Below, piece by piece: positions 1 to 64,000 of a DNA stretch of 64,000 bases; positions within the stretch are counted from its first letter, which is position 1; each line of letters begins with the position of its first letter. The DNA comes from Octadecabacter arcticus 238. GTDB taxonomy: Bacteria > Pseudomonadota > Alphaproteobacteria > Rhodobacterales > Rhodobacteraceae. Location of the stretch: the NCBI RefSeq assembly GCF_000155735.2, contig NC_020908.1:4649501-4713500 (forward strand), read 5' to 3'. The notes below the pieces were generated by a model. It was not told the DNA's origin, ran no database searches, and saw only the letters and a list, made by a program, of their open reading frames with translations. The translations under genes were made by a program, and so were the position numbers.

Positions 1-24
1 TTAGGAAAACACTTCGGAATCGCG

Positions 25-53
25 TTGACAGGTCGGCGAGACAGACTTAAAGC
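25..53 (+). promoter_or_regulatory. Possible promoter of tRNA-Leu
   Basis: A perfect TTGACA (25-30) is followed after 17 bases by TAAAGC (48-53), about 20 bases before the tRNA 5' end. The -35 is good and the -10 is weak. This is a prediction from spacing only. Confidence 0.4.
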
Positions 54-71
54 CAATATCACGTAATCTGT

Positions 72-157
72 GCCCAGATGGCGGAATGGTAGACGCGCCA
101 GCTTCAGGTGCTGGTGTCTGTATGGACGTGGAGGTTCGAGTCCTCTTCTGGGCACCA
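72..157 (+). tRNA. tRNA-Leu (anticodon CAG)
   Basis: The acceptor arm GCCCAGA (72-78) pairs with TCTGGGC (147-153), followed by discriminator A and an encoded CCA. The anticodon stem CCAGC/GCTGG encloses a TTCAGGT loop, giving anticodon CAG, which reads CUG leucine codons. A long variable arm and the T-loop GGTTCGAGTCC are visible, as expected of a class II tRNA. The gene remains complete because the integrated element to its right restores the 3' end; the other copy of that end is at 11888-11904. Confidence 0.96.
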
Positions 158-158
158 C
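142..158 (+). repeat. Left attachment site (attL), 3' end of tRNA-Leu
   Basis: The 17 bases cctcttctgggcaccac, the 3' end of tRNA-Leu, occur again exactly and in the same orientation at 11888-11904. This is the usual signature of tyrosine-recombinase integration into a tRNA gene, and an integrase gene lies just inside the right copy. Confidence 0.9.
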
Positions 159-733
159 ATAAATCGCGTAATGTGTTGATTTGTAATCATAAAATAAAAG
201 ATTTAGTTTTTGTATCCCCCCAAATATCCCCCTAAGATCTTTTGCTCAAACAGGTTGAGCGACGGCCGACCGGATTTGCCCAAAAGAACCCCATCCTCGA
301 TTAAGTGCTTGAAGAAAAATTTTTATGGCTGGCTTTGTCAGGGCGGTGTGACTGATTCGCGATAGTCTTCTACATCGGACGTCTTTTAGGCAAATGATAA
401 AAAAATTTGCGAAGTAATGTGCATTCACACTAAGACGACACCAACGCAAACGTCTTCATCATAGGCAGCGGAGCTGGAGTCGATATGGGCGGAATGGCCG
501 TTCGCTGGACATTGCCCCAAGGCCTGTTTAAGCGGCGGCCTCAACCGGTCGACGCAGCCCATGCATTGAAACGCTCTACGAGAGGTTCGCATCCCAGCGG
601 TTTCCTTTATTTCTCATTAAGCTGTCTTGCGACGGCACTCTGCTTGACTATTTATCTAATGATGGCACGCGTTGATTGAAACTGACGAGCTAATGTGCTT
701 TTTTCCGGTGAAATTAGCAGGAGTTTTTAAGAG
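159..733. other. Leader of the integrative element without a confident gene
   Basis: This 575-bp stretch holds the left copy of a 26-bp direct repeat (211-236). Two short open frames, 246-449 on the minus strand and 485-679 on the plus strand (64 codons with a hydrophobic C-terminal stretch near residues 40-60), have no recognisable family and no clear ribosome-binding site. I do not call either as a gene. The AT-rich part before 734 probably carries the promoter of the ATPase gene. Confidence 0.5.
211..236 (+). repeat. Left copy of 26-bp subterminal direct repeat
   Basis: TGTATCCCCCCAA followed by a TATCC-rich half matches 11748-11773 at 23 of 26 positions in the same orientation. The two copies lie 52 and 114 bp inside the two attachment cores, the arrangement expected of integrase arm-type or excisionase binding sites. 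The role is inferred from position. Confidence 0.65.
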
Positions 734-2017
734 GTGAATGTAAAACTTGAAGAAGTTTTCGGTATCCGGACCGAGGTGAACGATTATTCATACATCGACA
801 GAGGCGGTCTTGACGAACAAATCTCGAAGTATGCAGGCCGTGACGTGCATATTGCGCTCCGTGGAGAGTCTAAGAGCGGCAAGAGTTGGTTGCGACAAAA
901 GATATTCCAAAACGCCAACATCATTTCATGTCGACTGGGATTCACAAATAAAGAAATCTATACGCAAGTCTTATCGAACCTGGATATCTCATTAACCGTC
1001 GAAAAGAGTACCGCCGGGGAAGCAACTTTGTCTTTCAAAGGATCAAGCGAGATTGGTTGGAGTTGGCTTGCGAAAGCCAAAGGTGAGGCGAAGGCCAAGG
1101 GCACAATTGGGCAAACTGAAATAAAGAAAACAGTTGGACATGATGAGTTAGATTTCGATTTTCTTTCTAAGGTAATTAAAGCTTCTGGTCGGCGTGTCAT
1201 CATCGAAGACTTTCACTATCTTAGTGCAGATGTTCAGCGTCTTCTGGCACATGAACTGAAGACTTTTTGGGACTATGGCGTTTATTTCGTGATTGTCGGG
1301 GTCTGGCACCGCAAGAACTATATCACCTACCTGAATTCTGATGTGGCGGGCCGTATCCGTGAGTTTTCAGTCTATTGGTCCGCTCCTGAGCTTGAGGCTT
1401 CGATCACAAAGGGCGCTAAAGCACTCAACATAGAAATTTCACCTAAAATCAAGAAGAGCCTCGCGCGTGACAGTTTTAACAATGTGGGCATCCTTCAGTC
1501 TCTCGTCTTAGCATACTGTGACATACTTAACGTGCGCGAGCGACAGTCCGTCATCAAAGACTTTAGTAACACAAATGCTGTAGCTGATGCAGGCATGGCG
1601 TACGCCGAACAAATCGAAGCAGTTTACCAACTTTTTTCTGAGAATGTTTCGGACGGGATCAGGAAGCGAAAAAACTCTACGCAGATATATGCCTACGCGA
1701 TGCAGACTATCGTTGACGCGACCGATGCGGAACTTATCGATGGCTTGGCGCTTGATGATATCTACATGAGAACAAACGAAAAACAATCGCGGATTCAGAA
1801 GTCCAACCTGCGCACAATCCTGCGCAAATTTCGGGAAATTCAGGTTGATGACAGGGGTAAAGGCCTTGTTCTATCGTTCGATGATCTAACCGACACAATC
1901 ATGGTCGTGGATCGGGGCCTACTCTTCTATCGAAAGTACATGACGACAACGTGGCCCTTTGAACGCATAATAAAGGAAGCAGAAGAAACGAATACCGGCC
2001 TTGGATCTGATAAGTAA
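734..2017 (+). CDS. P-loop ATPase of unknown function (element cargo)
   Basis: 427 residues from a GTG start preceded by AGGAG at about 11 bases. A Walker A motif GESKSGKS lies at residues 44-51 and a Walker B-like VIIEDFHY at about 155-162, so this is probably an AAA/STAND-like NTPase. Between them, residues about 108-125 form an unusual Ala/Gly/Lys-rich stretch. The C-terminal half is helical, with a possible winged-helix region near residues 340-400. No signal peptide or membrane segment is seen. I do not recognise the family. The gene is cargo at the end of the integrative element, next to a J-domain protein, a position where satellites often carry anti-phage or fitness genes; a defence role is only a hypothesis. 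Confidence 0.75.
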   Translation: MNVKLEEVFGIRTEVNDYSYIDRGGLDEQISKYAGRDVHIALRGESKSGKSWLRQKIFQNANIISCRLGFTNKEIYTQVLSNLDISLTVEKSTAGEATLSFKGSSEIGWSWLAKAKGEAKAKGTIGQTEIKKTVGHDELDFDFLSKVIKASGRRVIIEDFHYLSADVQRLLAHELKTFWDYGVYFVIVGVWHRKNYITYLNSDVAGRIREFSVYWSAPELEASITKGAKALNIEISPKIKKSLARDSFNNVGILQSLVLAYCDILNVRERQSVIKDFSNTNAVADAGMAYAEQIEAVYQLFSENVSDGIRKRKNSTQIYAYAMQTIVDATDAELIDGLALDDIYMRTNEKQSRIQKSNLRTILRKFREIQVDDRGKGLVLSFDDLTDTIMVVDRGLLFYRKYMTTTWPFERIIKEAEETNTGLGSDK

Positions 2018-2192
2018 TCGAACGCCGCTGCTGCTTCATGACGCGCAGCGACTTGAAGCTGGCGCTCGTCGAAGTCGCAGCAGGCAACTCGTCCCCGACG
2101 TTCGCATTAGTTAAACATAGAGTCTCCTAGATTGACACAACATCCGCAAAGTGCCCCTATCCCTAAATTGGTCGTTCATTTCGGAGGTAAGG

Positions 2193-4328
2193 GTGTTCGG
2201 TATATTCAAGAGGCTTTTCGGCGGCGAGAAGGCCGCTGGTGAGGGGAAGTATCTTTCGGTTGAGAGAAAGCCGGTGCAGCCCGATGGTGACAGAAATCGC
2301 TCATCCGAGAATATCCCCTTCGAGGGCATGGAGCGGGAGGCCAAGCAGAGCCTAGAAAAGATGTCGGCCGAGATGCCAGGGAACAACTACTTCAAGCTGC
2401 TCGAGGCGCTTGAGAGCGCGATTGCGGACAGGAGATACGAGGATGCGGCGGATGCGGCCCGCAAAAGCATCGCGCCCCTCCGAAACTGGCTTAAGGATCC
2501 GCGGGGAGACGAGGAGCGGTTGCAGATTAGCATCCCTGCGCTTCGGCAGGGCGGGACCATGATGGCCATCACCAGAGACCGCAACGGACTCGAGAAGGTC
2601 CGAGATCTCGTAAATGAATTCGAATATCTCGAGGCGTATCGGTCGGACGCGGTGAAACATCTCCAAGCTATTAAGCTCTTCGAGCGTGTCCGGCAGGTTG
2701 TCACCTCGAAACCGGGGGTGCTGCAAAACAAGATGAAGGCGGAACTCGGAGAAGAGGATGGCCGTCACGTTAGCAACCTGATTTCCTGGCTCGAGAAAGG
2801 TGGAGAGATCACGCGAGCGAAGAGCGGCAAGACATACGCGCTATACATGACCGGAATGGAGATGAGCGAGGAAGATGCTTCGGCTATTTATATCGAGCCA
2901 CTGCGGCCGTGCTCTCACCAGAAGGAGCGACGGGCCGTGCGGGCACGTGAGTTGGACCTCAACAAACTTGACCTGGTTCCTCTGCCGCCCTCTCCAGCCT
3001 CTTGGTCAAGTACTTTGAACCTACCAGCCACTTCGGAAACGTTTTCAGATCCGGATGGCACCTGGCGTGATCTTACGGTCGAGGCCATTGTTCCGGCTGA
3101 CCGGCCGGATCCCTCTTTCCGCAAGCACTTCACGACCCGTGACGGTGTTCTGTCCTTTGATGATCTCGCGAAGTCTAAAGAGAGCCGAGGTGCTGCGGGA
3201 GCAGCCATGTTCACGCCGGAGGCGGAAGGAAAGCCGACCGTCCGCAGTCTGAAAAGACCGCCATATGTCCTTGATGTTCATCCCGTCGGGAAGGGATTCG
3301 CCTCGCGATCGAAGGCGAACATTTTAACTGTCTACGACGAAAAACTCGAGGTCGACTTCGAGACAGACCTCTCGGCCACACCCGAAGTCGCAGCGAACCA
3401 GAAACGATTTGACCTTGATGGGGCCGGGGCGGGTGCGGTGCTCTGGGGTGAAGCGCACCTAGCTCTAAACTGCATCGCCCTGAATCCCGAACGCGATCGC
3501 TATCTCTATACCCATGTCGATGAGGCTTGGTGCATCGATCGGGATGGGAAGAGGCTTTGGGGGATCCGGATGCCCACGAGACCCGTGAATACCTACAGCC
3601 ATACCATCAATGCTGACGGCATAGGTCGTCACGTTGGGACGACCTCGGACATCGAGCAGGCCCTCGGGGAAATGGACCTCCGAATGCCGATCACACCACA
3701 AGAGATCCGTCAGCGGTACAGGGCAATGGTTCGGAAACTTCACCCGGACATCAATCCTGGAAGCGAAGACCGCATGAAGACAGTGAATACGGCCTACGAG
3801 ACCCTGACCGGCGCCAGTCAAGATGATCTCCAAGGGAAGGGGAGCGCAGAAGACCTCTTGCGCTTTTCCGACACGATCACATTCGCGTCTGGGGGCGGAC
3901 CAGACAGGATTCTAGCAGCGGTCTTCTCGGGAAGCGGTGACACCGTATTGTTGGGGACAGACGAGGGTCGCGTTCTGCGTATCGACCAGACCGGCCGACC
4001 AATCGCCCTCTATGACGTCGGCTCGGCGCCGGTTCGGATCTTGGAGACCGCCCACTACCTCTACATCCAGACCTCCACTCGGCTCTACGTGCTGGACGGT
4101 GATCGTCTCGTGGGCCTTCAGGACTGCGCGGCAAAGTGCAGCCTGCTGGTAGACGAGGGAATGGTTCTTCTGGTCGAAGATAAGGGGGTCCGCGTTCTGT
4201 CTGAAACCGGCCATGCCCTAGGTACGGCTCTGACCAAGGCGCCGATCCGGCGCGCCGGTATGGAGAACGGCGTGCTCGTGATAGAGACACGCACGCACCG
4301 GGGCCGGTTCAGTGGCATGAGGGAATAA
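2193..4328 (+). CDS. J-domain and beta-propeller-like protein (element cargo)
   Basis: 711 residues from GTG at 2193, chosen because GGAGGT lies just upstream; an in-frame start at 2151 has no such site. Residues 1-180 are charged and helical. A winged-helix-like segment (NLISWLEKGG) follows near 190. A J-domain with the diagnostic HPD in KLHPDINP sits near residue 516, which would stimulate an Hsp70 such as DnaK. Repeated strand motifs before it (residues about 360-480) and after it (about 560-700, LLGTDEGRVLRI, LYVLDGDRLVGL) look like propeller blades. A J-domain in the middle of a propeller protein is unusual. It lies 175 bp after the ATPase gene on the same strand. Function unknown. Confidence 0.8.
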   Translation: MFGIFKRLFGGEKAAGEGKYLSVERKPVQPDGDRNRSSENIPFEGMEREAKQSLEKMSAEMPGNNYFKLLEALESAIADRRYEDAADAARKSIAPLRNWLKDPRGDEERLQISIPALRQGGTMMAITRDRNGLEKVRDLVNEFEYLEAYRSDAVKHLQAIKLFERVRQVVTSKPGVLQNKMKAELGEEDGRHVSNLISWLEKGGEITRAKSGKTYALYMTGMEMSEEDASAIYIEPLRPCSHQKERRAVRARELDLNKLDLVPLPPSPASWSSTLNLPATSETFSDPDGTWRDLTVEAIVPADRPDPSFRKHFTTRDGVLSFDDLAKSKESRGAAGAAMFTPEAEGKPTVRSLKRPPYVLDVHPVGKGFASRSKANILTVYDEKLEVDFETDLSATPEVAANQKRFDLDGAGAGAVLWGEAHLALNCIALNPERDRYLYTHVDEAWCIDRDGKRLWGIRMPTRPVNTYSHTINADGIGRHVGTTSDIEQALGEMDLRMPITPQEIRQRYRAMVRKLHPDINPGSEDRMKTVNTAYETLTGASQDDLQGKGSAEDLLRFSDTITFASGGGPDRILAAVFSGSGDTVLLGTDEGRVLRIDQTGRPIALYDVGSAPVRILETAHYLYIQTSTRLYVLDGDRLVGLQDCAAKCSLLVDEGMVLLVEDKGVRVLSETGHALGTALTKAPIRRAGMENGVLVIETRTHRGRFSGMRE

Positions 4329-4540
4329 TCCGCGAGCGTCAGCTTCGGGCGGGGCGACCCCAGCATTTCGCGCCTGCAGCAGAGCAGCCGCTGGGCTTGG
4401 CACGACTGGCAAGAGCGCTGGCTCCACTCCTTCGCCCCCCAACCCCCAGTACAAAGGTCCGGTCAGGGCCGTTCGCTACCTTCATTCACTAAAGGCAGGT
4501 TTTAACGTAGTGCGCGCTAATGCTGGCTCAAGAGTAAATC

Positions 4541-4819
4541 CTAGCCATCCATACCCCCAGAGTTACCACGTGCATTTCGGGTTAATGCGGTAACAAGCCT
4601 GCGCATCTCCAAGGCATCGCGGCTGTAGCCTCCGTGCTGATGTCGAGGATGGGTGGAGCCTGCCTTCTGTCCACCGCCCGCACCGTGCATCCTGCATACT
4701 CGCCAGCCGCGCACTGCCGGGGAGCGACAGGGCAAGCCAGTGCGCTTTGATTTAGCAGTGCAACGCGGGGCATTTTGTAGCCTTTGCGTCGGGTGCAAGG
4801 GGTTAATGTCACTTTTCAT
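4541..4819 (-). CDS. Small Cys/His-rich phage-type protein
   Basis: 92 residues. The central region has a spaced cysteine pattern ending in C-R-M-H-G (residues about 19-47: C-x10-C-x9-C-x2-H), which suggests a zinc knuckle. Similar short proteins with a CxxHG core are common in alphaproteobacterial prophages and islands. The ATG at 4819 overlaps the end of the upstream gene by 11 bases, so it is probably the last gene of the minus-strand chain. No function can be assigned. Confidence 0.65.
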   Translation of the reverse strand: MKSDINPLHPTQRLQNAPRCTAKSKRTGLPCRSPAVRGWRVCRMHGAGGGQKAGSTHPRHQHGGYSRDALEMRRLVTALTRNARGNSGGMDG

Positions 4820-5333
4820 TCTGCCCCCCCCCCGCCTGATGGGTCACATCACCAACAATAGCTTGACCGCCTTCGTGAACGTCTACCCGCTCCACCCTGA
4901 CAATCTGTTGCGCTTTGGCCCGATATTTTTTGAGCGCTTCAACTTGGATTGTGAACGTCCGAGCGAGTTTATTTGCAATACGGTCAAAGGCTTCGACACG
5001 TTTCAGTTGCGGAGAGTCGACCATCTGTTGCAATGCATATGACAAAGCTGCGTTTGTCGCGGTCATTTGGGTTATCAGCATAGCTTCTACCGCGTCCTTA
5101 GGTTCCATCTCGATAGCCATATTTGTTAGCATGCCATAGTAAGCGTCACCCCGACCCCCCAAACTGCCCAAACCGGTTATTAGAACGCCGTTTGCTGCCG
5201 CGCGAGTTTTCATACCAAACAGGTTCTTTATCATATCGTCATCAGTCACTGTGACTTGTAGCTTGTTCTCCTCATCTTTGAATATTGTTGGTACTTCGCG
5301 CCGCGTGGCCGCTGTCTTCGCTATTTTTGTCAT
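4809..5333 (-). CDS. Hypothetical island protein
   Basis: 174 residues starting MTKIAKTAATRRE. I chose ATG 5333 because it overlaps the stop codon of the upstream gene as ATGA, like other junctions in this operon; longer in-frame starts would overlap the neighbour by more than 100 bases. The protein is soluble and largely helical, with a Gly-rich loop (GLGSLGGRGDAYYG) near residue 65 and a basic segment near residues 130-145. No family recognised. Its place in the replication/regulation operon suggests a role in element maintenance, which is inference. Confidence 0.7.
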   Translation of the reverse strand: MTKIAKTAATRREVPTIFKDEENKLQVTVTDDDMIKNLFGMKTRAAANGVLITGLGSLGGRGDAYYGMLTNMAIEMEPKDAVEAMLITQMTATNAALSYALQQMVDSPQLKRVEAFDRIANKLARTFTIQVEALKKYRAKAQQIVRVERVDVHEGGQAIVGDVTHQAGGGQNEK

Positions 5334-5665
5334 TTTGGGTGTTCCCATTGTTTTGTGTTTCCGTTCCAGTGCCGCTCCTGCGGCCCGTGCTTTTCCCATT
5401 CCGTCAGCAACCGCCACGCGGCCAGAGACACAACGCCCCCCGTCCACGTTTTAGGTCGCCCCCCACACGTGACGCCGTGCGTGTGAATGTCAGTTGGTCC
5501 TGTTGCGGTTTTCGGTTTCTGGGCAGGGGGTGCTGCGACACTCGCGACAACTGCGACACGGGGGCGCTGAACAGGGACTGCTGCCTTCGATTCCACCGAA
5601 AGGGGCGGCGTGCCCCCTTCGATTTCGTTTAATGCCTGCTGCACATCAAACCACATGCGCGCCAC
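5330..5665 (-). CDS. Hypothetical island protein
   Basis: 111 residues. It starts at GTG 5665 or ATG 5656 (MWFDVQQALNEIE), overlapping the end of the DUF3987 gene by 11 to 20 bases, and its TGA forms an ATGA overlap with the next gene. An N-terminal helix is followed by a Pro/Ala/Val-rich linker (residues about 28-60) and a short Trp-rich C-terminus. The tight coupling on both sides is the main evidence that it is translated. No function recognised. Confidence 0.6.
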   Translation of the reverse strand: MARMWFDVQQALNEIEGGTPPLSVESKAAVPVQRPRVAVVASVAAPPAQKPKTATGPTDIHTHGVTCGGRPKTWTGGVVSLAAWRLLTEWEKHGPQERHWNGNTKQWEHPK

Positions 5666-7148
5666 CGTTCACGATACGCCAGCTTTCCGCCCGCGCACGC
5701 CCCCTAACAAGCGTGCCGGGGTCGAGCGGAGCAATCCAGCCGTGCCGCTCCAACAGCGCAAGCGCGGCGCGTGCTTTTGGGCTTTCACGCAATGGGTTCG
5801 GGCCAAGGCGCACAACATCGCGCACCATGATTTCCGGCTCTCCCCATCCATCCAATAGCCACTTTCGCAAGGCTTCGGCCCGGTCGATTTCCTGTGATAC
5901 CGTCGCTGCATCGGCCAGCCGCACCGCTTCGGACAGGTGGAATTGCGCCAAGGCGATGCCGTTGCCCATATCTACGGGGGTCACATCGTTTGCGTGCAGG
6001 TTGCGCCATAGGGTCAGCACGCCCGCGATGCGCGCCGCCTGTTCTGCCGACTTACTGGCATAGCCCGGCAAGCGGTGCAGGTCGCCGCCCGGTGCCTGCG
6101 CCGCCTCTACCGTGTCTGCATAGCGAATGAGCAAGGCGCGCGCCCCATCGGACAATGCCAAAGTGCGCGGCTGTAACTCCCGCGTGTCTGAATCCATCGG
6201 CATTTCCGTTTCAAGTATGTCGCGCAGGCGCGTTCCGAAGCGGTCGAGCGCGCTTTCGTCGCGGCGCATTGTTCCGTGTAAACGTGCGCCGATAGTGCTG
6301 CGTGGCTCACAGATCAGAAAACGGGGCAAAAAGCCGGTATCCGCCGCCATTGGGTCTGACATAAATGCGCGCGCCACGCCGGGCTGAACCATTAGATGCA
6401 CGGCCAGCCGCCGCCCGAATAGCGTTGAATGCCCGTCGCCAGAGCGCGTGCGCCGGATTGGATTGCCCATCCAAAGGTCATTCAATGCGGCCAGCGTCTT
6501 TTGCCGGTTCTCCGAGTTCATGGCGTGCCCACCCAAGAACTGCCCACCTTCGTCGCTGAAAATGCCAAGGGACGGTTGCCCCATCGCAAACAGGCGTGTC
6601 AGCCCCTCAAAGGTCGGTTCGGTCACTGTGCGGTCTGCGGACGGGGGTGCTGCCGGTTCCCCGCCCAGCGCGTCCAGATCGGCCCTCGCGGCTGTTTTTT
6701 TCTCTCCTTTGCCGCGCTTGGCTTCATTTAAGATCCGGTCGCGTTCTCCTTTCCAGATTGCATGCGCGTTAATCCATGATTGCGTATCGTCGCGCTGGGC
6801 TTCGCTTCTTTCACGTTCGAATGTTCGCAGGGCGGCCATAAGAGGCGCATCGCAGCTTGATTTGCGTTCACCGCTGCCCGCAATCGTCAGCAGATACAGC
6901 GACAGCGCACGCGCGCCGCCAAGGGTTTCAACATCGGCAAAACCTTGCACGGCCAGTGATGCCACGGCCAGCGCTGATGCTCCGGGAATTGCCAAGGGTG
7001 CCTGCGTCATGCCCTGCACGGCTTGGACAACATCGGCCAGCGGTCCAAGCGCCTGCACGGGATAATCCGCACCGTCCGCAATTTCGCGCAACAGCGGTTG
7101 CGGTGCTTCGGGGTTGAAGGGTGTTTCTGTAGCGTGAACGTGCATCAT
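5646..7148 (-). CDS. DUF3987 protein (primase-helicase-associated ATPase-like)
   Basis: 500 residues. It carries the DUF3987 hallmark IAGSGERKS near residue 93, a Walker-A-like loop in which Arg-Lys-Ser follows the glycines, and a second conserved block FSDEGGQFLGG near residue 200. Members occur in prophages, satellites and integrative elements next to a primase or toprim protein and are thought to act in element replication. The ATG overlaps the stop of the upstream toprim gene (ATGA at 7145-7148). Length is normal for the family. Confidence 0.88.
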   Translation of the reverse strand: MMHVHATETPFNPEAPQPLLREIADGADYPVQALGPLADVVQAVQGMTQAPLAIPGASALAVASLAVQGFADVETLGGARALSLYLLTIAGSGERKSSCDAPLMAALRTFERERSEAQRDDTQSWINAHAIWKGERDRILNEAKRGKGEKKTAARADLDALGGEPAAPPSADRTVTEPTFEGLTRLFAMGQPSLGIFSDEGGQFLGGHAMNSENRQKTLAALNDLWMGNPIRRTRSGDGHSTLFGRRLAVHLMVQPGVARAFMSDPMAADTGFLPRFLICEPRSTIGARLHGTMRRDESALDRFGTRLRDILETEMPMDSDTRELQPRTLALSDGARALLIRYADTVEAAQAPGGDLHRLPGYASKSAEQAARIAGVLTLWRNLHANDVTPVDMGNGIALAQFHLSEAVRLADAATVSQEIDRAEALRKWLLDGWGEPEIMVRDVVRLGPNPLRESPKARAALALLERHGWIAPLDPGTLVRGRARAESWRIVNGGAHVV

Positions 7149-8023
7149 GCCGCGTCCTTTCCGTTCAAAATGTCATTCCAATCGCGCCCGTCAGGGGCAG
7201 GCAGCAGTGATACCTGCCACCCGATGCCGTGCGCCCGCGCTGCCAAAGCCTGCGCTGCTGTGCGGCCTGCTGCATCGCCATCGGGGGCAATGGTCAATCG
7301 CCCCGGTTCGTCCGGTAAATGCAGTCCGCGTATCCCCGATGTGGACAGCGCCGCCCAAACAGTCGCAGGGGAACGCAATAGCCCGCTAGACAGGCTCAGC
7401 GCGGTTTCGATGCCTTCTGCCACGGCAAGCGTCTGCGGCCCGTTAGACAGGCGTACAGCGCCGCCGCACACCGCGCCCAGCATCGCCTTGGACGGCGTCA
7501 CATCGGCCTTACCGCTGCCATCACAGCGCAGATAGGTGCGATGCACTGCAAAGCCCGCGCCACCCTCCACGAGCGCCACCAACGCCGGAAATGTTTTGGC
7601 GGTTGCGTGCCAGCATTGCGGGTCAAATCGCAGGGTGTCGGGAAGGGGGCAGGTAATACCCCGCCCCCTCAAATAGCTTTCTGCAACAGTGCCCGCGATA
7701 GGCTGTGTGCCTTTCCACAGCCGCCACGCTTGATCTGCGCGCTTTGCGTCAACCTTGCGCTGTTCTGCTGCGCGCTGGGCAGAGATTGCCGGATCTGGTG
7801 GCGTGTAGGTGCCCTGCGTGATGCCCGCCGCTGTCGCAATGTCGCGATAGTCGCAACCGGCCTTCTTACAATTCAACAAAAGCTGGCTGCCGGTGCCATC
7901 GGCCAAAGTGAGCGCGTTCTGGGTCTTTTTGCCTTTGCTTTGGCAAACTGGGCAGGGTGCTGCGCCATACCGGCCATACCATTTGCCGCGAAGGGTTTGG
8001 GTCAGGTGCTTTGCAGCCGTCAT
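7145..8023 (-). CDS. Toprim-domain primase-like protein
   Basis: 292 residues from ATG 8023, which overlaps the upstream stop as ATGA; the longer start at 8038 is less likely. An N-terminal zinc ribbon is visible (CPVC near residue 23 with a second pair CKKAGC near 49). A C-terminal toprim fold follows, with AEGIETAL near residue 189 (catalytic Glu) and the Asp pair in PDGDAAG near 235. This is the layout of phage P4-type and island primases lacking the helicase half, consistent with the DUF3987 partner encoded next. It probably primes replication of the excised element. Confidence 0.88.
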   Translation of the reverse strand: MTAAKHLTQTLRGKWYGRYGAAPCPVCQSKGKKTQNALTLADGTGSQLLLNCKKAGCDYRDIATAAGITQGTYTPPDPAISAQRAAEQRKVDAKRADQAWRLWKGTQPIAGTVAESYLRGRGITCPLPDTLRFDPQCWHATAKTFPALVALVEGGAGFAVHRTYLRCDGSGKADVTPSKAMLGAVCGGAVRLSNGPQTLAVAEGIETALSLSSGLLRSPATVWAALSTSGIRGLHLPDEPGRLTIAPDGDAAGRTAAQALAARAHGIGWQVSLLPAPDGRDWNDILNGKDAA

Positions 8024-8244
8024 TGCACCGCCCCCCATGCCAGACCCGCAATAAGCCGTGCTTGCGTGTCAGTCAGCCCATGCAGGCGGCGCAGTTTGTG
8101 GATTTGTGCCACACTCGCATCGCTGTTGTAGCGCGCTGGTTTGCGTTGTGATATAATTTCGAAACACGCCGCTAACGCATGACAATCTACCCGGCCCGGT
8201 TCCTGCCCCCACAGGTTCCGGGTCATTTTGTTTGAGCTGACCAT
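8020..8244 (-). CDS. Small hypothetical protein of the primase operon
   Basis: 74 residues, ATG 8244 only a few bases after the original alpA stop. The C-terminal half (IHKLRRLHGLTDTQARLIAGLAWG, given here in part only as a helical HTH-like segment around residues 47-71) could bind DNA, but this is weak. Before the ISAs1 insertion it lay directly downstream of alpA; the IS now separates it from the operon promoter. Confidence 0.65.
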   Translation of the reverse strand: MVSSNKMTRNLWGQEPGRVDCHALAACFEIISQRKPARYNSDASVAQIHKLRRLHGLTDTQARLIAGLAWGAVQ

Positions 8245-8261
8245 ATCAAGCCACCTGTTCG

Positions 8262-8271
8262 CGCATATTGC
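8262..8271 (+). repeat. Target-site duplication of ISAs1, left copy
   Basis: cgcatattgc directly abuts the left IS end and is repeated at 9520-9529 abutting the right end. Ten bases fits the ISAs1 family range. Confidence 0.93.
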
Positions 8272-9519
8272 CAGGGGAATCGCATGAGATTTAGGTGTTA
8301 ATTATTTCGGCGAGGAAATCATCATCCCATGATGCAATGTGGCGCTTTGATCGCAGGCTATGCTTCCCCTTTACGGAGCGCAGCATGTTGCTTGCAGCGT
8401 GTTTTATGGTCGTAAAATTCGCTGGAGCATTGCCTTTTCGGATACGGCATTCATCGTCGCGAAACACCATGTCCATGACCCAATGCAGCCCGTTTTCTAT
8501 TCCCCAGTGGTCACGGATGGCTTTGGCGTGATGTTCAGCATCTGATGTCATTGATGAAATGTAATAGCGGGTTTCGGCGCGCGTTTTATCCTGCAGGATG
8601 GCGTGGTACTGGACCATAACGATGCTTTTCAAACCGGGCCAATTGTGGTCCGCTTTAAGCCAGTCAATATCCGTGCACACTGTGACCCTCCTTGTTTCGA
8701 TACGGCCATGAGACTTCTCTACCGTTTCGTGGTAAGTGACTGTTGTGTCGTCATAATCTACGGCCGCCTGTTCCGTCATGAATAATTCTGTGTCCTTGCG
8801 TAGGCTGCCCTGATTACCCTTCAAAGCGAGGATGTAGTCTGCTTCTTTGGAGATGATCTTCGCGGCGATTTCGCGTTGGCATCCCATAGCGTCGATGGTG
8901 ACAATAGCCCCCTTCAGGGTGAGCAGTTCCAACAGTTCTGGTATGGCCGTTATCTCGTTGGACTTGCCGTCCACCTGCCGTTGCGCCAGCGTCAGATTCC
9001 ATTCCGAACTCCAGGCCGAGATCATGTGAATTGCGGCCTTGCCGCCAGCTTTATCCAGGCTGCGGCGAGAGGTTTTCCCATCAATCGCGACCACTCCAGT
9101 CACCGTCTTGTTAAGGGAGGCCACCCAGTCGATAAAACAGGCCTGAAACGCCTCGGCATCCAAGGCCGCAAAGATGTTTCCAAGTTGGTCATGGGACGGT
9201 GTCCCGTCTGCAAAAGGTAGAAAACGCTTCAAAAAGCCCAGTTTCTTGGTCCCATATATCGAGATGGCCGTCCAGTCATTGGCACCTGACAAAACAGCGC
9301 ATAGGGTTAAGAGGAGTATTTCCGGCAAAGGGTAAGTCACTTTAACCTCTTGACGTGAATCGCTTATATCTGAAAAATGCGTAAGAAATTCAATGGGATG
9401 GATCTCAGGTGAACTTGGGGTTGGCATGGCATATGACCTCGTTAAAACAGTAAAGATCACCCATCGAATCAGCCTCTACAACATTTGTCGACATCGTTAT
9501 TGTTCATGCGATTGCCTTG
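8272..9519 (-). mobile_element. ISAs1-family insertion sequence
   Basis: A 1248-bp element with imperfect terminal inverted repeats (CAGGGGAATCGCATGA at the left, CAAGGCAATCGCATGA read inward from the right), an intact transposase and an exact 10-bp target duplication. It entered the 3' end of alpA, so the final alpA codons and stop are now supplied by the IS terminus. Confidence 0.95.
8291..9427 (-). CDS. ISAs1-family transposase
   Basis: 378 residues from ATG 9427 (MPTPSSPEIHPIEFL); an alternative start lies 11 codons upstream. DDE residues are visible: D in VVAIDGKTSRRS, D in VTIDAMGCQ and E in WGIENGLHWVMD with the downstream DECRIRKG block. The frame is uninterrupted and the ends are intact, so the element may be active. 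Confidence 0.95.
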   Translation of the reverse strand: MPTPSSPEIHPIEFLTHFSDISDSRQEVKVTYPLPEILLLTLCAVLSGANDWTAISIYGTKKLGFLKRFLPFADGTPSHDQLGNIFAALDAEAFQACFIDWVASLNKTVTGVVAIDGKTSRRSLDKAGGKAAIHMISAWSSEWNLTLAQRQVDGKSNEITAIPELLELLTLKGAIVTIDAMGCQREIAAKIISKEADYILALKGNQGSLRKDTELFMTEQAAVDYDDTTVTYHETVEKSHGRIETRRVTVCTDIDWLKADHNWPGLKSIVMVQYHAILQDKTRAETRYYISSMTSDAEHHAKAIRDHWGIENGLHWVMDMVFRDDECRIRKGNAPANFTTIKHAASNMLRSVKGKHSLRSKRHIASWDDDFLAEIINT

Positions 9520-9686
9520 CGCATATTGCGCAGGTGGGTTTCAACGTCGCCTTCAGGCCAGTATAGACGCCCGCCAAGCTTTATGGGTTTGGGCAATCGG
9601 CCAGCCGCTAAGTCGACGTAAATTGCGCTGCGTGAGCGGTTGCCTAGTTTTTCGCGTAGTTCGGTTAGGGTGAGATAGTTTTGCAT
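9504..9686 (-). CDS. AlpA-family regulator with IS-derived C-terminus
   Basis: 60 residues, a MerR-like winged HTH of the AlpA family (YLTLTELREKLGNRSRSAIY followed by a small basic wing). AlpA proteins activate excision or early genes of P4-like and integrative elements. The ISAs1 insertion replaced the C-terminus: the present end is NMRKAIA, while joining the sequence across the duplication restores NMREQVA and a TGA just before the next gene's ATG. The HTH is untouched, so the protein may still function. Confidence 0.88.
   Translation of the reverse strand: MQNYLTLTELREKLGNRSRSAIYVDLAAGRLPKPIKLGGRLYWPEGDVETHLRNMRKAIA
9520..9529 (+). repeat. Target-site duplication of ISAs1, right copy
   Basis: Exact repeat of 8262-8271, abutting the right terminal inverted repeat and lying inside the alpA coding sequence. 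Confidence 0.93.
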
Positions 9687-9760
9687 TATGCACCGTCCTT
9701 TTCTGACTAAGATGGTGCATCGTCGCGCGAATTGGCCCTGGGCGGGATTGTGCGCTAAAA

Positions 9761-10552
9761 TCAGAAATTAAATCGCAAGGCGTTCGCAGCGTTCAATTTG
9801 TCGCGCCCAGCTTGCGGGGGCGGATCGCAGTATCCGCCCTCTGGACTTTTGTGCCGTCCCAACAGCCCAGCGTTGAACAAAGCTTCAGTGAATTCCCGCC
9901 AGTTGGCTTTGGGCATGGCTTCGCGGGCGTCGAGTGTCCGTAAGTACTCCAGCCGTTTCACGTCGTGATGCCGCGTTTGCAGCAACTTTCCGTGTAATGA
10001 CTTTTGTTTCCTCTTCAGCTCCACCGACGCGCTTTTGAGTTGCTCTCCGAGAGGCTTGTCTAAGCTGAATGTAATTGTGGTTTGTCCAATGAGCGGAGAA
10101 AGTGACGAGCGGCCTACCTCGCTGGATGGGCTGCCATCCAAGATGTGTAGGCCGTCAGAGCGAAGGATTTTTAATCTTTCGTCTGGATAATCGGACGTGG
10201 AAGGGTCAAGAATCTCAATGTAACCCCATTGCCTCCAAAATGCCGTAAAGCTCTGGGCTTGAAGGTCGGCTAACTTATTGAAGCGATTGCGTGATTCAGG
10301 TGTTTTGTTCGCTCGAAGGTCACGGGTCAATGCATCGCGCGTTTTGAGGATTTCAAAAAATTCCATAGCTTGTGATCTATAATTGGAGTTGCGTCGATTA
10401 AACTCCCAACGCCAACGCGAAAACTTCCAATTTTCCCAGTCACCGTAATCACCTGCGTCTGTCCAGTTGGGAAGACCCCATTCATTTGCTCCCCGTGTCG
10501 CAGAAGTCGCGGTTGTCGCAGGGTGGTGTCCGCTGTTTTTTCTTTTCACCAT
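9761..10552 (-). CDS. DUF6499-like island protein
   Basis: 263 residues from ATG 10552, whose first base is the last base of the integrase stop (TGATG), so the two are probably translationally coupled. The segment WENWKFSRWRWEFNRRNSNY near residue 38 resembles the W-x-WEFxRRNxxYR signature of proteins annotated DUF6499/transcriptional regulator in integrative elements. The rest is helical and charged. It lies between the integrase and alpA, so a role in control of excision or transfer is possible but unproven. Confidence 0.7.
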   Translation of the reverse strand: MVKRKNSGHHPATTATSATRGANEWGLPNWTDAGDYGDWENWKFSRWRWEFNRRNSNYRSQAMEFFEILKTRDALTRDLRANKTPESRNRFNKLADLQAQSFTAFWRQWGYIEILDPSTSDYPDERLKILRSDGLHILDGSPSSEVGRSSLSPLIGQTTITFSLDKPLGEQLKSASVELKRKQKSLHGKLLQTRHHDVKRLEYLRTLDAREAMPKANWREFTEALFNAGLLGRHKSPEGGYCDPPPQAGRDKLNAANALRFNF

Positions 10553-11745
10553 CAGTCCGCCCCCACAAACTGCAACACTTGCCCAGCGCCGCCAGTCAGA
10601 TGGTCGGCCCATCGGTCAGCCAGCTTGGCGCGTTGTTCGAGATAATCTGTGCGCCTGTAGGCACGCACCACGCCGCCATCCACGATATGCGCCAGCACCC
10701 CTTCGGCGACTTCGTGAGGGGCGTCAGTCGCTTCGGCCAGCCAGGTGCGTAGTGACGTGCGAAAACCGTGCGGGCGCGCTTCCAGCCCGCGCCGTTCCAT
10801 CATTCGCGAAAGGGTCATGTCGCTAATCACGCCGCCGCGCGTGTTCGGGAATAAAAAGCCGTTGCGGGCGTGTGGGCGTGCAAGTTCAATTATCCGCTGT
10901 GCCTCAGGCGATAAGGGCACGCGGAAAGGGTTGGTTGCACCTTTTCGACCTTTCATAGATTCGGCTGGCACCGTCCATACATCGCCTTCGATCTGGTCTA
11001 ACCGGATATTGCGCAGCGGGGTCGAACGAACGCCGGTCAGTATCAACAGCCGCAAGGCAAGGTGCGTCAGGGTTGGTTCTTCAAGGCTGGCATAGAAGGC
11101 TGGCACGTCGCGCCAGTCCATCGCCGGAATATTCTTTGCCACATGCCGCGACTTGCCCAAAAGCGCCTTTGCCTTTTCGGTCGCTTGCAGATCCACATCC
11201 AAGCCCAACGCCGCCGCGTGTTTCAAGACGATTGAAAGCCGGTTCATAGCCTTGCGCGCCGTGTCGGCCTTCGTGTGCCAGATAGGTGCCAGCGTGTCGC
11301 GAATGTCGCGCTGGTCTAGGTCCGTCACCGGCACTTTGCCAAGCTTGGGCAGAACGTGAATGTTCAAAGGCGAAAGCCAGCGGCCTGCTGTTCCATCCCC
11401 CTTCAATTCGGCCTTGCGGGATTCAAAAGCATCAGCGGTCAGGATTTCCAGCGTTATATCTTCGCGCCGTGCGGCCCGTTCTTCGGCTTCGCGTTCCTTG
11501 ATCGGGTCACGGCCAGCCGCAGCCAACTTGCGCCAGCGTTCGGACAGCTTGCGGGCTTCGGACAAGGATAGGGAAGGAATGCCGCCCAAGCCCATTTCCC
11601 GCCGCCTGCCGTGAACGGTCACACGCTGCACCCATTGCGCGCCGCCATCGTCGCGCTTGATGAGCCAAAGCCCACCACCATCACAGTGCTTGCCGATAGG
11701 GGCCGTCTTTATGAAGGATGACGTAAGTCTGTTCTTGGCCCGCAT
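10552..11745 (-). CDS. int: Tyrosine-type site-specific integrase
   Basis: 397 residues from ATG 11745 (MRAKNRLTSSFIK); a TTG at 11760 is also possible. The N-terminus is the DUF4102 arm-binding domain (DGGGLWLIKRDDGGAQW, then LGGIPSLSLSEARK). The catalytic domain shows Arg in LTGVRSTPLRNI, the H-x-x-R in RPHGFRTSLRTW, the later His in VLAHIVDG and the Tyr nucleophile in RTDYLEQR. It is the integrase of the element in tRNA-Leu and lies 143 bp inside the right attachment site. One copy of the subterminal direct repeat overlaps its start region, so it may be autoregulated. Confidence 0.95.
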   Translation of the reverse strand: MRAKNRLTSSFIKTAPIGKHCDGGGLWLIKRDDGGAQWVQRVTVHGRRREMGLGGIPSLSLSEARKLSERWRKLAAAGRDPIKEREAEERAARREDITLEILTADAFESRKAELKGDGTAGRWLSPLNIHVLPKLGKVPVTDLDQRDIRDTLAPIWHTKADTARKAMNRLSIVLKHAAALGLDVDLQATEKAKALLGKSRHVAKNIPAMDWRDVPAFYASLEEPTLTHLALRLLILTGVRSTPLRNIRLDQIEGDVWTVPAESMKGRKGATNPFRVPLSPEAQRIIELARPHARNGFLFPNTRGGVISDMTLSRMMERRGLEARPHGFRTSLRTWLAEATDAPHEVAEGVLAHIVDGGVVRAYRRTDYLEQRAKLADRWADHLTGGAGQVLQFVGAD

Positions 11746-11747
11746 TT

Positions 11748-11773
11748 TGTATCCCCCCAATTATCCACCTTAG
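11748..11773 (+). repeat. Right copy of 26-bp subterminal direct repeat
   Basis: Matches 211-236 at 23 of 26 positions in the same orientation. It lies immediately upstream of the integrase ATG (minus strand), where a bound integrase or AlpA would also affect integrase expression. Confidence 0.65.
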
Positions 11774-11887
11774 CTTATTGGATGCGGATGGACACGGCAA
11801 GACACGTCAGGACCCTTTACCCTATGATAATAGGGGGATAACCCCAGAGATGGACAGATAAGAACAAGCAAAAACAACAGGTTGGTG

Positions 11888-11904
11888 CCTCTTCTGGGCA
11901 CCAC
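11888..11904 (+). repeat. Right attachment site (attR)
   Basis: Exact 17-bp copy of the tRNA-Leu 3' end (142-158). Only the 3' end is present, as expected for the distal junction of a tRNA-integrated element. Confidence 0.9.
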
Positions 11905-12473
11905 TACACCTCAAAAACCCTTATTTATATAGTATTTTTGAGTGGTTATCGAAATGTTCCGTACCAAATTAACCCAAAAATTCGTACCAAATTGATCAGC
12001 CTTCAACCGTGAGGGTAGGGTGGCACCAGCCGAAACTTTCGTGAGCTAAACATCACCTCAGGACCAAGTGAGCTATGACCGAATCTGGTGTTTGGGCGGT
12101 TTGGAGGTTTTTCAAGTATGATTGCCTTGTTGGAATTATTCCTCTGACGCTACCTTTAGGCCAGATTGCCAAAGAGAACTTGCTGAGACGTATGTATGCT
12201 GACTACAACAACAGGTGGAGTTCTATGTTGGGGGAATCTGGACAGAGCAATGTTATGGTGGCTTCACCAGACTATATGCCAGCTTATCTCACGAAGAATA
12301 GCACGCACAGGACCTCAGTAGCCCCTCACGGGCCGAAAGGGCTTCACACAGCGCCCTTAGCGCATTTTGGCACCCCATACAAGCAAATGAACATTAAGGA
12401 CATCTAGCGGGCTATTTTTGATAAACTGGAGTGACCTAGATAGCGGAAAGAGATTTAGCGATGAAAGAAAAGA
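11905..12473. other. Region between the island and a truncated gene; possible small gene
   Basis: An open frame at 12075-12407 on the plus strand (110 codons, MTESGVWAVWRFFKYD) has no recognised family; its C-terminal third is of low complexity, and it may be chance. No promoter or terminator stands out. The base composition is more AT-rich than the core genome to the right. Confidence 0.35.
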
Positions 12474-12491
12474 TTGGACGAGGTTGTTCAG

Positions 12492-13271
12492 GTGAGTGCT
12501 AAATTAGTGATCAAGAACCCCGAAGGTACATTTGCCGTTCCGACATACTTCATCCCAGTCGGTAGCCCTGCCTATGAAGCGGCACAGAAGATGTTTCGCC
12601 GGATCAAGTGGAAGAAGCCACCCACGAGGAAAGACGCCATAAACAACAGATTCAATGCCTTCTCCAGTCTACTCTGGGCTGTGACTGTTGACGAGGATTG
12701 GAAGACCTACACGGACCTCAACAAATCCAGCTACGACATCCGAAAATGGCCCATCAACTATGATGCAATGTCCCAGACTGTGAAGGCACTGAAGGATATG
12801 GGGTGGCTTATAGGTGTTGGCAAAAGAACTAAAAATCGACAACTCCGCTACGTAGCACCACCAAAATCCCCAATGCGTAAGATGTCACCGTTTAAAGTCA
12901 GTGAACTGCGGTGGTCTCCGCCTGATGTGCAAATACGCCTTGGCACTACTGAACTATCAAAGGCTCCACTAAATGTAGAGTTAATGGCTAATCCTAAATG
13001 GAAATCTTGGATATCAAGGCATCTGATACCTGTGATGGCTGATCTAAATAATAAGCTAGACGTTCACAGTTTTACGTTATTTCCATTCGGGAAAGAAGAT
13101 GATTGGGTTCAGATTAAATATTACCGCATCTACACCAACCTTCCACAATCTGATGGAACACCATGGCTAACGCATGGCCGCATTTATCCTAAAACCTTCA
13201 TGTTACCGACCAAACGAAAGGGCTGGCGGCAGATGACCTTAATTGATGGCAAGCCTACTGTGGAAGCTTAG
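12492..13271 (+). pseudogene. Hypothetical gene truncated by IS30
   Basis: About 259 residues from GTG 12492 (GAGG eight bases upstream; an in-frame TTG lies at 12474). The frame ends at a TAG formed at the junction with the IS30 end (13269-13271), just after the residues IDGKPTVEA. I recall longer phage and plasmid-type hypothetical proteins that continue after a similar PTVE motif with an acidic polymerase-like segment; if this is such a protein, it is cut at the start of its conserved C-terminal domain. The family is not certain. The gene is probably non-functional. Confidence 0.6.
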
Positions 13272-14010
13272 GCTCAAGTTTCAAATGCAACACTCAGAGC
13301 CCTTTGGGCATAGGATGTTGTGATGGACATACGAAGCAAGCACCTCAGCAGCGAGGACCGTGGCGTGATATTAGCCGAGCATAATAGGGGCAGCAGTCAG
13401 CGGTTGATCGGCCAGCTTTTGCATCGCCCGGCGAGCACGATCTGCCGTGAGCTGGCGCGAGGTCGGCAGGAAGACGGCAGCTATTGCCCGCAAGCGGCGC
13501 GGCAGGCCTATGATGCCCGGCGTGCGCGCTGCCGCCGCGAGCGCAAGCTTGTGGAGGGGAGCGATCTTTATCGTTTTGTTCATGGCAAGCTCGTACATCT
13601 GCACTGGTCGCCTGAGCAGATTGCGCAGAGACTGCGTCTCATGAAGCCTGATGATCCATCCGCCCATGTGAGCCATGAGACCATCTATGCCGCGATTTAC
13701 GCGCAGCCACGTGGTGGGCTGAAGGCGGCGATGATCGAGGCGTTGCGTCAAGCGAAGCCTAAGCGTGGGCTCAAGCGCAGGACAGCGGCGGGCAGTGCTA
13801 TGGTCCCGGAATCATTGCGCATTATCAACCACCCTGAAGAGATCGAAGCGCGACTGGTACCAGGCCATTGGGAGGGCGACCTCATCAAGGGCGCATTCAA
13901 TCGCTCGTCAGTGGGGACCTTGGTCGAGCGCAAGACACGCTTTGTCATTCTTTGCAAAATGGACGGCAATGGGGCCGAGGCCGCGCTCGACAGCTTCACC
14001 CGCCAGATGA
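13271..14010 (+). mobile_element. IS30-family element, 3' part deleted (copy A)
   Basis: Begins with the same inverted repeat (GGCTCAAGTTTCAAATGC) as the intact copy at 27172-28250 and is nearly identical to it up to 14010, where an IS6 terminus begins. The remaining third of the IS30 and its other end are missing on the far side of the IS6 element. Confidence 0.93.
13323..14010 (+). pseudogene. IS30 transposase, C-terminally truncated
   Basis: The first 229 or so residues match the intact transposase encoded at 27176-28198, with His in place of Arg in the segment NHPEEIE. The HTH domain (IGQLLHRPASTICRELARG) and the first catalytic Asp (HWEGDLI) are present. The second Asp and the Glu are lost, because after SFTRQMR the frame runs into the IS6 end and picks up unrelated residues. 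Non-functional. Confidence 0.93.
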
Positions 14011-14839
14011 GGGTTCTGTCGCAAAGTTTTTGGGCTTTCCCGTCTGTTCGTAATGGGGCAATGCTTTTTGGGCAAACATAACGGGTCGGGGATGTAGGGC
14101 AATGATCGATTTCAAGGGTACGCACTTCCCGAAGGACGTGATCCTTTTCGCGATCTTTTTCTATCTACGCTACCCGGTCTCCTACCGTGATCTTGAAGAG
14201 ATCATGGAGGAACGCGGCGTTGATGTTGATCATGGGACACTTGACCGTTGGGTGGTTAAGTTTGCGCCGCTGCTGGCGACACAAGCGCAGTCGCGTAAGA
14301 AGCCGACTGCAGAATCTTGGCGTATGGATGAAACCTACATCAAGGTTAAAGGCAAATGGACCTACTATTACCGCGCTGTCGACAACACGGGGAAAACCCT
14401 TGATTTCATGCTGTCTGAGCGTCGCAACAAGGCAGCAGCCCGTCGATTCTTCAAGCGCGCGATTGGCACGAACGGCGTGCCTGACCGTGTTGTCATCGAC
14501 AAGAGCGGCGCCAATCTGGCGGGTCTGGAAAGCGTCAATGTAATTCTGAAGTTCATGGGCTCCGGCAACACGATCAAGATCCTGCAGGTCAAATACCTCA
14601 ACAACATCATCGAACAGGATCATCGCTTCGTAAAGAGGATCACGGGGCCGATGCTAGGCTTCAAGGCCTTCCATTCTGCCGAGGCGACCTTGGCTGGAAT
14701 CGAGACTGCGCACATGATCCGAAAGGGGCAGCTCCATGCCAACGGTCTCACCGCGTTTCAGCAGTTTGCGGCGCTCGCAGCATAATTATGTCTGGGCGAT
14801 GCCCGCACTCAAACGCCACTAAAATTTGCGACAGAACCC
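14011..14839 (+). mobile_element. IS6-family insertion sequence
   Basis: 829 bp with matching 15-bp terminal inverted repeats (GGGTTCTGTCGCAAA at the left; its complement ends at 14839). Size and termini are typical of IS6/IS26-like elements. The 8 bases on each side do not match, so there is no target duplication. The left flank is IS30 and the right flank is not, indicating an adjacent deletion. Confidence 0.93.
14102..14785 (+). CDS. IS6-family transposase
   Basis: 227 residues, a normal length for the family. The DDE triad is visible: D in WRMDETYIKVKGKW, D in VVIDKSGANLAG and E in NNIIEQDHRFVKRI. The N-terminal HTH (DLEEIMEERGVDVDHGTLDRW, cited in part) is intact. The frame is open throughout and both ends are present, so it is probably active. 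Confidence 0.95.
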   Translation: MIDFKGTHFPKDVILFAIFFYLRYPVSYRDLEEIMEERGVDVDHGTLDRWVVKFAPLLATQAQSRKKPTAESWRMDETYIKVKGKWTYYYRAVDNTGKTLDFMLSERRNKAAARRFFKRAIGTNGVPDRVVIDKSGANLAGLESVNVILKFMGSGNTIKILQVKYLNNIIEQDHRFVKRITGPMLGFKAFHSAEATLAGIETAHMIRKGQLHANGLTAFQQFAALAA

Positions 14840-15381
14840 ACTGCAATGGGGCAGTGAGCCCCCTGCCTTAACAAGCCCGATATTTAACCGCTGAGCACGA
14901 GATTTTAGCGGTTCGGGACAAGCATGTTCTGGACCTGATTGGCTTTGTCGCACGAAAGGACTGACGGGATTCATATTGTGAATCCATCTTCGTAGCTGGC
15001 GGATATGAGCAGCTATAACGATGGATTTTTGTGGTGAATCCTAGTGGCGGGATTTGTGCAAAAAAGCCCATCAACGGCTTTTACAACCCGCATCGCCGCA
15101 ACTCAGCACTGGGTTGGAAAAGCCCTGTCGCTTTCGAACGGAAGGTGGCTTAAACGAGCACTTGGGGCGGCACTAAACCATGGCAGGTACAAAACGGCTT
15201 ACCAATGGTTCAAGAATGAACACTCGCTGAAAACCACGTTGACTTCAGTTATCTCGGACGGGTGCCACTAGAACTCATTGCAACTCAAGTGGGGCTTGTA
15301 GCAACACACCGTAAAGGCGCGCCGCGAACCGCCGCGGTGTCTTCATTGTGGCAAACAAAGAAACGCCCATAAGCGCTGACG
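14840..15381. other. IS scar region
   Basis: No intact gene. It holds a short inverted motif around 14970 (ggattca...tgaatcc) that may be an old IS end and the last 27 codons of an IS3 OrfB (15070-15153). A GC-rich patch at about 15317-15345 lies downstream of the minus-strand aminotransferase gene and could fold, but I see no convincing terminator. Confidence 0.6.
15070..15153 (+). pseudogene. IS3-family OrfB C-terminal fragment
   Basis: Translates to INGFYNPHRRNSALGWKSP followed by a few residues and TAA, the conserved C-terminal tail of IS3-type integrases (YNxxRRHSALG). Everything upstream of it is missing. Confidence 0.8.
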
Positions 15382-16761
15382 TCAGACACCCTTGACGCTG
15401 TCAACTTTTCGGATTGCTTGACCCAAAATATCGAACATTTGATTGATTTGATCTTCTGAAATAACCAACGGTGGCGACATCACGCACATGTTTATGATTG
15501 GACGTAGCACAAGACCTAGCTCTTGGCATTCCATATCAATCAATGCACCGAGCGCGTAGTCGTTTTCCAACGTGCTGTTCTTATCGCCTTTATATGAACA
15601 CTGCACACACCCCATTAGGCCCATTCCGCGTGCATCGACAACCAAAGGCAGGTCTGAAAGCCCGCGCAGGCGCTCCTGAAACAGTGGAGCCACGCCACGA
15701 ACGTGTTCAAGCAGTCCTTCACGTTCTATGATCTGCATGCTTGCTAGTCCTGCAGCTGCACTGACTGGGTGGCCGGAGTACGTGTAGCCGTTCGAAAACG
15801 TGGCACCCTGCCCGTCTGCACCCGTGATGTCCTCCATCAATCGATCCGAAAAAATTGCGGCCCCCATCGGCGAATAACCGGACGTTAAACCCTTGGCACA
15901 GATGATAATGTCGGGTTGGATGTCGAAGACGTCTTTGGATGCAAACCAATGCCCCAAACGCCCAAAGGCTGTGACCACCTCGTCAGAAATATAAAGCACA
16001 TCGTGCTTGTGGCAAACGTCAATGCAGCGTTTGTGATAGCCCACAGGTGGCACAATAACCCCCCCTGACGCGAGCACTGGTTCAGCAATAAAGGCGGCGA
16101 CGTTTTCGGCACCAAGTGTTAGGATCGCGTTTTCAAGATCCGCTACTTTTTCGTCCAAGAAGTCTGCAACACTTTGATCTGGCTTGCGCACGAGCGGGTT
16201 CACATCTGGTAGGAAGTGCGCCAACTCGTTGGGCTTATCGAGCCACAGACGGTCCCGTTCTTTGCCGCTGACGGCGGCGGCAAAGTAGGTACTCCCGTGA
16301 TATGCTTTTTGCCTTGAAATAATCTTCTTTTTCTCGGGCTTGCCCAAAAGATTGTTGCGAAAATGAACAAAGCGCAAAGCAGTATCAACAGCTGTTGATC
16401 CCCCAGTCGTAAAGAACACATGGTTCAAATCGCCCGGTGCGCGTTTAGCGACTTCGCGCGCGAAACGGGTCGCGACGGAATTGGTGTTATTGAACGGTGA
16501 AAAATAGGCCAATTTGCGCGCCTGATCAGCCATCGCATCAGCGATCTCATGACGCCCATACCCAACCTGAACGCACCACATGCCTGCCGGCCCGTCGATC
16601 AGCTGTTTGCCGGCTTCATCGGTGACATAGACACCATTGCTTGCCTCGATAAAGACACGATCATTTTGACCAAGATAATCCATACCTTCCCAGGGATGCA
16701 TGAAGTGATCATTGTCCCAATTCCTGTTGCTGGTATTGTCCAATTTAATCTCCAATGTCAT
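15382..16761 (-). CDS. Class III aminotransferase (omega-amino acid/polyamine type)
   Basis: 459 residues, PLP-dependent fold type I. The PLP-binding Asp lies in ISDEVVTAFGRLGHW and the Schiff-base Lys in IICAKGLTSGYSPMG (near residue 290). The phosphate-binding GGSTAVDTA and the substrate-side YHGSTY are also present. Relatives transfer amino groups from omega-amino acids, putrescine or taurine-like amines to pyruvate. It is the last gene of the minus-strand operon headed by a Rieske oxygenase, so it probably removes an amino group late in breakdown of the imported amine. The exact substrate cannot be read from sequence. Confidence 0.88.
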   Translation of the reverse strand: MTLEIKLDNTSNRNWDNDHFMHPWEGMDYLGQNDRVFIEASNGVYVTDEAGKQLIDGPAGMWCVQVGYGRHEIADAMADQARKLAYFSPFNNTNSVATRFAREVAKRAPGDLNHVFFTTGGSTAVDTALRFVHFRNNLLGKPEKKKIISRQKAYHGSTYFAAAVSGKERDRLWLDKPNELAHFLPDVNPLVRKPDQSVADFLDEKVADLENAILTLGAENVAAFIAEPVLASGGVIVPPVGYHKRCIDVCHKHDVLYISDEVVTAFGRLGHWFASKDVFDIQPDIIICAKGLTSGYSPMGAAIFSDRLMEDITGADGQGATFSNGYTYSGHPVSAAAGLASMQIIEREGLLEHVRGVAPLFQERLRGLSDLPLVVDARGMGLMGCVQCSYKGDKNSTLENDYALGALIDMECQELGLVLRPIINMCVMSPPLVISEDQINQMFDILGQAIRKVDSVKGV

Positions 16762-16798
16762 TCAGTCAGAGTGGTCAGGTATTTGTGGATCAGCTCTC

Positions 16799-17146
16799 TT
16801 AGGCTTCCAGATAAACGACGATCAGGCATCCATTTGGTGAATACGATGTGTGTTCCGTGCCTTTGCGCAACCACACAAGATCGCCCGCCCCGTACCGTGT
16901 GACGTCATGGTCTATAATGTCGCCTTCAATGATATAGAATTCTTCGTCGCTGGCATGTTGGTGCGCAACGGTCGTTTCACCCGCCGCCATCCGGTAAATA
17001 TGAAAGCCCGTGCCGAGCGGTTTGTCGTCATTGAGCTGAAGGACTGATCCGTCTTCAACCCCGTCACTGATCAACGTCACGAATTTGCCGTTGCGTATAT
17101 TAGACACACGGCGATCTTCTGGTTTTATGTCGGCAAGGTTTGGCAT
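16799..17146 (-). CDS. Small cupin-domain protein
   Basis: 115 residues from ATG 17146 (MPNLADIKPEDRRVS), chosen because GGAT lies eight bases upstream and the amine oxidase gene ends just before; ATG 17164 is possible. A single cupin barrel carries the metal-binding pattern HQHASDEEFYIIEGD (His-x-His-x4-Glu) and a later His in GTEHTSYSPNG. It could be a dioxygenase, an isomerase or a ligand sensor. It lies between the amine oxidase and the aminotransferase, so it probably acts on a pathway intermediate. Confidence 0.8.
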   Translation of the reverse strand: MPNLADIKPEDRRVSNIRNGKFVTLISDGVEDGSVLQLNDDKPLGTGFHIYRMAAGETTVAHQHASDEEFYIIEGDIIDHDVTRYGAGDLVWLRKGTEHTSYSPNGCLIVVYLEA

Positions 17147-17150
17147 GTTT

Positions 17151-18440
17151 TCATCCACAATCATGTTGAGGTGCGTTCCTGGCTTTTGCAGCGAACTGCG
17201 TTTGGATAGATAGGATCTGATCGGCTGCGCGTTTCCCACTCTGATAGGCACCGTGCACTGTTGAATAGGTGTGGGTCATCGTCGCCTCACCCGCAAAAAA
17301 CACACGGCCCGCAAGCGGTTCAGCTAGGGTTTTGCGAGCGCCTGCCCCACCCAGTGTCGCATAGCTATAGGACCCGATGGTATTCGGGTTGCTGCGCCAT
17401 GCGGTCTCATCTGTGCATAGGATATGCTTTTCCACGCTGTTGCCGAACGTTTCGCGCAATCCCGCAAGGCAATAGTCCGTCGCAGCGCCCGCGCCTTGTC
17501 GTTCCAAAGCATCCGCGAACCGTCCGGCGACAAAGCCAACTGCAAGGTTGGTGTCAAACAGGCCAAACAGCAGTGAGCAAAATTCGTCCTTGCTGGTATG
17601 ATAATCGGCCGTTTGGCCTTGGACTGCGCCCCGCCACTCGGGGTCAAATTCTATGCACACTTTATTTAGCAATCCATTGGGCAGTTGTTCAAGCGCCGCA
17701 CGTTTCGAGGCGGGCAAAGCTGGCACAAATTCAATTACCCCTGCACCAAGCACACCAGTTGAAACGGTCAGGATTAGATGATCGGCCTGCAGCGTGCCCT
17801 GCGGTGTCGTCACTTTGACCCCGACGCCCGAATAATCAATGCGTGTCACTGGGCAGTTGAGCTGAACAGGCACATCTTTATGCAGACGTTTTATGAACGC
17901 GCCAAGACCCCCCTCGACCATCCAGTCACCCTTTGCCTGAGCATAGTTCGAACTGTCTTTGGCTGATGTCACGTCAGCGTCCCCGGCCAACATTTGCGAT
18001 ATGGAATGCATTGCCGTTTGCGCCCATCGCCCTGTGGGCATTGCGGATTGCGTTGTTAAATCACCCGCCTGCGCGCCCGCCGCATTGATTGCTAGCCACA
18101 ACTCGTCTTGGTAATTCTGATATGCCTGAACCTGATCCTCGGGCAGAGTGTGGCCAAGCGCGTGAACCCATGCCCATGACCAAGGTTTTTTATGCAGCTG
18201 TGTTTCCGTCTGTTCCGCCTGCCGCGCAAGGGGATTGATCGGAGCAGAATGAAGCCATGATCCCCCACGATCAAACGGCGCAGAAAACGTGGTCGTGTCC
18301 GTCACACATCGACCACCGATGTAATCTGCTGCTTCTAAAACAACCGTTTCAAATCCCGCTTGGCGCAAGGATTGGGCCGCCGACAGGCCTGCGGCACCAG
18401 CCCCGATAACGATCACATCTAGATTTGCTGGTAGCACCAT
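17151..18440 (-). CDS. Flavin-dependent amine oxidase
   Basis: 429 residues. The N-terminal FAD-binding Rossmann motif VIVIGAGAAGLSAAQ (residues about 9-23) is followed by the second dinucleotide block GGRCVTD and the RGGSWLH loop of monoamine/polyamine oxidases. The C-terminal flavin motif VFFAGEATMTHTYSTVHGAY is intact. Members oxidise primary or secondary amines to imines and hydrogen peroxide. There is no signal peptide, so it acts in the cytoplasm. It overlaps the preceding small gene by one base, so they are co-translated. Confidence 0.9.
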   Translation of the reverse strand: MVLPANLDVIVIGAGAAGLSAAQSLRQAGFETVVLEAADYIGGRCVTDTTTFSAPFDRGGSWLHSAPINPLARQAEQTETQLHKKPWSWAWVHALGHTLPEDQVQAYQNYQDELWLAINAAGAQAGDLTTQSAMPTGRWAQTAMHSISQMLAGDADVTSAKDSSNYAQAKGDWMVEGGLGAFIKRLHKDVPVQLNCPVTRIDYSGVGVKVTTPQGTLQADHLILTVSTGVLGAGVIEFVPALPASKRAALEQLPNGLLNKVCIEFDPEWRGAVQGQTADYHTSKDEFCSLLFGLFDTNLAVGFVAGRFADALERQGAGAATDYCLAGLRETFGNSVEKHILCTDETAWRSNPNTIGSYSYATLGGAGARKTLAEPLAGRVFFAGEATMTHTYSTVHGAYQSGKRAADQILSIQTQFAAKARNAPQHDCG

Positions 18441-18703
18441 TATCCACGTCGCCCCGTATGACGGGTCTTGGTGAACGGCGGCAGTTCAACGCCCTCAAAT
18501 TTGGCAAGGTCGATAGGGTCTTCGCAGTCAAACTTACTGCACATCCGATAGATTTCGAGCATTGGCGCGGGCATCATATCCAAGCTGTAAAAATACATGG
18601 CGGCTGCATAGCGCACTGAACCTGAACCGGCAGCACCGACATTTGCGAATAGAAAACCGCTCTGCCGGTCCAACTCAGATTGATAGACCGAAACAGCCAT
18701 CAT
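18440..18703 (-). CDS. Small protein between Rieske oxygenase and amine oxidase
   Basis: 87 residues with no family I recognise. It has a Gly/Ala-rich segment (VGAAGSGSVRYAAAMYFY) followed by a Cys pair in MCSKFDCEDP and a basic tail. It overlaps the Rieske gene by four bases (ATGA-type) and abuts the amine oxidase, so it is surely translated within the operon. It might be a small subunit or assembly partner of the oxygenase; that is a guess from context. Confidence 0.72.
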   Translation of the reverse strand: MMAVSVYQSELDRQSGFLFANVGAAGSGSVRYAAAMYFYSLDMMPAPMLEIYRMCSKFDCEDPIDLAKFEGVELPPFTKTRHTGRRG

Positions 18704-19905
18704 TTGTGCGCCGCGTCCCGCAGTGTCGCATTTACGGATGATACATCTTCGTCGCTCGGGGCTTCGTCCAAATTGTAGATCGGCAGGATGGCGCGTAAAT
18801 GGTCGTGGTGGCTGCGCACGCCGTATTCCAGATCGGACAAATAAAAGCCCTCGAACGAGTTAGATGCCATCGACTCGTTTGACCAAATCGTAAGTTGGAT
18901 GTCTTCAGCCACGGTTTCGCGATCAATGCGCGCCGCAAGATAGCGCGCAAGGCGTTGCTGGCGATCTTCATTCGGGATGCGATATGTCGCGCTGCGCAGT
19001 TTTGTCTTTCCAGTCGAAAGCGGAAATTCTTGGTAAAACAACATGGACTCAGGCGTTACTGCAATCACGGCATTTGGAAATATCCCGTAATAAAGCCACG
19101 TTTTGTGCAGATGCTCCGGTAAATATGGCTGCGGTTTCGTCAGTTTCTTGTAATTGCGAACCGCCCATCTGCGCCCTTTCGTCGGCGTGAACTGCCCGTC
19201 AGAACGCGACACCCCGTCGACAAAAGGCTCGTCCGCATAGGTGAAACCATACAAGTCCTGCAGACCGGGATGCGCCATTGCAACGTGATAGCCTTCGTTA
19301 TCAACGTCGCGCACGGACTTCCAGTTCACCGGCGTTTCTTCAGTCCAAATGCCGTCCGTCGGAACATGGTCCGCCATATTATAGGCGCCCGCTTCTTCCT
19401 CGATCGGGGCCAATAGCTCCGCGACTGACGGCTGCGGGCCGGACTTGAAACGCAAGAAGACAAATCCATTCCAGATCTCCATATCAATCGCGCGCAGTCC
19501 AAATTCATCTTTGTCGAGGTCAGGAAATGTTTCAGGACGCGCGGCACCGCGAAGGGTTCCGTCAAGATTGTAGACCCAGCCATGAAACGGGCAGATCAGC
19601 GCGTTCGGGCACGTGCCCTGTCCCTGCGCAACAAGACGCGACCCACGATGGCGACAGATATTGTGAAAGGCGCGAACGTTATTGTCGTTGTCACGGATAA
19701 TAATGGCGCGCTCTTCGCACAGATCGAACGTGACGTAGCTGCCCAGTTCAGGAATGTCCGAAATATGGCATGCGATCTGCCAGTGGGTCTTGAAAATCTC
19801 GTCCTTTTCAAGTTCCAAAAGAGAGGCGCTGTGATAGCTCCACCCCGGAAGACCACGACGGTCCCAATCCGCAGGCACGCTTACGTCTCTTACTTTTTTG
19901 TCCAT
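18700..19905 (-). CDS. Rieske non-haem iron oxygenase, alpha subunit
   Basis: 401 residues from ATG 19905 (GTG 19914 possible). The Rieske [2Fe-2S] cluster is bound by C84-x-H86 (NICRHRGSRL) and C105-x2-H108 (ICPFHGW). The mononuclear iron ligands are H207 and H212 in NEGYHVAMAHPG. The bridging residue between the two centres is Glu204 where naphthalene-type dioxygenases have Asp; Glu also occurs in CntA/YeaW and GbcA, which oxidise quaternary amines. With the downstream amine oxidase and the polyamine-type transporter opposite, the substrate is probably a quaternary or other alkylated amine. No reductase gene lies nearby, so an unlinked one must supply electrons. Confidence 0.9.
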   Translation of the reverse strand: MDKKVRDVSVPADWDRRGLPGWSYHSASLLELEKDEIFKTHWQIACHISDIPELGSYVTFDLCEERAIIIRDNDNNVRAFHNICRHRGSRLVAQGQGTCPNALICPFHGWVYNLDGTLRGAARPETFPDLDKDEFGLRAIDMEIWNGFVFLRFKSGPQPSVAELLAPIEEEAGAYNMADHVPTDGIWTEETPVNWKSVRDVDNEGYHVAMAHPGLQDLYGFTYADEPFVDGVSRSDGQFTPTKGRRWAVRNYKKLTKPQPYLPEHLHKTWLYYGIFPNAVIAVTPESMLFYQEFPLSTGKTKLRSATYRIPNEDRQQRLARYLAARIDRETVAEDIQLTIWSNESMASNSFEGFYLSDLEYGVRSHHDHLRAILPIYNLDEAPSDEDVSSVNATLRDAAHK

Positions 19906-20129
19906 CGCAACCACCGACTTTCAATTTAAATATGGGGCGTCACCCTGCCCGTCTTATCACCATCAATGCACATCTTGGGCACAATCAAAAACAAAGTAAC
20001 TGTATCTGACGTCAACACGTTTTCGGCCCAGTGATCCGTAAAACAGCGACGTCGTCAAGGAATTTTGACTGAACGCCCAGTTAGAACTGCGCGCAAATCG
20101 TTCTAAGCTAGTTTGACATTTTGTGTTGC

Positions 20130-20159
20130 TTGACACAATTGTTTCGATCAGCCTATGTT
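20130..20159 (+). promoter_or_regulatory. Promoter of the amine-transport operon
   Basis: TTGACA (20130-20135) and TATGTT (20154-20159) are separated by 18 bases. Transcription would start near 20166, inside the palindromic operator. Confidence 0.65.
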
Positions 20160-20160
20160 T

Positions 20161-20176
20161 CTGAATGACCATTCAG
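20161..20176. promoter_or_regulatory. Palindromic operator, probable TetR-family site
   Basis: CTGAATGACCATTCAG has perfect 7-bp arms around AC. The TGAATG/CATTCA arms are typical of TetR-family operators, and the locus ends with a TetR/BetI-like gene. Overlap with the predicted start site suggests repression in the absence of substrate. Confidence 0.7.
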
Positions 20177-20327
20177 ATAGTTATTACAGGGAACGCGGCC
20201 CGTCAACCCACAGGAATATAAGGCGCATTTGTACAGGTGTACGCCAGTCGGCAACATCATAGGTTCGCGTTAAGGTCTGCCAGCGCAATTGGAAGTGAGA
20301 CACTCAATCCGGGATAGGAAATAAGAC

Positions 20328-21437
20328 ATGAAAGCTACGAAGAGCATATTGGGATATTCAATTGCAACGGCAGTTGGCCTTGTGATTGCAGGCACTGCCC
20401 AAGCACAGGACCGCGTCCTCAATGTTACGAACTGGGGCGAATATATCGCCGAAGATACCATCGCAAACTTCGAAGCCGAATACGGTATCGAAGTCGTTTA
20501 CGACCTATACGACTCTGTCGAAGCCATTGACGCAAAGTTGCTAGCCGGAAGCAGTGGATACGATGTTGTTAGCCATTCTGGGAGCAGCATGGCGCGGCTC
20601 ATTCAGGCCGGTATTCTTGCACCTTTGGACATGTCAAAACTGGACAATGTGCAACACATGGACCCCGCCCTTATGGCGCAGCTTGCCGCTGATTGGGATC
20701 CTGGAAACGAACACATTATTCCATATATGTGGGGCACGCATGGCGTGACGTACAACGAAGAACTGGTACTGGAAACATATCCGGACGCGCCAATTGGTTC
20801 GTTGGACATGATCTTTGATCCGGTTCATATGGAACAACTGGCGGCATGTGGTGTGTCTTTCCTCGACTCACCAGGCGATATTATCCCGATGGCGTTGGCC
20901 TACATGGGTCTAGATCCCAACTCCAACAACCCCGACGACTATGAAGCGGTTGGCGAAATGCTTGCCGAGATTCGTCCATACGTGAAAACATTCGACAACT
21001 ACGCGTATCAGCGGATGCCACAGCGTGAATTCTGTGTTTCGACGACATGGGGTCCGGATGGTCTGTTGGCGATGTCCGGCGCAGCCGAAGCCGCAACAGG
21101 TGTCGTTCTTGGTTTTTTCATGCCTGAAGGCGACGGCGCTTCCCAGTTATGGATTGACGGCTGGATGATCCCCGTGGACGCGACTAACGTTGAGGATGCG
21201 CATCTGTTCCTGAACTATATGATGCGGCCAGAAGTTGGCGCCGCTGATAGTAACTATACATGGTATGCGACCGCGAATTTGACGGCCAGACCAATGGTAG
21301 ACGAAGATGTCACGTCAAGCCCCGCGGCTTTCCCTACATCCGAGCAAGTTGAGCTCATGTACACCACAGCAGTGTTGCCGCCGCGGATAGAGCGTTTGCA
21401 AACGCGGACTTGGACGAACTTCAAAGCTGGTAACTAA
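20328..21437 (+). CDS. Spermidine/putrescine-type periplasmic binding protein
   Basis: 369 residues with a Sec signal peptide (MKATKSILGYSIATAVGLVI, cleavage after AQA near residue 26). The mature protein opens with LNVTNWGEYIAEDTIANFE and continues with YDLYDSVEAIDAKLLAGSSG, the PotD/PotF fold. A GGATAGGA-like ribosome site precedes the ATG. It captures a polyamine or related cationic amine in the periplasm for the ABC transporter encoded next. The divergent catabolic operon suggests that the ligand is degraded for carbon and nitrogen; whether it is putrescine, spermidine or a quaternary amine is open. Confidence 0.9.
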   Translation: MKATKSILGYSIATAVGLVIAGTAQAQDRVLNVTNWGEYIAEDTIANFEAEYGIEVVYDLYDSVEAIDAKLLAGSSGYDVVSHSGSSMARLIQAGILAPLDMSKLDNVQHMDPALMAQLAADWDPGNEHIIPYMWGTHGVTYNEELVLETYPDAPIGSLDMIFDPVHMEQLAACGVSFLDSPGDIIPMALAYMGLDPNSNNPDDYEAVGEMLAEIRPYVKTFDNYAYQRMPQREFCVSTTWGPDGLLAMSGAAEAATGVVLGFFMPEGDGASQLWIDGWMIPVDATNVEDAHLFLNYMMRPEVGAADSNYTWYATANLTARPMVDEDVTSSPAAFPTSEQVELMYTTAVLPPRIERLQTRTWTNFKAGN

Positions 21438-21457
21438 GCGAACTCATTGATCTGAGC

Positions 21458-21482
21458 GGCAGCAGTCACAAAGATTACTGCC
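21458..21482 (+). promoter_or_regulatory. Intercistronic hairpin after the binding-protein gene
   Basis: GGCAGCAGT and ATTACTGCC can pair with one mismatch and one wobble around a 7-base loop. There is no T-run. Such hairpins commonly protect or attenuate mRNA so that the binding protein is made in excess of the membrane parts. Confidence 0.45.
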
Positions 21483-21509
21483 ACTCTCTCGAGACGATCT
21501 AACACCGCA

Positions 21510-22664
21510 ATGGGGGCCAAATTGACCGAAACAAACGCCGTTTCAGATACTCCGTGGCTCAATCAGGACGGGCAACAGCCGCTCGTTAAGATCAAGGGTC
21601 TTACAAAGAAATATGGTGGATGGGCTGCTGTCGATAATATCGATTTAGATATCTATGAAGGCGAGCTTTTTTGCCTTCTTGGGGGATCAGGCTGCGGAAA
21701 GTCCACGCTGCTTCGGATGCTGGCAGGGTTCGAAACGCTAAATTCAGGCACAATCACCATCGACGGTGTGGATATGGCCGATGTGCCCGCCTACGAGCGC
21801 CCGACCAATATGATGTTCCAAAGCTACGCATTATTCCCGCACATGAGCGTTGAGAAAAACATTGCCTTTGGATTACAACAGGATCGCATGCCCAAAAGCG
21901 AAATTGGCGATCGTGTGCATGAAATCCTCAAGTTGGTTGAACTTGAAAACTTCAAAAAACGAAAACCCAAACAATTGTCAGGCGGGCAACGCCAACGGGT
22001 CGCCTTGGCGCGGGCACTGGTCAAAGAACCCAAGCTTTTGCTGTTGGACGAACCCTTGGCCGCATTAGATAAAAAACTGCGCAAGCAAACGCAGTTCGAA
22101 TTGGCTAATATTCAAGATCAGGTCGGTGTGACGTTTATCGTCGTGACCCACGACCAAGAAGAAGCCATGACGCTGGCGACACGAATGGCCGTGATGGATG
22201 CAGGTCGTTTCAAACAAGTCGGCACCCCGACCGAGATTTATGAATTCCCCAACTCGAGGTTTGTGGCGGACTTCATCGGGTCCGCAAACATATTCGAGGG
22301 CCGTGTCACCGAAAACGGCGCCGATCATGTCCGTGTAAAAAGCGAAATCGGAGAGGTCTTCGTAGACCACGGGCAATCGGTAAAAGTAGGCAGCAAAATC
22401 TGGGTTGCAGTGCGCCCCGAGAAAATCCACATCGTCAAAACAGAAGACCCCGTCAGCGGCCCGAACCAAGTCAGCGGCAAAGTTGACGACATCGGATACC
22501 TTGGTGAAACGTCCATCTATAAAGTCAAACTGCCCAGCGGCCAGATCGTCGACGTCACCGCAACGAACCAGACGCGCCCCATGAACCGGACACACCGCAT
22601 CACATGGGAAGACAAGGTTAACATCAGTTGGGAGCCATCAAGCGCGATGCTGTTGACCTCATGA
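21510..22664 (+). CDS. Polyamine-type ABC transporter ATPase
   Basis: 384 residues. Walker A GGSGCGKST (near residue 57), Q-loop, signature LSGGQRQR, Walker B LLLLDEPLAALD and the H-loop His in VVTHDQEEAMTLA are all present. A C-terminal TOBE domain (IWVAVRPEKIHIV onward) places it in the PotA/FbpC group. It energises uptake by the two permeases that follow. Its stop codon overlaps the next gene's ATG. Confidence 0.93.
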   Translation: MGAKLTETNAVSDTPWLNQDGQQPLVKIKGLTKKYGGWAAVDNIDLDIYEGELFCLLGGSGCGKSTLLRMLAGFETLNSGTITIDGVDMADVPAYERPTNMMFQSYALFPHMSVEKNIAFGLQQDRMPKSEIGDRVHEILKLVELENFKKRKPKQLSGGQRQRVALARALVKEPKLLLLDEPLAALDKKLRKQTQFELANIQDQVGVTFIVVTHDQEEAMTLATRMAVMDAGRFKQVGTPTEIYEFPNSRFVADFIGSANIFEGRVTENGADHVRVKSEIGEVFVDHGQSVKVGSKIWVAVRPEKIHIVKTEDPVSGPNQVSGKVDDIGYLGETSIYKVKLPSGQIVDVTATNQTRPMNRTHRITWEDKVNISWEPSSAMLLTS

Positions 22665-23623
22665 CCGACGCCAAAGCCCAGAAGCCCACCATAGCCGCAG
22701 CGCCACGCAAAACGGTCTTTCAAAGGTTCATGCGACGGGTGCAAAACAATTTTCGGCTGATCATTATCGCCGTCCCGCTTGTGTGGTTGGTGCTGTTCTT
22801 TCTCGCGCCGTTCTTCATCGTTGCAAAGATCAGTCTCGCGGAACTCGCCATCGCCAGCCCACCCTTCACACCTATGATCGAATGGCTTGACGGCGGGGTT
22901 GTGACGATCCGCCTCGTCTTTGATAATTTCGCCTACATACTCAACGACAGTCTGTATTTTGATACTTACGTGAATTCATTGAAAATCTCGGTGACGTCGA
23001 CGATCATTTGCCTGCTGTTGGGATATCCGATTGCCTATGCGATTGTACGATCCGGTCCGGTGGCGAAACCGCTGCTGCTTTTCGCGATTATTCTGCCGTT
23101 CTGGACCTCGTTTTTGCTGCGGGTCTATGCTTGGATGGGGTTGCTAGCGGATCAAGGAACAATCAATAACCTTATGTTAAGGTTAGGACTTATAGATGAA
23201 CCAATCCGGATGCTTTATACTGAATTTGCGGTCTACGTCGGCATTGTTTACACCTATATGCCGTTCATGATCCTGCCTCTCTATGCGAATATGGAAAAGC
23301 TTGATGGCAGCCTGAACGAAGCCGCGGCTGACCTTGGATCACGCCCCACCAATACATTCTTCAGGGTCACACTGCCGTTAACCATGCCAGGCATCATTGC
23401 GGGTTCTTTGTTGGTCTTCATCCCCGCGACTGGTGAATACGTAATTCCCGACCTGCTTGGCGGTGGAAATGTTCAGATGATCGGCCGCGTGTTGTTCAAC
23501 GAATTTTCGAGCAACAGTGATTGGCCCGTTGCGGCCGCTGTCGCCATCGTTTTGCTGTTTCTGCTCGTTATCCCAATCATCATCTTTCAGTATTACCAAG
23601 GCAAAGCATCGCAGGACCCATAG
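22661..23623 (+). CDS. Polyamine-type ABC transporter permease (PotB-like)
   Basis: 320 residues from ATG 22661, which overlaps the ATPase stop as ATGA; an in-frame TTG at 22628 is less likely. About six transmembrane segments, starting near residue 30 (LIIIAVPLVWLVLFFLAPFF). The EAA loop contacting the ATPase reads LNEAAADLGSRPTNTFFRVT. It forms half of the inner-membrane channel with the next gene product. Confidence 0.92.
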   Translation: MTDAKAQKPTIAAAPRKTVFQRFMRRVQNNFRLIIIAVPLVWLVLFFLAPFFIVAKISLAELAIASPPFTPMIEWLDGGVVTIRLVFDNFAYILNDSLYFDTYVNSLKISVTSTIICLLLGYPIAYAIVRSGPVAKPLLLFAIILPFWTSFLLRVYAWMGLLADQGTINNLMLRLGLIDEPIRMLYTEFAVYVGIVYTYMPFMILPLYANMEKLDGSLNEAAADLGSRPTNTFFRVTLPLTMPGIIAGSLLVFIPATGEYVIPDLLGGGNVQMIGRVLFNEFSSNSDWPVAAAVAIVLLFLLVIPIIIFQYYQGKASQDP

Positions 23624-23626
23624 ATC

Positions 23627-24469
23627 ATGTATAGCCGCCGCTCCCGTTTTCTAACCATCATGCTTATCCTCGGGTTGGCGTTCTTTTACATCCCGATGAT
23701 CATGGTGGTCATCTATTCCTTCAACGATTCCAAGCTAGTGCCAGTCTGGGGTGGTTGGTCCGTGCGCTGGTATCAGGTGCTTTTTGAATCTGAAGAAGTC
23801 TGGAGCGCAGTTGCCCTCAGCCTTAAGATTGCATTCATCAACGCAACCTGTGCGACCATTCTTGGGACCATGGCAGGGCTAGCGATGGTTCGTTTTGGCC
23901 GATTTAAGGGGCGGACATTGTTCGGCGGGATGCTTGTCGCGCCATTGGTTATGCCCGAAGTCATAACCGGCCTTTCGCTGCTCGTGATGTTCATCGCGCT
24001 CAACCAGCTCTTTGGATGGCCAGGTGAACGTGGATTCACGACCATAACCATCGCACATATTACATTTTCCTTGGCCTATGTTGCGGTGACGATCCAAGCC
24101 CGATTAACGGGAATGGGGGAAACGTTGGAAGAGGCCGCAGCGGATCTGGGCGCAAAGCCGTTCAAGGTTCTAACAGCGATAACACTGCCCCGCCTGACAC
24201 CAGCGCTTGTCTCGGGTTGGCTGCTGGCTTTCACTCTTTCGCTTGATGATTTGGTCATTGCCAGTTTTGTAACGGGTCCGGGAGCAAACACCTTGCCGAT
24301 CCTGATCTTTTCACGCATTAGGACAGGCCTTAGACCCGACATCAATGCACTGGCGACGATCATAATTCTTGCCGTTGCGATCTGCATTTCGATCGCGGCT
24401 ATTTTGATGTTCCGACAGCAACGGGCCGATATGCTGGATCAGCAGATGGCCGCACGAGAGGACACCTAG
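23627..24469 (+). CDS. Polyamine-type ABC transporter permease (PotC-like)
   Basis: 280 residues, three bases after the PotB-like gene. Six transmembrane segments are visible, the first near residue 10. The EAA loop reads LEEAAADLGAKPFKVLTAIT and the conserved LDDLVIASFVTGPG block of PotC proteins follows. It pairs with the PotB-like protein in the inner membrane. Confidence 0.92.
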   Translation: MYSRRSRFLTIMLILGLAFFYIPMIMVVIYSFNDSKLVPVWGGWSVRWYQVLFESEEVWSAVALSLKIAFINATCATILGTMAGLAMVRFGRFKGRTLFGGMLVAPLVMPEVITGLSLLVMFIALNQLFGWPGERGFTTITIAHITFSLAYVAVTIQARLTGMGETLEEAAADLGAKPFKVLTAITLPRLTPALVSGWLLAFTLSLDDLVIASFVTGPGANTLPILIFSRIRTGLRPDINALATIIILAVAICISIAAILMFRQQRADMLDQQMAAREDT

Positions 24470-24470
24470 G

Positions 24471-25127
24471 GTGGTGAAAACAATCAAAGACACCGCAACA
24501 CGAAAGCGCACCGCACCGCGCGAGGTTCGCCGACGACAGCTCATCATGGCCGCGATGGATTCCATATCTAAGCGTGGGTTTTCGGACACAACGCTGCGGC
24601 ATGTGACGGAAAAAGCAGAACTTTCGCACGGGGTGGTCAACTACCACTTTGACAGTAAAGAAGCGCTTTACGACGCGACTTTGGGTTTTTTGGCGCAAGA
24701 ACACTACGACATGTGGACCCAGTATTACGACAAGGCCGGGCCAACGGCGGCGGAGAAGTTGTCAGCAATCATTTGTGCGGATTTTGACAAGAAGACCTGC
24801 ACCAAAAAAAGACTGGCTGTCTGGTTTGCGTTCTGGGGTCAGGCAAAGTACCGGCCCAACTATTTGAAAATTCACAATAAGCACGACAACGAGCGATACG
24901 AACGGATAATCAAGATTTGCCAAGAGATCATTGTTGATGGTGACTACGACAATCTACAAGCAGACCGTTTAGCACGCACGATTGAATCCCTAACGGACGG
25001 GTCTTGGCTGTGCCTGATGCTGTATCCGGATGTCGCGGACCGCGTTGAATACCGTGAAGATTGCCTACTGACGTTGGCGCAGTTTTTCCCCAAACACTTC
25101 CCGATTGATGGGCCGACCCACCCTTAG
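24471..25127 (+). CDS. TetR/BetI-like transcriptional regulator
   Basis: 218 residues from a GTG one base after the permease stop. The N-terminal HTH (GFSDTTLRHVTEKAELSHGV, then NYHFDSKEALYDAT) is typical of TetR proteins. The ligand domain motif LAVWFAFWGQAKYRP resembles the AWLAFWASS region of BetI, the choline-responsive repressor. Being last in the transport operon, it probably autoregulates the locus through the palindrome at 20161-20176. The BetI similarity supports an amine effector. Confidence 0.87.
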   Translation: MVKTIKDTATRKRTAPREVRRRQLIMAAMDSISKRGFSDTTLRHVTEKAELSHGVVNYHFDSKEALYDATLGFLAQEHYDMWTQYYDKAGPTAAEKLSAIICADFDKKTCTKKRLAVWFAFWGQAKYRPNYLKIHNKHDNERYERIIKICQEIIVDGDYDNLQADRLARTIESLTDGSWLCLMLYPDVADRVEYREDCLLTLAQFFPKHFPIDGPTHP

Positions 25128-25309
25128 CCAGACTGGTCCAGCCCTGCTGCGATGGCTTTGTGATCGGTCATCGGTAGTTCCTTATCGCGCGTTGATTTGC
25201 GCGTAGTATTTTTTGGCTCTTCTCCGCTTTGTTGAGTAAGAAAAGATGCCGACCATCAAGTTACCTATTGATATGTTAGGTTTCTGACAACTTTACATAG
25301 GGCAGGTAT

Positions 25310-25471
25310 ATGACCATCGACATCTCGCAACATATTTTACGCCTGAAGGGGCAACGTGTAGATGAAATTGAGCTGGCTGAAGACGGTGCGAAGGTTATTG
25401 TTCAGTGCAGTCGGGATGCCCGCAGGAGCGCTATAGACCCTGCAACCGGCAAGAAGGGTAGCATCAACTAA
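25310..25471 (+). pseudogene. ISL3 transposase, N-terminal fragment
   Basis: 53 residues, MTIDISQHILRLKGQRVDE through the CSRDARR and IDPATGKKGSIN blocks that open this kind of ISL3 transposase. It ends in an in-frame TAA, and the residues after it (HIRRQLND) still resemble the family. The gene therefore carried a stop as well as the IS200 insertion. Non-functional. Confidence 0.82.
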
Positions 25472-25494
25472 CATATTCGCCGACAACTGAACGA

Positions 25495-25914
25495 CTACCG
25501 GCTGGCGCCGGTAGGTTCCCTTTTTGAATGTAATTCAAGATACTGAAGTATGACAGCGTCAGTGACATTGCCGCTGGTTGTTGAGAAAAATCCGCGAGCC
25601 CAAAACCGCTGGCCCCAGTACCGTTTGCGCAGTTCGGGAAACTCGCGCTGTATCTTATAAGACAAGCGTCCCTTGATCCGCATCATCACCTTTGACAAAG
25701 CTATCTGAGGCGGGACCGATATGAACATGTGGACGTGATCGGTCGACAATACGCCCGTCTCAATATGCACGCCAAGTTCTTGGCATGTTTGGATAATGGT
25801 TTCACGGATACGCTCACGCATTTCACCGCGCATAACTTTGTATCGGTATTTTGTTGTCCAGACGACGTGAAATCGGTGATAAAATTTGGTATGGCTTCCT
25901 GTGGAATAGATCAT
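25495..25914 (-). CDS. tnpA: IS200/IS605-family HUH transposase TnpA
   Basis: 139 residues from ATG 25914 (MIYSTGSHTKFYHRF), preceded by AGAGGGAAG; ATG 25929 is an alternative. The HUH metal site is DHVHMFISVPP and the catalytic Tyr is probably in VILQYLELH near the C-terminus. It is a Y1 single-strand transposase of normal size. The coding end overlaps the terminal palindrome. Confidence 0.92.
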   Translation of the reverse strand: MIYSTGSHTKFYHRFHVVWTTKYRYKVMRGEMRERIRETIIQTCQELGVHIETGVLSTDHVHMFISVPPQIALSKVMMRIKGRLSYKIQREFPELRKRYWGQRFWARGFFSTTSGNVTDAVILQYLELHSKREPTGASR

Positions 25915-25979
25915 AATCTTCCCTCTCATTTTTAAGACCCTTACCGCTTCGCGGGGTCTTAAAAATGAGAAGGAAGATT
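25915..25979. promoter_or_regulatory. Long hairpin sequestering the tnpA start region
   Basis: Arms of about 26 bases (25915-25940 and 25954-25979), read as aatcttccctctca... and ...tgagaaggaagatt, pair with one interruption around a 13-base loop. On the tnpA transcript the downstream arm contains the ribosome-binding site. This matches the known IS200 strategy of translational repression. Confidence 0.8.
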
Positions 25980-26032
25980 ATAGTACATTACGCTGAAGCG
26001 GACCGGCTGGAAGCCGGTGGCTTTAATCCCGT

Positions 26033-27097
26033 TTGTGGAAAGTAAACGACATCCCGTTTTTTGGGTATCCTTGTGTGATTGAGATTGAGCTAGCGCAGGT
26101 TTTTATTAGCAAGGGTGAGCGCCGCATTGAGGCGTGTCCTTTTGTTGATAAAGGGTGCCGTTTCACCCATCGATTTTGCCATCTTATCAGTGGATTGTGC
26201 CGTCATTTATCCATTCTGGCTGTCTCCAGGCATTTAGGTATACGATGGGAGACGGTAAAGAATATCGACAAGGCATACCTGATGGAAACGCTCCCTGCGC
26301 TTGATCCCACACAGCTTGCTGGCTTGGAATACATTGGTGTCGATGAAGTGGCCCGGGCGAAAGGTCATGACTATATGACGGTGGTCTACGATATGGTCGG
26401 AGGGCATCTGATCTGGGTGGAAGCCGGTCGAACTGCCGAAGTTTTTTCAAGGTTTTTGAAACAGCTGCGGCCAGATACAGCCCATAAAATAAAGGCCGTG
26501 TCGATGGATATGGGGCCTGCCTACCAAAAGGCTGTCAGGGAGTCCTTGCCGATGGCCGACATCGTATTTGACCGTTTCCACGTCATGAAAAACTACAGCA
26601 AGGCTATCCATAATCAGCGTCGCCTTGAGTTCAGGAAGGCCGATCCAAGTGGTAAAGAGTTGATGAAGGGCACGCATTATCTGTTGCTCAAAAATGCGGA
26701 TAAGTTGAATGAAAAACAAAGTAACAAGCTGCAAACGTTGCTGGAGAGCAATAGCAACCTGAATACGCTTTACGTCTTAAAAGAACAGCTTCAGGCTCTG
26801 TGGAGCGCCCCATCATTTGAGGGGATGTCAGAGCAACTGGAAAATTGGTGCCTGATCGCAGATCAGTCACACATGCTCTATCTGAAAAAGTTCGCAAAAT
26901 CCCTAAGAAAACATTGTGTGGGCATATGCAACTACGCGAAACACAAGCTGACAAGCGCCAGGATAGAGGCTGGTAATGTCAGTATAGGAATGATCCGCAA
27001 ACGAGCCAGGGGCATCAGGGATACCGAATACTTCAAACTCAAAATTAGACAATCATCCATCCCAGATAATCAATCTATGTTCTATTTGAAATCCTAG
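26033..27097 (+). pseudogene. ISL3 transposase, C-terminal part
   Basis: 354 residues, most of an ISL3 transposase. The zinc-site cysteines (IEACPFVDKGCRFTH), catalytic Asp in GVDEVARAKGHDY, second Asp in VSMDMGPAYQKAV with FDRFHVMKN, and the Glu-containing C-terminal helix region are present. It is separated from its N-terminus by the IS200-type element; the apparent TTG start is created at the junction. It is probably inactive without the missing 60 or so residues. Confidence 0.85.
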
Positions 27098-27171
27098 AAT
27101 AACTCAACAAAGCGGAGAAGAGCCTCCATCTCACTAAGAACATATTACCAATAATGTTGGCAACAAAGCTT

Positions 27172-28250
27172 GGATTCAAACATCAAGTGCAACGGTTGAT
27201 TTGAAGGCCGCGATTTCGTCGGCCATGGCTTCAGCGGGTGTTCTCCAACCGAGAGTTTTTCTCGGACGGTTGTTCATCAGGTTTGCAACGTCGTTCAGCC
27301 ATGTTTGGCTTGCACCGTTCAGGTCAGTTCCTTTGGGCATGTACTGACGCAGCAGTCCGTTGGTGTTCTCGTTGCTGCCACGCTGCCAAGGCGCATGCGG
27401 ATCGCAGAACCAGATATCGATCTTCAACCGTCTGGCGAGTTCGGGGTGGCAGGCCATTTCGGAGCCGCGGTCGTAGGTCATGCTCTTGCGCAAAGCAGCG
27501 GGTAGTCGTCTCATCTGGCGGGTGAAGCTGTCGAGCGCGGCCTCGGCCCCATTGCCGTCCATTTTGCAAAGAATGACAAAGCGTGTCTTGCGCTCGACCA
27601 AGGTCCCCACTGACGAGCGATTGAATGCGCCCTTGATGAGGTCGCCCTCCCAATGGCCTGGTACCAGTCGCGCTTCGATCTCTTCAGGGCGATTGATAAT
27701 GCGCAATGATTCCGGGACCATAGCACTGCCCGCCGCTGTCCTGCGCTTGAGCCCACGCTTAGGCTTCGCTTGACGCAACGCCTCGATCATCGCCGCCTTC
27801 AGCCCACCACGTGGCTGCGCGTAAATCGCGGCATAGATGGTCTCATGGCTCACATGGGCGGATGGATCATCAGGCTTCATGAGACGCAGTCTCTGCGCAA
27901 TCTGCTCAGGCGACCAGTGCAGATGTACGAGCTTGCCATGAACAAAACGATAAAGATCGCTCCCCTCCACAAGCTTGCGCTCGCGGCGGCAGCGCGCACG
28001 CCGGGCATCATAGGCCTGCCGCGCCGCTTGCGGGCAATAGCTGCCGTCTTCCTGCCGACCTCGCGCCAGCTCACGGCAGATCGTGCTCGCCGGGCGATGC
28101 AAAAGCTGGCCGATCAACCGCTGACTGCTGCCCCTATTATGCTCGGCTAATATCACGCCACGGTCCTCGCTGCTGAGGTGCTTGCTTCGTATGTCCATCA
28201 CAACATCCTATGCCCAAAGGGCTCTGAGTGTTGCATTTGAAACTTGAGCC
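27172..28250 (-). mobile_element. IS30-family insertion sequence, intact (copy B)
   Basis: 1079 bp with imperfect inverted repeats (GGATTCAAACATCAAGTGC at 27172; GGCTCAAGTTTCAAATGC reading inward from 28250). It is nearly identical to the truncated copy at 13271-14010. Confidence 0.94.
27176..28198 (-). CDS. IS30-family transposase
   Basis: 340 residues from ATG 28198 (MDIRSKHLSSEDRG). It has two N-terminal HTH regions and a DDE core: HWEGDLIKGAFNRS, MTYDRGSEMACHPE and the Glu in RGSNENTNGLLRQYMPKG. The frame is intact and the element complete, so it may be active and be the source of copy A. Confidence 0.95.
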   Translation of the reverse strand: MDIRSKHLSSEDRGVILAEHNRGSSQRLIGQLLHRPASTICRELARGRQEDGSYCPQAARQAYDARRARCRRERKLVEGSDLYRFVHGKLVHLHWSPEQIAQRLRLMKPDDPSAHVSHETIYAAIYAQPRGGLKAAMIEALRQAKPKRGLKRRTAAGSAMVPESLRIINRPEEIEARLVPGHWEGDLIKGAFNRSSVGTLVERKTRFVILCKMDGNGAEAALDSFTRQMRRLPAALRKSMTYDRGSEMACHPELARRLKIDIWFCDPHAPWQRGSNENTNGLLRQYMPKGTDLNGASQTWLNDVANLMNNRPRKTLGWRTPAEAMADEIAAFKSTVALDV

Positions 28251-28300
28251 TAAGAAGTGACCAAGCTTAGTGCAAAGCGGGGAAACTCAGCTCTTTTTAG

Positions 28301-29101
28301 TCAGAAGTGGCCCATCTCTGCAAGCATAGCTTCAATTTTAGGGACGTCTTGTGGGTTATTCAGCTCCCAAAACTGGCGACCTCGGGCTTCAACCTCAACA
28401 CACAGCATATGCGCGCCGCGTTCCAAAAACCGCAGCTGCTCGAGACCCTCTAGGTGTTCCAGCGGACCCGACGCCCAGCGTGGATAGGCGGCCAGTGCGG
28501 ACGGGCGGTAGGCATAAACCCCTACATGATGGAAGACTGGGGTTTCGTCCGCATCGTCAAATTCTTGACCCGTGTAAGGAATGACTTCTTTTGAGAAGAA
28601 CAGCGCGTTGTGGTCGGCTCCGAACACCGCCGTGGTGCCGCCAACACGTCCCTGACGGCGATCGTTCAGGAGACCATTCAGCGCGCGACCATCACAGCGC
28701 AGCACAGGGGTTGCGACTTCGGCCACCGGATGCGCGGACAGGCCAGCCACAAGGTCTTCGATAAACCAAGCGGGCGTCAGCGGTGCATCGCCTTGCAGGT
28801 TCACAACGATATCGTATCCGCCGCCCAATTTGTCCAAAGCTTCCGCGCAACGCTCGGTGCCGTTTTGGCAGTCTGCCGATGTCATCACGACTTCAGCACC
28901 AAACGCTTCTGCCGCGGATTTAATCCGGTCATCATCTGTCGCGACAGCGACACGGTCCACGCCCGTAACGCCCTGCGCTGCATCCCATGATCGCTGGATC
29001 AGGCTTCGAGCTTCACCCGTAGCGCCGCGCAGTTCAACCAACGGCTTTCCCGGATAACGTGTCGAAGCATAGCGGGCGGGAATGACGACAAGGACCTTCA
29101 T
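28301..29101 (-). CDS. kdsB: 3-deoxy-manno-octulosonate cytidylyltransferase
   Basis: 266 residues. It transfers CMP from CTP to KDO, giving the activated sugar for lipid A inner core or capsule linkers, in the cytoplasm. The N-terminal nucleotide-binding signature VIPARYASTRYPGKPLVEL is typical of KdsB, followed by VAVATDDDRI and NLQGDAPL where the family has NVQGDEP. Its ATG overlaps the last base of the cysQ stop. With the capsule-type permease across the divergent gap, it points to surface polysaccharide assembly. Confidence 0.92.
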   Translation of the reverse strand: MKVLVVIPARYASTRYPGKPLVELRGATGEARSLIQRSWDAAQGVTGVDRVAVATDDDRIKSAAEAFGAEVVMTSADCQNGTERCAEALDKLGGGYDIVVNLQGDAPLTPAWFIEDLVAGLSAHPVAEVATPVLRCDGRALNGLLNDRRQGRVGGTTAVFGADHNALFFSKEVIPYTGQEFDDADETPVFHHVGVYAYRPSALAAYPRWASGPLEHLEGLEQLRFLERGAHMLCVEVEARGRQFWELNNPQDVPKIEAMLAEMGHF

Positions 29102-29898
29102 TACGGAAGCTTCAGATCAATACCGGGCGCGTAGGCGATAAAGAACGGGTTGGCGAAACCTTCTTTGCCATACGTCAGCGGCGTGTGGTCATCGAACCGC
29201 ACGACATGACCGCCCGCACCGGACAAGACCGCGTGACCAGCGGCTGTGTCCCACTCCATCGTCCGACCGACACGTGGGTACAGGTCCGCCTCGCCAGTCG
29301 CGACCAGACAGAATTTCAACGAAGACCCTGCACTTTTCATATCATTTACGGCGTATTTGTTGATGTAATCGTCCGTCGCCTGATCGCGGTGCGATTTAGA
29401 TGCGACGACCATCAAGCCCGTTTTGTCTGGCGCGGAAACAGAGATCGGGACTGTTGTTCCGACCGTATTCTTGTCCAGTTCACCAACTTCTTCAACCGAA
29501 TCGCCGGTCGCGTTGGTATAAAACAATCGCCCCTTGGCAGGTGCGTAGACAACACCACGAAGCGGCACCCCGTCGTGAACATAGGCGATGTTCACGGTAA
29601 AATCGCCACGACGGTGGATGAATTCTTTGGTGCCATCCAGCGGATCAACGATCAAAAACGTGTTGGCCGTCACGCTGTGACTTTCGGCCTGTTCTTCAGT
29701 CACAAGCGCTACATCAGGAAACGCCGCCCGCAATCCAGCAGAAATATGCGCGTCGGCCGCTTCGTCGGCCGCCGTGACCGGGCTGTCGTCACTTTTTGAA
29801 CGCACGTCAAAATCATCAGAGTTGTAGATATCCATGATGATATCGCCTGCTTCCAGCGAAAGTTTCCGAATCACTTCCGTCAACTTGTCGAAATCCAT
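29101..29898 (-). CDS. cysQ: 3'(2'),5'-bisphosphate nucleotidase (inositol-phosphatase fold)
   Basis: 265 residues from ATG 29898, with GGAGAT just upstream; a longer in-frame start has no such site. The metal-binding motifs are TEEQAESHS, DPLDGTKEFIHRRGDFTVNIA (cited in two parts: DPLDGTKEF and DFTVNIA) and WDTAAGHAVLSGAGG. The enzyme hydrolyses PAP from sulfate assimilation. It is coupled to kdsB, a pairing seen in several alphaproteobacterial polysaccharide loci. Confidence 0.9.
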   Translation of the reverse strand: MDFDKLTEVIRKLSLEAGDIIMDIYNSDDFDVRSKSDDSPVTAADEAADAHISAGLRAAFPDVALVTEEQAESHSVTANTFLIVDPLDGTKEFIHRRGDFTVNIAYVHDGVPLRGVVYAPAKGRLFYTNATGDSVEEVGELDKNTVGTTVPISVSAPDKTGLMVVASKSHRDQATDDYINKYAVNDMKSAGSSLKFCLVATGEADLYPRVGRTMEWDTAAGHAVLSGAGGHVVRFDDHTPLTYGKEGFANPFFIAYAPGIDLKLP

Positions 29899-30045
29899 CA
29901 CACATCTCCTACATAATACTTGTTCACGGGTGTTTGCATTGATCCGTGAAATTTGACCCCTTATGGTGCCATGATACAGGATCATCAAGAATTTCATGCC
30001 AAATGAGGCATTCAACCGCATAAGACGAAAACTGGCAGGCCATTA

Positions 30046-30867
30046 ATGTTCCAAGTACAGCGCTCCAAGACACGTTCGCGTTCAGCGTTCAGCATGTTAG
30101 AATTAATCTATCATTCCATTGTTCGTGAAATCCGCAAAGACCACCGGAATGCGGTCGTCGGAATGATTATGAACATGATGCAAACGATCTTTTTTGTGAC
30201 CGCGTTCTATTTTATGTTCTCCATTCTGGGTCTGAAAGGCTCAGCGATCCGTGGCGACTTCCTGCTTTATATCATGTCGGGAGTATTCTTGTTCATCACC
30301 CACACCAAGGCGATGGGCGCAGTGCTCGGTGCCGAAGGTCCGGCGTCCGCAATGATGAAACACGCGCCGATGAACACGATTGTCTCGATTACATCGTCTG
30401 CCATTGCATCGCTTTATATCCAAGTGCTTTCGATGTGCTTTGTTCTCTATCTTTACCACGTGATTTTTGGTCCAATCACGATTGTTGATCCCATCGGCGC
30501 CATGGGGACTGTGCTGCTTGCGTGGTTTTCAGGCGTGGCGGTTGGCATGATCATTTTATCCATCAAGCCATGGTTTCCCGGTTTCGTATCAATTGCTTCG
30601 TCAATCTATGCCCGTGCCAACATGATTGCGTCCGGCAAAATGTTCGTTGCGAACTCGCTGCCTGGTTTCATACTGCCAGTTTTTAATTGTAACCCGCTGT
30701 TTCACAGCATCGACCAAGCACGCGGTTACGTTTTTATCAACTACAATCCACATTACACCTCGATCAGCTACCCGTTAAAAGTGTCTCTTATTTTGATCAT
30801 GGTAGGCCTTATGCTGGAATTTTACACCCGCAAGAACGCGTCTGTCAGTTGGGATGCCGCAAGGTAA
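30046..30867 (+). CDS. ABC-2 type polysaccharide export permease (KpsM-like)
   Basis: 273 residues with six predicted transmembrane segments, the first pair around residues 45-70 and the last near 245-262. The layout matches the ABC-2/KpsM family of capsule and O-antigen export permeases. No ATPase (KpsT) gene is adjacent; the next gene encodes an SH3 protein, so its partner must be elsewhere. It is transcribed divergently from cysQ-kdsB. Confidence 0.82.
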   Translation: MFQVQRSKTRSRSAFSMLELIYHSIVREIRKDHRNAVVGMIMNMMQTIFFVTAFYFMFSILGLKGSAIRGDFLLYIMSGVFLFITHTKAMGAVLGAEGPASAMMKHAPMNTIVSITSSAIASLYIQVLSMCFVLYLYHVIFGPITIVDPIGAMGTVLLAWFSGVAVGMIILSIKPWFPGFVSIASSIYARANMIASGKMFVANSLPGFILPVFNCNPLFHSIDQARGYVFINYNPHYTSISYPLKVSLILIMVGLMLEFYTRKNASVSWDAAR

Positions 30868-31460
30868 AATGTCTCGTCACAGCATTTTTCTTCATGCTAT
30901 TCGGGACGCTTGCGAGTGCACAGTCCTTGCCGGAACGCTACATGGTCGCAGATGTGGCCAGTGACGATGTCCTGAACATTCGCGCCGAACCAGCCGCGTC
31001 GTCAGAAATCATTGGTGAACTTGGACCCGACACCCTGAATGTAGAAGTGCTGCGCACGTTGGATGGCTGGGGCTATGTCGGGGCCGGTGAACGATCTGGT
31101 TGGGTTTCGATGCGGTTCCTCGCGCCTAATCCGCCGCCTGAAAACAAAGTCCCACGCCCCATGTCATGTTCCGGTACCGAACCGTTCTGGGATGTCTCTT
31201 TTTATCCGCGTGGCGCTGAATACAACGCTATGGGCGAAGCCGGACGCGACCTGACAATCTTTCGCGAAGGCTTAGCGGGCAACGGTTACATTGTTGAGGC
31301 CCATGAAGGTCCGTCATTGACCCGCACCATCATCATCAATGCACTGCCTTGCAGGGACGGGATGTCAGACCGAAACTTCGGCATGTCGATGTCCATGTTC
31401 ACCCAAGCACCTGATGGAAATGACCTGCGGACCGGTTGCTGCACGATGCATATAAACTAA
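30849..31460 (+). CDS. Secreted SH3-domain protein
   Basis: 203 residues from a TTG that overlaps the permease gene by 19 bases. An N-terminal signal (LVTAFFFMLFGTLASAQ) is followed by a bacterial SH3 domain (residues about 30-90: DVLNIRAEPAASSEIIGELG ... GWGYVGAGERSGWVSM) and a C-terminal domain with three Cys. SH3b domains bind peptidoglycan or proteins in the periplasm. The start codon is uncertain, since no ATG gives a complete signal peptide. Confidence 0.78.
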   Translation: MGCRKVKCLVTAFFFMLFGTLASAQSLPERYMVADVASDDVLNIRAEPAASSEIIGELGPDTLNVEVLRTLDGWGYVGAGERSGWVSMRFLAPNPPPENKVPRPMSCSGTEPFWDVSFYPRGAEYNAMGEAGRDLTIFREGLAGNGYIVEAHEGPSLTRTIIINALPCRDGMSDRNFGMSMSMFTQAPDGNDLRTGCCTMHIN

Positions 31461-31626
31461 CGCCGCGTGTCGTCTGCCTAGCTATAGCCATAAATTTTGC
31501 TTGGATATCAACGATAGACGACATCTCGCTCTTATGGCCTAAATGGGCTTTGATGATGTAACCGCCGCCCGACGGCATCGATGCGCCAAGATGGGTCTGC
31601 AATGATCCACAAAAAGGAGAGCGGTC

Positions 31627-32707
31627 ATGTCAGATATTACCACAGTCGGTCACGATTTGGCGAAGAATGTATTCCAAGTACATGGAGCTGATGGCGCAGG
31701 CCAAGCGGTTCTGCGCAAGAAGTTACGTCGAACGCAGGTCTTGGCGTTTTTCGGCCAACTTCCGCGATGCGTGGTTGCGATGGAAGCGTGCGGCGGCGCG
31801 CATTTCTGGGGCCGGTGAGATTGATAAGCTGGGCCACGAAGTGCGCCTAATCCCGCCCGCTTACGTCAAACCCTTCGTTAAACGCCAAAAGAATGATGCC
31901 GCTGATGCTGAAGCGATTTGCCAAGCAGCGGTACGCCCATCGATGCGCTTCGTGCCGGTGAAGAGCGAAGATGTGCAGGCTACAGTCATGGTCTTCCGGG
32001 CCCGGGAGCTGCTGATCCGTCAGCGCACACAAACCATCAATGCGCTTCTCGGCCACCTGACGGAGTTTGGAGAGGTGGTTCCCCTGGGCGCAGCGAACGC
32101 AGCGCGTCTGATTGTGATCATAGAGGATCCGGCAAGTTGCTTGCCGGAGGAAGCTCGGGCAACATTGCTGGTTCTGATCGAGACGAAGACCCGCCTCGAC
32201 GGCCAGATGGCCAAGCTCAACGCAGAGATCAGTCGGCGTGCCAAAGAGAATGAGGTGGCGTGCAGGCTGATGACGATCCCGGGAATTGGGCCGTTGATCG
32301 CCACGGCTCTGGTTGCCCTCGCGCCGCCCCCTGAGACCTTCCGCAGAGGGCGCGATTTTGCAGCGTCGTGCTGCAAGCACACCTCTGGCGTGACGCTCGG
32401 GCTTGTGCCGCGACAACACTCGACTGGCGGCAAGCAGAGGCTCGGGGCGACGACGACCCTTTCGGGACATTGCGTGCCGCAATGCCCTGCCCGGCAGTGA
32501 ATGGGAGAGCGGTCTTTGCGGCGACGGCTGATTATTGGCGCCAACAGTGTCATTATAAAGCGGCATGTCCATCCAATGGCCAGATCGGGCACTTGGCTGG
32601 GAGGGATGCTTTTGCGCAAGCCACCGATGCTTGTGCGGGTGGCACTGGCGAACACCCCTCTCACAGGCGTTGTTGCAGGGACCCCAGCGGGTCTGCTAGA
32701 CACCTAG
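31627..32707 (+). pseudogene. Decayed IS110-family transposase
   Basis: Starts MSDITTVGHDLAKNVFQVHG (DEDD-type Asp) and runs through RQKNDAADAEAICQA, MTIPGIGPLIATALVA, GLVPRQHSTGGKQRLGATT and MGERSLRRRLIIGANSVI, all hallmarks of IS110. The reading frame shifts near 31800. It also contains a short insertion between DFAA and LGLVPRQ (about 28 bp) and a 42-bp palindromic insertion after GATT (32457-32499). It is certainly non-functional. No inverted repeats are expected in this family, so the element ends are not defined. Confidence 0.9.
32457..32499 (+). repeat. Palindromic insertion element, copy 2 (in IS110)
   Basis: A 42-43-bp insert breaks the IS110 frame between GATT and MGERS. It folds into a 9-bp stem (GGG-A-CATTGC with GCAATGCCC, a single bulged A) and a 5-base loop. 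It is homologous to the complement of 50582-50622, with two paired positions changed in a compensatory way. Confidence 0.7.
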
Positions 32708-33183
32708 CTTGCCAACGACTTGGATATTCATGATGCCGCACAAATTCAACGCTTCCCGCCGCCACAAGTTTGAAAAGAAACGACAGAAGGTCACCAACTG
32801 GCGAGTGTACAATGAAGGCCTGCGTCAGCGCGGTGATGTGACAATTTGGTTGAGCCCTGAGGTTGCAGATAAGTGGCTTGCCGATAAACGTCAGACGCCA
32901 GGCGGCCAACCCACATACTCTGATATGGCCATATCAGTATGCCTGACGCTAGGTATGGCTTTCAAACAACCTTTGCGGCAGACGCAAGGATTGGTCGGTA
33001 GTTTGGCGCGGCTTATGGGACTGGATGTTTCCGTTCCGGATTTCTCGACCCTCTCGCGGAGAGGTGCGGGGCTCAGCATGCCAGAAAAATCTAAAGCCCA
33101 AAGGGCTGGCCCAATCGAATTAGTTGTGGATAGTACGGGTCTGAAGATATTTGGTGAAGGCGAATGGCTGGAGAAAAAGCATA

Positions 33184-34376
33184 TACTCCCGCGCCTGAAT
33201 TGACCTGAGGTTTTCCCCTCAAATCACTTTGTATTCCTTGAGCGATATGACGCGGAAGTTGTCGGTGACGGTGTCGCGGAACTCTGGCCATTTTTCTGGC
33301 AGGGTCTTGCGGAAGAAGTCGAAAATGGCCTCTGTGAATTGGTTGAACGTTGCATAGTGCCGATTGTGGGTGACCCATTTGTGAATAACACCCCAAAGAC
33401 GCTCGATCGGGTTGAGGTGCGGGGCATATGCTGGCAAGAAATGCAACTTCACCCGACGTTCTGGGCTGTCCAGCCATGGCTGTAGTATCTTGGCATGATG
33501 ATAGCGGGCATTGTCGACAAAGACGTGGATGGCCGTCTTGGTTTGGTTGTTGCGTTCCAACTTTTCCAGCATCTGTCGGGTTGTCTGGGCATTGATCTTC
33601 TCGCCTTCCACAAAGGTGAACTGGAAAGTCTCAAGTTCAAGCGCGCCCTGAATGTTGAGCCGCTTGCGCCCTGATGTCGCCTTCAGGGCCGTCTTTTGTC
33701 CCTTGGGGAACCAACCATGGGCGGGGCGGCTCTGGTGTTCGGGGTGGACAGCGTCCGAAAAGACAACCATCTCATCTGCGGTCAACCCGTTCATCAGGGC
33801 CTCATATTTGGCAATAAACGCAGCCTGCTTGGCTTCATCGGCCTGTGCAGGCAGCAATTGTGGTTTCTTATACGCGAACCCCAGGCGGCGCATCAGCTTG
33901 GCGGCTCCCGACGTGCTGTAGTTTTGGTCGCACTCGGCTAGAACATAGGCACAGACCTCATCGGCATTGCGGGCAGGCTGCGCGGTGAAATGGGCTCTCA
34001 CCGCCTGCTCTTGCACGACGGACAAATGACCCTGACGCTGGCTGTAGTCCTTCAGACCGAAAAACGATAGTCCCGCACCGGCAAAGGCTAATCGCCACTC
34101 CGTCAAAACTGTCGGGCCAATATCCAAAATCCGGCAAACCGTTCCGGCGTCTTCTCCTGCGTCCAAAAGAAGAAACGCGCGCGCCCGTTTCCAAACAAGG
34201 GCGTCAACTTTGCGGCGGCGGCAAAGCGCTTCAAGTGCTATGCGCTGCTCGTCGGATAAGGAGACTGTTTTGTATTGCTTGCTCATAAACTCAAAATACA
34301 GACTGAACCGCCTTTGGCCATGCGACGAAGTGAATCGCAGGCCCAAAATCGTCAGGTCAATTCAGGCGCAGGAGTA
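33184..34376 (-). mobile_element. IS630-family insertion sequence, copy 1
   Basis: 1193 bp with inverted repeats containing GCGCCTGAATTGACCTGA near both ends, flanked by TA (33182-33183 and 34377-34378), the obligatory target of IS630/Tc1. It lies in an IS5-family transposase gene. Confidence 0.95.
33219..34286 (-). CDS. IS630-family transposase
   Basis: 355 residues from ATG 34286 (MSKQYKTVSLSDEQ); a longer in-frame start would lie in the inverted repeat. It has an N-terminal HTH pair and a C-terminal DDE core with VVFSDAVHPEH, HVFVDNARYHHAK and LNPIERLWGVIHKW. It is identical to copy 2 at 52158 except for about five residues. Confidence 0.95.
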   Translation of the reverse strand: MSKQYKTVSLSDEQRIALEALCRRRKVDALVWKRARAFLLLDAGEDAGTVCRILDIGPTVLTEWRLAFAGAGLSFFGLKDYSQRQGHLSVVQEQAVRAHFTAQPARNADEVCAYVLAECDQNYSTSGAAKLMRRLGFAYKKPQLLPAQADEAKQAAFIAKYEALMNGLTADEMVVFSDAVHPEHQSRPAHGWFPKGQKTALKATSGRKRLNIQGALELETFQFTFVEGEKINAQTTRQMLEKLERNNQTKTAIHVFVDNARYHHAKILQPWLDSPERRVKLHFLPAYAPHLNPIERLWGVIHKWVTHNRHYATFNQFTEAIFDFFRKTLPEKWPEFRDTVTDNFRVISLKEYKVI

Positions 34377-34948
34377 TAAAACAAAGGCCAAACGTAAGTC
34401 GTGGCGCAAGCTGCACCTTGGACTGGATCTCACAACTGGAGATATCGTTTGCTCCGATTTGACAAAAGACGACGTAGGCGACTCAACTGCTTTGCCCGAA
34501 CTTCTCGATTAGATTGACGCTCCTGTTAGCCGCTTTTTGGCGGATGGCGCCTATGATGGCGATCCTACCAGCGATCTGCTTGTGGACCGTTTTGGTGAAG
34601 CTATAGAGATTGTAATTCCGCCTCCGATCACGGCCGTTCTCAGCCTCGATGCTGCCCGTGATCCAACGCCCCGAGATAAACACATCGCGGAGATTCGAGA
34701 CAAAGGGCGCCTGGCATGGCAAGTTAGCAGCGGCTACAATCACCGGAGCCGCGGCGAAGCACAAATAGGCCGCTGGAAGATGGTCATCGGCCCCAAACTG
34801 AAAGCTCGGAACTTTCCAAACCAAAAAACTGAAGTGGAAGGCGTTTCAGGCGATGCGTCAACGCCCGAACCCGTAATTTTTAGACCAAGTCTAGCCAAGT
34901 CAGTCTGAATGACCTTGCAGGCGGTACGCGGCTGCCTAAGGTTGGCAC

Positions 34949-35419
34949 ATGGCGCGCACAACCACTACACTTCGACTAACCACACAGGACGACACCGATC
35001 ACCTCGGTCGCGTTCTCGCGAAGTATGCACGTGCCGGTGATTGTTTTCTTCTGCGCGGACAAATCGGGTCTGGCAAGTCAGCGTTGGCGCGGGCGTTTAT
35101 CCACACCCTGCTGGGCCCTGATACCGAAGTGCCTTCGCCCACTTTCACCCTCGTGCAGACCTACGACTATGACGATCTAGAAATCTGGCACGCCGATCTC
35201 TATCGCCTTGGCGATGCGCAAGAGGCGGTTGAGCTTGGCTTGACGGACGCGTTCAACGACCACATTTGCCTGATCGAATGGCCGGAGCTATTGGGCGATC
35301 TTAAGCCAAACACCGCCCTTGATATTGAGCTTTCAGTGGCGCCGGATTGCCACCTCGCGACGCTTACGTTTGGCGAAAATTGGCGCGATCGGCTCAAGGA
35401 CTTCGCGCAAGATGCGTAA
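34949..35419 (+). CDS. tsaE: tRNA threonylcarbamoyladenosine biosynthesis ATPase
   Basis: 156 residues. A P-loop LRGQIGSGKSALARAF (near residue 40), the SPTFTLVQTY block and HADLYRLGDAQEA define TsaE, which drives turnover of the TsaBD complex making t6A37 in ANN-decoding tRNAs. It opens a housekeeping operon and overlaps amgK by eight bases. Its upstream region is IS debris ending only 40 bp before the ATG, so its original promoter may have been replaced. Confidence 0.94.
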   Translation: MARTTTTLRLTTQDDTDHLGRVLAKYARAGDCFLLRGQIGSGKSALARAFIHTLLGPDTEVPSPTFTLVQTYDYDDLEIWHADLYRLGDAQEAVELGLTDAFNDHICLIEWPELLGDLKPNTALDIELSVAPDCHLATLTFGENWRDRLKDFAQDA

Positions 35420-36374
35420 CACTGTCGTAACCCAATGGTTGGCGGCAACCGAATGGGCCGATTGGCAAAGGATCGCATTGTCCGGCGACGCGTCGGCGCG
35501 CCGTTATGAGCGCCTGCTGGGTCCCAAGGGCCAATCCGTCATTTTGATGGATGCGCCGCCAGAAACATGTGGCAGCCAATCACGTTTCGTGACCATCGCA
35601 GCGTACCTCAAAACGCTCAACCTCGCAGCGCCTGAGGTTCTGGAATGGGATAACCCAAAGGGTCTGATGATCCTCAGCGATCTTGGCCAACACGATTTCG
35701 CAACATACCTAAGCGCGGCGCCAAAAGACGAAGCAATTCTGTATAGCGCAGCGGTCGACGTACTGCGAACTCTGCAATCCACACCACCACCCAATGGCCT
35801 GACGAGAATGACATCAGATGTCGGTGCGAACATGATTGGCGTGGCATTTGAATGGGCCGCAACAGATCAAAGCATGGATCTCGCCACAGAGATAACCGCG
35901 CGCCTGCGCCGCCTTTTGCACGACGTAGATCCCGACCCCTGCGCGCTATCACTCAGGGATTTTCACGCGGAAAACCTGATTTGGCGCCCAGCAGGCCATG
36001 CCAACTTGCGCATTGGACTGCTCGATTTTCAGGATGCATTTATCACCCACCCGACTTACGATCTGGCGTCGTTGCTGCGTGATGCGCGACGAGACGTTGA
36101 CCCTGTATTACTCGCCCCTCTGCTCGCCCAACTCGCTGGCGAAGATGGGAACGTTGCAGATTTCAAACGCGCGTTTCATGTAATGGCGGTGCAGCGCAAT
36201 TTGCGCATTCTGGGCATTTTTCATCGCCTTGCACGACAGGATGGCAAAACCGGATACCTTTCCCTCGTCCCACGGGTTTGGGCGCATTTACAGACCGACC
36301 TTGCGACCCCTGACCTTATCGACCTTGGGCGTCTTGTCGCGTGGGCGTTTGACCCTGAACGAGTAAATTCATGA
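35412..36374 (+). CDS. amgK: Anomeric N-acetylmuramate/N-acetylglucosamine kinase
   Basis: 320 residues from ATG 35412. APH-type kinase fold: GDASARRYERL near the N-terminus, the Brenner-like catalytic SLRDFHAENLIW and LLDFQDAFITHPTYDLASLL. AmgK phosphorylates MurNAc at C1 in the cell-wall recycling route that bypasses MurA. It is coupled to the uridylyltransferase gene that follows (four-base overlap), the conserved AmgK-MurU pair. Confidence 0.9.
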   Translation: MRNTVVTQWLAATEWADWQRIALSGDASARRYERLLGPKGQSVILMDAPPETCGSQSRFVTIAAYLKTLNLAAPEVLEWDNPKGLMILSDLGQHDFATYLSAAPKDEAILYSAAVDVLRTLQSTPPPNGLTRMTSDVGANMIGVAFEWAATDQSMDLATEITARLRRLLHDVDPDPCALSLRDFHAENLIWRPAGHANLRIGLLDFQDAFITHPTYDLASLLRDARRDVDPVLLAPLLAQLAGEDGNVADFKRAFHVMAVQRNLRILGIFHRLARQDGKTGYLSLVPRVWAHLQTDLATPDLIDLGRLVAWAFDPERVNS

Positions 36375-37054
36375 CGACCCCGTCCGCCATATTACTGTTC
36401 ACCGCTGGTCTTGGAACCCGCATGGCCCCCCTGACCAACACACGGCCAAAGCCATTGGTAAGCGTCGCAGGCGTCGCGTTGCTCGATCATGCATTGGCGC
36501 ACTGCGCGGGTCTTCGGACAGTCGTGAATGTACATTACTTTGCAGACCAAATCCGCGATCACTTGGTGCAAACCGATGTCCTGATCTCTGATGAATCCAA
36601 ACAATTGCTGGAAACCGGTGGTGGGCTGAAACACGCGCTTCCATTGCTGGGTAGCAATCCGGTTCTGACGATGAACACTGACGCTGTCTGGAAAGGGCCG
36701 AACCCCGTACAGGCGCTCACTCAAGCGTGGACGCCCATTGAAATGGAGGCTGTATTGCTGTTGATCCCTCGCGCTCATGCAGTTAGCCATACTGGGTCGG
36801 GGGACTTTGATCTCGATAGCTCTGGTCGCCTGACCCGCGGAACCAAATATGTTTATTCCGGCGTCCAGATTATCCACACAGATGGGCTGGCTGATATTAC
36901 TGAAGATGCGTTTTCAATGTGGGTACTGTGGGACGGAATGCTAAAACGAAAAACGATGTTTGGTGTCGTCTATGACGGGCAATGGTGTGATGTTGGTAGG
37001 CCTGACAGCATCGAAATTGCACAAGAAATGCTCGCTGGAGGTGATGATGTTTGA
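36371..37054 (+). CDS. murU: N-acetylmuramate-1-phosphate uridylyltransferase
   Basis: 227 residues. The nucleotidyltransferase signature FTAGLGTRMAPLTNTRPKPL is at the N-terminus, with LTMNTDAVW for metal binding. MurU makes UDP-MurNAc from MurNAc-1-P, feeding recycled muropeptide sugar back into peptidoglycan synthesis. It directly follows amgK and overlaps the start of addB. Confidence 0.9.
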   Translation: MTTPSAILLFTAGLGTRMAPLTNTRPKPLVSVAGVALLDHALAHCAGLRTVVNVHYFADQIRDHLVQTDVLISDESKQLLETGGGLKHALPLLGSNPVLTMNTDAVWKGPNPVQALTQAWTPIEMEAVLLLIPRAHAVSHTGSGDFDLDSSGRLTRGTKYVYSGVQIIHTDGLADITEDAFSMWVLWDGMLKRKTMFGVVYDGQWCDVGRPDSIEIAQEMLAGGDDV

Positions 37055-39989
37055 TCCAATGAAAATACCACGTGTGTATGGGGTCCCCCTCGGCGCAGAC
37101 TTTTCGACCACTCTTTATGACGGCCTAAGGGCCGCATTTGAAACGATGTCGCCAGCGGATGTGGCCCACGTTGTGATTTATGTGAACACCCGTCGCATGC
37201 AGCGCCGCCTGACGTCCCTGTTTCACCAAGGCGACGCGCTTTTGTTGCCGCGCATCCGGCTTGTCACCGATCTTGCACAAGACGCCGTCGGGCGCGCAAT
37301 TGCGCCATCCATTGCTCCGTTGCGTCGCAGGCTTGAAGTTGCGCAGCTGGTTAAAGGCCTGATTGATGCGGACCCGACCCTTGCATCGCAAGATGCGGCG
37401 ATTGATTTGGCAGACAGTCTTGTCGCACTGATGAGCGAGATGCAGGGAGAAGGTGTCGCGCCTGAAGCAATCGCGGGCCTCGACGTTACGGACCAATCAG
37501 GGCATTGGCAGCGCGCGTTGTCATTCATTCAATTGGTGCAGCAGTTCTTTGCGGATGATCGGTTAGATGGCGAAGGCCGCCAACGTCTTGTGATTGAAAC
37601 GCTCGTAGACCGTTGGGCCGATACACCGCCAGACCATCCAATCATCGTGGCGGGTTCCACCGGATCGCGTGGGGCAACGTCCCTGTTCATGCAGGCCGTC
37701 GCGAAGCTGCCACAAGGTGCAGTTATTCTGCCCGGTCTGGACTGCGATATGCCAGCCCATGTTTGGGATATGATGGAACAGAAAAAAGGCGGTGAGGATC
37801 ATCCGCAATATCGGTTCAAGGCATTCTGCGACGCGCTCAGCATTCAACCATCCGACATCCAGCAGTGGGGCAACACCACCAACATCAACGCCGCACGCAC
37901 TGGGCTGATTTCACTTTCATTGCGGCCTGCACCAGTGACCCATCAATGGATCAAAGACGGCTCTGATCTGGGCGATCTGGGCGAGGCGACAAATGGCATC
38001 ACTTTGATTGAGGCCCCAACCCCGCGGGCGCAAGCAGATGCAATAGCCGCGCGTTTGCGCCAAGCGGTTGAAGATGGTCAAACCGCTGCGCTGATTTCAC
38101 CCGACCGGATGCTGACACGACAGGTGACTGCTTCGCTGGATCGTTGGGACATCACGCCGGACGATAGCGCGGGTCTTCCATTGCAACTTACGGCACCGGG
38201 TCGGTTTTTGCGCCATATCGCTGATCTGTTCTGTGAACCACTGGACGCTGAACGTCTTTTGGTGTTGTTGCGGCATCCGCTCAGCCATTCAGACCGTCCT
38301 GATCGCGGCGCCCACGCGTTGCGCACCAACGCTTTAGAATTGGACCTGCGGCGAAACGGGCCACCCTTTCCAACGGCTGAAAGCCTGACCAAATGGGCGG
38401 CGGCGACATCGGATCGCCATCCAGAGCATACCGATTGGGTTGCATGGGTCGGGTCCGTTCTGCTGGGACTATGTGACACCAACGATAAGCCCCTGATCGA
38501 TCACTTAACGCACCATTTGGGCATCGCTGAGCGGCTTTCAGCAGGTCCATATCTGGGCGGCTCGGGTGAGCTTTGGAAGAAACCGGCCGGACGCGAAGCC
38601 TTGCGTGTCATGTCAGAATTGCGCGCTCATTCGGACGCGGGTGGTGTGATGTCAGCGCGGGAATATCGCCGGCTCATCGGCAGCGTTCTGGCAGGTGGTG
38701 AGGTGCGCGACCGCGACGATGGCCACCCGCAGGTCCTGATCTGGGGCACTTTAGAAGCACGGGTTCAGTCGGCCGATCTGGTGATCCTTGCGGGCCTCAA
38801 CGAGGGCACTTGGCCCGAGGCCCCCACCCCTGATCCTTGGCTCAACCGCCCGTTGCGGATGCAGGCTGGATTGCTATTACCAGAACGGCGCATCGGCCTC
38901 AGCGCGCACGATTATCAGCAAGCTGTCTGCGCGCGCGAAGTTGTGCTGAGCCGCGCCGTGCGGTCTGACGAAGCCGAAACAGTGCCAAGCCGATGGATCA
39001 ACCGCCTGACAAATTTGCTTGGGGGCTTGGAAGATAAAGGCGGCCCCGCTTATCTTAAGGCGATGCGGGAACGTGGACAGCATTGGCTAACCCTCGCAGC
39101 GAACATCGCGGCTCCGACCGTGACCGTTGATCCAGCGCCGCGCCCGTCACCCTGTCCGCCAGCTGATGCGCGGCCAGACAAATTGTCAGTCACACAGATC
39201 AAAACGCTGATCCGCGATCCTTATGCAATCTACGCCCGCAAAATTCTTGGACTGAATGCGCTGGACAGTTTGGCCCACACACCTGACGCGCCATTGCGTG
39301 GTACAATCGTGCACAAAGTCCTTGAACGGTTCGTTAAGGACAAAATTGACCCCGCAGACTCTGGCGCGCGCGCCGCGTTGCTGTCCATCGCGTCCGATGT
39401 GCTGATTGAACACTGCCCATGGCCTGCTGTTCGCGCGCTTTGGTTCGCACGTATCGCGTCCTTCACGCCGCATTTTTTGATTGAAGAACAGAAGCGCCGC
39501 GTGTTTTCGGCCAATGTAGACACTGAAATGCGCGGTGAATTGAAGCTGGCATACCTGCCCTTTACGCTGACTGGGACGGCAGACCGGATCGACATGTCCG
39601 ATGATGGCGAAGCGCTGATCTATGACTACAAAACTAGCAAGGCCCCCACCTCGCCACAACAAAAATACTTTGATAAACAACTGCTGCTTGAGGCCGCAAT
39701 GGTCGAACGCGGCGCATTCAAAGCGCTGGGGCGTGTCCGTACCAAGGCCGCAGTTTACATTGGGTTGGGCAGCGATCTGAAAGACCAGCCCGCCCCGCTA
39801 GACGATGAGACTCCAGACGAAACCTGGACGCGTTTCGAAGGCCTCATCGCCAAATGGATGGACCCGACCAAAGGATACACTTCCCGTAGCGCGAATGAGA
39901 TTATGTCGTTTGAGGGCAACTACGACCACCTTGCGCGGTATGGCGAATGGGATGAGACACACGACGCTATTGCACAGGACAGGACATGA
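37047..39989 (+). CDS. addB: Double-strand break repair protein AddB
   Basis: 980 residues from ATG 37047, five bases after GGAGG and overlapping the murU stop. The N-terminal half is an inactivated helicase-like fold. The C-terminus has a RecB-type nuclease with LTGTADRIDMSDDGEALIYDYKTS (motifs G-x-x-DR and DYKT) near residues 850-875. With AddA it resects double-strand ends and loads RecA. Alphaproteobacteria use AddAB in place of RecBCD. Confidence 0.93.
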   Translation: MFDPMKIPRVYGVPLGADFSTTLYDGLRAAFETMSPADVAHVVIYVNTRRMQRRLTSLFHQGDALLLPRIRLVTDLAQDAVGRAIAPSIAPLRRRLEVAQLVKGLIDADPTLASQDAAIDLADSLVALMSEMQGEGVAPEAIAGLDVTDQSGHWQRALSFIQLVQQFFADDRLDGEGRQRLVIETLVDRWADTPPDHPIIVAGSTGSRGATSLFMQAVAKLPQGAVILPGLDCDMPAHVWDMMEQKKGGEDHPQYRFKAFCDALSIQPSDIQQWGNTTNINAARTGLISLSLRPAPVTHQWIKDGSDLGDLGEATNGITLIEAPTPRAQADAIAARLRQAVEDGQTAALISPDRMLTRQVTASLDRWDITPDDSAGLPLQLTAPGRFLRHIADLFCEPLDAERLLVLLRHPLSHSDRPDRGAHALRTNALELDLRRNGPPFPTAESLTKWAAATSDRHPEHTDWVAWVGSVLLGLCDTNDKPLIDHLTHHLGIAERLSAGPYLGGSGELWKKPAGREALRVMSELRAHSDAGGVMSAREYRRLIGSVLAGGEVRDRDDGHPQVLIWGTLEARVQSADLVILAGLNEGTWPEAPTPDPWLNRPLRMQAGLLLPERRIGLSAHDYQQAVCAREVVLSRAVRSDEAETVPSRWINRLTNLLGGLEDKGGPAYLKAMRERGQHWLTLAANIAAPTVTVDPAPRPSPCPPADARPDKLSVTQIKTLIRDPYAIYARKILGLNALDSLAHTPDAPLRGTIVHKVLERFVKDKIDPADSGARAALLSIASDVLIEHCPWPAVRALWFARIASFTPHFLIEEQKRRVFSANVDTEMRGELKLAYLPFTLTGTADRIDMSDDGEALIYDYKTSKAPTSPQQKYFDKQLLLEAAMVERGAFKALGRVRTKAAVYIGLGSDLKDQPAPLDDETPDETWTRFEGLIAKWMDPTKGYTSRSANEIMSFEGNYDHLARYGEWDETHDAIAQDRT

Positions 39990-42900
39990 TCCCCGACGAC
40001 GCAACCAGACGCCAGATCGAAGCCGCTGATCCAACGCGGTCCACATGGCTGTCGGCCAATGCGGGTTCTGGCAAAACCCGCGTTTTGACCGACCGCGTTG
40101 CGCGGTTGCTGTTGGCCGGAACCCGCCCTGAAAACGTGTTGTGTCTAACCTACACCAAGGCCGCCGCGTCAGAGATGCAGAACCGGTTGTTCCAGCGTTT
40201 GGGCGAATGGGCGATGATGGCCAAACCAGCGTTACATAAACAGTTGGTCGAACTGGGCACAGACGTGGCGATTGATGACGATTACCTCAGCAATGCACGG
40301 ACCCTGTTTGCCAGCGCGATTGAAACTCCTGGTGGGCTGAAAATCCAGACGATCCACTCTTTCTGCGCGGGGGTGCTGCGGCGGTTTCCACTTGAGGCTG
40401 AGGTCAGCCCGCAGTTCAAAGAAATGGAAGACCGCGACGCGCAATTGCTGCGTGAAGAGGTTTTGGATGAGATGGCGACTGGAAATCACGCGGATGAAGT
40501 CGCGGGGTTTGCACGCCATTACACAGGTGCAGAGGTCGGCAATTTCTTGGCGGCCATCACATCGCGCAGATCGGCGTTCCTATCACCACCAACCGCAGAT
40601 GATCTGGCGCAGACGTTCGACATTCCGTCCAGCCTCACTCTTAGCGGACTGATAGACGCAATTGTTGGACCTGATGATCTGGATGCGATCCAAAGGCTGA
40701 TCCCGATCTGCCTCGCTTCGGGCACCAACGATCAAAAGGCTGCAATCAAACTAAAGGCTATCGACCTTAACACGCCCCCTGACATGGCCGTTCTGGCCGT
40801 GATGGAGGACGTCTTTCTGTTCGGGAAGGACGCCAAAAATCCCTACGGCGCCAAGATTGACAGCTTTCCCACCAAAGCCATTCGTACTGCCAATCCTGAT
40901 CTCATTGATGAGCTGAATGATCTCATGCAGCGGGTTGAGGATGGTCGAGACACACGGTGGTGTTGGCTCGCTCTCGAAAAATCGCGCGCGCTGATCGCTT
41001 TTGCGACCCCTTTTGTGCGGGGCTATGAAACTAAAAAGGTGCAGCGTGCAGCGCTGGATTTTGACGATCTGATCAGCAAAGCAAAGGCGTTGTTAGAAGA
41101 CCCTGCAGTAGCGCAATGGGTTCTGTTCCGTCTTGACGGTGGTGTCGATCACGTGCTGGTCGACGAAGCCCAAGACACGGCGCCAGACCAATGGGACATC
41201 GTGCGTCTTCTCACTCAAGAATTTTCAACCGGAATCGGCGCGAATCCTGACCGTGAACGGACTGTGTTCGTTGTGGGTGACAAAAAGCAGTCGATCTATT
41301 CTTTCCAAGGCGCGGACCCAGAAGGGTTCGATCGGATGAGCGACCACTTCAGTGGTGAATTGAATAAGGTCCAAAAGTCGCTCCATAAGCTTGAACTGCT
41401 GTATTCCTTCCGGTCCTCTGCTGCGGTGCTTCAGCTGGTCGATCAAACCTTCAAGGGCGAGATGGCCGAGGGACTTGGCAACCACATCGAACACATCGCG
41501 TTCAAAGACACCATGCCAGGGCGCGTGGATGTCTGGCCAGTGATCGAACCTTCCGAGAAACCAGAGGAACGTGATTGGGACGATCCCGTCGATTTTAAGG
41601 GGCGGACAAATCACAAGGTCGTCCTCGCCACGCAGATCGCAACAGAAATCAAACGTATGATCGCGCATGAAACGTTGCCAGTGAAAGTAGCCGATGACAC
41701 CGGATGGTCGCGTCGAAAGATCACGCCAGGGGATGTCTTGATCCTCGTGCAAGGTCGTTCCGATTTGTTCAGTGAGATTATCGTCGCGTGTAAAAAGGCA
41801 GGTCTCGATATCGCTGGTGCGGATCGGCTTAAGCTGGGCGGTGAACTTGCTGTCAAAGATATCTCGGCTCTGCTGCAATTTCTTGCCCTGCAAGACGATG
41901 ATCTGTCGCTCGCAGCTGCGCTGAAATCGCCACTGTTCGGATGGACTGAAAAACAGCTCTATGACCTCGCACAGCCGCGTAAGAAACAACAGACATTGTG
42001 GGAGGCATTGCGCACCTCTGGCACCCATGAAGACACGTTGGCGATCGTTCACGATTTGCGTAACCGCGCAGATTTTCTGCGCCCTTACGATCTGATCAAC
42101 CGCCTGTTGATCCGTCACAGCGGGCGGCGAAACCTTATTGCGCGGCTCGGTCATGAGGCTGAAGACGGGATTGATGCGCTGCTGTCTCAGGCGCTTGGCT
42201 ATGAACAATCAGCGGTGCCAAGCCTGACGGGGTTCCTGACATGGCTGCAAACCGAAGACGTGGTTGTCAAACGCCAGATGGATTCTGCTGGCGATCGGAT
42301 CCGCGTGATGACGGTTCATGGCGCCAAAGGGCTCGAAGCGCCCATTGTGATCCTGCCCGACACAACCAAACGCAAGCGTGAGGTACGGGGCGATCTTTTG
42401 ACGACGGGTGGCTATGTGTATTGGAAACCCAAATCAGATGTGATGCCGCAAGTCATGCGGGACATACAAGACGACATGCTGGATGCCCAAGACCGCGAAC
42501 GGCGGCGGCTGCTTTATGTGGCCCTAACCCGTGCGGAAAATTGGCTCATCATCGCGGCTGCTGGCGATGTCGGGAAAGAACCACAAGACAGTTGGCATGG
42601 AACAGTTTCAAACGCGCTCGACCATCTGGACGCTGTCGAACACCCCGCGCCCTTTGGCACGATCAAGCGGTTTAGTCGCTGGGAATGGGACGCGGGACCA
42701 ATGGCTACCCCCGCCAAAGAACCCGCAGCCAAAACAGTGATGCCGCTGTTTGGCGACACGCTTCCCAACCTACTAGATCGTCCAAAAACACTTTCCCCGT
42801 CCGATCTTGGCGGCGCAAAGATCATGGCAAGTGAAACGTACACGGATGCCTCCGATCTGGCGCTGGCATGGGGACACATCATCCATCTTTTACTAGAAGT

Positions 42901-43372
42901 CCTGCCAGAAACCGACCCAATGATGCGGCTAGGTACCGCCGAAGGACTTGCCAAAAACCATCCTGATGCGGGTCTGATCCCAAATATCGGTGAGCTAATC
43001 GAAGAGGCGCTTGGAACGCTTGATGCCAGCAACCTGTCTTGGATCTTTGAGGCTGGTCTGGCCGAAGTCCCGATTTCGGCAACGCTGCCATCCCTTGGGC
43101 TGGATCGCATGTTCGGCATCATCGACCGTTTGATCATAACGGACACAGACGTCATCGCCGTCGATTTTAAATCCAATCGTGTGGTTCCAGAAATACCGGA
43201 AAAAACGCCCCTTGGCCTTGCCCGCCAAATGGCGGCATATCGTGATGCGTTGAAACAAATCTATCCAAACCACCGTATTCGCACGGTTCTTTTGTGGACC
43301 AAAACCGGGACGACAACGGAACTCCCAGATGCGATGCTTGACGTTGCTCTCTTTGGCGTGACCACGCCTTGA
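39986..43372 (+). CDS. addA: Double-strand break repair helicase/nuclease AddA
   Basis: 1128 residues, overlapping addB by four bases. UvrD-like helicase motifs: Walker A SANAGSGKTRVLTDR (near residue 26), Walker B LVDEAQDTAPDQWD, motif III VVGDKKQSIYSFQGADP, and VMTVHGAKGLEAPIV with VALTRAENWL late in the protein. The C-terminal nuclease has MFGIIDRL and VIAVDFKSNR. It is the motor and second nuclease of the AddAB complex. Confidence 0.95.
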   Translation: MIPDDATRRQIEAADPTRSTWLSANAGSGKTRVLTDRVARLLLAGTRPENVLCLTYTKAAASEMQNRLFQRLGEWAMMAKPALHKQLVELGTDVAIDDDYLSNARTLFASAIETPGGLKIQTIHSFCAGVLRRFPLEAEVSPQFKEMEDRDAQLLREEVLDEMATGNHADEVAGFARHYTGAEVGNFLAAITSRRSAFLSPPTADDLAQTFDIPSSLTLSGLIDAIVGPDDLDAIQRLIPICLASGTNDQKAAIKLKAIDLNTPPDMAVLAVMEDVFLFGKDAKNPYGAKIDSFPTKAIRTANPDLIDELNDLMQRVEDGRDTRWCWLALEKSRALIAFATPFVRGYETKKVQRAALDFDDLISKAKALLEDPAVAQWVLFRLDGGVDHVLVDEAQDTAPDQWDIVRLLTQEFSTGIGANPDRERTVFVVGDKKQSIYSFQGADPEGFDRMSDHFSGELNKVQKSLHKLELLYSFRSSAAVLQLVDQTFKGEMAEGLGNHIEHIAFKDTMPGRVDVWPVIEPSEKPEERDWDDPVDFKGRTNHKVVLATQIATEIKRMIAHETLPVKVADDTGWSRRKITPGDVLILVQGRSDLFSEIIVACKKAGLDIAGADRLKLGGELAVKDISALLQFLALQDDDLSLAAALKSPLFGWTEKQLYDLAQPRKKQQTLWEALRTSGTHEDTLAIVHDLRNRADFLRPYDLINRLLIRHSGRRNLIARLGHEAEDGIDALLSQALGYEQSAVPSLTGFLTWLQTEDVVVKRQMDSAGDRIRVMTVHGAKGLEAPIVILPDTTKRKREVRGDLLTTGGYVYWKPKSDVMPQVMRDIQDDMLDAQDRERRRLLYVALTRAENWLIIAAAGDVGKEPQDSWHGTVSNALDHLDAVEHPAPFGTIKRFSRWEWDAGPMATPAKEPAAKTVMPLFGDTLPNLLDRPKTLSPSDLGGAKIMASETYTDASDLALAWGHIIHLLLEVLPETDPMMRLGTAEGLAKNHPDAGLIPNIGELIEEALGTLDASNLSWIFEAGLAEVPISATLPSLGLDRMFGIIDRLIITDTDVIAVDFKSNRVVPEIPEKTPLGLARQMAAYRDALKQIYPNHRIRTVLLWTKTGTTTELPDAMLDVALFGVTTP

Positions 43373-43432
43373 CGCCCCCTTGGTGCGATCATACGTTCCG
43401 CGTCTAACAAAACCCCTTGAGGAGTAGAGCCA

Positions 43433-43753
43433 ATGGCCACCGTAGCAGTCACCGACGACACCTTTGACGCCGAAGTTCGTCAGTCCACCATCCCCGTTGT
43501 CGTGGATTTCTGGGCGGAGTGGTGCGGACCCTGTAAACAGATCGGCCCAGCGCTCGAAGAACTGTCGGCTGAGATGGACGGAAAAATCAAAATCGTCAAA
43601 GTGAACGTTGACGAAAACCCCAACGCCCCCGCCCAAATGGGTGTGCGCGGCATTCCGGCGCTGTTCCTTTTCAAGGACGGCGAAGTTGTCTCCAACAAAA
43701 CAGGCGCAGCCCCGAAAGCCGCGCTGAAAAGCTGGATTGAAGAAGGCATCTAG
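43433..43753 (+). CDS. trxA: Thioredoxin
   Basis: 106 residues with the active site [13 protein letters not shown] near residue 30 and the cis-Pro loop [11 protein letters not shown]. It reduces cytoplasmic disulfides. GAGGAG precedes the ATG, and a strong terminator follows, so it probably ends the tsaE-addAB unit or has its own promoter. Confidence 0.97.
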
Positions 43754-43773
43754 GCCAATCCAATTGTCTAAAT

Positions 43774-43798
43774 GGGCGTCCCATCGGGGCGCCCTTTT
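43774..43798 (+). terminator. Rho-independent terminator after trxA
   Basis: GGGCGTCCC-ATC-GGGGCGCCC forms a 9-bp stem (one G-U pair) with a three-base loop, followed by TTTT. Confidence 0.85.
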
Positions 43799-43807
43799 CG
43801 TTGCAAC

Positions 43808-43836
43808 CTTGTGTCGACCGCATCGCGCCGCCATAT
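43808..43836 (+). promoter_or_regulatory. Possible heat-shock (sigma-32) promoter of hslVU
   Basis: CTTGTGT (43808-43814) and CGCCATAT (43829-43836) with a 14-base spacer resemble the RpoH consensus CTTGAAA-N11-16-CCCCATNT. It lies 28 bases before the hslV ATG, whose product is a classic heat-shock protease subunit. Confidence 0.5.
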
Positions 43837-43863
43837 AATCTATAATCAAAGGTAGGACACAAC

Positions 43864-44424
43864 ATGACGAAAGACACATTCCCAGGCTGGCACGGCACGA
43901 CAATCATTGGTGTGCGCAAGGGCGGCGAAGTTGTCATCGCGGGCGACGGGCAAGTGTCCGTTGGCCAGACCGTGATGAAAGGAACTGCACGAAAGGTGCG
44001 GCGTCTGACGGCTGGCGGCAGCGATGTAATCTGTGGTTTTGCAGGATCAACGGCAGATGCGTTTACCCTGCTCGAACGGCTTGAGAAAAAACTTGAAGCG
44101 ACACCCGGACAACTCGCCCGCGCGTCAGTTGAGCTCGCCAAGGAATGGCGCACCGACAAATACCTTCAGAAACTCGAAGCGATGCTGATCGTGAGCGATG
44201 GCAAAGACCTGCTCGTGATCACGGGTGCGGGGGACGTTCTAGAACCTGAATATGACGTAACCGCCATCGGATCGGGCGGCAACTTTGCCCTCGCCGCTGG
44301 TCGCGCACTCATGGATCTGGAATTTAGCGCCGAAGAAATTGCCCGCCGCGCCATGGCCATTGCATCTGACATTTGCGTTTACACAAACGGCAATCTCACC
44401 GTGGAGACCATCAAGCATGACTGA
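43864..44424 (+). CDS. hslV: ATP-dependent protease proteolytic subunit HslV
   Basis: 186 residues. The mature catalytic Thr follows HG in [16 protein letters not shown] (near residue 12), so the first residues are removed by self-processing. [15 protein letters not shown] and the [11 protein letters not shown] loop are conserved. It forms the proteasome-like double hexamer opened by HslU. It overlaps hslU by eight bases. Confidence 0.97.
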
Positions 44425-45721
44425 CCTCACCCCCCGCGAAATCGTATCCGAACTTGACCGGTTTATCATCGGCCAATCCGACGCCAAACGCGCTGTTGCC
44501 GTGGCGCTGCGCAATCGTTGGCGGCGCAAACAATTGGGCGACGATCTGCGCGACGAAGTCTATCCCAAGAACATCCTGATGATCGGACCAACCGGCGTTG
44601 GAAAAACTGAAATTTCGCGCCGTTTGGCAAAATTGGCCCGCGCACCGTTCATTAAAGTCGAGGCTACCAAATTTACCGAAGTGGGCTATGTCGGACGCGA
44701 TGTTGAACAAATCATCCGCGATCTGGTTGAATCTGCCATTGTTGAAACCCGCGACTACATGCGCGAAGACGTGAAACAAAAGGCGCAGGAAGCCGCTGAA
44801 GCCCGCGTGATTGATGCCATCGCGGGGACAGACGCCCGCGAAGGAACCCGCGATATGTTCCGCAAAAAGCTCAAGACTGGCGAGTTAGACAATACAATTA
44901 TCGAACTTGAACTCGCCGACAATTCCAACCCCATGGGTGGCATGGAAATCCCCGGCCAGCCCCCTGGTATGGGCGGCATGGACCTCAGCGCGATGTTTGG
45001 CAAAGCATTCGGCGCGCGCACCGTCAAGAAACGCGTGACCGTTTCGGAAAGCTACGCGTTGTTGGTCGCGGACGAAGCGGACAAACTGCTGGACGATGAA
45101 ACCGTCACGAAAATCGCACTCGAGTCAGTTGAACAAAACGGCATCGTCTTTTTGGATGAGATCGACAAAGTCTGTCGCAACGCCGACGCACGCGGCGCGG
45201 ATGTGTCCCGCGAAGGCGTACAGCGTGATTTGCTGCCATTGATCGAAGGCACGACTGTCAGCACGAAACACGGATCGGTAAAAACCGACCATATCCTGTT
45301 CATCGCCTCGGGCGCGTTTCACATCGCAAAACCATCCGATCTGTTGCCCGAACTACAGGGTCGCCTGCCAATCCGTGTTGAACTGCGGGCACTGACTGAA
45401 CACGACTTTGTCCGTATCCTCACAGAAACCGACAACGCCCTAACCCGCCAGTACACCGCACTCATGGGTACCGAAGAAGTCACGGTGTCATTCAGCGAAG
45501 ACGGCATTGCCGCCCTCGCGCGCATCGCGGCTGAGGTGAATGAAAGTATCGAAAATATCGGTGCACGTCGTCTCTATACCGTGATGGAACGCGTGTTTGA
45601 GGATCTGTCGTTCAACGCGCCAGAACGTGGAGGTGATGAAATCGAAGTCAGCGCTGCCTTTGTCGAAGAACACCTTGGTGCGCTTGCACGATCCACCGAC
45701 TTAAGCCGCTACGTGCTTTAG
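44417..45721 (+). CDS. hslU: ATP-dependent protease ATPase subunit HslU
   Basis: 434 residues from ATG 44417 ([16 protein letters not shown]). Walker [12 protein letters not shown], the pore loop [10 protein letters not shown], a long I-domain (residues about 110-230, with a Gly/Met-rich patch) and Walker [12 protein letters not shown] are visible. It ends with the HslV-activating tail DLSRYVL. It unfolds substrates for HslV. Confidence 0.97.
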
Positions 45722-45758
45722 CGCTTTCCAGTTGCGATCATTCGGCCAATAAGACCCA

Positions 45759-47003
45759 ATGACCGCAAGAATTATTCACGACACCGGATACATTTCCTTC
45801 ATCCGCGAGAACGCACCCTTCCTTGCGACGGGCGCGTTGCTGTCGTTTCTCTCAAGCTTCGGTCAGACTTTCTTTATCTCGATCTTCGGCGGTGAAATTC
45901 GGGCCGAATACGGGCTGAGCAACGGCGACTGGGGCCTGATTTATATGATCGGCACAGGAGCGTCAGCGGCAGTCATGGTGTTTGCAGGTGGCCTCGCAGA
46001 TCGGTTTCGCGTCCGGCAGCTTGGCATCACGGTTATTCTACTGCTCGGGCTGTCTTGTGTGCTTATGGCGCTCAATCCGCTTGCCGCCCTTCTGCCTCTC
46101 GTCGTATTTACGCTTCGCTTTTTTGGCCAAGGGATGACAACGCATGTGGCGACCGTGGCCATGGCGCGCTGGTTTATCGCCACACGTGGCCGCGCTTTGG
46201 CTGTTGCTGCAATGGGGTTCATGCTGGCCGAAGCGGCACTGCCCTTGATCATGGTTTGGCTAAAATCCTACATTGATTGGCATTATATCTGGATCGGCTG
46301 CGCCCTCTTTTGTCTCGCTATGGCCCCCGTTTTGATGCGTCTGCTGCGCCTCGAACGCACCCCACAGTCTGTCGCGCAAGACAATCAATCAACCGGACTT
46401 TACGGTAAACACTGGACCCGCGCCGACGTTTTGCGCCATCCCATATTCTGGGCGATGGCCCCTGCGGTTATGTCATTTTCTGGTTTTGGCACTGCGTTCT
46501 GGTTCCACCAAGTTCATTTCGCTGAGATCAAAGGATATTCACATCTGGCTCTTGTGGCGGTCTTTCCACTGGGAACGATCACCCTTCTTTTCTCGACGAT
46601 CTTTTATGGCTGGGCCTTGGATCGGATCGGGGCGGTTAAACTTCTGCCGTTTTATTTGATCCCCTACATATTTGCTTTCATCCTGCATTGGTACGGGCCA
46701 AGCCTCGGCTGGACAGCCCTCGCTTTGATCCTTATGGGCGCGGCAGGCGGTGGTCAGGCGACATTGCTGAATGCGTGCTGGGCAGAGTTTTTTGGCACGT
46801 TGCACCTTGGCTCCATCAAGGCCGCAACAGCCGCTTTGATGGTACTTGGGTCCGCACTTGGGCCTGGTATCAGTGGTTGGCTCATCGACCAAGGCGTCGG
46901 CTTCGAACAGCAAATGTTAGGATATGCAGCGACGTTTTTCATCGCCGCCCTTTTGTTGCTTTACCCGGTTTCAGTCGTGCGGCGGTCAACGGGTGCGGCG
47001 TAG
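45759..47003 (+). CDS. MFS transporter
   Basis: 414 residues with about twelve transmembrane segments. The MFS loop motif GGLADRFRVRQLG (loop 2-3) and a related GWALDRIGAVKLLPF in the second half are visible. Substrate unknown. It lies 37 bp after hslU and its 3' end overlaps the convergent smr-domain gene by 18 bases. Confidence 0.88.
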   Translation: MTARIIHDTGYISFIRENAPFLATGALLSFLSSFGQTFFISIFGGEIRAEYGLSNGDWGLIYMIGTGASAAVMVFAGGLADRFRVRQLGITVILLLGLSCVLMALNPLAALLPLVVFTLRFFGQGMTTHVATVAMARWFIATRGRALAVAAMGFMLAEAALPLIMVWLKSYIDWHYIWIGCALFCLAMAPVLMRLLRLERTPQSVAQDNQSTGLYGKHWTRADVLRHPIFWAMAPAVMSFSGFGTAFWFHQVHFAEIKGYSHLALVAVFPLGTITLLFSTIFYGWALDRIGAVKLLPFYLIPYIFAFILHWYGPSLGWTALALILMGAAGGGQATLLNACWAEFFGTLHLGSIKAATAALMVLGSALGPGISGWLIDQGVGFEQQMLGYAATFFIAALLLLYPVSVVRRSTGAA

Positions 47004-47576
47004 GTAGACGTAATAGGCGCCCTGCCCGCCATGGCGAATGTGACTTTCAGTGATTTGCATCACCAACCCACCCAGCGGCGCCATCGACAACCATTGCGGC
47101 ACTTGATGGCGCAACACACCAAACCGCGTCGGGATTGGCCCACCATCATCGCGGTGCTTTCCCTTGCCGGTGATGACCAAAACCAACCGATGCCCAGCGC
47201 CTGCAGACCTCAGGATAAATCCCGTCAAAACCGGATGCGCCTGTGCAACTGTCATTCCATGTAGATCGACCCGCGCTTCTGGCTTTAACTTGCCACGACG
47301 GAGCCTAACAAACGCCTTTTGATCCATTTGAACCGGTGCTGCCCTGATCTGTTGGCCAAGCGATGGCAACAGATCGTGATCGGCGCGGTGGTCAACAACA
47401 GCACCAATTCTGAATGCCGGAATGGGCCGGGGCTTGGTCTGGGTCGGCTGTGGATCAGGTTTTCGGGGTGCCGCACGAATCAGTTTCGCCGCTGGCTTGT
47501 GCAGCGGCTCGGTCCGCCTCGCCACGACGTCCCATAACGCCTGTTCCTCAGCCGACACATGCCGAGGCTTTTTCAT
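46986..47576 (-). CDS. Smr-domain protein
   Basis: 196 residues. The C-terminal Smr domain has VDLHGMTVAQAHPVL (D-L-H-G motif) and LVLVITGKGKH followed by the RHQVPQWL helix. Smr domains are nucleic-acid nucleases or binding modules; the alphaproteobacterial stand-alone type is not well characterised. The N-terminal 90 residues are basic and Pro-rich. It follows mltA with a four-base overlap. Confidence 0.9.
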   Translation of the reverse strand: MKKPRHVSAEEQALWDVVARRTEPLHKPAAKLIRAAPRKPDPQPTQTKPRPIPAFRIGAVVDHRADHDLLPSLGQQIRAAPVQMDQKAFVRLRRGKLKPEARVDLHGMTVAQAHPVLTGFILRSAGAGHRLVLVITGKGKHRDDGGPIPTRFGVLRHQVPQWLSMAPLGGLVMQITESHIRHGGQGAYYVYLRRTR

Positions 47577-48622
47577 TCGATCACATCCGGCAATAGCGCA
47601 TATGCACTTTGGATCGGCATCAAAACAACCAGCCGCCCATCGTCCCTTATGCGGCCCGCATCGCGCCCGGCGGCATCACCCGTTCCAAAGAAAATATCTG
47701 CCCGTTGTGATCCCTTGATCGCAGACCCCGTGTCTTGCGCGACCATCAAACGGTTCAGTGGGTCAGCGCCATCCTTTTCAATCCAGACAGGTGCGCCCAG
47801 CGGAACAAAGGCCGGATCAATCGCAACGGTTCTCATTGTGGTGACAGATCTGTTCATGGTCCCAAGTGGTCCCATATGCGCAGGCACATCGTTGACCTCA
47901 CGAAAGAAGACATAACTGTCGTTCGCCCACAAAAGCTGACGACCCTCTTCGCCATTGTTACGGACCCAATTGCGGATCACGTCAGCGGACACCTCATGGG
48001 ATTGATAGACACCGCGGCGCACCAGTTCCAATCCGATTGACGAATATTCACGTCCGTTCGCTCCGCCATACCCAACGCGAATGCCGCCCCCCGTATCGAG
48101 CGCAACGCGGCCCGATCCCTGAACTTGCAAGAAAAATACATCAACAGGATCATCGATCCAAACAATCTCAAGTCCACGCCCCTCAAAGGCGTTGGTTTTC
48201 TCAATCTCTCGGCGTGAAAACTCGCCTGAATTTTGGGGTAATCTGTAAAGCGGGTGCTGGAAGGGACCACCACGGGTCATCGATCCGCGCAATTCAGGCT
48301 CGTAGTAGCCCGTAAACAGCGGGTCTTGACCATCTTCAATCAGGACAGGCGTGAATAAACGTTCAAAAAAACCGCGCGCCTCTTGGCCTTGGCGCGCCAC
48401 ATCGCAAATCGTTTCCCACGCGGGGTCGCGCATATCGCCACAGGTGGACAGGAACACGTCTAACGCCGCCTGATGATCGTCATCGGCCCAGCCGTTCAGA
48501 TCACCGAATTGTAAAAGTTTATAGGTCGGGTTGGCCATTGCCGCCTCAGTCCAGAAAAATGGTGGCACGATCACCGACAGCCCTAAGGCTACCGCCCTCA
48601 AATTTATTCGCCTAGTCTTCAT
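47573..48622 (-). CDS. mltA: Membrane-bound lytic murein transglycosylase A
   Basis: 349 residues with an N-terminal signal (LRAVALGLSVIVPPFFWTEA). The MltA domain has PLFTGYYEPELRGS, FFLQVQGSGRVALDTGG and the 3D domain with VAQDTGSAIKGSQRADIFFG, whose second Asp is catalytic. It cleaves peptidoglycan glycan strands to anhydro-MurNAc products in the periplasm, the raw material recycled by AmgK/MurU encoded earlier in the window. Confidence 0.93.
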   Translation of the reverse strand: MKTRRINLRAVALGLSVIVPPFFWTEAAMANPTYKLLQFGDLNGWADDDHQAALDVFLSTCGDMRDPAWETICDVARQGQEARGFFERLFTPVLIEDGQDPLFTGYYEPELRGSMTRGGPFQHPLYRLPQNSGEFSRREIEKTNAFEGRGLEIVWIDDPVDVFFLQVQGSGRVALDTGGGIRVGYGGANGREYSSIGLELVRRGVYQSHEVSADVIRNWVRNNGEEGRQLLWANDSYVFFREVNDVPAHMGPLGTMNRSVTTMRTVAIDPAFVPLGAPVWIEKDGADPLNRLMVAQDTGSAIKGSQRADIFFGTGDAAGRDAGRIRDDGRLVVLMPIQSAYALLPDVIE

Positions 48623-49278
48623 TCACCAGTGGCGACAAGGAACCAGTTCGGATCGCCAGTGCCCATGGTGCGGCCGAACGTCCAGACATCGCGCTGCTTT
48701 TTGATTTCTGTTGGGGAGCCTTCTTTCAGGTCACCACCGTTGTCATAGACTGCAGACGTGCTTTCGTTGAGAAACTTGATTGTAATCTCAGCATTTTTTG
48801 TTGTTTCGTCAAACTCCGCATCAACCAATGTCGTTTCGGAAATACCAATGAACTTGAAATCGATGCTTAGGCCGTCTTTCTCTCGCGATTCAACCACACC
48901 CGCGAAGGCATCGTAGACGTCGCTCGATAGGAACGGTTTGATTTCGGCCAAATCGCCTTTTTCAAATCCGGTCAGGATCATTTCATAGGCACCACGCGCG
49001 CCACGCAAAAATTCACGGACATTGAATGACCGATCCGCAGTTTTCATTGCGGTCAACGCCTTTGCCATATCACTATCGGCATCAACATAATCGGTTACAT
49101 CCGGATCAGGTCCACCTTCGATCACCTCAAGATCGGGTCCGAACCGTCGCGTTGGGATGGCTGGCGGCGCCTTTGGTTTTTCAAACCCCTCACGTGTGCC
49201 CAAAACATTGCGCAAGCGCAGGATCAGGAAGATCGCGATTCCGGCAAGAACCAGAAGTTGAAGAACAGGCGAATTCAT
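48619..49278 (-). CDS. Tim44/TimA-domain membrane-associated protein
   Basis: 219 residues from ATG 49278 (MNSPVLQLLVLAGIA). One N-terminal transmembrane helix is followed by a Pro-rich linker and a Tim44-like domain (FNVREFLRGARGAYEMILTG, KPFLSSDVYDAFAG, VWTFGRTMGTGDPNWFLVAT). Alphaproteobacterial relatives of mitochondrial Tim44 sit at the inner membrane; their role is not settled. It is coupled to mltA. Confidence 0.9.
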   Translation of the reverse strand: MNSPVLQLLVLAGIAIFLILRLRNVLGTREGFEKPKAPPAIPTRRFGPDLEVIEGGPDPDVTDYVDADSDMAKALTAMKTADRSFNVREFLRGARGAYEMILTGFEKGDLAEIKPFLSSDVYDAFAGVVESREKDGLSIDFKFIGISETTLVDAEFDETTKNAEITIKFLNESTSAVYDNGGDLKEGSPTEIKKQRDVWTFGRTMGTGDPNWFLVATGE

Positions 49279-49401
49279 GTGCGTTTCTTTCAAGATAATT
49301 TCAAGGCAAGTGGTAACATCTAGGTACCGACCTTATGTAAGGCAGACATAGGGCCAAGTCCACCTTAGCCCCAACGATTCATTTGCTTATCTGGAGGTCT
49401 C

Positions 49402-49899
49402 ATGCTGTTGCTCTTACTCTTTATCGGCATCCCGCTGCTTGAAATCACACTGTTTATCCAAGTTGGCGGTGCAATCGGGCTTGGCTGGACACTCGCTATT
49501 GTGATTGGAACGGCGGTCTTGGGAGCGTGGATGGTACGCAGTCAAGGCGCGCGGGCGATGCTCAACTTGCGAACGTCATTCTCAAACCTGCAAGACCCGA
49601 CCGAACCTTTGGCACATGGTGCGATGATCCTTTTTTCTGGCGCTTTACTGCTCACGCCAGGTTTTTTTACCGATTTTATCGGTTTTGCCCTCCTTGTTCC
49701 GGCTGTTCGATCCGCAGTTTATCGCTATCTGCGCGCCCGAATTAATGTCCAGAATTTTCAGATGGGGCCAGATGGCCAGCAACCACGCCCCTCTAATCCC
49801 CATGGCCAACCCCGCGATCGCGTTATTGATGGCGAATTTAAAGAGGTCGATCCAGAAAATCCACCACAAGATGGCCCATCTGAATGGACTAAACGTTGA
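49402..49899 (+). CDS. fxsA: FxsA-family membrane protein
   Basis: 165 residues with four hydrophobic segments in the first 110 residues (LLLLFIGIPLLEITLFIQVG at the N-terminus, then GAWMVRSQGARAML, the FxsA core) and a hydrophilic C-terminal tail. FxsA was named for suppression of F exclusion of phage T7; its physiological role is unclear. It is transcribed divergently from the Tim44-like gene and towards secB. Confidence 0.9.
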   Translation: MLLLLLFIGIPLLEITLFIQVGGAIGLGWTLAIVIGTAVLGAWMVRSQGARAMLNLRTSFSNLQDPTEPLAHGAMILFSGALLLTPGFFTDFIGFALLVPAVRSAVYRYLRARINVQNFQMGPDGQQPRPSNPHGQPRDRVIDGEFKEVDPENPPQDGPSEWTKR

Positions 49900-49955
49900 G
49901 GCCCGCGCCCGCGCCTGATACAAAACATCAAATTTATTAAACATCGGAGGGCCAC

Positions 49956-50465
49956 ATGGCCGAAGAAGACAAGACAATGCCAAATGGCGCAGCAGACGCA
50001 GCGCCAGCAGCACCACAGATCAAACAACGCGTTCTTGCCCAGTTTGTCCGTGATCTCTCATTTGAAAACGTCATGGCGCAAAAAGGCGTTGATGGCGAAG
50101 TAAAACCAGAAATCAAAGTCGAGGTGAACCTCGATGCCCGCAAACGCGGCGCGGAAAATCAGTTTGAGGTTATCACCAAACTCAAGGTTTCTTCGCAGAA
50201 CGCTGGCACAGAGAATATGTTGTTCCTGCTTGAATTGGAATATTCTGGCGTGTTCGAAATCGAAGGTGTACCAGAAGCTCAGATGCATCCTTACTTGATG
50301 ATCGAATGCCCACGTATGACGTTCCCGTTTGTGCGCCGCATTGTAAGCGACATCACACGCGACGGTGGCTTCCCGCCGCTGAACCTTGAGCAGATTGATT
50401 TCGTGGCAATTTATCGCCAGCAGCTTGCGCTGCGTGCGGAACAGCAGAAAAAAGCCGAGGCGTAA
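49956..50465 (+). CDS. secB: Protein-export chaperone SecB
   Basis: 169 residues. The SecB core is clear: FVRDLSFENVMAQKG, PEIKVEVNLDARKRG, MLFLLELEYSGVFEIEGVP and CPRMTFPFVRRIVSDITRDGGFPPL. It keeps precursors unfolded and delivers them to SecA. GGAGG precedes the ATG. An IS3-type remnant begins within 100 bp of its stop. Confidence 0.96.
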   Translation: MAEEDKTMPNGAADAAPAAPQIKQRVLAQFVRDLSFENVMAQKGVDGEVKPEIKVEVNLDARKRGAENQFEVITKLKVSSQNAGTENMLFLLELEYSGVFEIEGVPEAQMHPYLMIECPRMTFPFVRRIVSDITRDGGFPPLNLEQIDFVAIYRQQLALRAEQQKKAEA

Positions 50466-50581
50466 ACTACTTCGGGTAATCCCCCCTAAAATTAGTGGTG
50501 TTCCAAAGTAGAATTTTCTCAGCAAGATATCTGAGGAGATTTTTGATGAAGAACGGACGATTTAGCGACGCACAGATCATG

Positions 50582-50622
50582 CATTTCCAGGCAGGCGATT
50601 GCACAGCAATCTGCCGAGAGGG
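50582..50622 (-). repeat. Palindromic insertion element, copy 1 (in IS3 OrfA)
   Basis: 41 bases inserted between the codons for QIM and GILRQ of OrfA. The minus strand reads CCCTCTCGGCAG-ATTGC..., with a 9-bp stem (GGC-A-GATTGC with GCAATCGCC), a bulged A and a TGT loop. It aligns with 32457-32499 at about 30 of 38 positions. Confidence 0.7.
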
Positions 50623-50840
50623 GGTATTTTGAGGCAGGCAGAGAGCGGCGTGCCGGTCTCTGAGCTTTGCTGCGAGCATGGCATGAGCAGCGCCAGCTTT
50701 TACAAATGGCGTTCGAAGTATGGCGGGATGGATGCGTCGATGGTGTCGCAGATGAGGGCCATGGCAGACGAGAACCGGCGTCTGAAGCGGATGTATGCTG
50801 AGATGAGCATGCAGAATGACTTGCTGAAGGAAGCTCTTGA

Positions 50841-50879
50841 AAAAAAGCCGTAAGGCCATCTCAGCGACGTGAGATGGCC
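50841..50879 (+). promoter_or_regulatory. Programmed -1 frameshift signal of IS3
   Basis: The slippery heptamer A-AAA-AAG (50841-50847) is followed after six bases by a perfect 10-bp hairpin GGCCATCTCA-gcgacg-TGAGATGGCC (50854-50879). A -1 slip joins OrfA to OrfB, the normal way IS3 elements make OrfAB. Confidence 0.8.
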
Positions 50880-51387
50880 GTTAAAGCAGTCGAGAATAGG
50901 CGTGTCAGCATCGCGATGGCCTGCCGTACCTTCGAGATTAGCGAGACCTGCTACCGCTATGAACGGCTGCTCAGTGATGAGAATGCTGAGATCGCAGATT
51001 GGTTGGTTCGACTGACGGCCAATCGCAAGACGTGGGGCTTTGGCTTGTGCTTTTTGTATTTGCGCAATGTCAAAGGCTTTGAATGGAACCACAAGCGGGT
51101 GTAGCGGATCTACTGCGAGCTGGAGTTGAACCTGCGCATTAGGCCAAGAAAGCGGCTGCAACGGCCCAAGCCGGACGCGTTGGCGGTGCCAGAGGCTCTC
51201 AACCAGACTTAGTCAATGGACTTCATGGTGGATCAGCTTGCGGATGGACGGAAGTTCCGCACCCTCAATGTGTTGGATGACTTTAATCGTGAGGGGCTGG
51301 GTATCGAAGTGGACTTCTCCCTGCCTGCTGCGCTATTTGAGGGCTGCGCAGGTGGTCATAACCTCTAAACCAGCATCATTCCGAAGG

Positions 51388-51640
51388 TGTTATGGCAGAG
51401 AATTTGCTTACCACGAAGAGATTGCCCGCGAGCTGACAGCCGAGGGTTTCTTCGCGCACCCCTATCACTCCTGGGAGCGGGGCCTCAACGAAAACACTAA
51501 TGGTCTGATACGGCAATACATCCCAAAGGGAAAAGACATTGATGATCTGAGTGATGAGGAAGTGGTTAAGATCAACGAAAAGATTAACAGCCAGCCCAGA
51601 AAATACCTTAGCTTTAAAACGCCAAATCAGTTATTCCTAG
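51388..51640 (+). pseudogene. IS30-family transposase C-terminal remnant
   Basis: GREFAYHEEIARELTAEGFF, then HPYHSWERGLNENTNGLIRQ and PRKYLSFKTPNQLF, is the C-terminal catalytic third of an IS30 transposase (with its Glu in NENTNG). It differs from the IS30 at 27172, so it is another, older family member, lying directly against the IS3 remnant. Confidence 0.85.
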
Positions 51641-51696
51641 GGTCCAAACAGCATGTTGCAAGTTGGCTCCGCGGAACACTTTTACTCAAGGTATTT

Positions 51697-52120
51697 TCAG
51701 AATGATCGTTCAAATGTGATCCCGCAGTCTGTCGTTTCATATTCGTACAAAGCGATATTTGATGAGTTTTGTTCGTTCTGGCACGATAGGCGTGGTCGTG
51801 ATCCGTAAATTTCAAAACTTCGAGGGCTGTATGAGGCGCCAAAGATAACCGTTTCGTCTTGACGTACGAGATTAGTGGCCGGGAAAAAGTCATCGTATCC
51901 ACGAGTTGTGAAACTTCCGAAGAGGCCAATGTTTCCATGGTTTGAAAAGTTACGTGAGATGTCAGCTGAGACGCGTCCTTCCAGGTACCTAAAATGATTC
52001 TCTTGGGGCTCTGATCGAGCAAGGGATACACCAAACCCAAATCTTGTTCGCTCATCCAGAGAATAGCTATAGCGCAAGTTTATTTGACCGTAAGGACCTG
52101 AAAGACTGTCACTTTCAATG
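51697..52120 (-). pseudogene. C-terminal fragment of a Slam-like outer-membrane barrel protein
   Basis: About 141 residues of alternating-strand sequence (INLRYSYSLDERTRFGFGVS, NIGLFGSFTTRGYDDFFP) ending in ITFERSF with a terminal aromatic, typical of outer-membrane barrels. The tail SSNIALYEYETT resembles the end of surface lipoprotein assembly modifier (DUF560) proteins. The 5' side is cut by IS630 copy 2, and no N-terminal part is found beyond it, where dnaQ begins within 20 bp. So the insertion was accompanied by a deletion or rearrangement. Confidence 0.6.
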
Positions 52121-52122
52121 TA

Positions 52123-53315
52123 TGCTCCCGCGCCTGAATTGACCTGAGGTTTTCCCCTCAAATCACTTTGTATTCCTTGAGCGATATGACGCGGAAGTTG
52201 TCGGTGACGGTGTCGCGGAACTCTGGCCATTTTTCTGGCAGGGTCTTGCGGAAGAAGTCGAAAATGGCCTCTGTGAATTGGTTGAACGTTGCATAGTGCC
52301 GATTGTGGGTGACCCATTTGTGCATAACACCCCAAAGACGCTCGATCGGGTTGAGGTGCGGGGCATATGCTGGCAAGAAATGCAACTTCACCCGACGTTC
52401 TGGGCTGTCCAGCCATGGCTGTAGTATCTTGGCATGATGATAGCGGGCATTGTCGACAAAGACGTGGATGGCCGTCTTGGTTTGGTTGTTGCGTTCCAAC
52501 TTTTCCAGCATCTGTCGGGTTGTCTGGGCATTGATCTTCTCGCCTTCCACAAAGGTGAACTGGAAAGTCTCAAGGTCAAGCGCGCCCTGAATGTTGAGCC
52601 GCTTGCGCCCTGATGTCGCCTTCAGGGCCGTCTTTTGTCCCTTGGGGAACCAACCATGGGCGGGGCGGCTCTGGTGTTCGGGGTGGACAGCGTCCGAAAA
52701 GACAACCATCTCATCTGCGGCCAACCCGTTCATCAGGGCCTCATATTTGGCAATAAACGCAGCCTGCTTGGCTTCATCGGCCTGTGCAGGCAGCAATTGT
52801 GGTTTCTTATACGCGAACCCCAGGCGGCGCATCAGCTTGGCGGCTCCCGACGTGCTGTAGTTTTGGTCGCACTCGGCTAGAACATAGGCACAGACCTCAT
52901 CGGCATTGCGGGCAGGCTGCGCGGTGAAATGGGCTCTCACCGCCTGCTCTTGCACGACGGACAAATGACCCTGACGCTGGCTGTAGTCCTTCAGACCGAA
53001 AAACGATAGTCCCGCACCGGCAAAGGCAAATCGCCACTCCGTCAAAACTGTCGGGCCAATATCCAAAATCCGGCAAACCGTTCCGGCGTCTTCTCCTGCG
53101 TCCAAAAGAAGAAACGCGCGCGCCCGTTTCCAAACAAGGGCGTCAACTTTGCGGCGGCGGCAAAGCGCTTCAAGTGCTATGCGCTGCTCGTCGGATAAGG
53201 AGACTGTTTTGTATTGCTTGATCATAAACTCAAAATACAGACTGAACCGCCTTTGGCCATGCGACGAAGTGAATCGCAGGCCCAAATTCGTCAGGTCAAT
53301 TCAGGCGCAGGAGTA
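52123..53315 (-). mobile_element. IS630-family insertion sequence, copy 2
   Basis: 1193 bp, nearly identical to 33184-34376, with TA at both flanks (52121-52122 and 53316-53317). It cuts the barrel-protein gene and ends 20 bp from the dnaQ stop. Confidence 0.95.
52158..53225 (-). CDS. IS630-family transposase
   Basis: 355 residues from ATG 53225 (MIKQYKTVSLSDEQ). Same DDE core as copy 1; differences include Ile for Ser at residue 2, Phe for Leu in TEWRF, Ala for Thr in NGLAADEM, Asp for Glu in GALDLETF and Met for Ile in WGVMHKW. Intact and possibly active. Confidence 0.95.
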   Translation of the reverse strand: MIKQYKTVSLSDEQRIALEALCRRRKVDALVWKRARAFLLLDAGEDAGTVCRILDIGPTVLTEWRFAFAGAGLSFFGLKDYSQRQGHLSVVQEQAVRAHFTAQPARNADEVCAYVLAECDQNYSTSGAAKLMRRLGFAYKKPQLLPAQADEAKQAAFIAKYEALMNGLAADEMVVFSDAVHPEHQSRPAHGWFPKGQKTALKATSGRKRLNIQGALDLETFQFTFVEGEKINAQTTRQMLEKLERNNQTKTAIHVFVDNARYHHAKILQPWLDSPERRVKLHFLPAYAPHLNPIERLWGVMHKWVTHNRHYATFNQFTEAIFDFFRKTLPEKWPEFRDTVTDNFRVISLKEYKVI

Positions 53316-53335
53316 TACCTTACGGGATGTGACAT

Positions 53336-54064
53336 CTAGGATTTGTTCCAAAGGGCGTTATCGCCAAGCAATTTTATAAAAGCGGCATGGGCATCCGCCT
53401 CTGCCGCTTTTATTTTGGGCGCCAACGGTGTGGTACGCAGCTGCGGACGCCATTCTGCACCGCCCCCGTTTTTGGCATTAGAACCTGTCTGGTCGCCCAT
53501 CACCAGATCTGGTTGGCGACCACCAATCAGTTCCAGATACACCTCGGCTAGAATTTCGCTGTCCAACAACGCGCCGTGCAACGTGCGATTGGAATTATCG
53601 ATACCGAATCGCCGACACAACGCGTCTAAAGAAGCGGGTGATCCAGGAAATTTCTTACGCGCGATCCCAAGCGTGTCGAGGGATTGGCCCATAGGCAGCA
53701 GCGGGCGATTGACCCAACCCAGTTCCGCATTCAGGAACTTCATATCAAACGCGGCATTGTGAATGACCAGCTTTGAATCACCGATGAAATCTACAAACGC
53801 TTGCGCAATTTCGGCAAACACTGGTTTATCGCGCAAAAGAACCTGACCCGCAGTTGGTGTCTGCGGCGGTTCAAGTAGATCGGGGCCAATGCCGTGAATA
53901 CCAAATGCGCCAGCAGGCATTGTCCGTTTTGGGTTAATATACTGATGGTACGTGCGGCCAGTCGGCATGTGATTGTGCAGCTCAATCGCGCCAATTTCGA
54001 CAATGCGGTCGCCCTCACTCGGTTCAAATCCGGTGGTTTCGGTGTCGAGGACAATTTCACGCAT
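53336..54064 (-). CDS. dnaQ: DNA polymerase III epsilon subunit (proofreading exonuclease)
   Basis: 242 residues from ATG 54064, overlapping the coaE stop. ExoI motif VLDTETTGFEPSEGDRIVEIG (cited in part: DTETTGFEP), ExoII VIHNAAFDMKFLN and ExoIII HGALLDSEILAEVY are intact. It is the 3'-5' proofreading subunit of the replicative polymerase. Part of the minus-strand maf-aroE-coaE-dnaQ unit next to the putative origin. Confidence 0.95.
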   Translation of the reverse strand: MREIVLDTETTGFEPSEGDRIVEIGAIELHNHMPTGRTYHQYINPKRTMPAGAFGIHGIGPDLLEPPQTPTAGQVLLRDKPVFAEIAQAFVDFIGDSKLVIHNAAFDMKFLNAELGWVNRPLLPMGQSLDTLGIARKKFPGSPASLDALCRRFGIDNSNRTLHGALLDSEILAEVYLELIGGRQPDLVMGDQTGSNAKNGGGAEWRPQLRTTPLAPKIKAAEADAHAAFIKLLGDNALWNKS

Positions 54065-54650
54065 TAGCCAAATCCTTATCAATCTCAGCGAGGATATCTT
54101 TCACATGAACCCGCGCTTCGTCCAGTTTTAGCGTAGGTATGACCCAACGCGCTTTGCTTCGTTTTTTCAAATCAGGCATTTGTCGTGCAAGAATGAGATC
54201 GAAATCCGCCTCGGTCATTTCGCCGCGAGCTAAGACCCGACTTTTCTGAACGTCGGACGGAACGGACACAACTGCAATGGCATCACACAACCCGTCTGTG
54301 CCAGTCTCAAACAAAAGTGGGATATCCAACAGGATCACTTTGGCGGTGGACGTCGCCAAAAACGCCGCACGATCCGCGGCAACTAAGGGATGCACAAGTA
54401 TTTGAATATGATCAAGAATTTTTGGATCGGTTGCAATAAGTTCGCGCAGTTTTCTACGTGACACCGCCCCATTCTCAATCGTATCAGGATAATGCTGGAC
54501 GATCTTAGTAGCCGCGGCACCTCCTGTCGCATATAATTTGCGCACGACCGCATCCGCATCCCAGATTGGCACGCCCTGATCGGCAAACATCTGCGCTGTG
54601 GTGGATTTGCCCATGCCGATGGACCCCGTTAGTCCAAGGATGAACGTCAT
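54057..54650 (-). CDS. coaE: Dephospho-CoA kinase
   Basis: 197 residues. Walker A LGLTGSIGMGKSTTAQMF at the N-terminus, DADAVVRKLY and the lid region LLFETGTDGLCDAIAVVSV are typical. It phosphorylates the 3'-OH of dephospho-CoA in the last step of CoA synthesis. It overlaps aroE by four bases and dnaQ by eight. Confidence 0.95.
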   Translation of the reverse strand: MTFILGLTGSIGMGKSTTAQMFADQGVPIWDADAVVRKLYATGGAAATKIVQHYPDTIENGAVSRRKLRELIATDPKILDHIQILVHPLVAADRAAFLATSTAKVILLDIPLLFETGTDGLCDAIAVVSVPSDVQKSRVLARGEMTEADFDLILARQMPDLKKRSKARWVIPTLKLDEARVHVKDILAEIDKDLANA

Positions 54651-55480
54651 GCGAGGACGGCAGCGCGGGTGTCGACGTCCACCTCGGGACGCACACCAAA
54701 CCAGCGTTCAAACCCCGGCACAGCTTGGTGCAAAAGCATACCCAAACCGTCGACAACGACGCATCCTGCGGCCTCAGCCTCTATCAGGAGTCGAGTTCTT
54801 AAGGGGCTGTACACAAGATCTGTGACAACTGTGCCCCGCCGTAAGCCGTCTAAAGGCACTCTAAATTCAGGCTTTCCCGTCATGCCAAGGGATGTAGTGT
54901 TTATGACTGTCGCCGCATCCTCAAGCATATTGCCCGCTTGCACCCAATCAACCACTGTAATTTTTGTACCAAACGAAGATTTGAGGGCTTCCGCCTTGGG
55001 GCGCGTTCTATTGCTTAGAAAAATCTCTTGCACGCCAACGTCAATCAAAGACGCAATGACAGCGCGCGCCGCACCACCAGCACCCAGAACCGCGGCAGGA
55101 CCAATTGATGGCGCCCATCCTGGTGCGCCTTGCTTCAAGTTAGCGATAAATCCGTATCCGTCGGTGTTGTCAGCGTGAATCTTGCCGTCTTTACGAAAGA
55201 TCAACGTGTTAGCCGCCCCGATCAAAGTCGCACGGTCGGTCGCAAGGTCCGCGATCTCAAGCACATCGACCTTGTGTGGGGCTGTCACGTTGCACCCAAC
55301 AAAACCCATTTTTGGTAATGTTCGGATCACGTCCGCCAAATTCGCTTCGGTCACATGAATGGGGATGTAGAATCCCGCCCGATCATAGGTCTTCAACCAA
55401 TGGCGAAACAACTGCGGCGAGCGTGACTGCGCAATCGGGTTGCCGATAACACCGGCGAGGGGAATGTTAAGGTCAGTCAT
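54647..55480 (-). CDS. aroE: Shikimate dehydrogenase
   Basis: 277 residues. The substrate site IGNPIAQSRSPQLFRHW is near the N-terminus, the catalytic Lys lies in VTAPHKVDVLEIADLA and the NADP-binding loop is VLGAGGAARAVIASL, with SNRTRPKAE binding the phosphate. It reduces 3-dehydroshikimate in aromatic amino acid synthesis. Four-base overlaps on both sides. Confidence 0.95.
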   Translation of the reverse strand: MTDLNIPLAGVIGNPIAQSRSPQLFRHWLKTYDRAGFYIPIHVTEANLADVIRTLPKMGFVGCNVTAPHKVDVLEIADLATDRATLIGAANTLIFRKDGKIHADNTDGYGFIANLKQGAPGWAPSIGPAAVLGAGGAARAVIASLIDVGVQEIFLSNRTRPKAEALKSSFGTKITVVDWVQAGNMLEDAATVINTTSLGMTGKPEFRVPLDGLRRGTVVTDLVYSPLRTRLLIEAEAAGCVVVDGLGMLLHQAVPGFERWFGVRPEVDVDTRAAVLA

Positions 55481-56076
55481 GTTGGCAGTGTTCCGCGAAG
55501 CGTGAGGTAAGACAAGAGCTCCAAGAGAGGCAGGCCCTGAATTGTAAAGGTATCACCTTGTACCATACGAAACAGACGAATGCCCTCTTCTTCGATTTTA
55601 TAGCCGCCAACAGACCAACGAATGCTGTCCCAATTCCGATCGATATAGTCATCCAGATAATCGTCCGAGAAATCGCGCATCGAGAGTCGGGCAACCCCAA
55701 CGTGGCGCCAAACAGGTTCGAGCCCGTCATAGACAACGGCCGCCGATAGAAGTTGGTGCGTCTCGCCCCGCAACATACGGAGTTGATCACGCGAATCTTG
55801 TGGGGTTTGCGGCTTTGACAAGATCGACCCCTTAAACGACAGCACTTGGTCGCATCCTAAAACCAGCGTTCCTGCGCCTTTTTCAGCGACTTTACGGGCT
55901 TTCATTTCTGCCAATGTGTCTGCAATATCTCGTGGCGATGCCCCTTCGGCCTCAAGCGCTTTCTTAATCGAATCTTCATCGATTCGCGCTGGTATGACAT
56001 CGCAGGTAACACCGGCATTGCGCAGCAAGCTGGCGCGAATGTCGGACGAGGACGCTAAAATAATCTGGTTGGCCAT
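55477..56076 (-). CDS. maf: Maf-family nucleotide pyrophosphatase
   Basis: 199 residues. Maf motifs: ILASSSDIRASLLRNAG at the N-terminus, ARIDEDSI, GCDQVLSFKG and SVGGYKIEEEGIRLF. Maf proteins hydrolyse non-canonical nucleoside triphosphates. It is the first gene of the minus-strand unit and starts right at the edge of the putative origin. Confidence 0.93.
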   Translation of the reverse strand: MANQIILASSSDIRASLLRNAGVTCDVIPARIDEDSIKKALEAEGASPRDIADTLAEMKARKVAEKGAGTLVLGCDQVLSFKGSILSKPQTPQDSRDQLRMLRGETHQLLSAAVVYDGLEPVWRHVGVARLSMRDFSDDYLDDYIDRNWDSIRWSVGGYKIEEEGIRLFRMVQGDTFTIQGLPLLELLSYLTLRGTLPT

Positions 56077-56189
56077 GTGGATATCCCAGTGGGTGACTGT
56101 GTTAACACGTCATGGGATGATTTGGGGTTAAGCGCAACACATCCTCCAGATGGTGAAAGTTATGCGAGATATCCTAAGTGATATCCCGC

Positions 56190-56198
56190 TTATCCACG
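56190..56198 (+). promoter_or_regulatory. DnaA box (8/9)
   Basis: TTATCCACG, one mismatch to TTATCCACA. Confidence 0.7.
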
Positions 56199-56220
56199 AG
56201 GGATAAGGACGAATCGAAGC

Positions 56221-56229
56221 TGTGGATAA
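56221..56229 (-). promoter_or_regulatory. DnaA box (perfect)
   Basis: TGTGGATAA, complement of TTATCCACA. Confidence 0.8.
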
Positions 56230-56259
56230 AGTCGAACCGGACTCGTTGTCTACTACCTA

Positions 56260-56340
56260 ACAAGAGCTAATTCTATATAAAAACTATTTTTTATTCAATA
56301 TGTTATGACGTATTATATCATCTTTAGTTTCAATTTTAAC
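56260..56340. other. AT-rich stretch, probable DNA unwinding element
   Basis: Dominated by A/T runs (tatataaaaactatttttta and a following attatatcat segment) in an otherwise GC-rich genome, flanked by the DnaA boxes. Confidence 0.65.
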
Positions 56341-56350
56341 CTTGGGCATA

Positions 56351-56359
56351 TGTGGATAA
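56351..56359 (-). promoter_or_regulatory. DnaA box (perfect)
   Basis: TGTGGATAA, complement of TTATCCACA. Confidence 0.8.
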
Positions 56360-56386
56360 ACTTGTGGAACTGTTCGATTCCGACGG

Positions 56387-56395
56387 CTATCCACA
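56387..56395 (+). promoter_or_regulatory. DnaA box (8/9)
   Basis: CTATCCACA, one mismatch to TTATCCACA. Confidence 0.7.
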
Positions 56396-56594
56396 ACACT
56401 ACCACTACAAACACCTTTTTAAGATTCTTCTTTGTTAGATAGAAAAGTAAGCGTCATTGCGCGCTTACAGATACATCGGCTTCATAGAATTGACAGGCTT
56501 GCCGAAAAAGCTTAGCCAGAGAAGCCGTTCGTCCGAGTGGTAATTTTTCAGAACAGACTATGAAAAGGCCGCGCATGTGGCCGGAGACCGAAAG

Positions 56595-57908
56595 ATGACT
56601 GACGACGTAATGCCCGCCGAAGTTCCTGAAAAAATTGTGGCAACGGACCGCTTGAACCTTGCCGATCTTAAAGCGCAAAGCCCAAAGGATTTGTTGTCCT
56701 TGGCGGAAGAGCTGGAGATCGAGAACGCGTCGACGATGCGCAAAGGCGACATCATGTTTTCGATCCTCAAGGAACGGGCCGAAGATGATTGGATCATTGG
56801 CGGCGACGGCGTTCTTGAGGTGCTTCAGGACGGTTTCGGGTTTCTGCGCTCTCCGGGTGCAAACTATCTGCCCGGTCCGGATGATATTTACGTCTCCCCC
56901 GATATGATTCGTCTACATTCCTTGCGGACGGGTGACACTGTTGACGGTGTTATTCAGGAGCCATCCGAGACAGAGCGTTATTTTGCGCTGACCAAGGTTG
57001 AAATGATCAACTTTGAAGATCCAGAACGCGCGCGCCACAAGGTTGCCTTTGAGAACCTGACGCCTTTGTATCCTGATGAGCGTCTGATCATGGAGACTGC
57101 TGATCCTACGATGAAAGACCGTTCAGCGCGAATCATCGATCTTGTGGCCCCCATTGGTAAAGGCCAGCGGTGTCTGATCGTTGCACCCCCACGGACAGGT
57201 AAGACGGTCCTGTTACAAAACATTGCACATTCCATCGCTGCCAATCACCCTGAGTGTTATTTGATCGTGCTTTTGATCGACGAGCGCCCTGAGGAAGTTA
57301 CGGACATGCAACGTTCTGTGAAAGGCGAAGTTGTTTCGTCAACATTTGATGAACCTGCAACTCGTCACGTGGCTGTGTCTGAAATGGTGATTGAGAAGGC
57401 TAAGCGCCTTGTTGAACATAAGCGCGACGTTGTCATTCTTTTGGATTCTATCACACGCTTGGGTCGTGCGTTTAACACGACAGTTCCGTCGTCTGGTAAG
57501 GTGCTGACAGGGGGTGTGGACGCGAACGCGCTGCAGCGCCCGAAGCGGTTCTTTGGTGCAGCGCGTAACATCGAAGAAGGTGGGTCTTTGACGATCATCG
57601 CAACGGCCCTCATCGATACGGGCAGCCGGATGGACGAAGTCATCTTTGAAGAATTCAAGGGTACCGGTAACTCGGAAATCGTCTTGGATCGCAAGATTGC
57701 TGATAAGCGCGTTTTCCCTGCTATGGATATCCTTAAGTCTGGTACCCGCAAAGAGGACCTGCTGATCAACAAAGTTGATCTGCAGAAAACCTTTGTTCTG
57801 CGCCGGATCCTGAACCCTATGGGTACCACAGATGCGATTGAATTCCTGATCTCAAAGTTGAAACAGACGAAGACAAACTCTGACTTCTTCGATTCCATGA
57901 ACACATAA
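56595..57908 (+). CDS. rho: Transcription termination factor Rho
   Basis: 437 residues from ATG 56595, with GGAG upstream. N-terminal Rho-N ([20 protein letters not shown]), RNA-binding cold-shock-like domain ([19 protein letters not shown]), Walker [14 protein letters not shown], Walker [17 protein letters not shown] and Q-loop [17 protein letters not shown] are all present. It is a hexameric RNA-dependent ATPase. First gene on the right side of the putative origin. Confidence 0.97.
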
Positions 57909-57939
57909 CTTATTGTTATTAAACAATGGGTTAATTAAA

Positions 57940-59226
57940 ATGGATACAATTTTTGCTCTTGCGACGGCGGCAGGTAAGGCTGGTGTGTCGATCATCCGAG
58001 TTTCTGGGCCGGACGCTCTAAAAAGCTGTGCCACCATGGGTGCGGTTTTGGGCGATCAGGATCGGCGATTGGTTAAACTGGCATCAGCAGATGGCAGTTT
58101 GATTGATCAAGCCTTTGCTATCAGCTTTGCGCCGCGCAGAAGCTTTACCGGAGAACAGGTTGTCGAACTGCAAACGCATGGCTCACCCGCTATCGTAGCC
58201 GCAGTCCTTAAACGCCTTGGCGGGTTAAACTTGCGCCTGGCTGAGCCGGGCGAGTTTACGCGGCGGGCCATGGAAAATGGCGTACTTGATCTGGCTCAGG
58301 TCGAAGGGCTCGCCGATTTAATAGATGCCGAAACGGAGAGCCAGCGTCGCCAAGCAGTGCGGGTTTTCCAAGGCGCATTGGGCGATCTGGCATCTGGTTG
58401 GCGCGTTAGCCTTGTCCGTGCTGCTGCGTTGTTGGAAGCCACAATCGATTTCGTCGATGAAGATGTGCCAGTTGATGTATATCCCGAAGTCAGAGGACTA
58501 ATTGACATAGTGACCAAGGAAGTCCGCTACGAAGCCGCTGGTGTCCGCGTGCGTGAACGCGTGCGAGATGGGTTTGAGGTGGCGCTTGTTGGGCCTCCGA
58601 ATTCAGGGAAATCGACGCTTTTAAATAGGCTGGCTGGTCGCGAAGCCGCTATCACATCGGATATTGCTGGCACGACCCGTGACGTGATCGAGGTTAAGAT
58701 GGATCTTGATGGATTGCCGGTCACGATCCTGGACACCGCTGGATTAAGGGACTCTGACGATGTTCTGGAAGGTATCGGAATCGCTCGCGGAAAAGACCGG
58801 GCATCGGCGGCAGACGTTCGGGTTCATCTTATGGAAAATCTGTCGAAAAACCCTGCCCAATCAGGTTTTGGTCTAGATATATACGTCAAATCAAAGGCTG
58901 ATCTGGACAAGGAACCTGTGAAGGATGCTGTCTCGGGTTCGACTGGCTATGGGATGGATCGCCTGTTGGATCAGATTTCATCCCATCTTCGCCAACAGCT
59001 CGCCGGGGCGGGAGTCGCAACACGAACGCGTCATCAAAGGGCGTTAGAGGCAGCTGCTGTCGCATTGGACGCGGTCACTTTGGGTTTAGATGTTGATGAC
59101 ATGCCTGTTGATTTGTTAGCAGAAGACCTTCGGATTGCGATTCGATCTCTCGACAGTCTCATCGGTCGCGTTGATGTTGAAAACGTGCTAGGTGAGATTT
59201 TCTCAAGTTTCTGCATCGGTAAGTGA
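57940..59226 (+). CDS. mnmE: tRNA modification GTPase MnmE
   Basis: 428 residues from ATG 57940 (MDTIFALATAAGKAG). N-terminal folate-binding domain (FTGEQVVELQTHGSPAIV), G domain with GPPNSGKSTLLNRL and DIAGTTRDVIEV plus LDTAGLRDSDD, and the C-terminal CIGK with the catalytic Cys. With MnmG it installs carboxymethylaminomethyl groups at U34 of certain tRNAs. Confidence 0.96.
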   Translation: MDTIFALATAAGKAGVSIIRVSGPDALKSCATMGAVLGDQDRRLVKLASADGSLIDQAFAISFAPRRSFTGEQVVELQTHGSPAIVAAVLKRLGGLNLRLAEPGEFTRRAMENGVLDLAQVEGLADLIDAETESQRRQAVRVFQGALGDLASGWRVSLVRAAALLEATIDFVDEDVPVDVYPEVRGLIDIVTKEVRYEAAGVRVRERVRDGFEVALVGPPNSGKSTLLNRLAGREAAITSDIAGTTRDVIEVKMDLDGLPVTILDTAGLRDSDDVLEGIGIARGKDRASAADVRVHLMENLSKNPAQSGFGLDIYVKSKADLDKEPVKDAVSGSTGYGMDRLLDQISSHLRQQLAGAGVATRTRHQRALEAAAVALDAVTLGLDVDDMPVDLLAEDLRIAIRSLDSLIGRVDVENVLGEIFSSFCIGK

Positions 59227-59229
59227 GGA

Positions 59230-61107
59230 TTGTTTCACGTGAAACATACATATGATGTCATTATCATCGGGGGTGGTCACGCTGGCTGTGAGGCTGCGCA
59301 CGCATCTGCCCGGTCCGGTGTTCGCACGCTGCTGATCACTCTTCGGCTAACGGATCTTGGTGTGATGTCCTGTAACCCAGCGATCGGTGGCTTGGGCAAA
59401 GGGCACCTTGTGCGTGAAATTGATGCGCTGGACGGGATTATGGGCCGCGCTGCGGATCGCGCGGGCATCCAGTTCCGGCTTTTGAACCGGAGAAAGGGCC
59501 CCGCGGTCCAAGGCCCACGGACCCAAGCCGACCGCGCCCTTTATCGCAATGCCGTTCAAGAACTTACAGCCGCGCGATCAAACCTAGACCTGCGTGAAGG
59601 TGAGGTTGTTGACCTTACGCTAGAGAACGGGCGCGTTACTGGTGTTGTTCTTAAGGATGGCTCAAAAATTTCTGCGACAACTGTCGTGCTCACATCAGGC
59701 ACCTTTTTGCGTGGGGTTATCCATATCGGCGACGTTGCCAAAGCGGGTGGACGGATGGGTGATCTTCCCTCTATCGCATTGGCCGAACGCCTCTCGTCGT
59801 ACGACCTGCCACTGGGCCGTCTAAAAACTGGCACTCCACCGCGTCTTGATGGCAGAACGATAAATTGGGATGGACTTGAACGACAAGACGCAGACGTGGA
59901 CCCAGAACTTTTTTCGTTCATGCACCGGACTACGTTTGCAAAACAAATTGCCTGTGGGATCACTCACACAAACTCTGAAACTCATGAAATAATTGCCAAA
60001 AACCTAGACCGGTCGGCGATGTATGGGGGCCATATTGATGGTGTTGGACCGCGTTATTGCCCTTCCATTGAAGATAAGGTTGTCAGATTCGCCGATAAGA
60101 AGTCGCACCAAATTTTTCTAGAACCTGAGAGTCTTACGGATTACACGATCTACCCCAATGGCATCTCCACTTCTTTGCCTGTCGATGTGCAGGAGCAGTA
60201 CGTTCACTCGATCGTGGGTCTGGAGAACGCGAAGATACTCCAACCCGGCTACGCAATTGAATATGATTACATCGATCCACGTAGCTTGAGTACGCAGCTT
60301 GAACTGAAACGCATGCCAGGGTTATTTCTGGCGGGTCAGATTAATGGAACAACCGGCTACGAAGAAGCAGCCGCGCAAGGAATCGTTGCTGGTCTAAACG
60401 CCGCCGCGTGCGCTGGAAACTGCGATCCAGTTCTTTTTGATCGTTCAACATCATATATCGGTGTGATGATAGATGATTTAACAGTCCGCGGGGTTTCAGA
60501 GCCGTACCGAATGTTCACGTCACGGGCAGAATTCCGGCTATCATTACGAGCCGATAACGCAGATCAGCGTCTAACAAGCTTTGGTAGAAGCGTTGGCTGT
60601 GTCGAGGACGCACGATGGATGGTCTATTCTAAGAAAAAGATTGAACTTGATCGCGGGCGAGAAGAACTATCGGGTATTACTGCGTCATCTCGAGCATTGA
60701 ATGACGTGGGTGTGAAGGTGAGCGTTGATGGCCCGAAGCGTACATTGGCGGATGCACTGACCATAGCCGGAACCACTGTGAACGACCTTGCCGCGATTGC
60801 GCCGCAGTTGTCCGAAATCCCAAAAGATATCGCCTCCCAGTTGGAACGGGATGCACTGTATTCTCACTACGTCGAACGTCAGATGCGAGATATCGAAGGT
60901 ATGAAAAGGGACAGCGGAAAACTTATTCCACATAATATGAGCTACGATTCAATTGCTGGTCTTTCCAACGAGTTGAAGTCTAAACTGAAGACCGCCCTGC
61001 CCGACAACCTTTCTCAAGCGGCCCGCATCGACGGAATCACACCGGCGGCCTTGATGCTAGTCGCGGCTGAGATAAAGAAGCGTCAAACGACGGCCAAAGC
61101 GTCATGA
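59230..61107 (+). CDS. mnmG: tRNA uridine-5-carboxymethylaminomethyl modification enzyme MnmG
   Basis: 625 residues if TTG 59230 is used ([16 protein letters not shown]). GAGGA at 59225-59229 is too close to that TTG and better placed for GTG 59239 (622 residues), so the start is uncertain. FAD site [15 protein letters not shown], family motifs [20 protein letters not shown] (20 residues) and [20 protein letters not shown], and a helical C-terminus binding MnmE/tRNA. The first codons lie inside a parS site, which fixes the peptide FHVKH. Confidence 0.95.
59231..59246. promoter_or_regulatory. parS: parS site 1
   Basis: TGTTTCACGTGAAACA, a perfect match to the bacterial parS consensus, at the 5' end of mnmG, about 2.9 kb from the putative oriC. 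ParB, encoded at 62529, should nucleate here. Confidence 0.93.
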
Positions 61108-61724
61108 GCAGTGATATGATGTCTGTCGGAGGTGTCGATGTTTCACGTGAAACAATGGATAAACTTGAGCAGTTGTGCGCTCTGATCACCAAATGGACAA
61201 AAGCGATTAACCTTATCGCGCCAAACAGTGTGCCTGATCTTTGGGATCGACATATCGTCGATAGCGCGCAGGTTTTTCATTGCGCGCCTGATGATTGGAC
61301 GTGCTGGACCGACCTTGGCAGCGGCGGCGGACTGCCGGCGCTGGTTGTGGCAATATTGGATCAACAAAAACGGCCAATGACATTGATTGAAAGCGATCAG
61401 CGCAAATGTCTTTTTCTAAAAACGGCTCGAAGAGAGCTGGGCTTAGACATCAAAATCGTAAATAAGCGAATAACGGACGCAGACGTCGCGAAGGCTGACG
61501 TCTTAAGCGCACGGGCCTTGGCCCCATTGAGTGATCTTTTGGGCTATGCCGAAAAATTCTTGCGGCCAGAAGGTACCGCAATATTTCCAAAAGGCGCTCG
61601 CTACCAAGAAGAACTGGACCAAGCAGCACAAGCTTGGCTTTTTGATGTCAAAGCGCACGCCAGTCAGACCAATCCCGATTCTCGGGTGTTCGAACTTTCA
61701 AGGATAATCCGCCGTGAATTTTAG
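61104..61724 (+). CDS. rsmG: 16S rRNA (guanine-527-N7) methyltransferase
   Basis: 206 residues, overlapping mnmG by four bases. SAM-binding segment [18 protein letters not shown] and the following [15 protein letters not shown] are typical of RsmG, with the [19 protein letters not shown] block. The N-terminal DVSRETM is encoded by a parS site. It methylates G527 of 16S rRNA; loss gives low-level streptomycin resistance. Confidence 0.95.
61139..61154. promoter_or_regulatory. parS: parS site 2
   Basis: TGTTTCACGTGAAACA, identical to the site at 59231, inside codons of rsmG and 560 bp before parA. Confidence 0.93.
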
Positions 61725-62532
61725 TCGCAAGACCAAGCCAAGGATCCTGTCGGTCGCGAATCAAAAGGGCGGCGTCGGAAAAACGACAACAACGATAAAT
61801 TTGGGCGCCGCACTCGCCCGCGCTGGTCGACGGGTACTTTTGATTGATCTGGACCCTCAAGGGAACGCGTCAACTGGCTTGGGAATTGAGTTGGCAGATC
61901 GCAATATCACGACATATGACCTACTGACGGGGGACGTAATGCCGTCAGACGCCGTAAAAAATACAAGCGTTGAGAATCTGCTCATAATCCCAGCAACTAC
62001 CGATTTAAGTTCAGCTGATATCAACCTCATGGCGAACGAAAAACGCAGCTTCATGCTGCACGATGCGCTTCATCAACCCGACATCGATTCACTTGCACTA
62101 GACTATATATTGATAGATTGCCCGCCATCACTCAACATATTGACAGTGAATGCCATGATTGCTTCGGATGCCGTCGTTGTCCCCCTCCAAAGCGAATTCT
62201 TCGCCCTCGAAGGTCTATCGCAATTAATGTTAACAATCCGCGATATCCGCCAGACGGCAAAACCATCGCTTCGCATAGAGGGCGTTGTTCTAACGATGTA
62301 CGACAAACGCAACAACCTATGCCAACAAGTAGAGGCAGACGCCCGCGGGAATTTGGGTGACTTAGTGTTTGAAACTGTCATCCCTCGCAATGTCCGACTG
62401 AGCGAGGCGCCGTCCTTCGCCCTGCCGATCATCGATTACGACCCTGCATCCAAAGGGTCGCACGCATATCACGCCTTGGCCAAAGAAATTATTGACCGTG
62501 AGCGAACCCCAAAAAACCGGAGAGCATCATGA
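61714..62532 (+). CDS. parA: Chromosome partitioning ATPase ParA
   Basis: 272 residues from GTG 61714, overlapping rsmG by 11 bases. Deviant Walker A NQKGGVGKTTTTINLGAAL with the signature Lys, DLDPQGNASTGLG, and Walker B YILIDCPPSLNIL. The short N-terminus marks a chromosomal (type Ib-like) ParA, which moves ParB-parS complexes. Overlaps parB by four bases. Confidence 0.96.
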   Translation: MNFSRKTKPRILSVANQKGGVGKTTTTINLGAALARAGRRVLLIDLDPQGNASTGLGIELADRNITTYDLLTGDVMPSDAVKNTSVENLLIIPATTDLSSADINLMANEKRSFMLHDALHQPDIDSLALDYILIDCPPSLNILTVNAMIASDAVVVPLQSEFFALEGLSQLMLTIRDIRQTAKPSLRIEGVVLTMYDKRNNLCQQVEADARGNLGDLVFETVIPRNVRLSEAPSFALPIIDYDPASKGSHAYHALAKEIIDRERTPKNRRAS

Positions 62533-63419
62533 GCACACCTAAGACACCCACCCGCGGCCTTGGTCGTGGGCTTTCCGCCCTCATGTCCGATGTGAACACC
62601 CCTCTTGAGGCACCGAAATCTGCACTGAACCCGACGGATCAAACTCTACCAACGGATCAAGTCTATCCTAACCCTGACCAGCCACGCCGCACATTTGATG
62701 ATCAGGCGATGGATGATCTAACCGCCTCAATCGCCGAAAAAGGGATCATCCAACCTCTTATTGTGCGCCGAAAGCCATCTGAAAATGGCTCATATGAAAT
62801 TGTCGCTGGGGAACGTCGGTGGCGCGCGGCACAACGCGCACAATTGCACGTCGTCCCTGTTATCATTCGTGAATTTACCGACCTCGAAGTCCTAGAAGTC
62901 GCAATTATTGAGAACATTCAACGCTCCGACCTCAATGCAATTGATGAAGCGGCTGGATACAAACAGTTGATGGAAAAATTTGGTCGAACCCAAGAGGACA
63001 TGGGAAAAGCGCTTGGTAAAAGCCGCAGCCACATCGCCAATTTAGTGCGCCTCCTCACACTGCCCGCTTCCGTTCAATCTTTTTTGCAAAATGGAACGTT
63101 GTCTGCGGGGCACGCTCGGACCCTCGTCGGACACCCAGATGCAGACAAACTTGCAGCGGAGATCGTCAAGAAAGGGCTCTCCGTTCGAGATGCTGAGAAA
63201 CTTGCGAAGACATCAAAAAATCCAAAAAAGAGCCCTAATTCCGCCGAGACTGTGACGAAAGACGCGGATACGGTTCAGATTGAAAACGATCTGTCTGCGC
63301 ATCTGGGCCTAAAGGTCAACATCGCGCACGTCACAGGACGTGAAAATGGTCAGGTCGTGTTGAACTACCGCGATCTTGAACAATTGGACGACTTGTTGCG
63401 ACTGCTGTCTGGAAGCTAG
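62529..63419 (+). CDS. parB: Chromosome partitioning protein ParB
   Basis: 296 residues. N-terminal ParA-interacting segment RGLGRGLSALM, CTP-binding boxes I-III (NPDQPRRTFD, IIQPLIVR, YEIVAGERRWRAAQRA, ENIQRSDLNAIDEA), HTH with GKSRSHIANLVRLLTLP, and a C-terminal dimer domain. It is a CTPase clamp loaded at parS; two perfect sites lie upstream in the same operon. Confidence 0.96.
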   Translation: MSTPKTPTRGLGRGLSALMSDVNTPLEAPKSALNPTDQTLPTDQVYPNPDQPRRTFDDQAMDDLTASIAEKGIIQPLIVRRKPSENGSYEIVAGERRWRAAQRAQLHVVPVIIREFTDLEVLEVAIIENIQRSDLNAIDEAAGYKQLMEKFGRTQEDMGKALGKSRSHIANLVRLLTLPASVQSFLQNGTLSAGHARTLVGHPDADKLAAEIVKKGLSVRDAEKLAKTSKNPKKSPNSAETVTKDADTVQIENDLSAHLGLKVNIAHVTGRENGQVVLNYRDLEQLDDLLRLLSGS

Positions 63420-64000
63420 TTTGTCAAAAGATGGCTGATCACGGCGTTTAAGACGGGACGGCCTTGGGCTGTCACAGTCAGCCGGTTTGTAGTCCTTTCG
63501 AGATGACCAATGACCACCAACTCATTGATTTTATTAAATTTATCTGTCATCCAATCCGCCGACATCTCTATGCCTTCAACCATTCTCAACCCCATAAGGA
63601 CACGCTCCTCCAAGATGTCTGATGCCCCAAGGGCAGATCCCGTATCAAGATCCAAAGCACCGGATTCAACCTGCGCAATCCACATGCCAGGGCTCTTCAC
63701 GCAAACAGTTTCACGGCGGACACCGTCCAATGTAAGTCGGCCGTGAGCCCCAGGTCCGATTCCAGCCCAATCGCCTGACTGCCAATAAATCAAATTATGG
63801 CGGCTCTCCTGGCCTATTTTCGCGTGGTTAGACACTTCATAGGCGGGCAATCCAGCCTTCTCGCATGCGTCTTGCGTGACATCCCAAAGATCCGCACCAA
63901 GATCTTCGTTTGGCAATCCTCGCAGTAGTCCACGCTTGAATCTGTCGCCAAACGCAGTCCCGTCCTCAACAGTCAATTGATACAATGACAGATGATCTGG
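63416..64000 (-). CDS. hemW: HemW-like radical SAM haem chaperone, C-terminal part
   Basis: Partial: the frame continues past the right edge; the last 194 residues are seen. DHLSLYQLTVEDGTAFGDR, YEVSNHAKIGQESRHNLIYW (20 residues) and GIGPGAHGRL are conserved HemW blocks. The protein was long annotated as oxygen-independent coproporphyrinogen III oxidase but acts in haem trafficking. The radical SAM Cys motif lies outside the window. Convergent with parB, overlapping by four bases. Confidence 0.92.
   Translation of the reverse strand, partial: PDHLSLYQLTVEDGTAFGDRFKRGLLRGLPNEDLGADLWDVTQDACEKAGLPAYEVSNHAKIGQESRHNLIYWQSGDWAGIGPGAHGRLTLDGVRRETVCVKSPGMWIAQVESGALDLDTGSALGASDILEERVLMGLRMVEGIEMSADWMTDKFNKINELVVIGHLERTTNRLTVTAQGRPVLNAVISHLLTN

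What the first reader, a model, noticed from the sequence alone, without database searches (positions are those of the whole stretch)
32457..50622. Pair of homologous ~42-bp palindromic insertions with compensatory stem changes
Two decayed transposase genes of different families (IS110 at 32457-32499; IS3 OrfA at 50582-50622, opposite strand) each carry a 41-43-bp insert that breaks an otherwise recognisable protein motif. Aligned in the same sense they share CCCTyTCGG, ATTGC, GCAAT and CCTGCCyGG, about 30 of 38 positions outside the loops. Both fold into a 9-bp stem with one bulged A. At two stem positions both partners differ (G-C versus C-G), so pairing is kept. This looks like a small dispersed palindromic element (REP- or Rickettsia-palindromic-element-like) that inserts into coding sequence and is selected for structure. 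I do not know a described family with this sequence.
Basis: seen in the sequence. Interest (0 to 1): 0.85.

Follow-up and report, generated by a model that had tools for sequence, protein, structure and literature searches.

The report
Tiny mobile hairpins lodged inside transposons
The two palindromes belong to a large, apparently undescribed family of roughly 40-base hairpin elements that insert, without duplicating their target, mostly into the transposons of Rhodobacteraceae bacteria, and no enzyme that moves them has been found.

Summary
The 43-bp (32457-32499, +) and 41-bp (50582-50622, -) inserts belong to one dispersed family: CCCTCTC - hairpin - CTGCCGGKCARTG. The own genome has 25 exact pattern matches, the reversed pattern 0. 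A strict pattern hits 94 of 394 family genomes, with no control match. Comparison with empty relatives shows a clean 37-43 bp insertion in 23 of 27 sites, without target duplication, at sites resembling C^GATG. Stems differ widely between copies yet stay paired: 689 of 729 cells against 71.9% for shuffled arms, in a set found without asking for pairing. Elements sit mostly in insertion sequences, in both orientations. Broken ISs that carry them occur in up to 10 near-identical copies. An IS110-family element abuts the hairpin's 5' motif in 8 of 8 copies examined, and its left end has a bridge-RNA-like fold facing that motif. The mobilizer is unknown: REP-type (Y1) transposases are absent from 18 of 23 hairpin-rich genomes. 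I call it a new family, a variant of the REP/RPE/small-dispersed-repeat kind.

The parts
32457..32499 (+). Hairpin element copy 1 (43 bp) inside a decayed IS110 transposase gene: 5' motif 32457-32463, stem 32464-32473 / 32479-32487 (bulged A 32467), loop 32474-32478, 3' motif 32488-32499
   Evidence: (58.6 bits, E 6.4e-12; its twin copy L010 is in the model's training set)
50582..50622 (-). Hairpin element copy 2 (41 bp) inside a decayed IS3-family OrfA gene: 5' motif 50622-50616, stem 50615-50606 / 50602-50594 (bulged A 50612), loop 50605-50603, 3' motif 50593-50582
   Evidence: (67.9 bits, E 2.4e-14; this copy is in the model's training set)
31667..32500 (+). Host gene of copy 1: IS110-family transposase reading frame (DEDD_Tnp_IS110 PF01548, Transposase_20 PF02371), cut by the insert; the matching right-hand piece of the protein reads on from 32501. 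A second copy of this IS with the same insert lies at G000:C1:2194023-2194071
50546..50581 (+). Host gene of copy 2, N-terminal piece of IS3-family OrfA, upstream of the insert
   Evidence: read directly
50626..50850 (+). Host gene of copy 2, remaining piece of OrfA (HTH_Tnp_1 PF01527, 2.2e-16), downstream of the insert

Best explanation
This is a family of very small (mostly 37-45 bp) mobile DNA elements made of one hairpin between two fixed ends (CCCTCTC at 5', CTGCCGGKCARTG at 3'). SHOWN: it inserts cleanly, adding its own bases and duplicating nothing, at sites resembling C^GATG; it sits mostly in insertion sequences and in both orientations; the stem sequence turns over between copies but stays paired; ISs broken by it are found as near-identical copies at many loci, so it also spreads by riding in ISs; and its 5' motif adjoins the end of an IS110-family element in every copy examined. 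INFERRED: the moving form is a single-stranded (DNA or RNA) hairpin recognised by shape plus the fixed ends and integrated in trans by an enzyme not encoded nearby. The excess in ISs would come from riding plus loss of insertions in useful DNA, perhaps with real targeting.
For: Family: 25 vs 0 exact matches; 55 CM matches at E<1e-5 in the own genome, 15 of the training copies being from it; 295 vs 5 in the reversed control over 2.0 Mb; 94 of 394 family genomes with 0 control matches. Ends: 23 of 27 distinct occupied/empty pairs give an insert of 37-43 bp, 14 of these 23 with a unique breakpoint and 5 with 1 bp of slack. Target: unscored flanking positions are biased, -1 C 121/172, +1 A 113/172, +3 G 98/172. 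Structure: 689/729 stem cells paired vs 71.9% for shuffled arms, in 120 of the 132 hits found with no pairing requirement. ISs: 106/132 outside sites vs 12/129 random positions; 140/152 distinct sites in two genomes vs 158/400 random positions. Both orientations: 56 sense, 39 antisense. Riding: a 909-bp unit with two hairpins, copies 98.8% identical or more, no frame longer than 157 codons, 8 occupied and 0 empty copies in the sample. IS110 junctions: 8 of 8 read CT-CA.
Against: No enzyme is linked: Y1 5/23 hairpin-rich vs 1/21 genomes without a strict match, Y2 9/23 vs 3/21, reverse transcriptase 11/23 vs 9/21. No longer, gene-carrying relative with the same two ends was seen: of the 3' ends, 418 occurrences have the 5' motif close by and all 26 distinct others were read; of 149 distinct 5' motifs without the 3' end, only 40 were read. 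No excision, circle or new insertion was observed. The sampled stretches were chosen around hits, so copy and empty-site ratios are not genome-wide. In three small length classes some arm shuffles reach the observed pairing. Some copies are not in ISs: L229 lies between two ordinary genes, and a larger intergenic repeat carries the module in several loci.
Confidence: 0.55

Rival explanations
1. REP/REPIN-type element moved by a REP-associated tyrosine (Y1) transposase, as in Pseudomonas and E. coli.
For: Size, imperfect hairpin with a bulge, no target duplication, use as IS110 target; the own genome and G006 hold 48 and 24 Y1 matches.
Against: Y1 is absent from 18 of 23 hairpin-rich genomes; of the 30 fetched Y1 loci only 3 hold an element, at no fixed place; the IS200 in the window has different hairpins; elements are intragenic in ISs, not extragenic; neighbouring copies show no preferred inverted pairing (++36 --36 -+33 +-25).
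Confidence: 0.12
2. No targeting at all: insertion is random and only copies in dead or disposable DNA (ISs) survive, then ride along when ISs move.
For: Insert-bearing ISs are amplified; only 3 of 172 sites are shared by the two genomes, so turnover is fast.
Against: Counting distinct sites, unique DNA is still nearly empty: 5 of 152 sites have no similar place elsewhere in the sample, 4 of these 5 with a poor motif. The same IS position carries different stems in 15 of 78 multi-member sites, though semi-specific target choice alone could give that.
Confidence: 0.35
3. Stems change in place: an old insertion is inherited with its IS and the hairpin is rewritten by template switching, so 'different stems at one site' are one event.
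For: 15 sites with matching breakpoints and different stems; both arms change together.
Against: Many of these sites come from different genomes whose IS flanks differ visibly (asked only for 63% identity per side); loop, length and bulge change too. No tree was made.
Confidence: 0.15
4. Internal-deletion derivatives (MITEs) of the IS110 whose right end abuts the hairpin.
For: That IS110 starts CCCCTCT and its right end lies next to element hairpins.
Against: Eight copies of this IS end, four of them in units 98.8-99.4% identical, are followed by eight different sequences; both junctions read as a CT core inside CCCT^CT^CA, and the left-end RNA fold presents CCCCUCU and CUGAG opposite each other. 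The hairpin looks like the target, not the end.
Confidence: 0.07
5. RNA-level element, spliced out or bypassed by ribosomes like the byp elements of Magnusiomyces mitochondria (recalled), so that host genes stay functional.
For: Insertion at conserved transposase motifs (read); insert-bearing ISs multiply.
Against: 39 antisense vs 56 sense sites; neighbouring elements lie in opposite orientations as often as in the same one.
Confidence: 0.03

Closest known systems
REP sequences / REPINs and their RAYT transposases (Pseudomonas, E. coli; PMC3116915, passages read)
   Same: Tens of bases, imperfect hairpin, dispersed, no coding capacity; target of IS110-family elements (IS621, PMC11208160, passages read).
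   Different: Extragenic in REP, inside IS genes here; stems highly varied here; RAYT genes lie beside REPs, no Y1 gene is linked here; no inverted-pair (REPIN) arrangement.
Rickettsia palindromic elements (RPE)
   Same: Palindromic, inserted within genes.
   Different: RPEs are ~150 bp and form in-frame fusions in metabolic genes (passage of PMC10969869); these are ~40 bp, mostly shift the frame and lie in transposases.
Small dispersed repeats (SDR) of heterocystous cyanobacteria (Elhai 2008; recalled; named in a passage of PMC3116915)
   Same: Very small mobile repeats without own enzyme (recalled).
   Different: Different host and size (SDRs ~21-27 bp, recalled); an IS preference is not something I recall for SDRs. 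No sequence comparison was made.
Double-hairpin elements of fungal mitochondria (recalled)
   Same: Mobile hairpins with varying, still paired stems (recalled).
   Different: One hairpin with fixed ends here; bacterial chromosome and plasmids.
IS621 / IS110 bridge-RNA elements
   Same: An IS110 here has a CT core, a left-end RNA fold with a target-like loop, and a palindromic repeat next to its end.
   Different: The repeat is this new hairpin family and not a REP; this IS appears to use the hairpin and not to move it.

Membership tests
REP / REPIN | Short imperfect palindrome repeated through the genome | tested here: met
REP / REPIN | Extragenic location | tested here: not met
   140/152 distinct sites lie in multi-copy DNA; transposase, integrase or transposase-type HTH domains beside 11 of 20 random outside sites, 9 gave no family; a minority is intergenic (L229; larger intergenic repeat)
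REP / REPIN | Associated RAYT (Y1) transposase gene in the genome and beside the repeat | tested here: not met
   Y1 in 5 of 23 hairpin-rich genomes; 3 of 30 fetched Y1 loci hold an element, at no fixed place
REP / REPIN | Inverted doublets as the mobile unit | tested here: not met
   Neighbours within 600 bp: ++36 --36 -+33 +-25, spacing 54-585 bp
Rickettsia palindromic elements | In-frame insertion into otherwise functional genes | tested here: not met
   Insert lengths 37-43, most frequent 40 and 41; host frames fragmented in the units examined
MITE | Terminal inverted repeats shared with an autonomous element | tested here: not met
   Ends CCCTCTC and CARTG are not inverted repeats of each other (sequence); no longer element with both ends was seen (of whose 5'-only list 40 of 149 were read)
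MITE | Target-site duplication | tested here: not met
   14 of 23 clean occupied/empty pairs have a unique breakpoint, 5 have 1 bp and 4 have 2-5 bp of slack
IS200/IS605-type single-strand transposition | Y1 transposase acting on subterminal hairpins, insertion next to a short target without duplication | tested here: inconclusive
   No duplication and a short target fit; enzyme absent in 18/23 hairpin-rich genomes
Bridge-RNA guided IS110 (for the IS that adjoins the hairpin) | DEDD/Tnp_20 recombinase and CT at both junctions | tested here: met
   PF01548, PF02371; CT at 8 of 8 right junctions and at the left ends seen
Bridge-RNA guided IS110 (for the IS that adjoins the hairpin) | Non-coding end RNA with guides pairing to the target | tested here: inconclusive
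   CCCCUCU and CUGAG face each other in the predicted internal loop, but the fold is not unusual against shuffles (z -1.1, -0.5) and expression was not testable
Translational-bypass (byp) or spliced element | Always in sense orientation to the host gene | tested here: not met
   56 sense, 39 antisense, 17 conflicting, 102 one-sided, 70 undecided of 284 sites

The most novel reading that the evidence does not exclude
A stand-alone single-hairpin parasite of mobile DNA: a unit of about 40 bases, recognised by shape and two fixed ends and not by stem sequence, that is actively directed into other mobile elements and integrated by an enzyme not yet tied to hairpin mobility, acting in effect as a transposon-inactivating agent that then travels with the elements it breaks.
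Probability: 0.2. Interest if true: 0.87.

Novelty: new variant of a known kind. Interest (0 to 1): 0.62.

Why it matters
It would be among the smallest mobile DNA units known, in an abundant group of marine bacteria, with clear ends, a clear target and hundreds of copies, but no known enzyme. Its stems give a natural experiment on what a hairpin-recognising integrase reads. Its concentration in transposons poses a testable question: targeting, or selection plus hitchhiking. It may also give a second natural case, next to IS621 and REPs, of an IS110 whose putative bridge RNA is aimed at a palindromic repeat. In annotation, it explains a share of the degenerate transposase genes in this genome and its relatives as hairpin-interrupted.

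Tried and rejected
REP/RAYT link: tested by family search in 61 relatives and in 44 chosen genomes; not linked. IS91-type Y2 transposase: 9/23 vs 3/21, suggestive at most and missing in 14 of 23. Reverse transcriptases: 11/23 vs 9/21, no difference. The 44 genomes were chosen by hand: G006 plus 22 of the 23 genomes with three or more strict matches (G287 was left out), and 21 of the 300 genomes without a strict match there, picked for size and completeness and not tested with the covariance model in that draw.

RNA-level bypass or splicing: rejected on orientation. MITE of IS110: set aside because copies of one IS end are followed by different sequences. Rfam: no family at the gathering threshold covers the two copies in the window; nothing relevant up to E 1 in three element-bearing loci or up to E 0.01 in five loci with the larger intergenic repeat. 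A first loose motif scan gave 995 hits against 600 in the control and was discarded; a stricter one at score 26 or more was used. A first empty-site listing was swamped by self matches and was redone with a gap filter. One search used 271 of 447 model matches (121 of 121 in G000 stretches and window, 150 of 326 in G006 stretches). The coding-strand estimate is noisy (17 conflicts, 70 undecided of 284). The genome searches with the model score only a capped number of candidates (150, 101 per genome), so counts there are lower bounds.

Literature: searches listed no paper that by title or abstract describes this family (49 was on ribosome bypass); I read passages of four papers. The Octadecabacter genome paper PMC3646047 has no occurrence of 'repeat' or 'palindrom' in its main text. 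Most subscription papers are outside that library.
Full report
WHAT WAS CHECKED. The two inserts exist at the stated places. Copy 1 (32457-32499, +) cuts the Transposase_20 domain of an IS110-family gene; copy 2 (50582-50622, -) cuts an IS3-family OrfA. Relatives without the insert exist for both: 12 alignments to empty sites for the IS3 site, insert 41 bp, and for the IS110 site the two protein halves lie 44 nt apart in this genome but 2 nt apart in one IS110 of another genus (L247). The IS110 with its insert is present twice in this genome.

FAMILY. The core pattern has 25 exact matches in the own genome and none for the reversed pattern. A covariance model built from 15 copies finds 106 matches at E<=10, of which 55 at E<1e-5; the 15 training copies are among them, and only 150 of 5632 candidates were scored. 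The genome has three contigs of 5,200,279, 118,287 and 159,683 bases, which together with PMC3646047 (passages read) suggests Octadecabacter arcticus 238; the other hairpin-rich genome of the genus, G006, may be O. antarcticus 307. These names are my inference. Of 61 genomes searched with the model, 22 have a match at E<=0.01, none of the 24 outside the family. With a strict pattern, 94 of 394 genomes of the family match and no genome shows a reversed-pattern match; counts reach 35 (own), 21, 16 and 16. By record title most are Rhodobacteraceae or Rhodobacterales; the exceptions I saw are two stretches of one Vreelandella neptunia contig, one Labrenzia, one Cohaesibacter, one Robiginitomaculum MAG, three unplaced Alphaproteobacteria MAGs and a Synechococcaceae MAG whose match (L332) has no hairpin. 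Eighty-four plasmid records match; the 40 listed carry Rhodobacteraceae-type names. The 41-bp query finds nothing in 5,426 E. coli genomes.

ANATOMY. A motif-plus-hairpin scan of 2.0 Mb taken around hits in two genomes gives 295 elements at score 26 or more, against 5 in reversed sequence. Stems differ completely between groups, for example GTGCATG/CATGCAC, ATCGAAAC/GTTTCGA, ATGGTTTGC/GCAAACCA, ATTGCTTGC/GCAAGCAA. Because that scan asks for pairing, the test was repeated on the 132 matches found by end motifs alone. Six length classes cover 120 of these 132 (87 distinct stems): 689 of 729 cells pair (94.5%), against a mean of 71.9% when whole arms are dealt out anew. In the three classes with most stems (34, 20 and 13) no shuffle comes near; in the three small classes (8, 7 and 5 stems) the best of 500 shuffles equals the observed value. 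Twelve hits of other lengths were not tested.

INSERTION. For 27 distinct sites with a relative at least 85% identical, 23 give an insert of 37-43 bp. Fourteen of these have a unique breakpoint, five have 1 bp of slack and four have 2-5 bp; the remaining four of 27 are nested or altered. This is no regular target-site duplication. Across 172 distinct sites, positions not used in scoring show C at -1 (121), A at +1 (113), T at +2 (88) and G at +3 (98); G at +0 (137) is partly imposed by the scan. Only 3 of the 172 sites are shared by the two genomes, so insertion or loss is recent relative to their split, as far as the sampled stretches tell. In 15 of 78 sites with two or more members, the same position of similar DNA carries different stems, in several cases in different genera.

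WHERE IT SITS. Of 152 distinct sites (score 26 or more), 140 lie in DNA with at least three similar places elsewhere in the sample; of 290 elements 274 do, against 158 of 400 random positions in the same stretches. For 132 outside sites the figures are 106, against 12 of 129 random positions. The 26 outside exceptions include sites inside or beside transposase domains (L248, L262, L299, L302), a larger intergenic repeat (L250, L252, L283, L285, L305; also L064), one site between ordinary genes (L229), and several for which Pfam gave nothing. Of 20 randomly chosen sites among the 106, the longest nearby frame has a transposase or integrase domain in 8 and a transposase-type HTH in 3; 9 gave nothing. 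Orientation is mixed: 56 sense, 39 antisense, 17 conflicting, 102 one-sided, 70 undecided of 284. Neighbouring elements have no preferred mutual orientation.

RIDING. Several ISs carrying the element are found as near-identical units at many loci, for example 1217 bp (10 copies, 98.5% or more), 909 bp with two hairpins (8 copies, 98.8% or more) and 1382 bp (6 copies, 99.6% or more), with no open frame above 236 codons in the three. Of 15 such sites with five or more copies, 11 have no empty copy in the sample; the other four have 1, 4, 6 and 17. The sample was chosen around hits, so this is not a genome-wide ratio, but it shows that broken ISs still move, presumably in trans.

AN IS110 THAT ADJOINS THE HAIRPIN. 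Eight copies of one IS110-family right end (exact 30-base match; six weaker matches in the same search were not examined) all continue CT-CA into eight different sequences. In five (L084, L085, L086, L097, L115) this is a hairpin paired with at most one mismatch, followed by the element's 3' motif or a close form of it. In L108 the hairpin pairs but runs into GAGAGGG; in L126 and L134 the two arms do not match each other and look rearranged. Four copies share a unit of about 1200 bp (98.8-99.4% identical); the others are shorter or interrupted. The left ends seen read CCC-CT-TGTCTTATG, so both junctions fit insertion at a CT core inside CCCT^CT^CA. All eight have A after CTC, while 24 of 74 distinct sites in this genome do. 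Whether the two outer flanks belong to one interrupted gene was not tested. The 212-nt left end folds so that CCCCUCU and CUGAG face each other in an internal loop, the layout of bridge-RNA target guides in IS621, whose core is CT and whose targets are REPs (PMC11208160, passages read). The folding energy is not unusual against shuffles (z -1.1 and -0.5); guiding is inferred. Since the sequences beyond the junction differ, this IS looks like a user of the family and not its source.

HOW IT MOVES. Clean insertion without duplication, fixed asymmetric ends, a hairpin whose sequence is free but whose pairing is kept, and a short target together suggest recognition of a folded single strand. The obvious enzyme class, Y1, is absent from 18 of 23 hairpin-rich genomes; Y2 from 14; reverse transcriptases show no association. 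No longer element with the same ends was seen (with the limits given above). The enzyme is therefore unknown, and this step is inference. The excess in ISs can be explained by loss from useful DNA plus riding; real targeting is not excluded.

COMPARISON AND NOVELTY. It works like a REP or a small dispersed repeat but fails defining features of REPs (extragenic, RAYT-linked, doublets), of RPEs (in frame, in metabolic genes) and of MITEs (terminal inverted repeats, duplication). Seven literature searches listed no description. I file it as a new variant of a known kind.

Noticed in passing
L084:8739-9938 and seven other copies (L085, L086, L097, L108, L115, L126, L134): IS110-family IS whose right end continues CT-CA into element sequence in 8 of 8 copies (five intact hairpins, three altered); its left end has a bridge-RNA-like fold with matching stretches.
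   Followed up: partly
L285:5451-6540, L250, L252, L283, L305, L064: A larger intergenic repeat of several Rhodobacteraceae carries the module next to other palindromic stretches; it may be an older home of the module.
   Followed up: partly
G006 stretches L144-L183: ISs broken by one or more hairpins occur as many near-identical copies, in 11 of 15 sites (both genomes) with no empty copy seen in the sample.
   Followed up: partly
L108 (reverse strand, next to the IS110 end): An element-like sequence that is palindromic throughout: the 3' motif is replaced by GAGAGGG, the reverse complement of the 5' motif.
   Followed up: no
window 25495-25929 (-): IS200-type Y1 transposase (48 Y1 matches in the genome), preceded by a long palindrome CTTCCTTCTCATTTTTAAGACC..GGTCTTAAAAATGAGAGGGAAG; its hairpins differ from the element.
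   Followed up: partly
window 30612-30759 (-): Rfam match to Ruegeria cis2 sRNA (RF02645, 57 bits).
   Followed up: no
window 31600-34400: Nest of IS remnants: IS110, a DDE_Tnp_1_5 fragment (32709-33203) and an HTH_33/DDE_3 (IS630-like) gene (33219-34346, -).
   Followed up: no
L223 and L266 (Vreelandella neptunia HM116 contig 24): Two elements in a record titled as a gammaproteobacterium; horizontal transfer or a misassigned contig.
   Followed up: no
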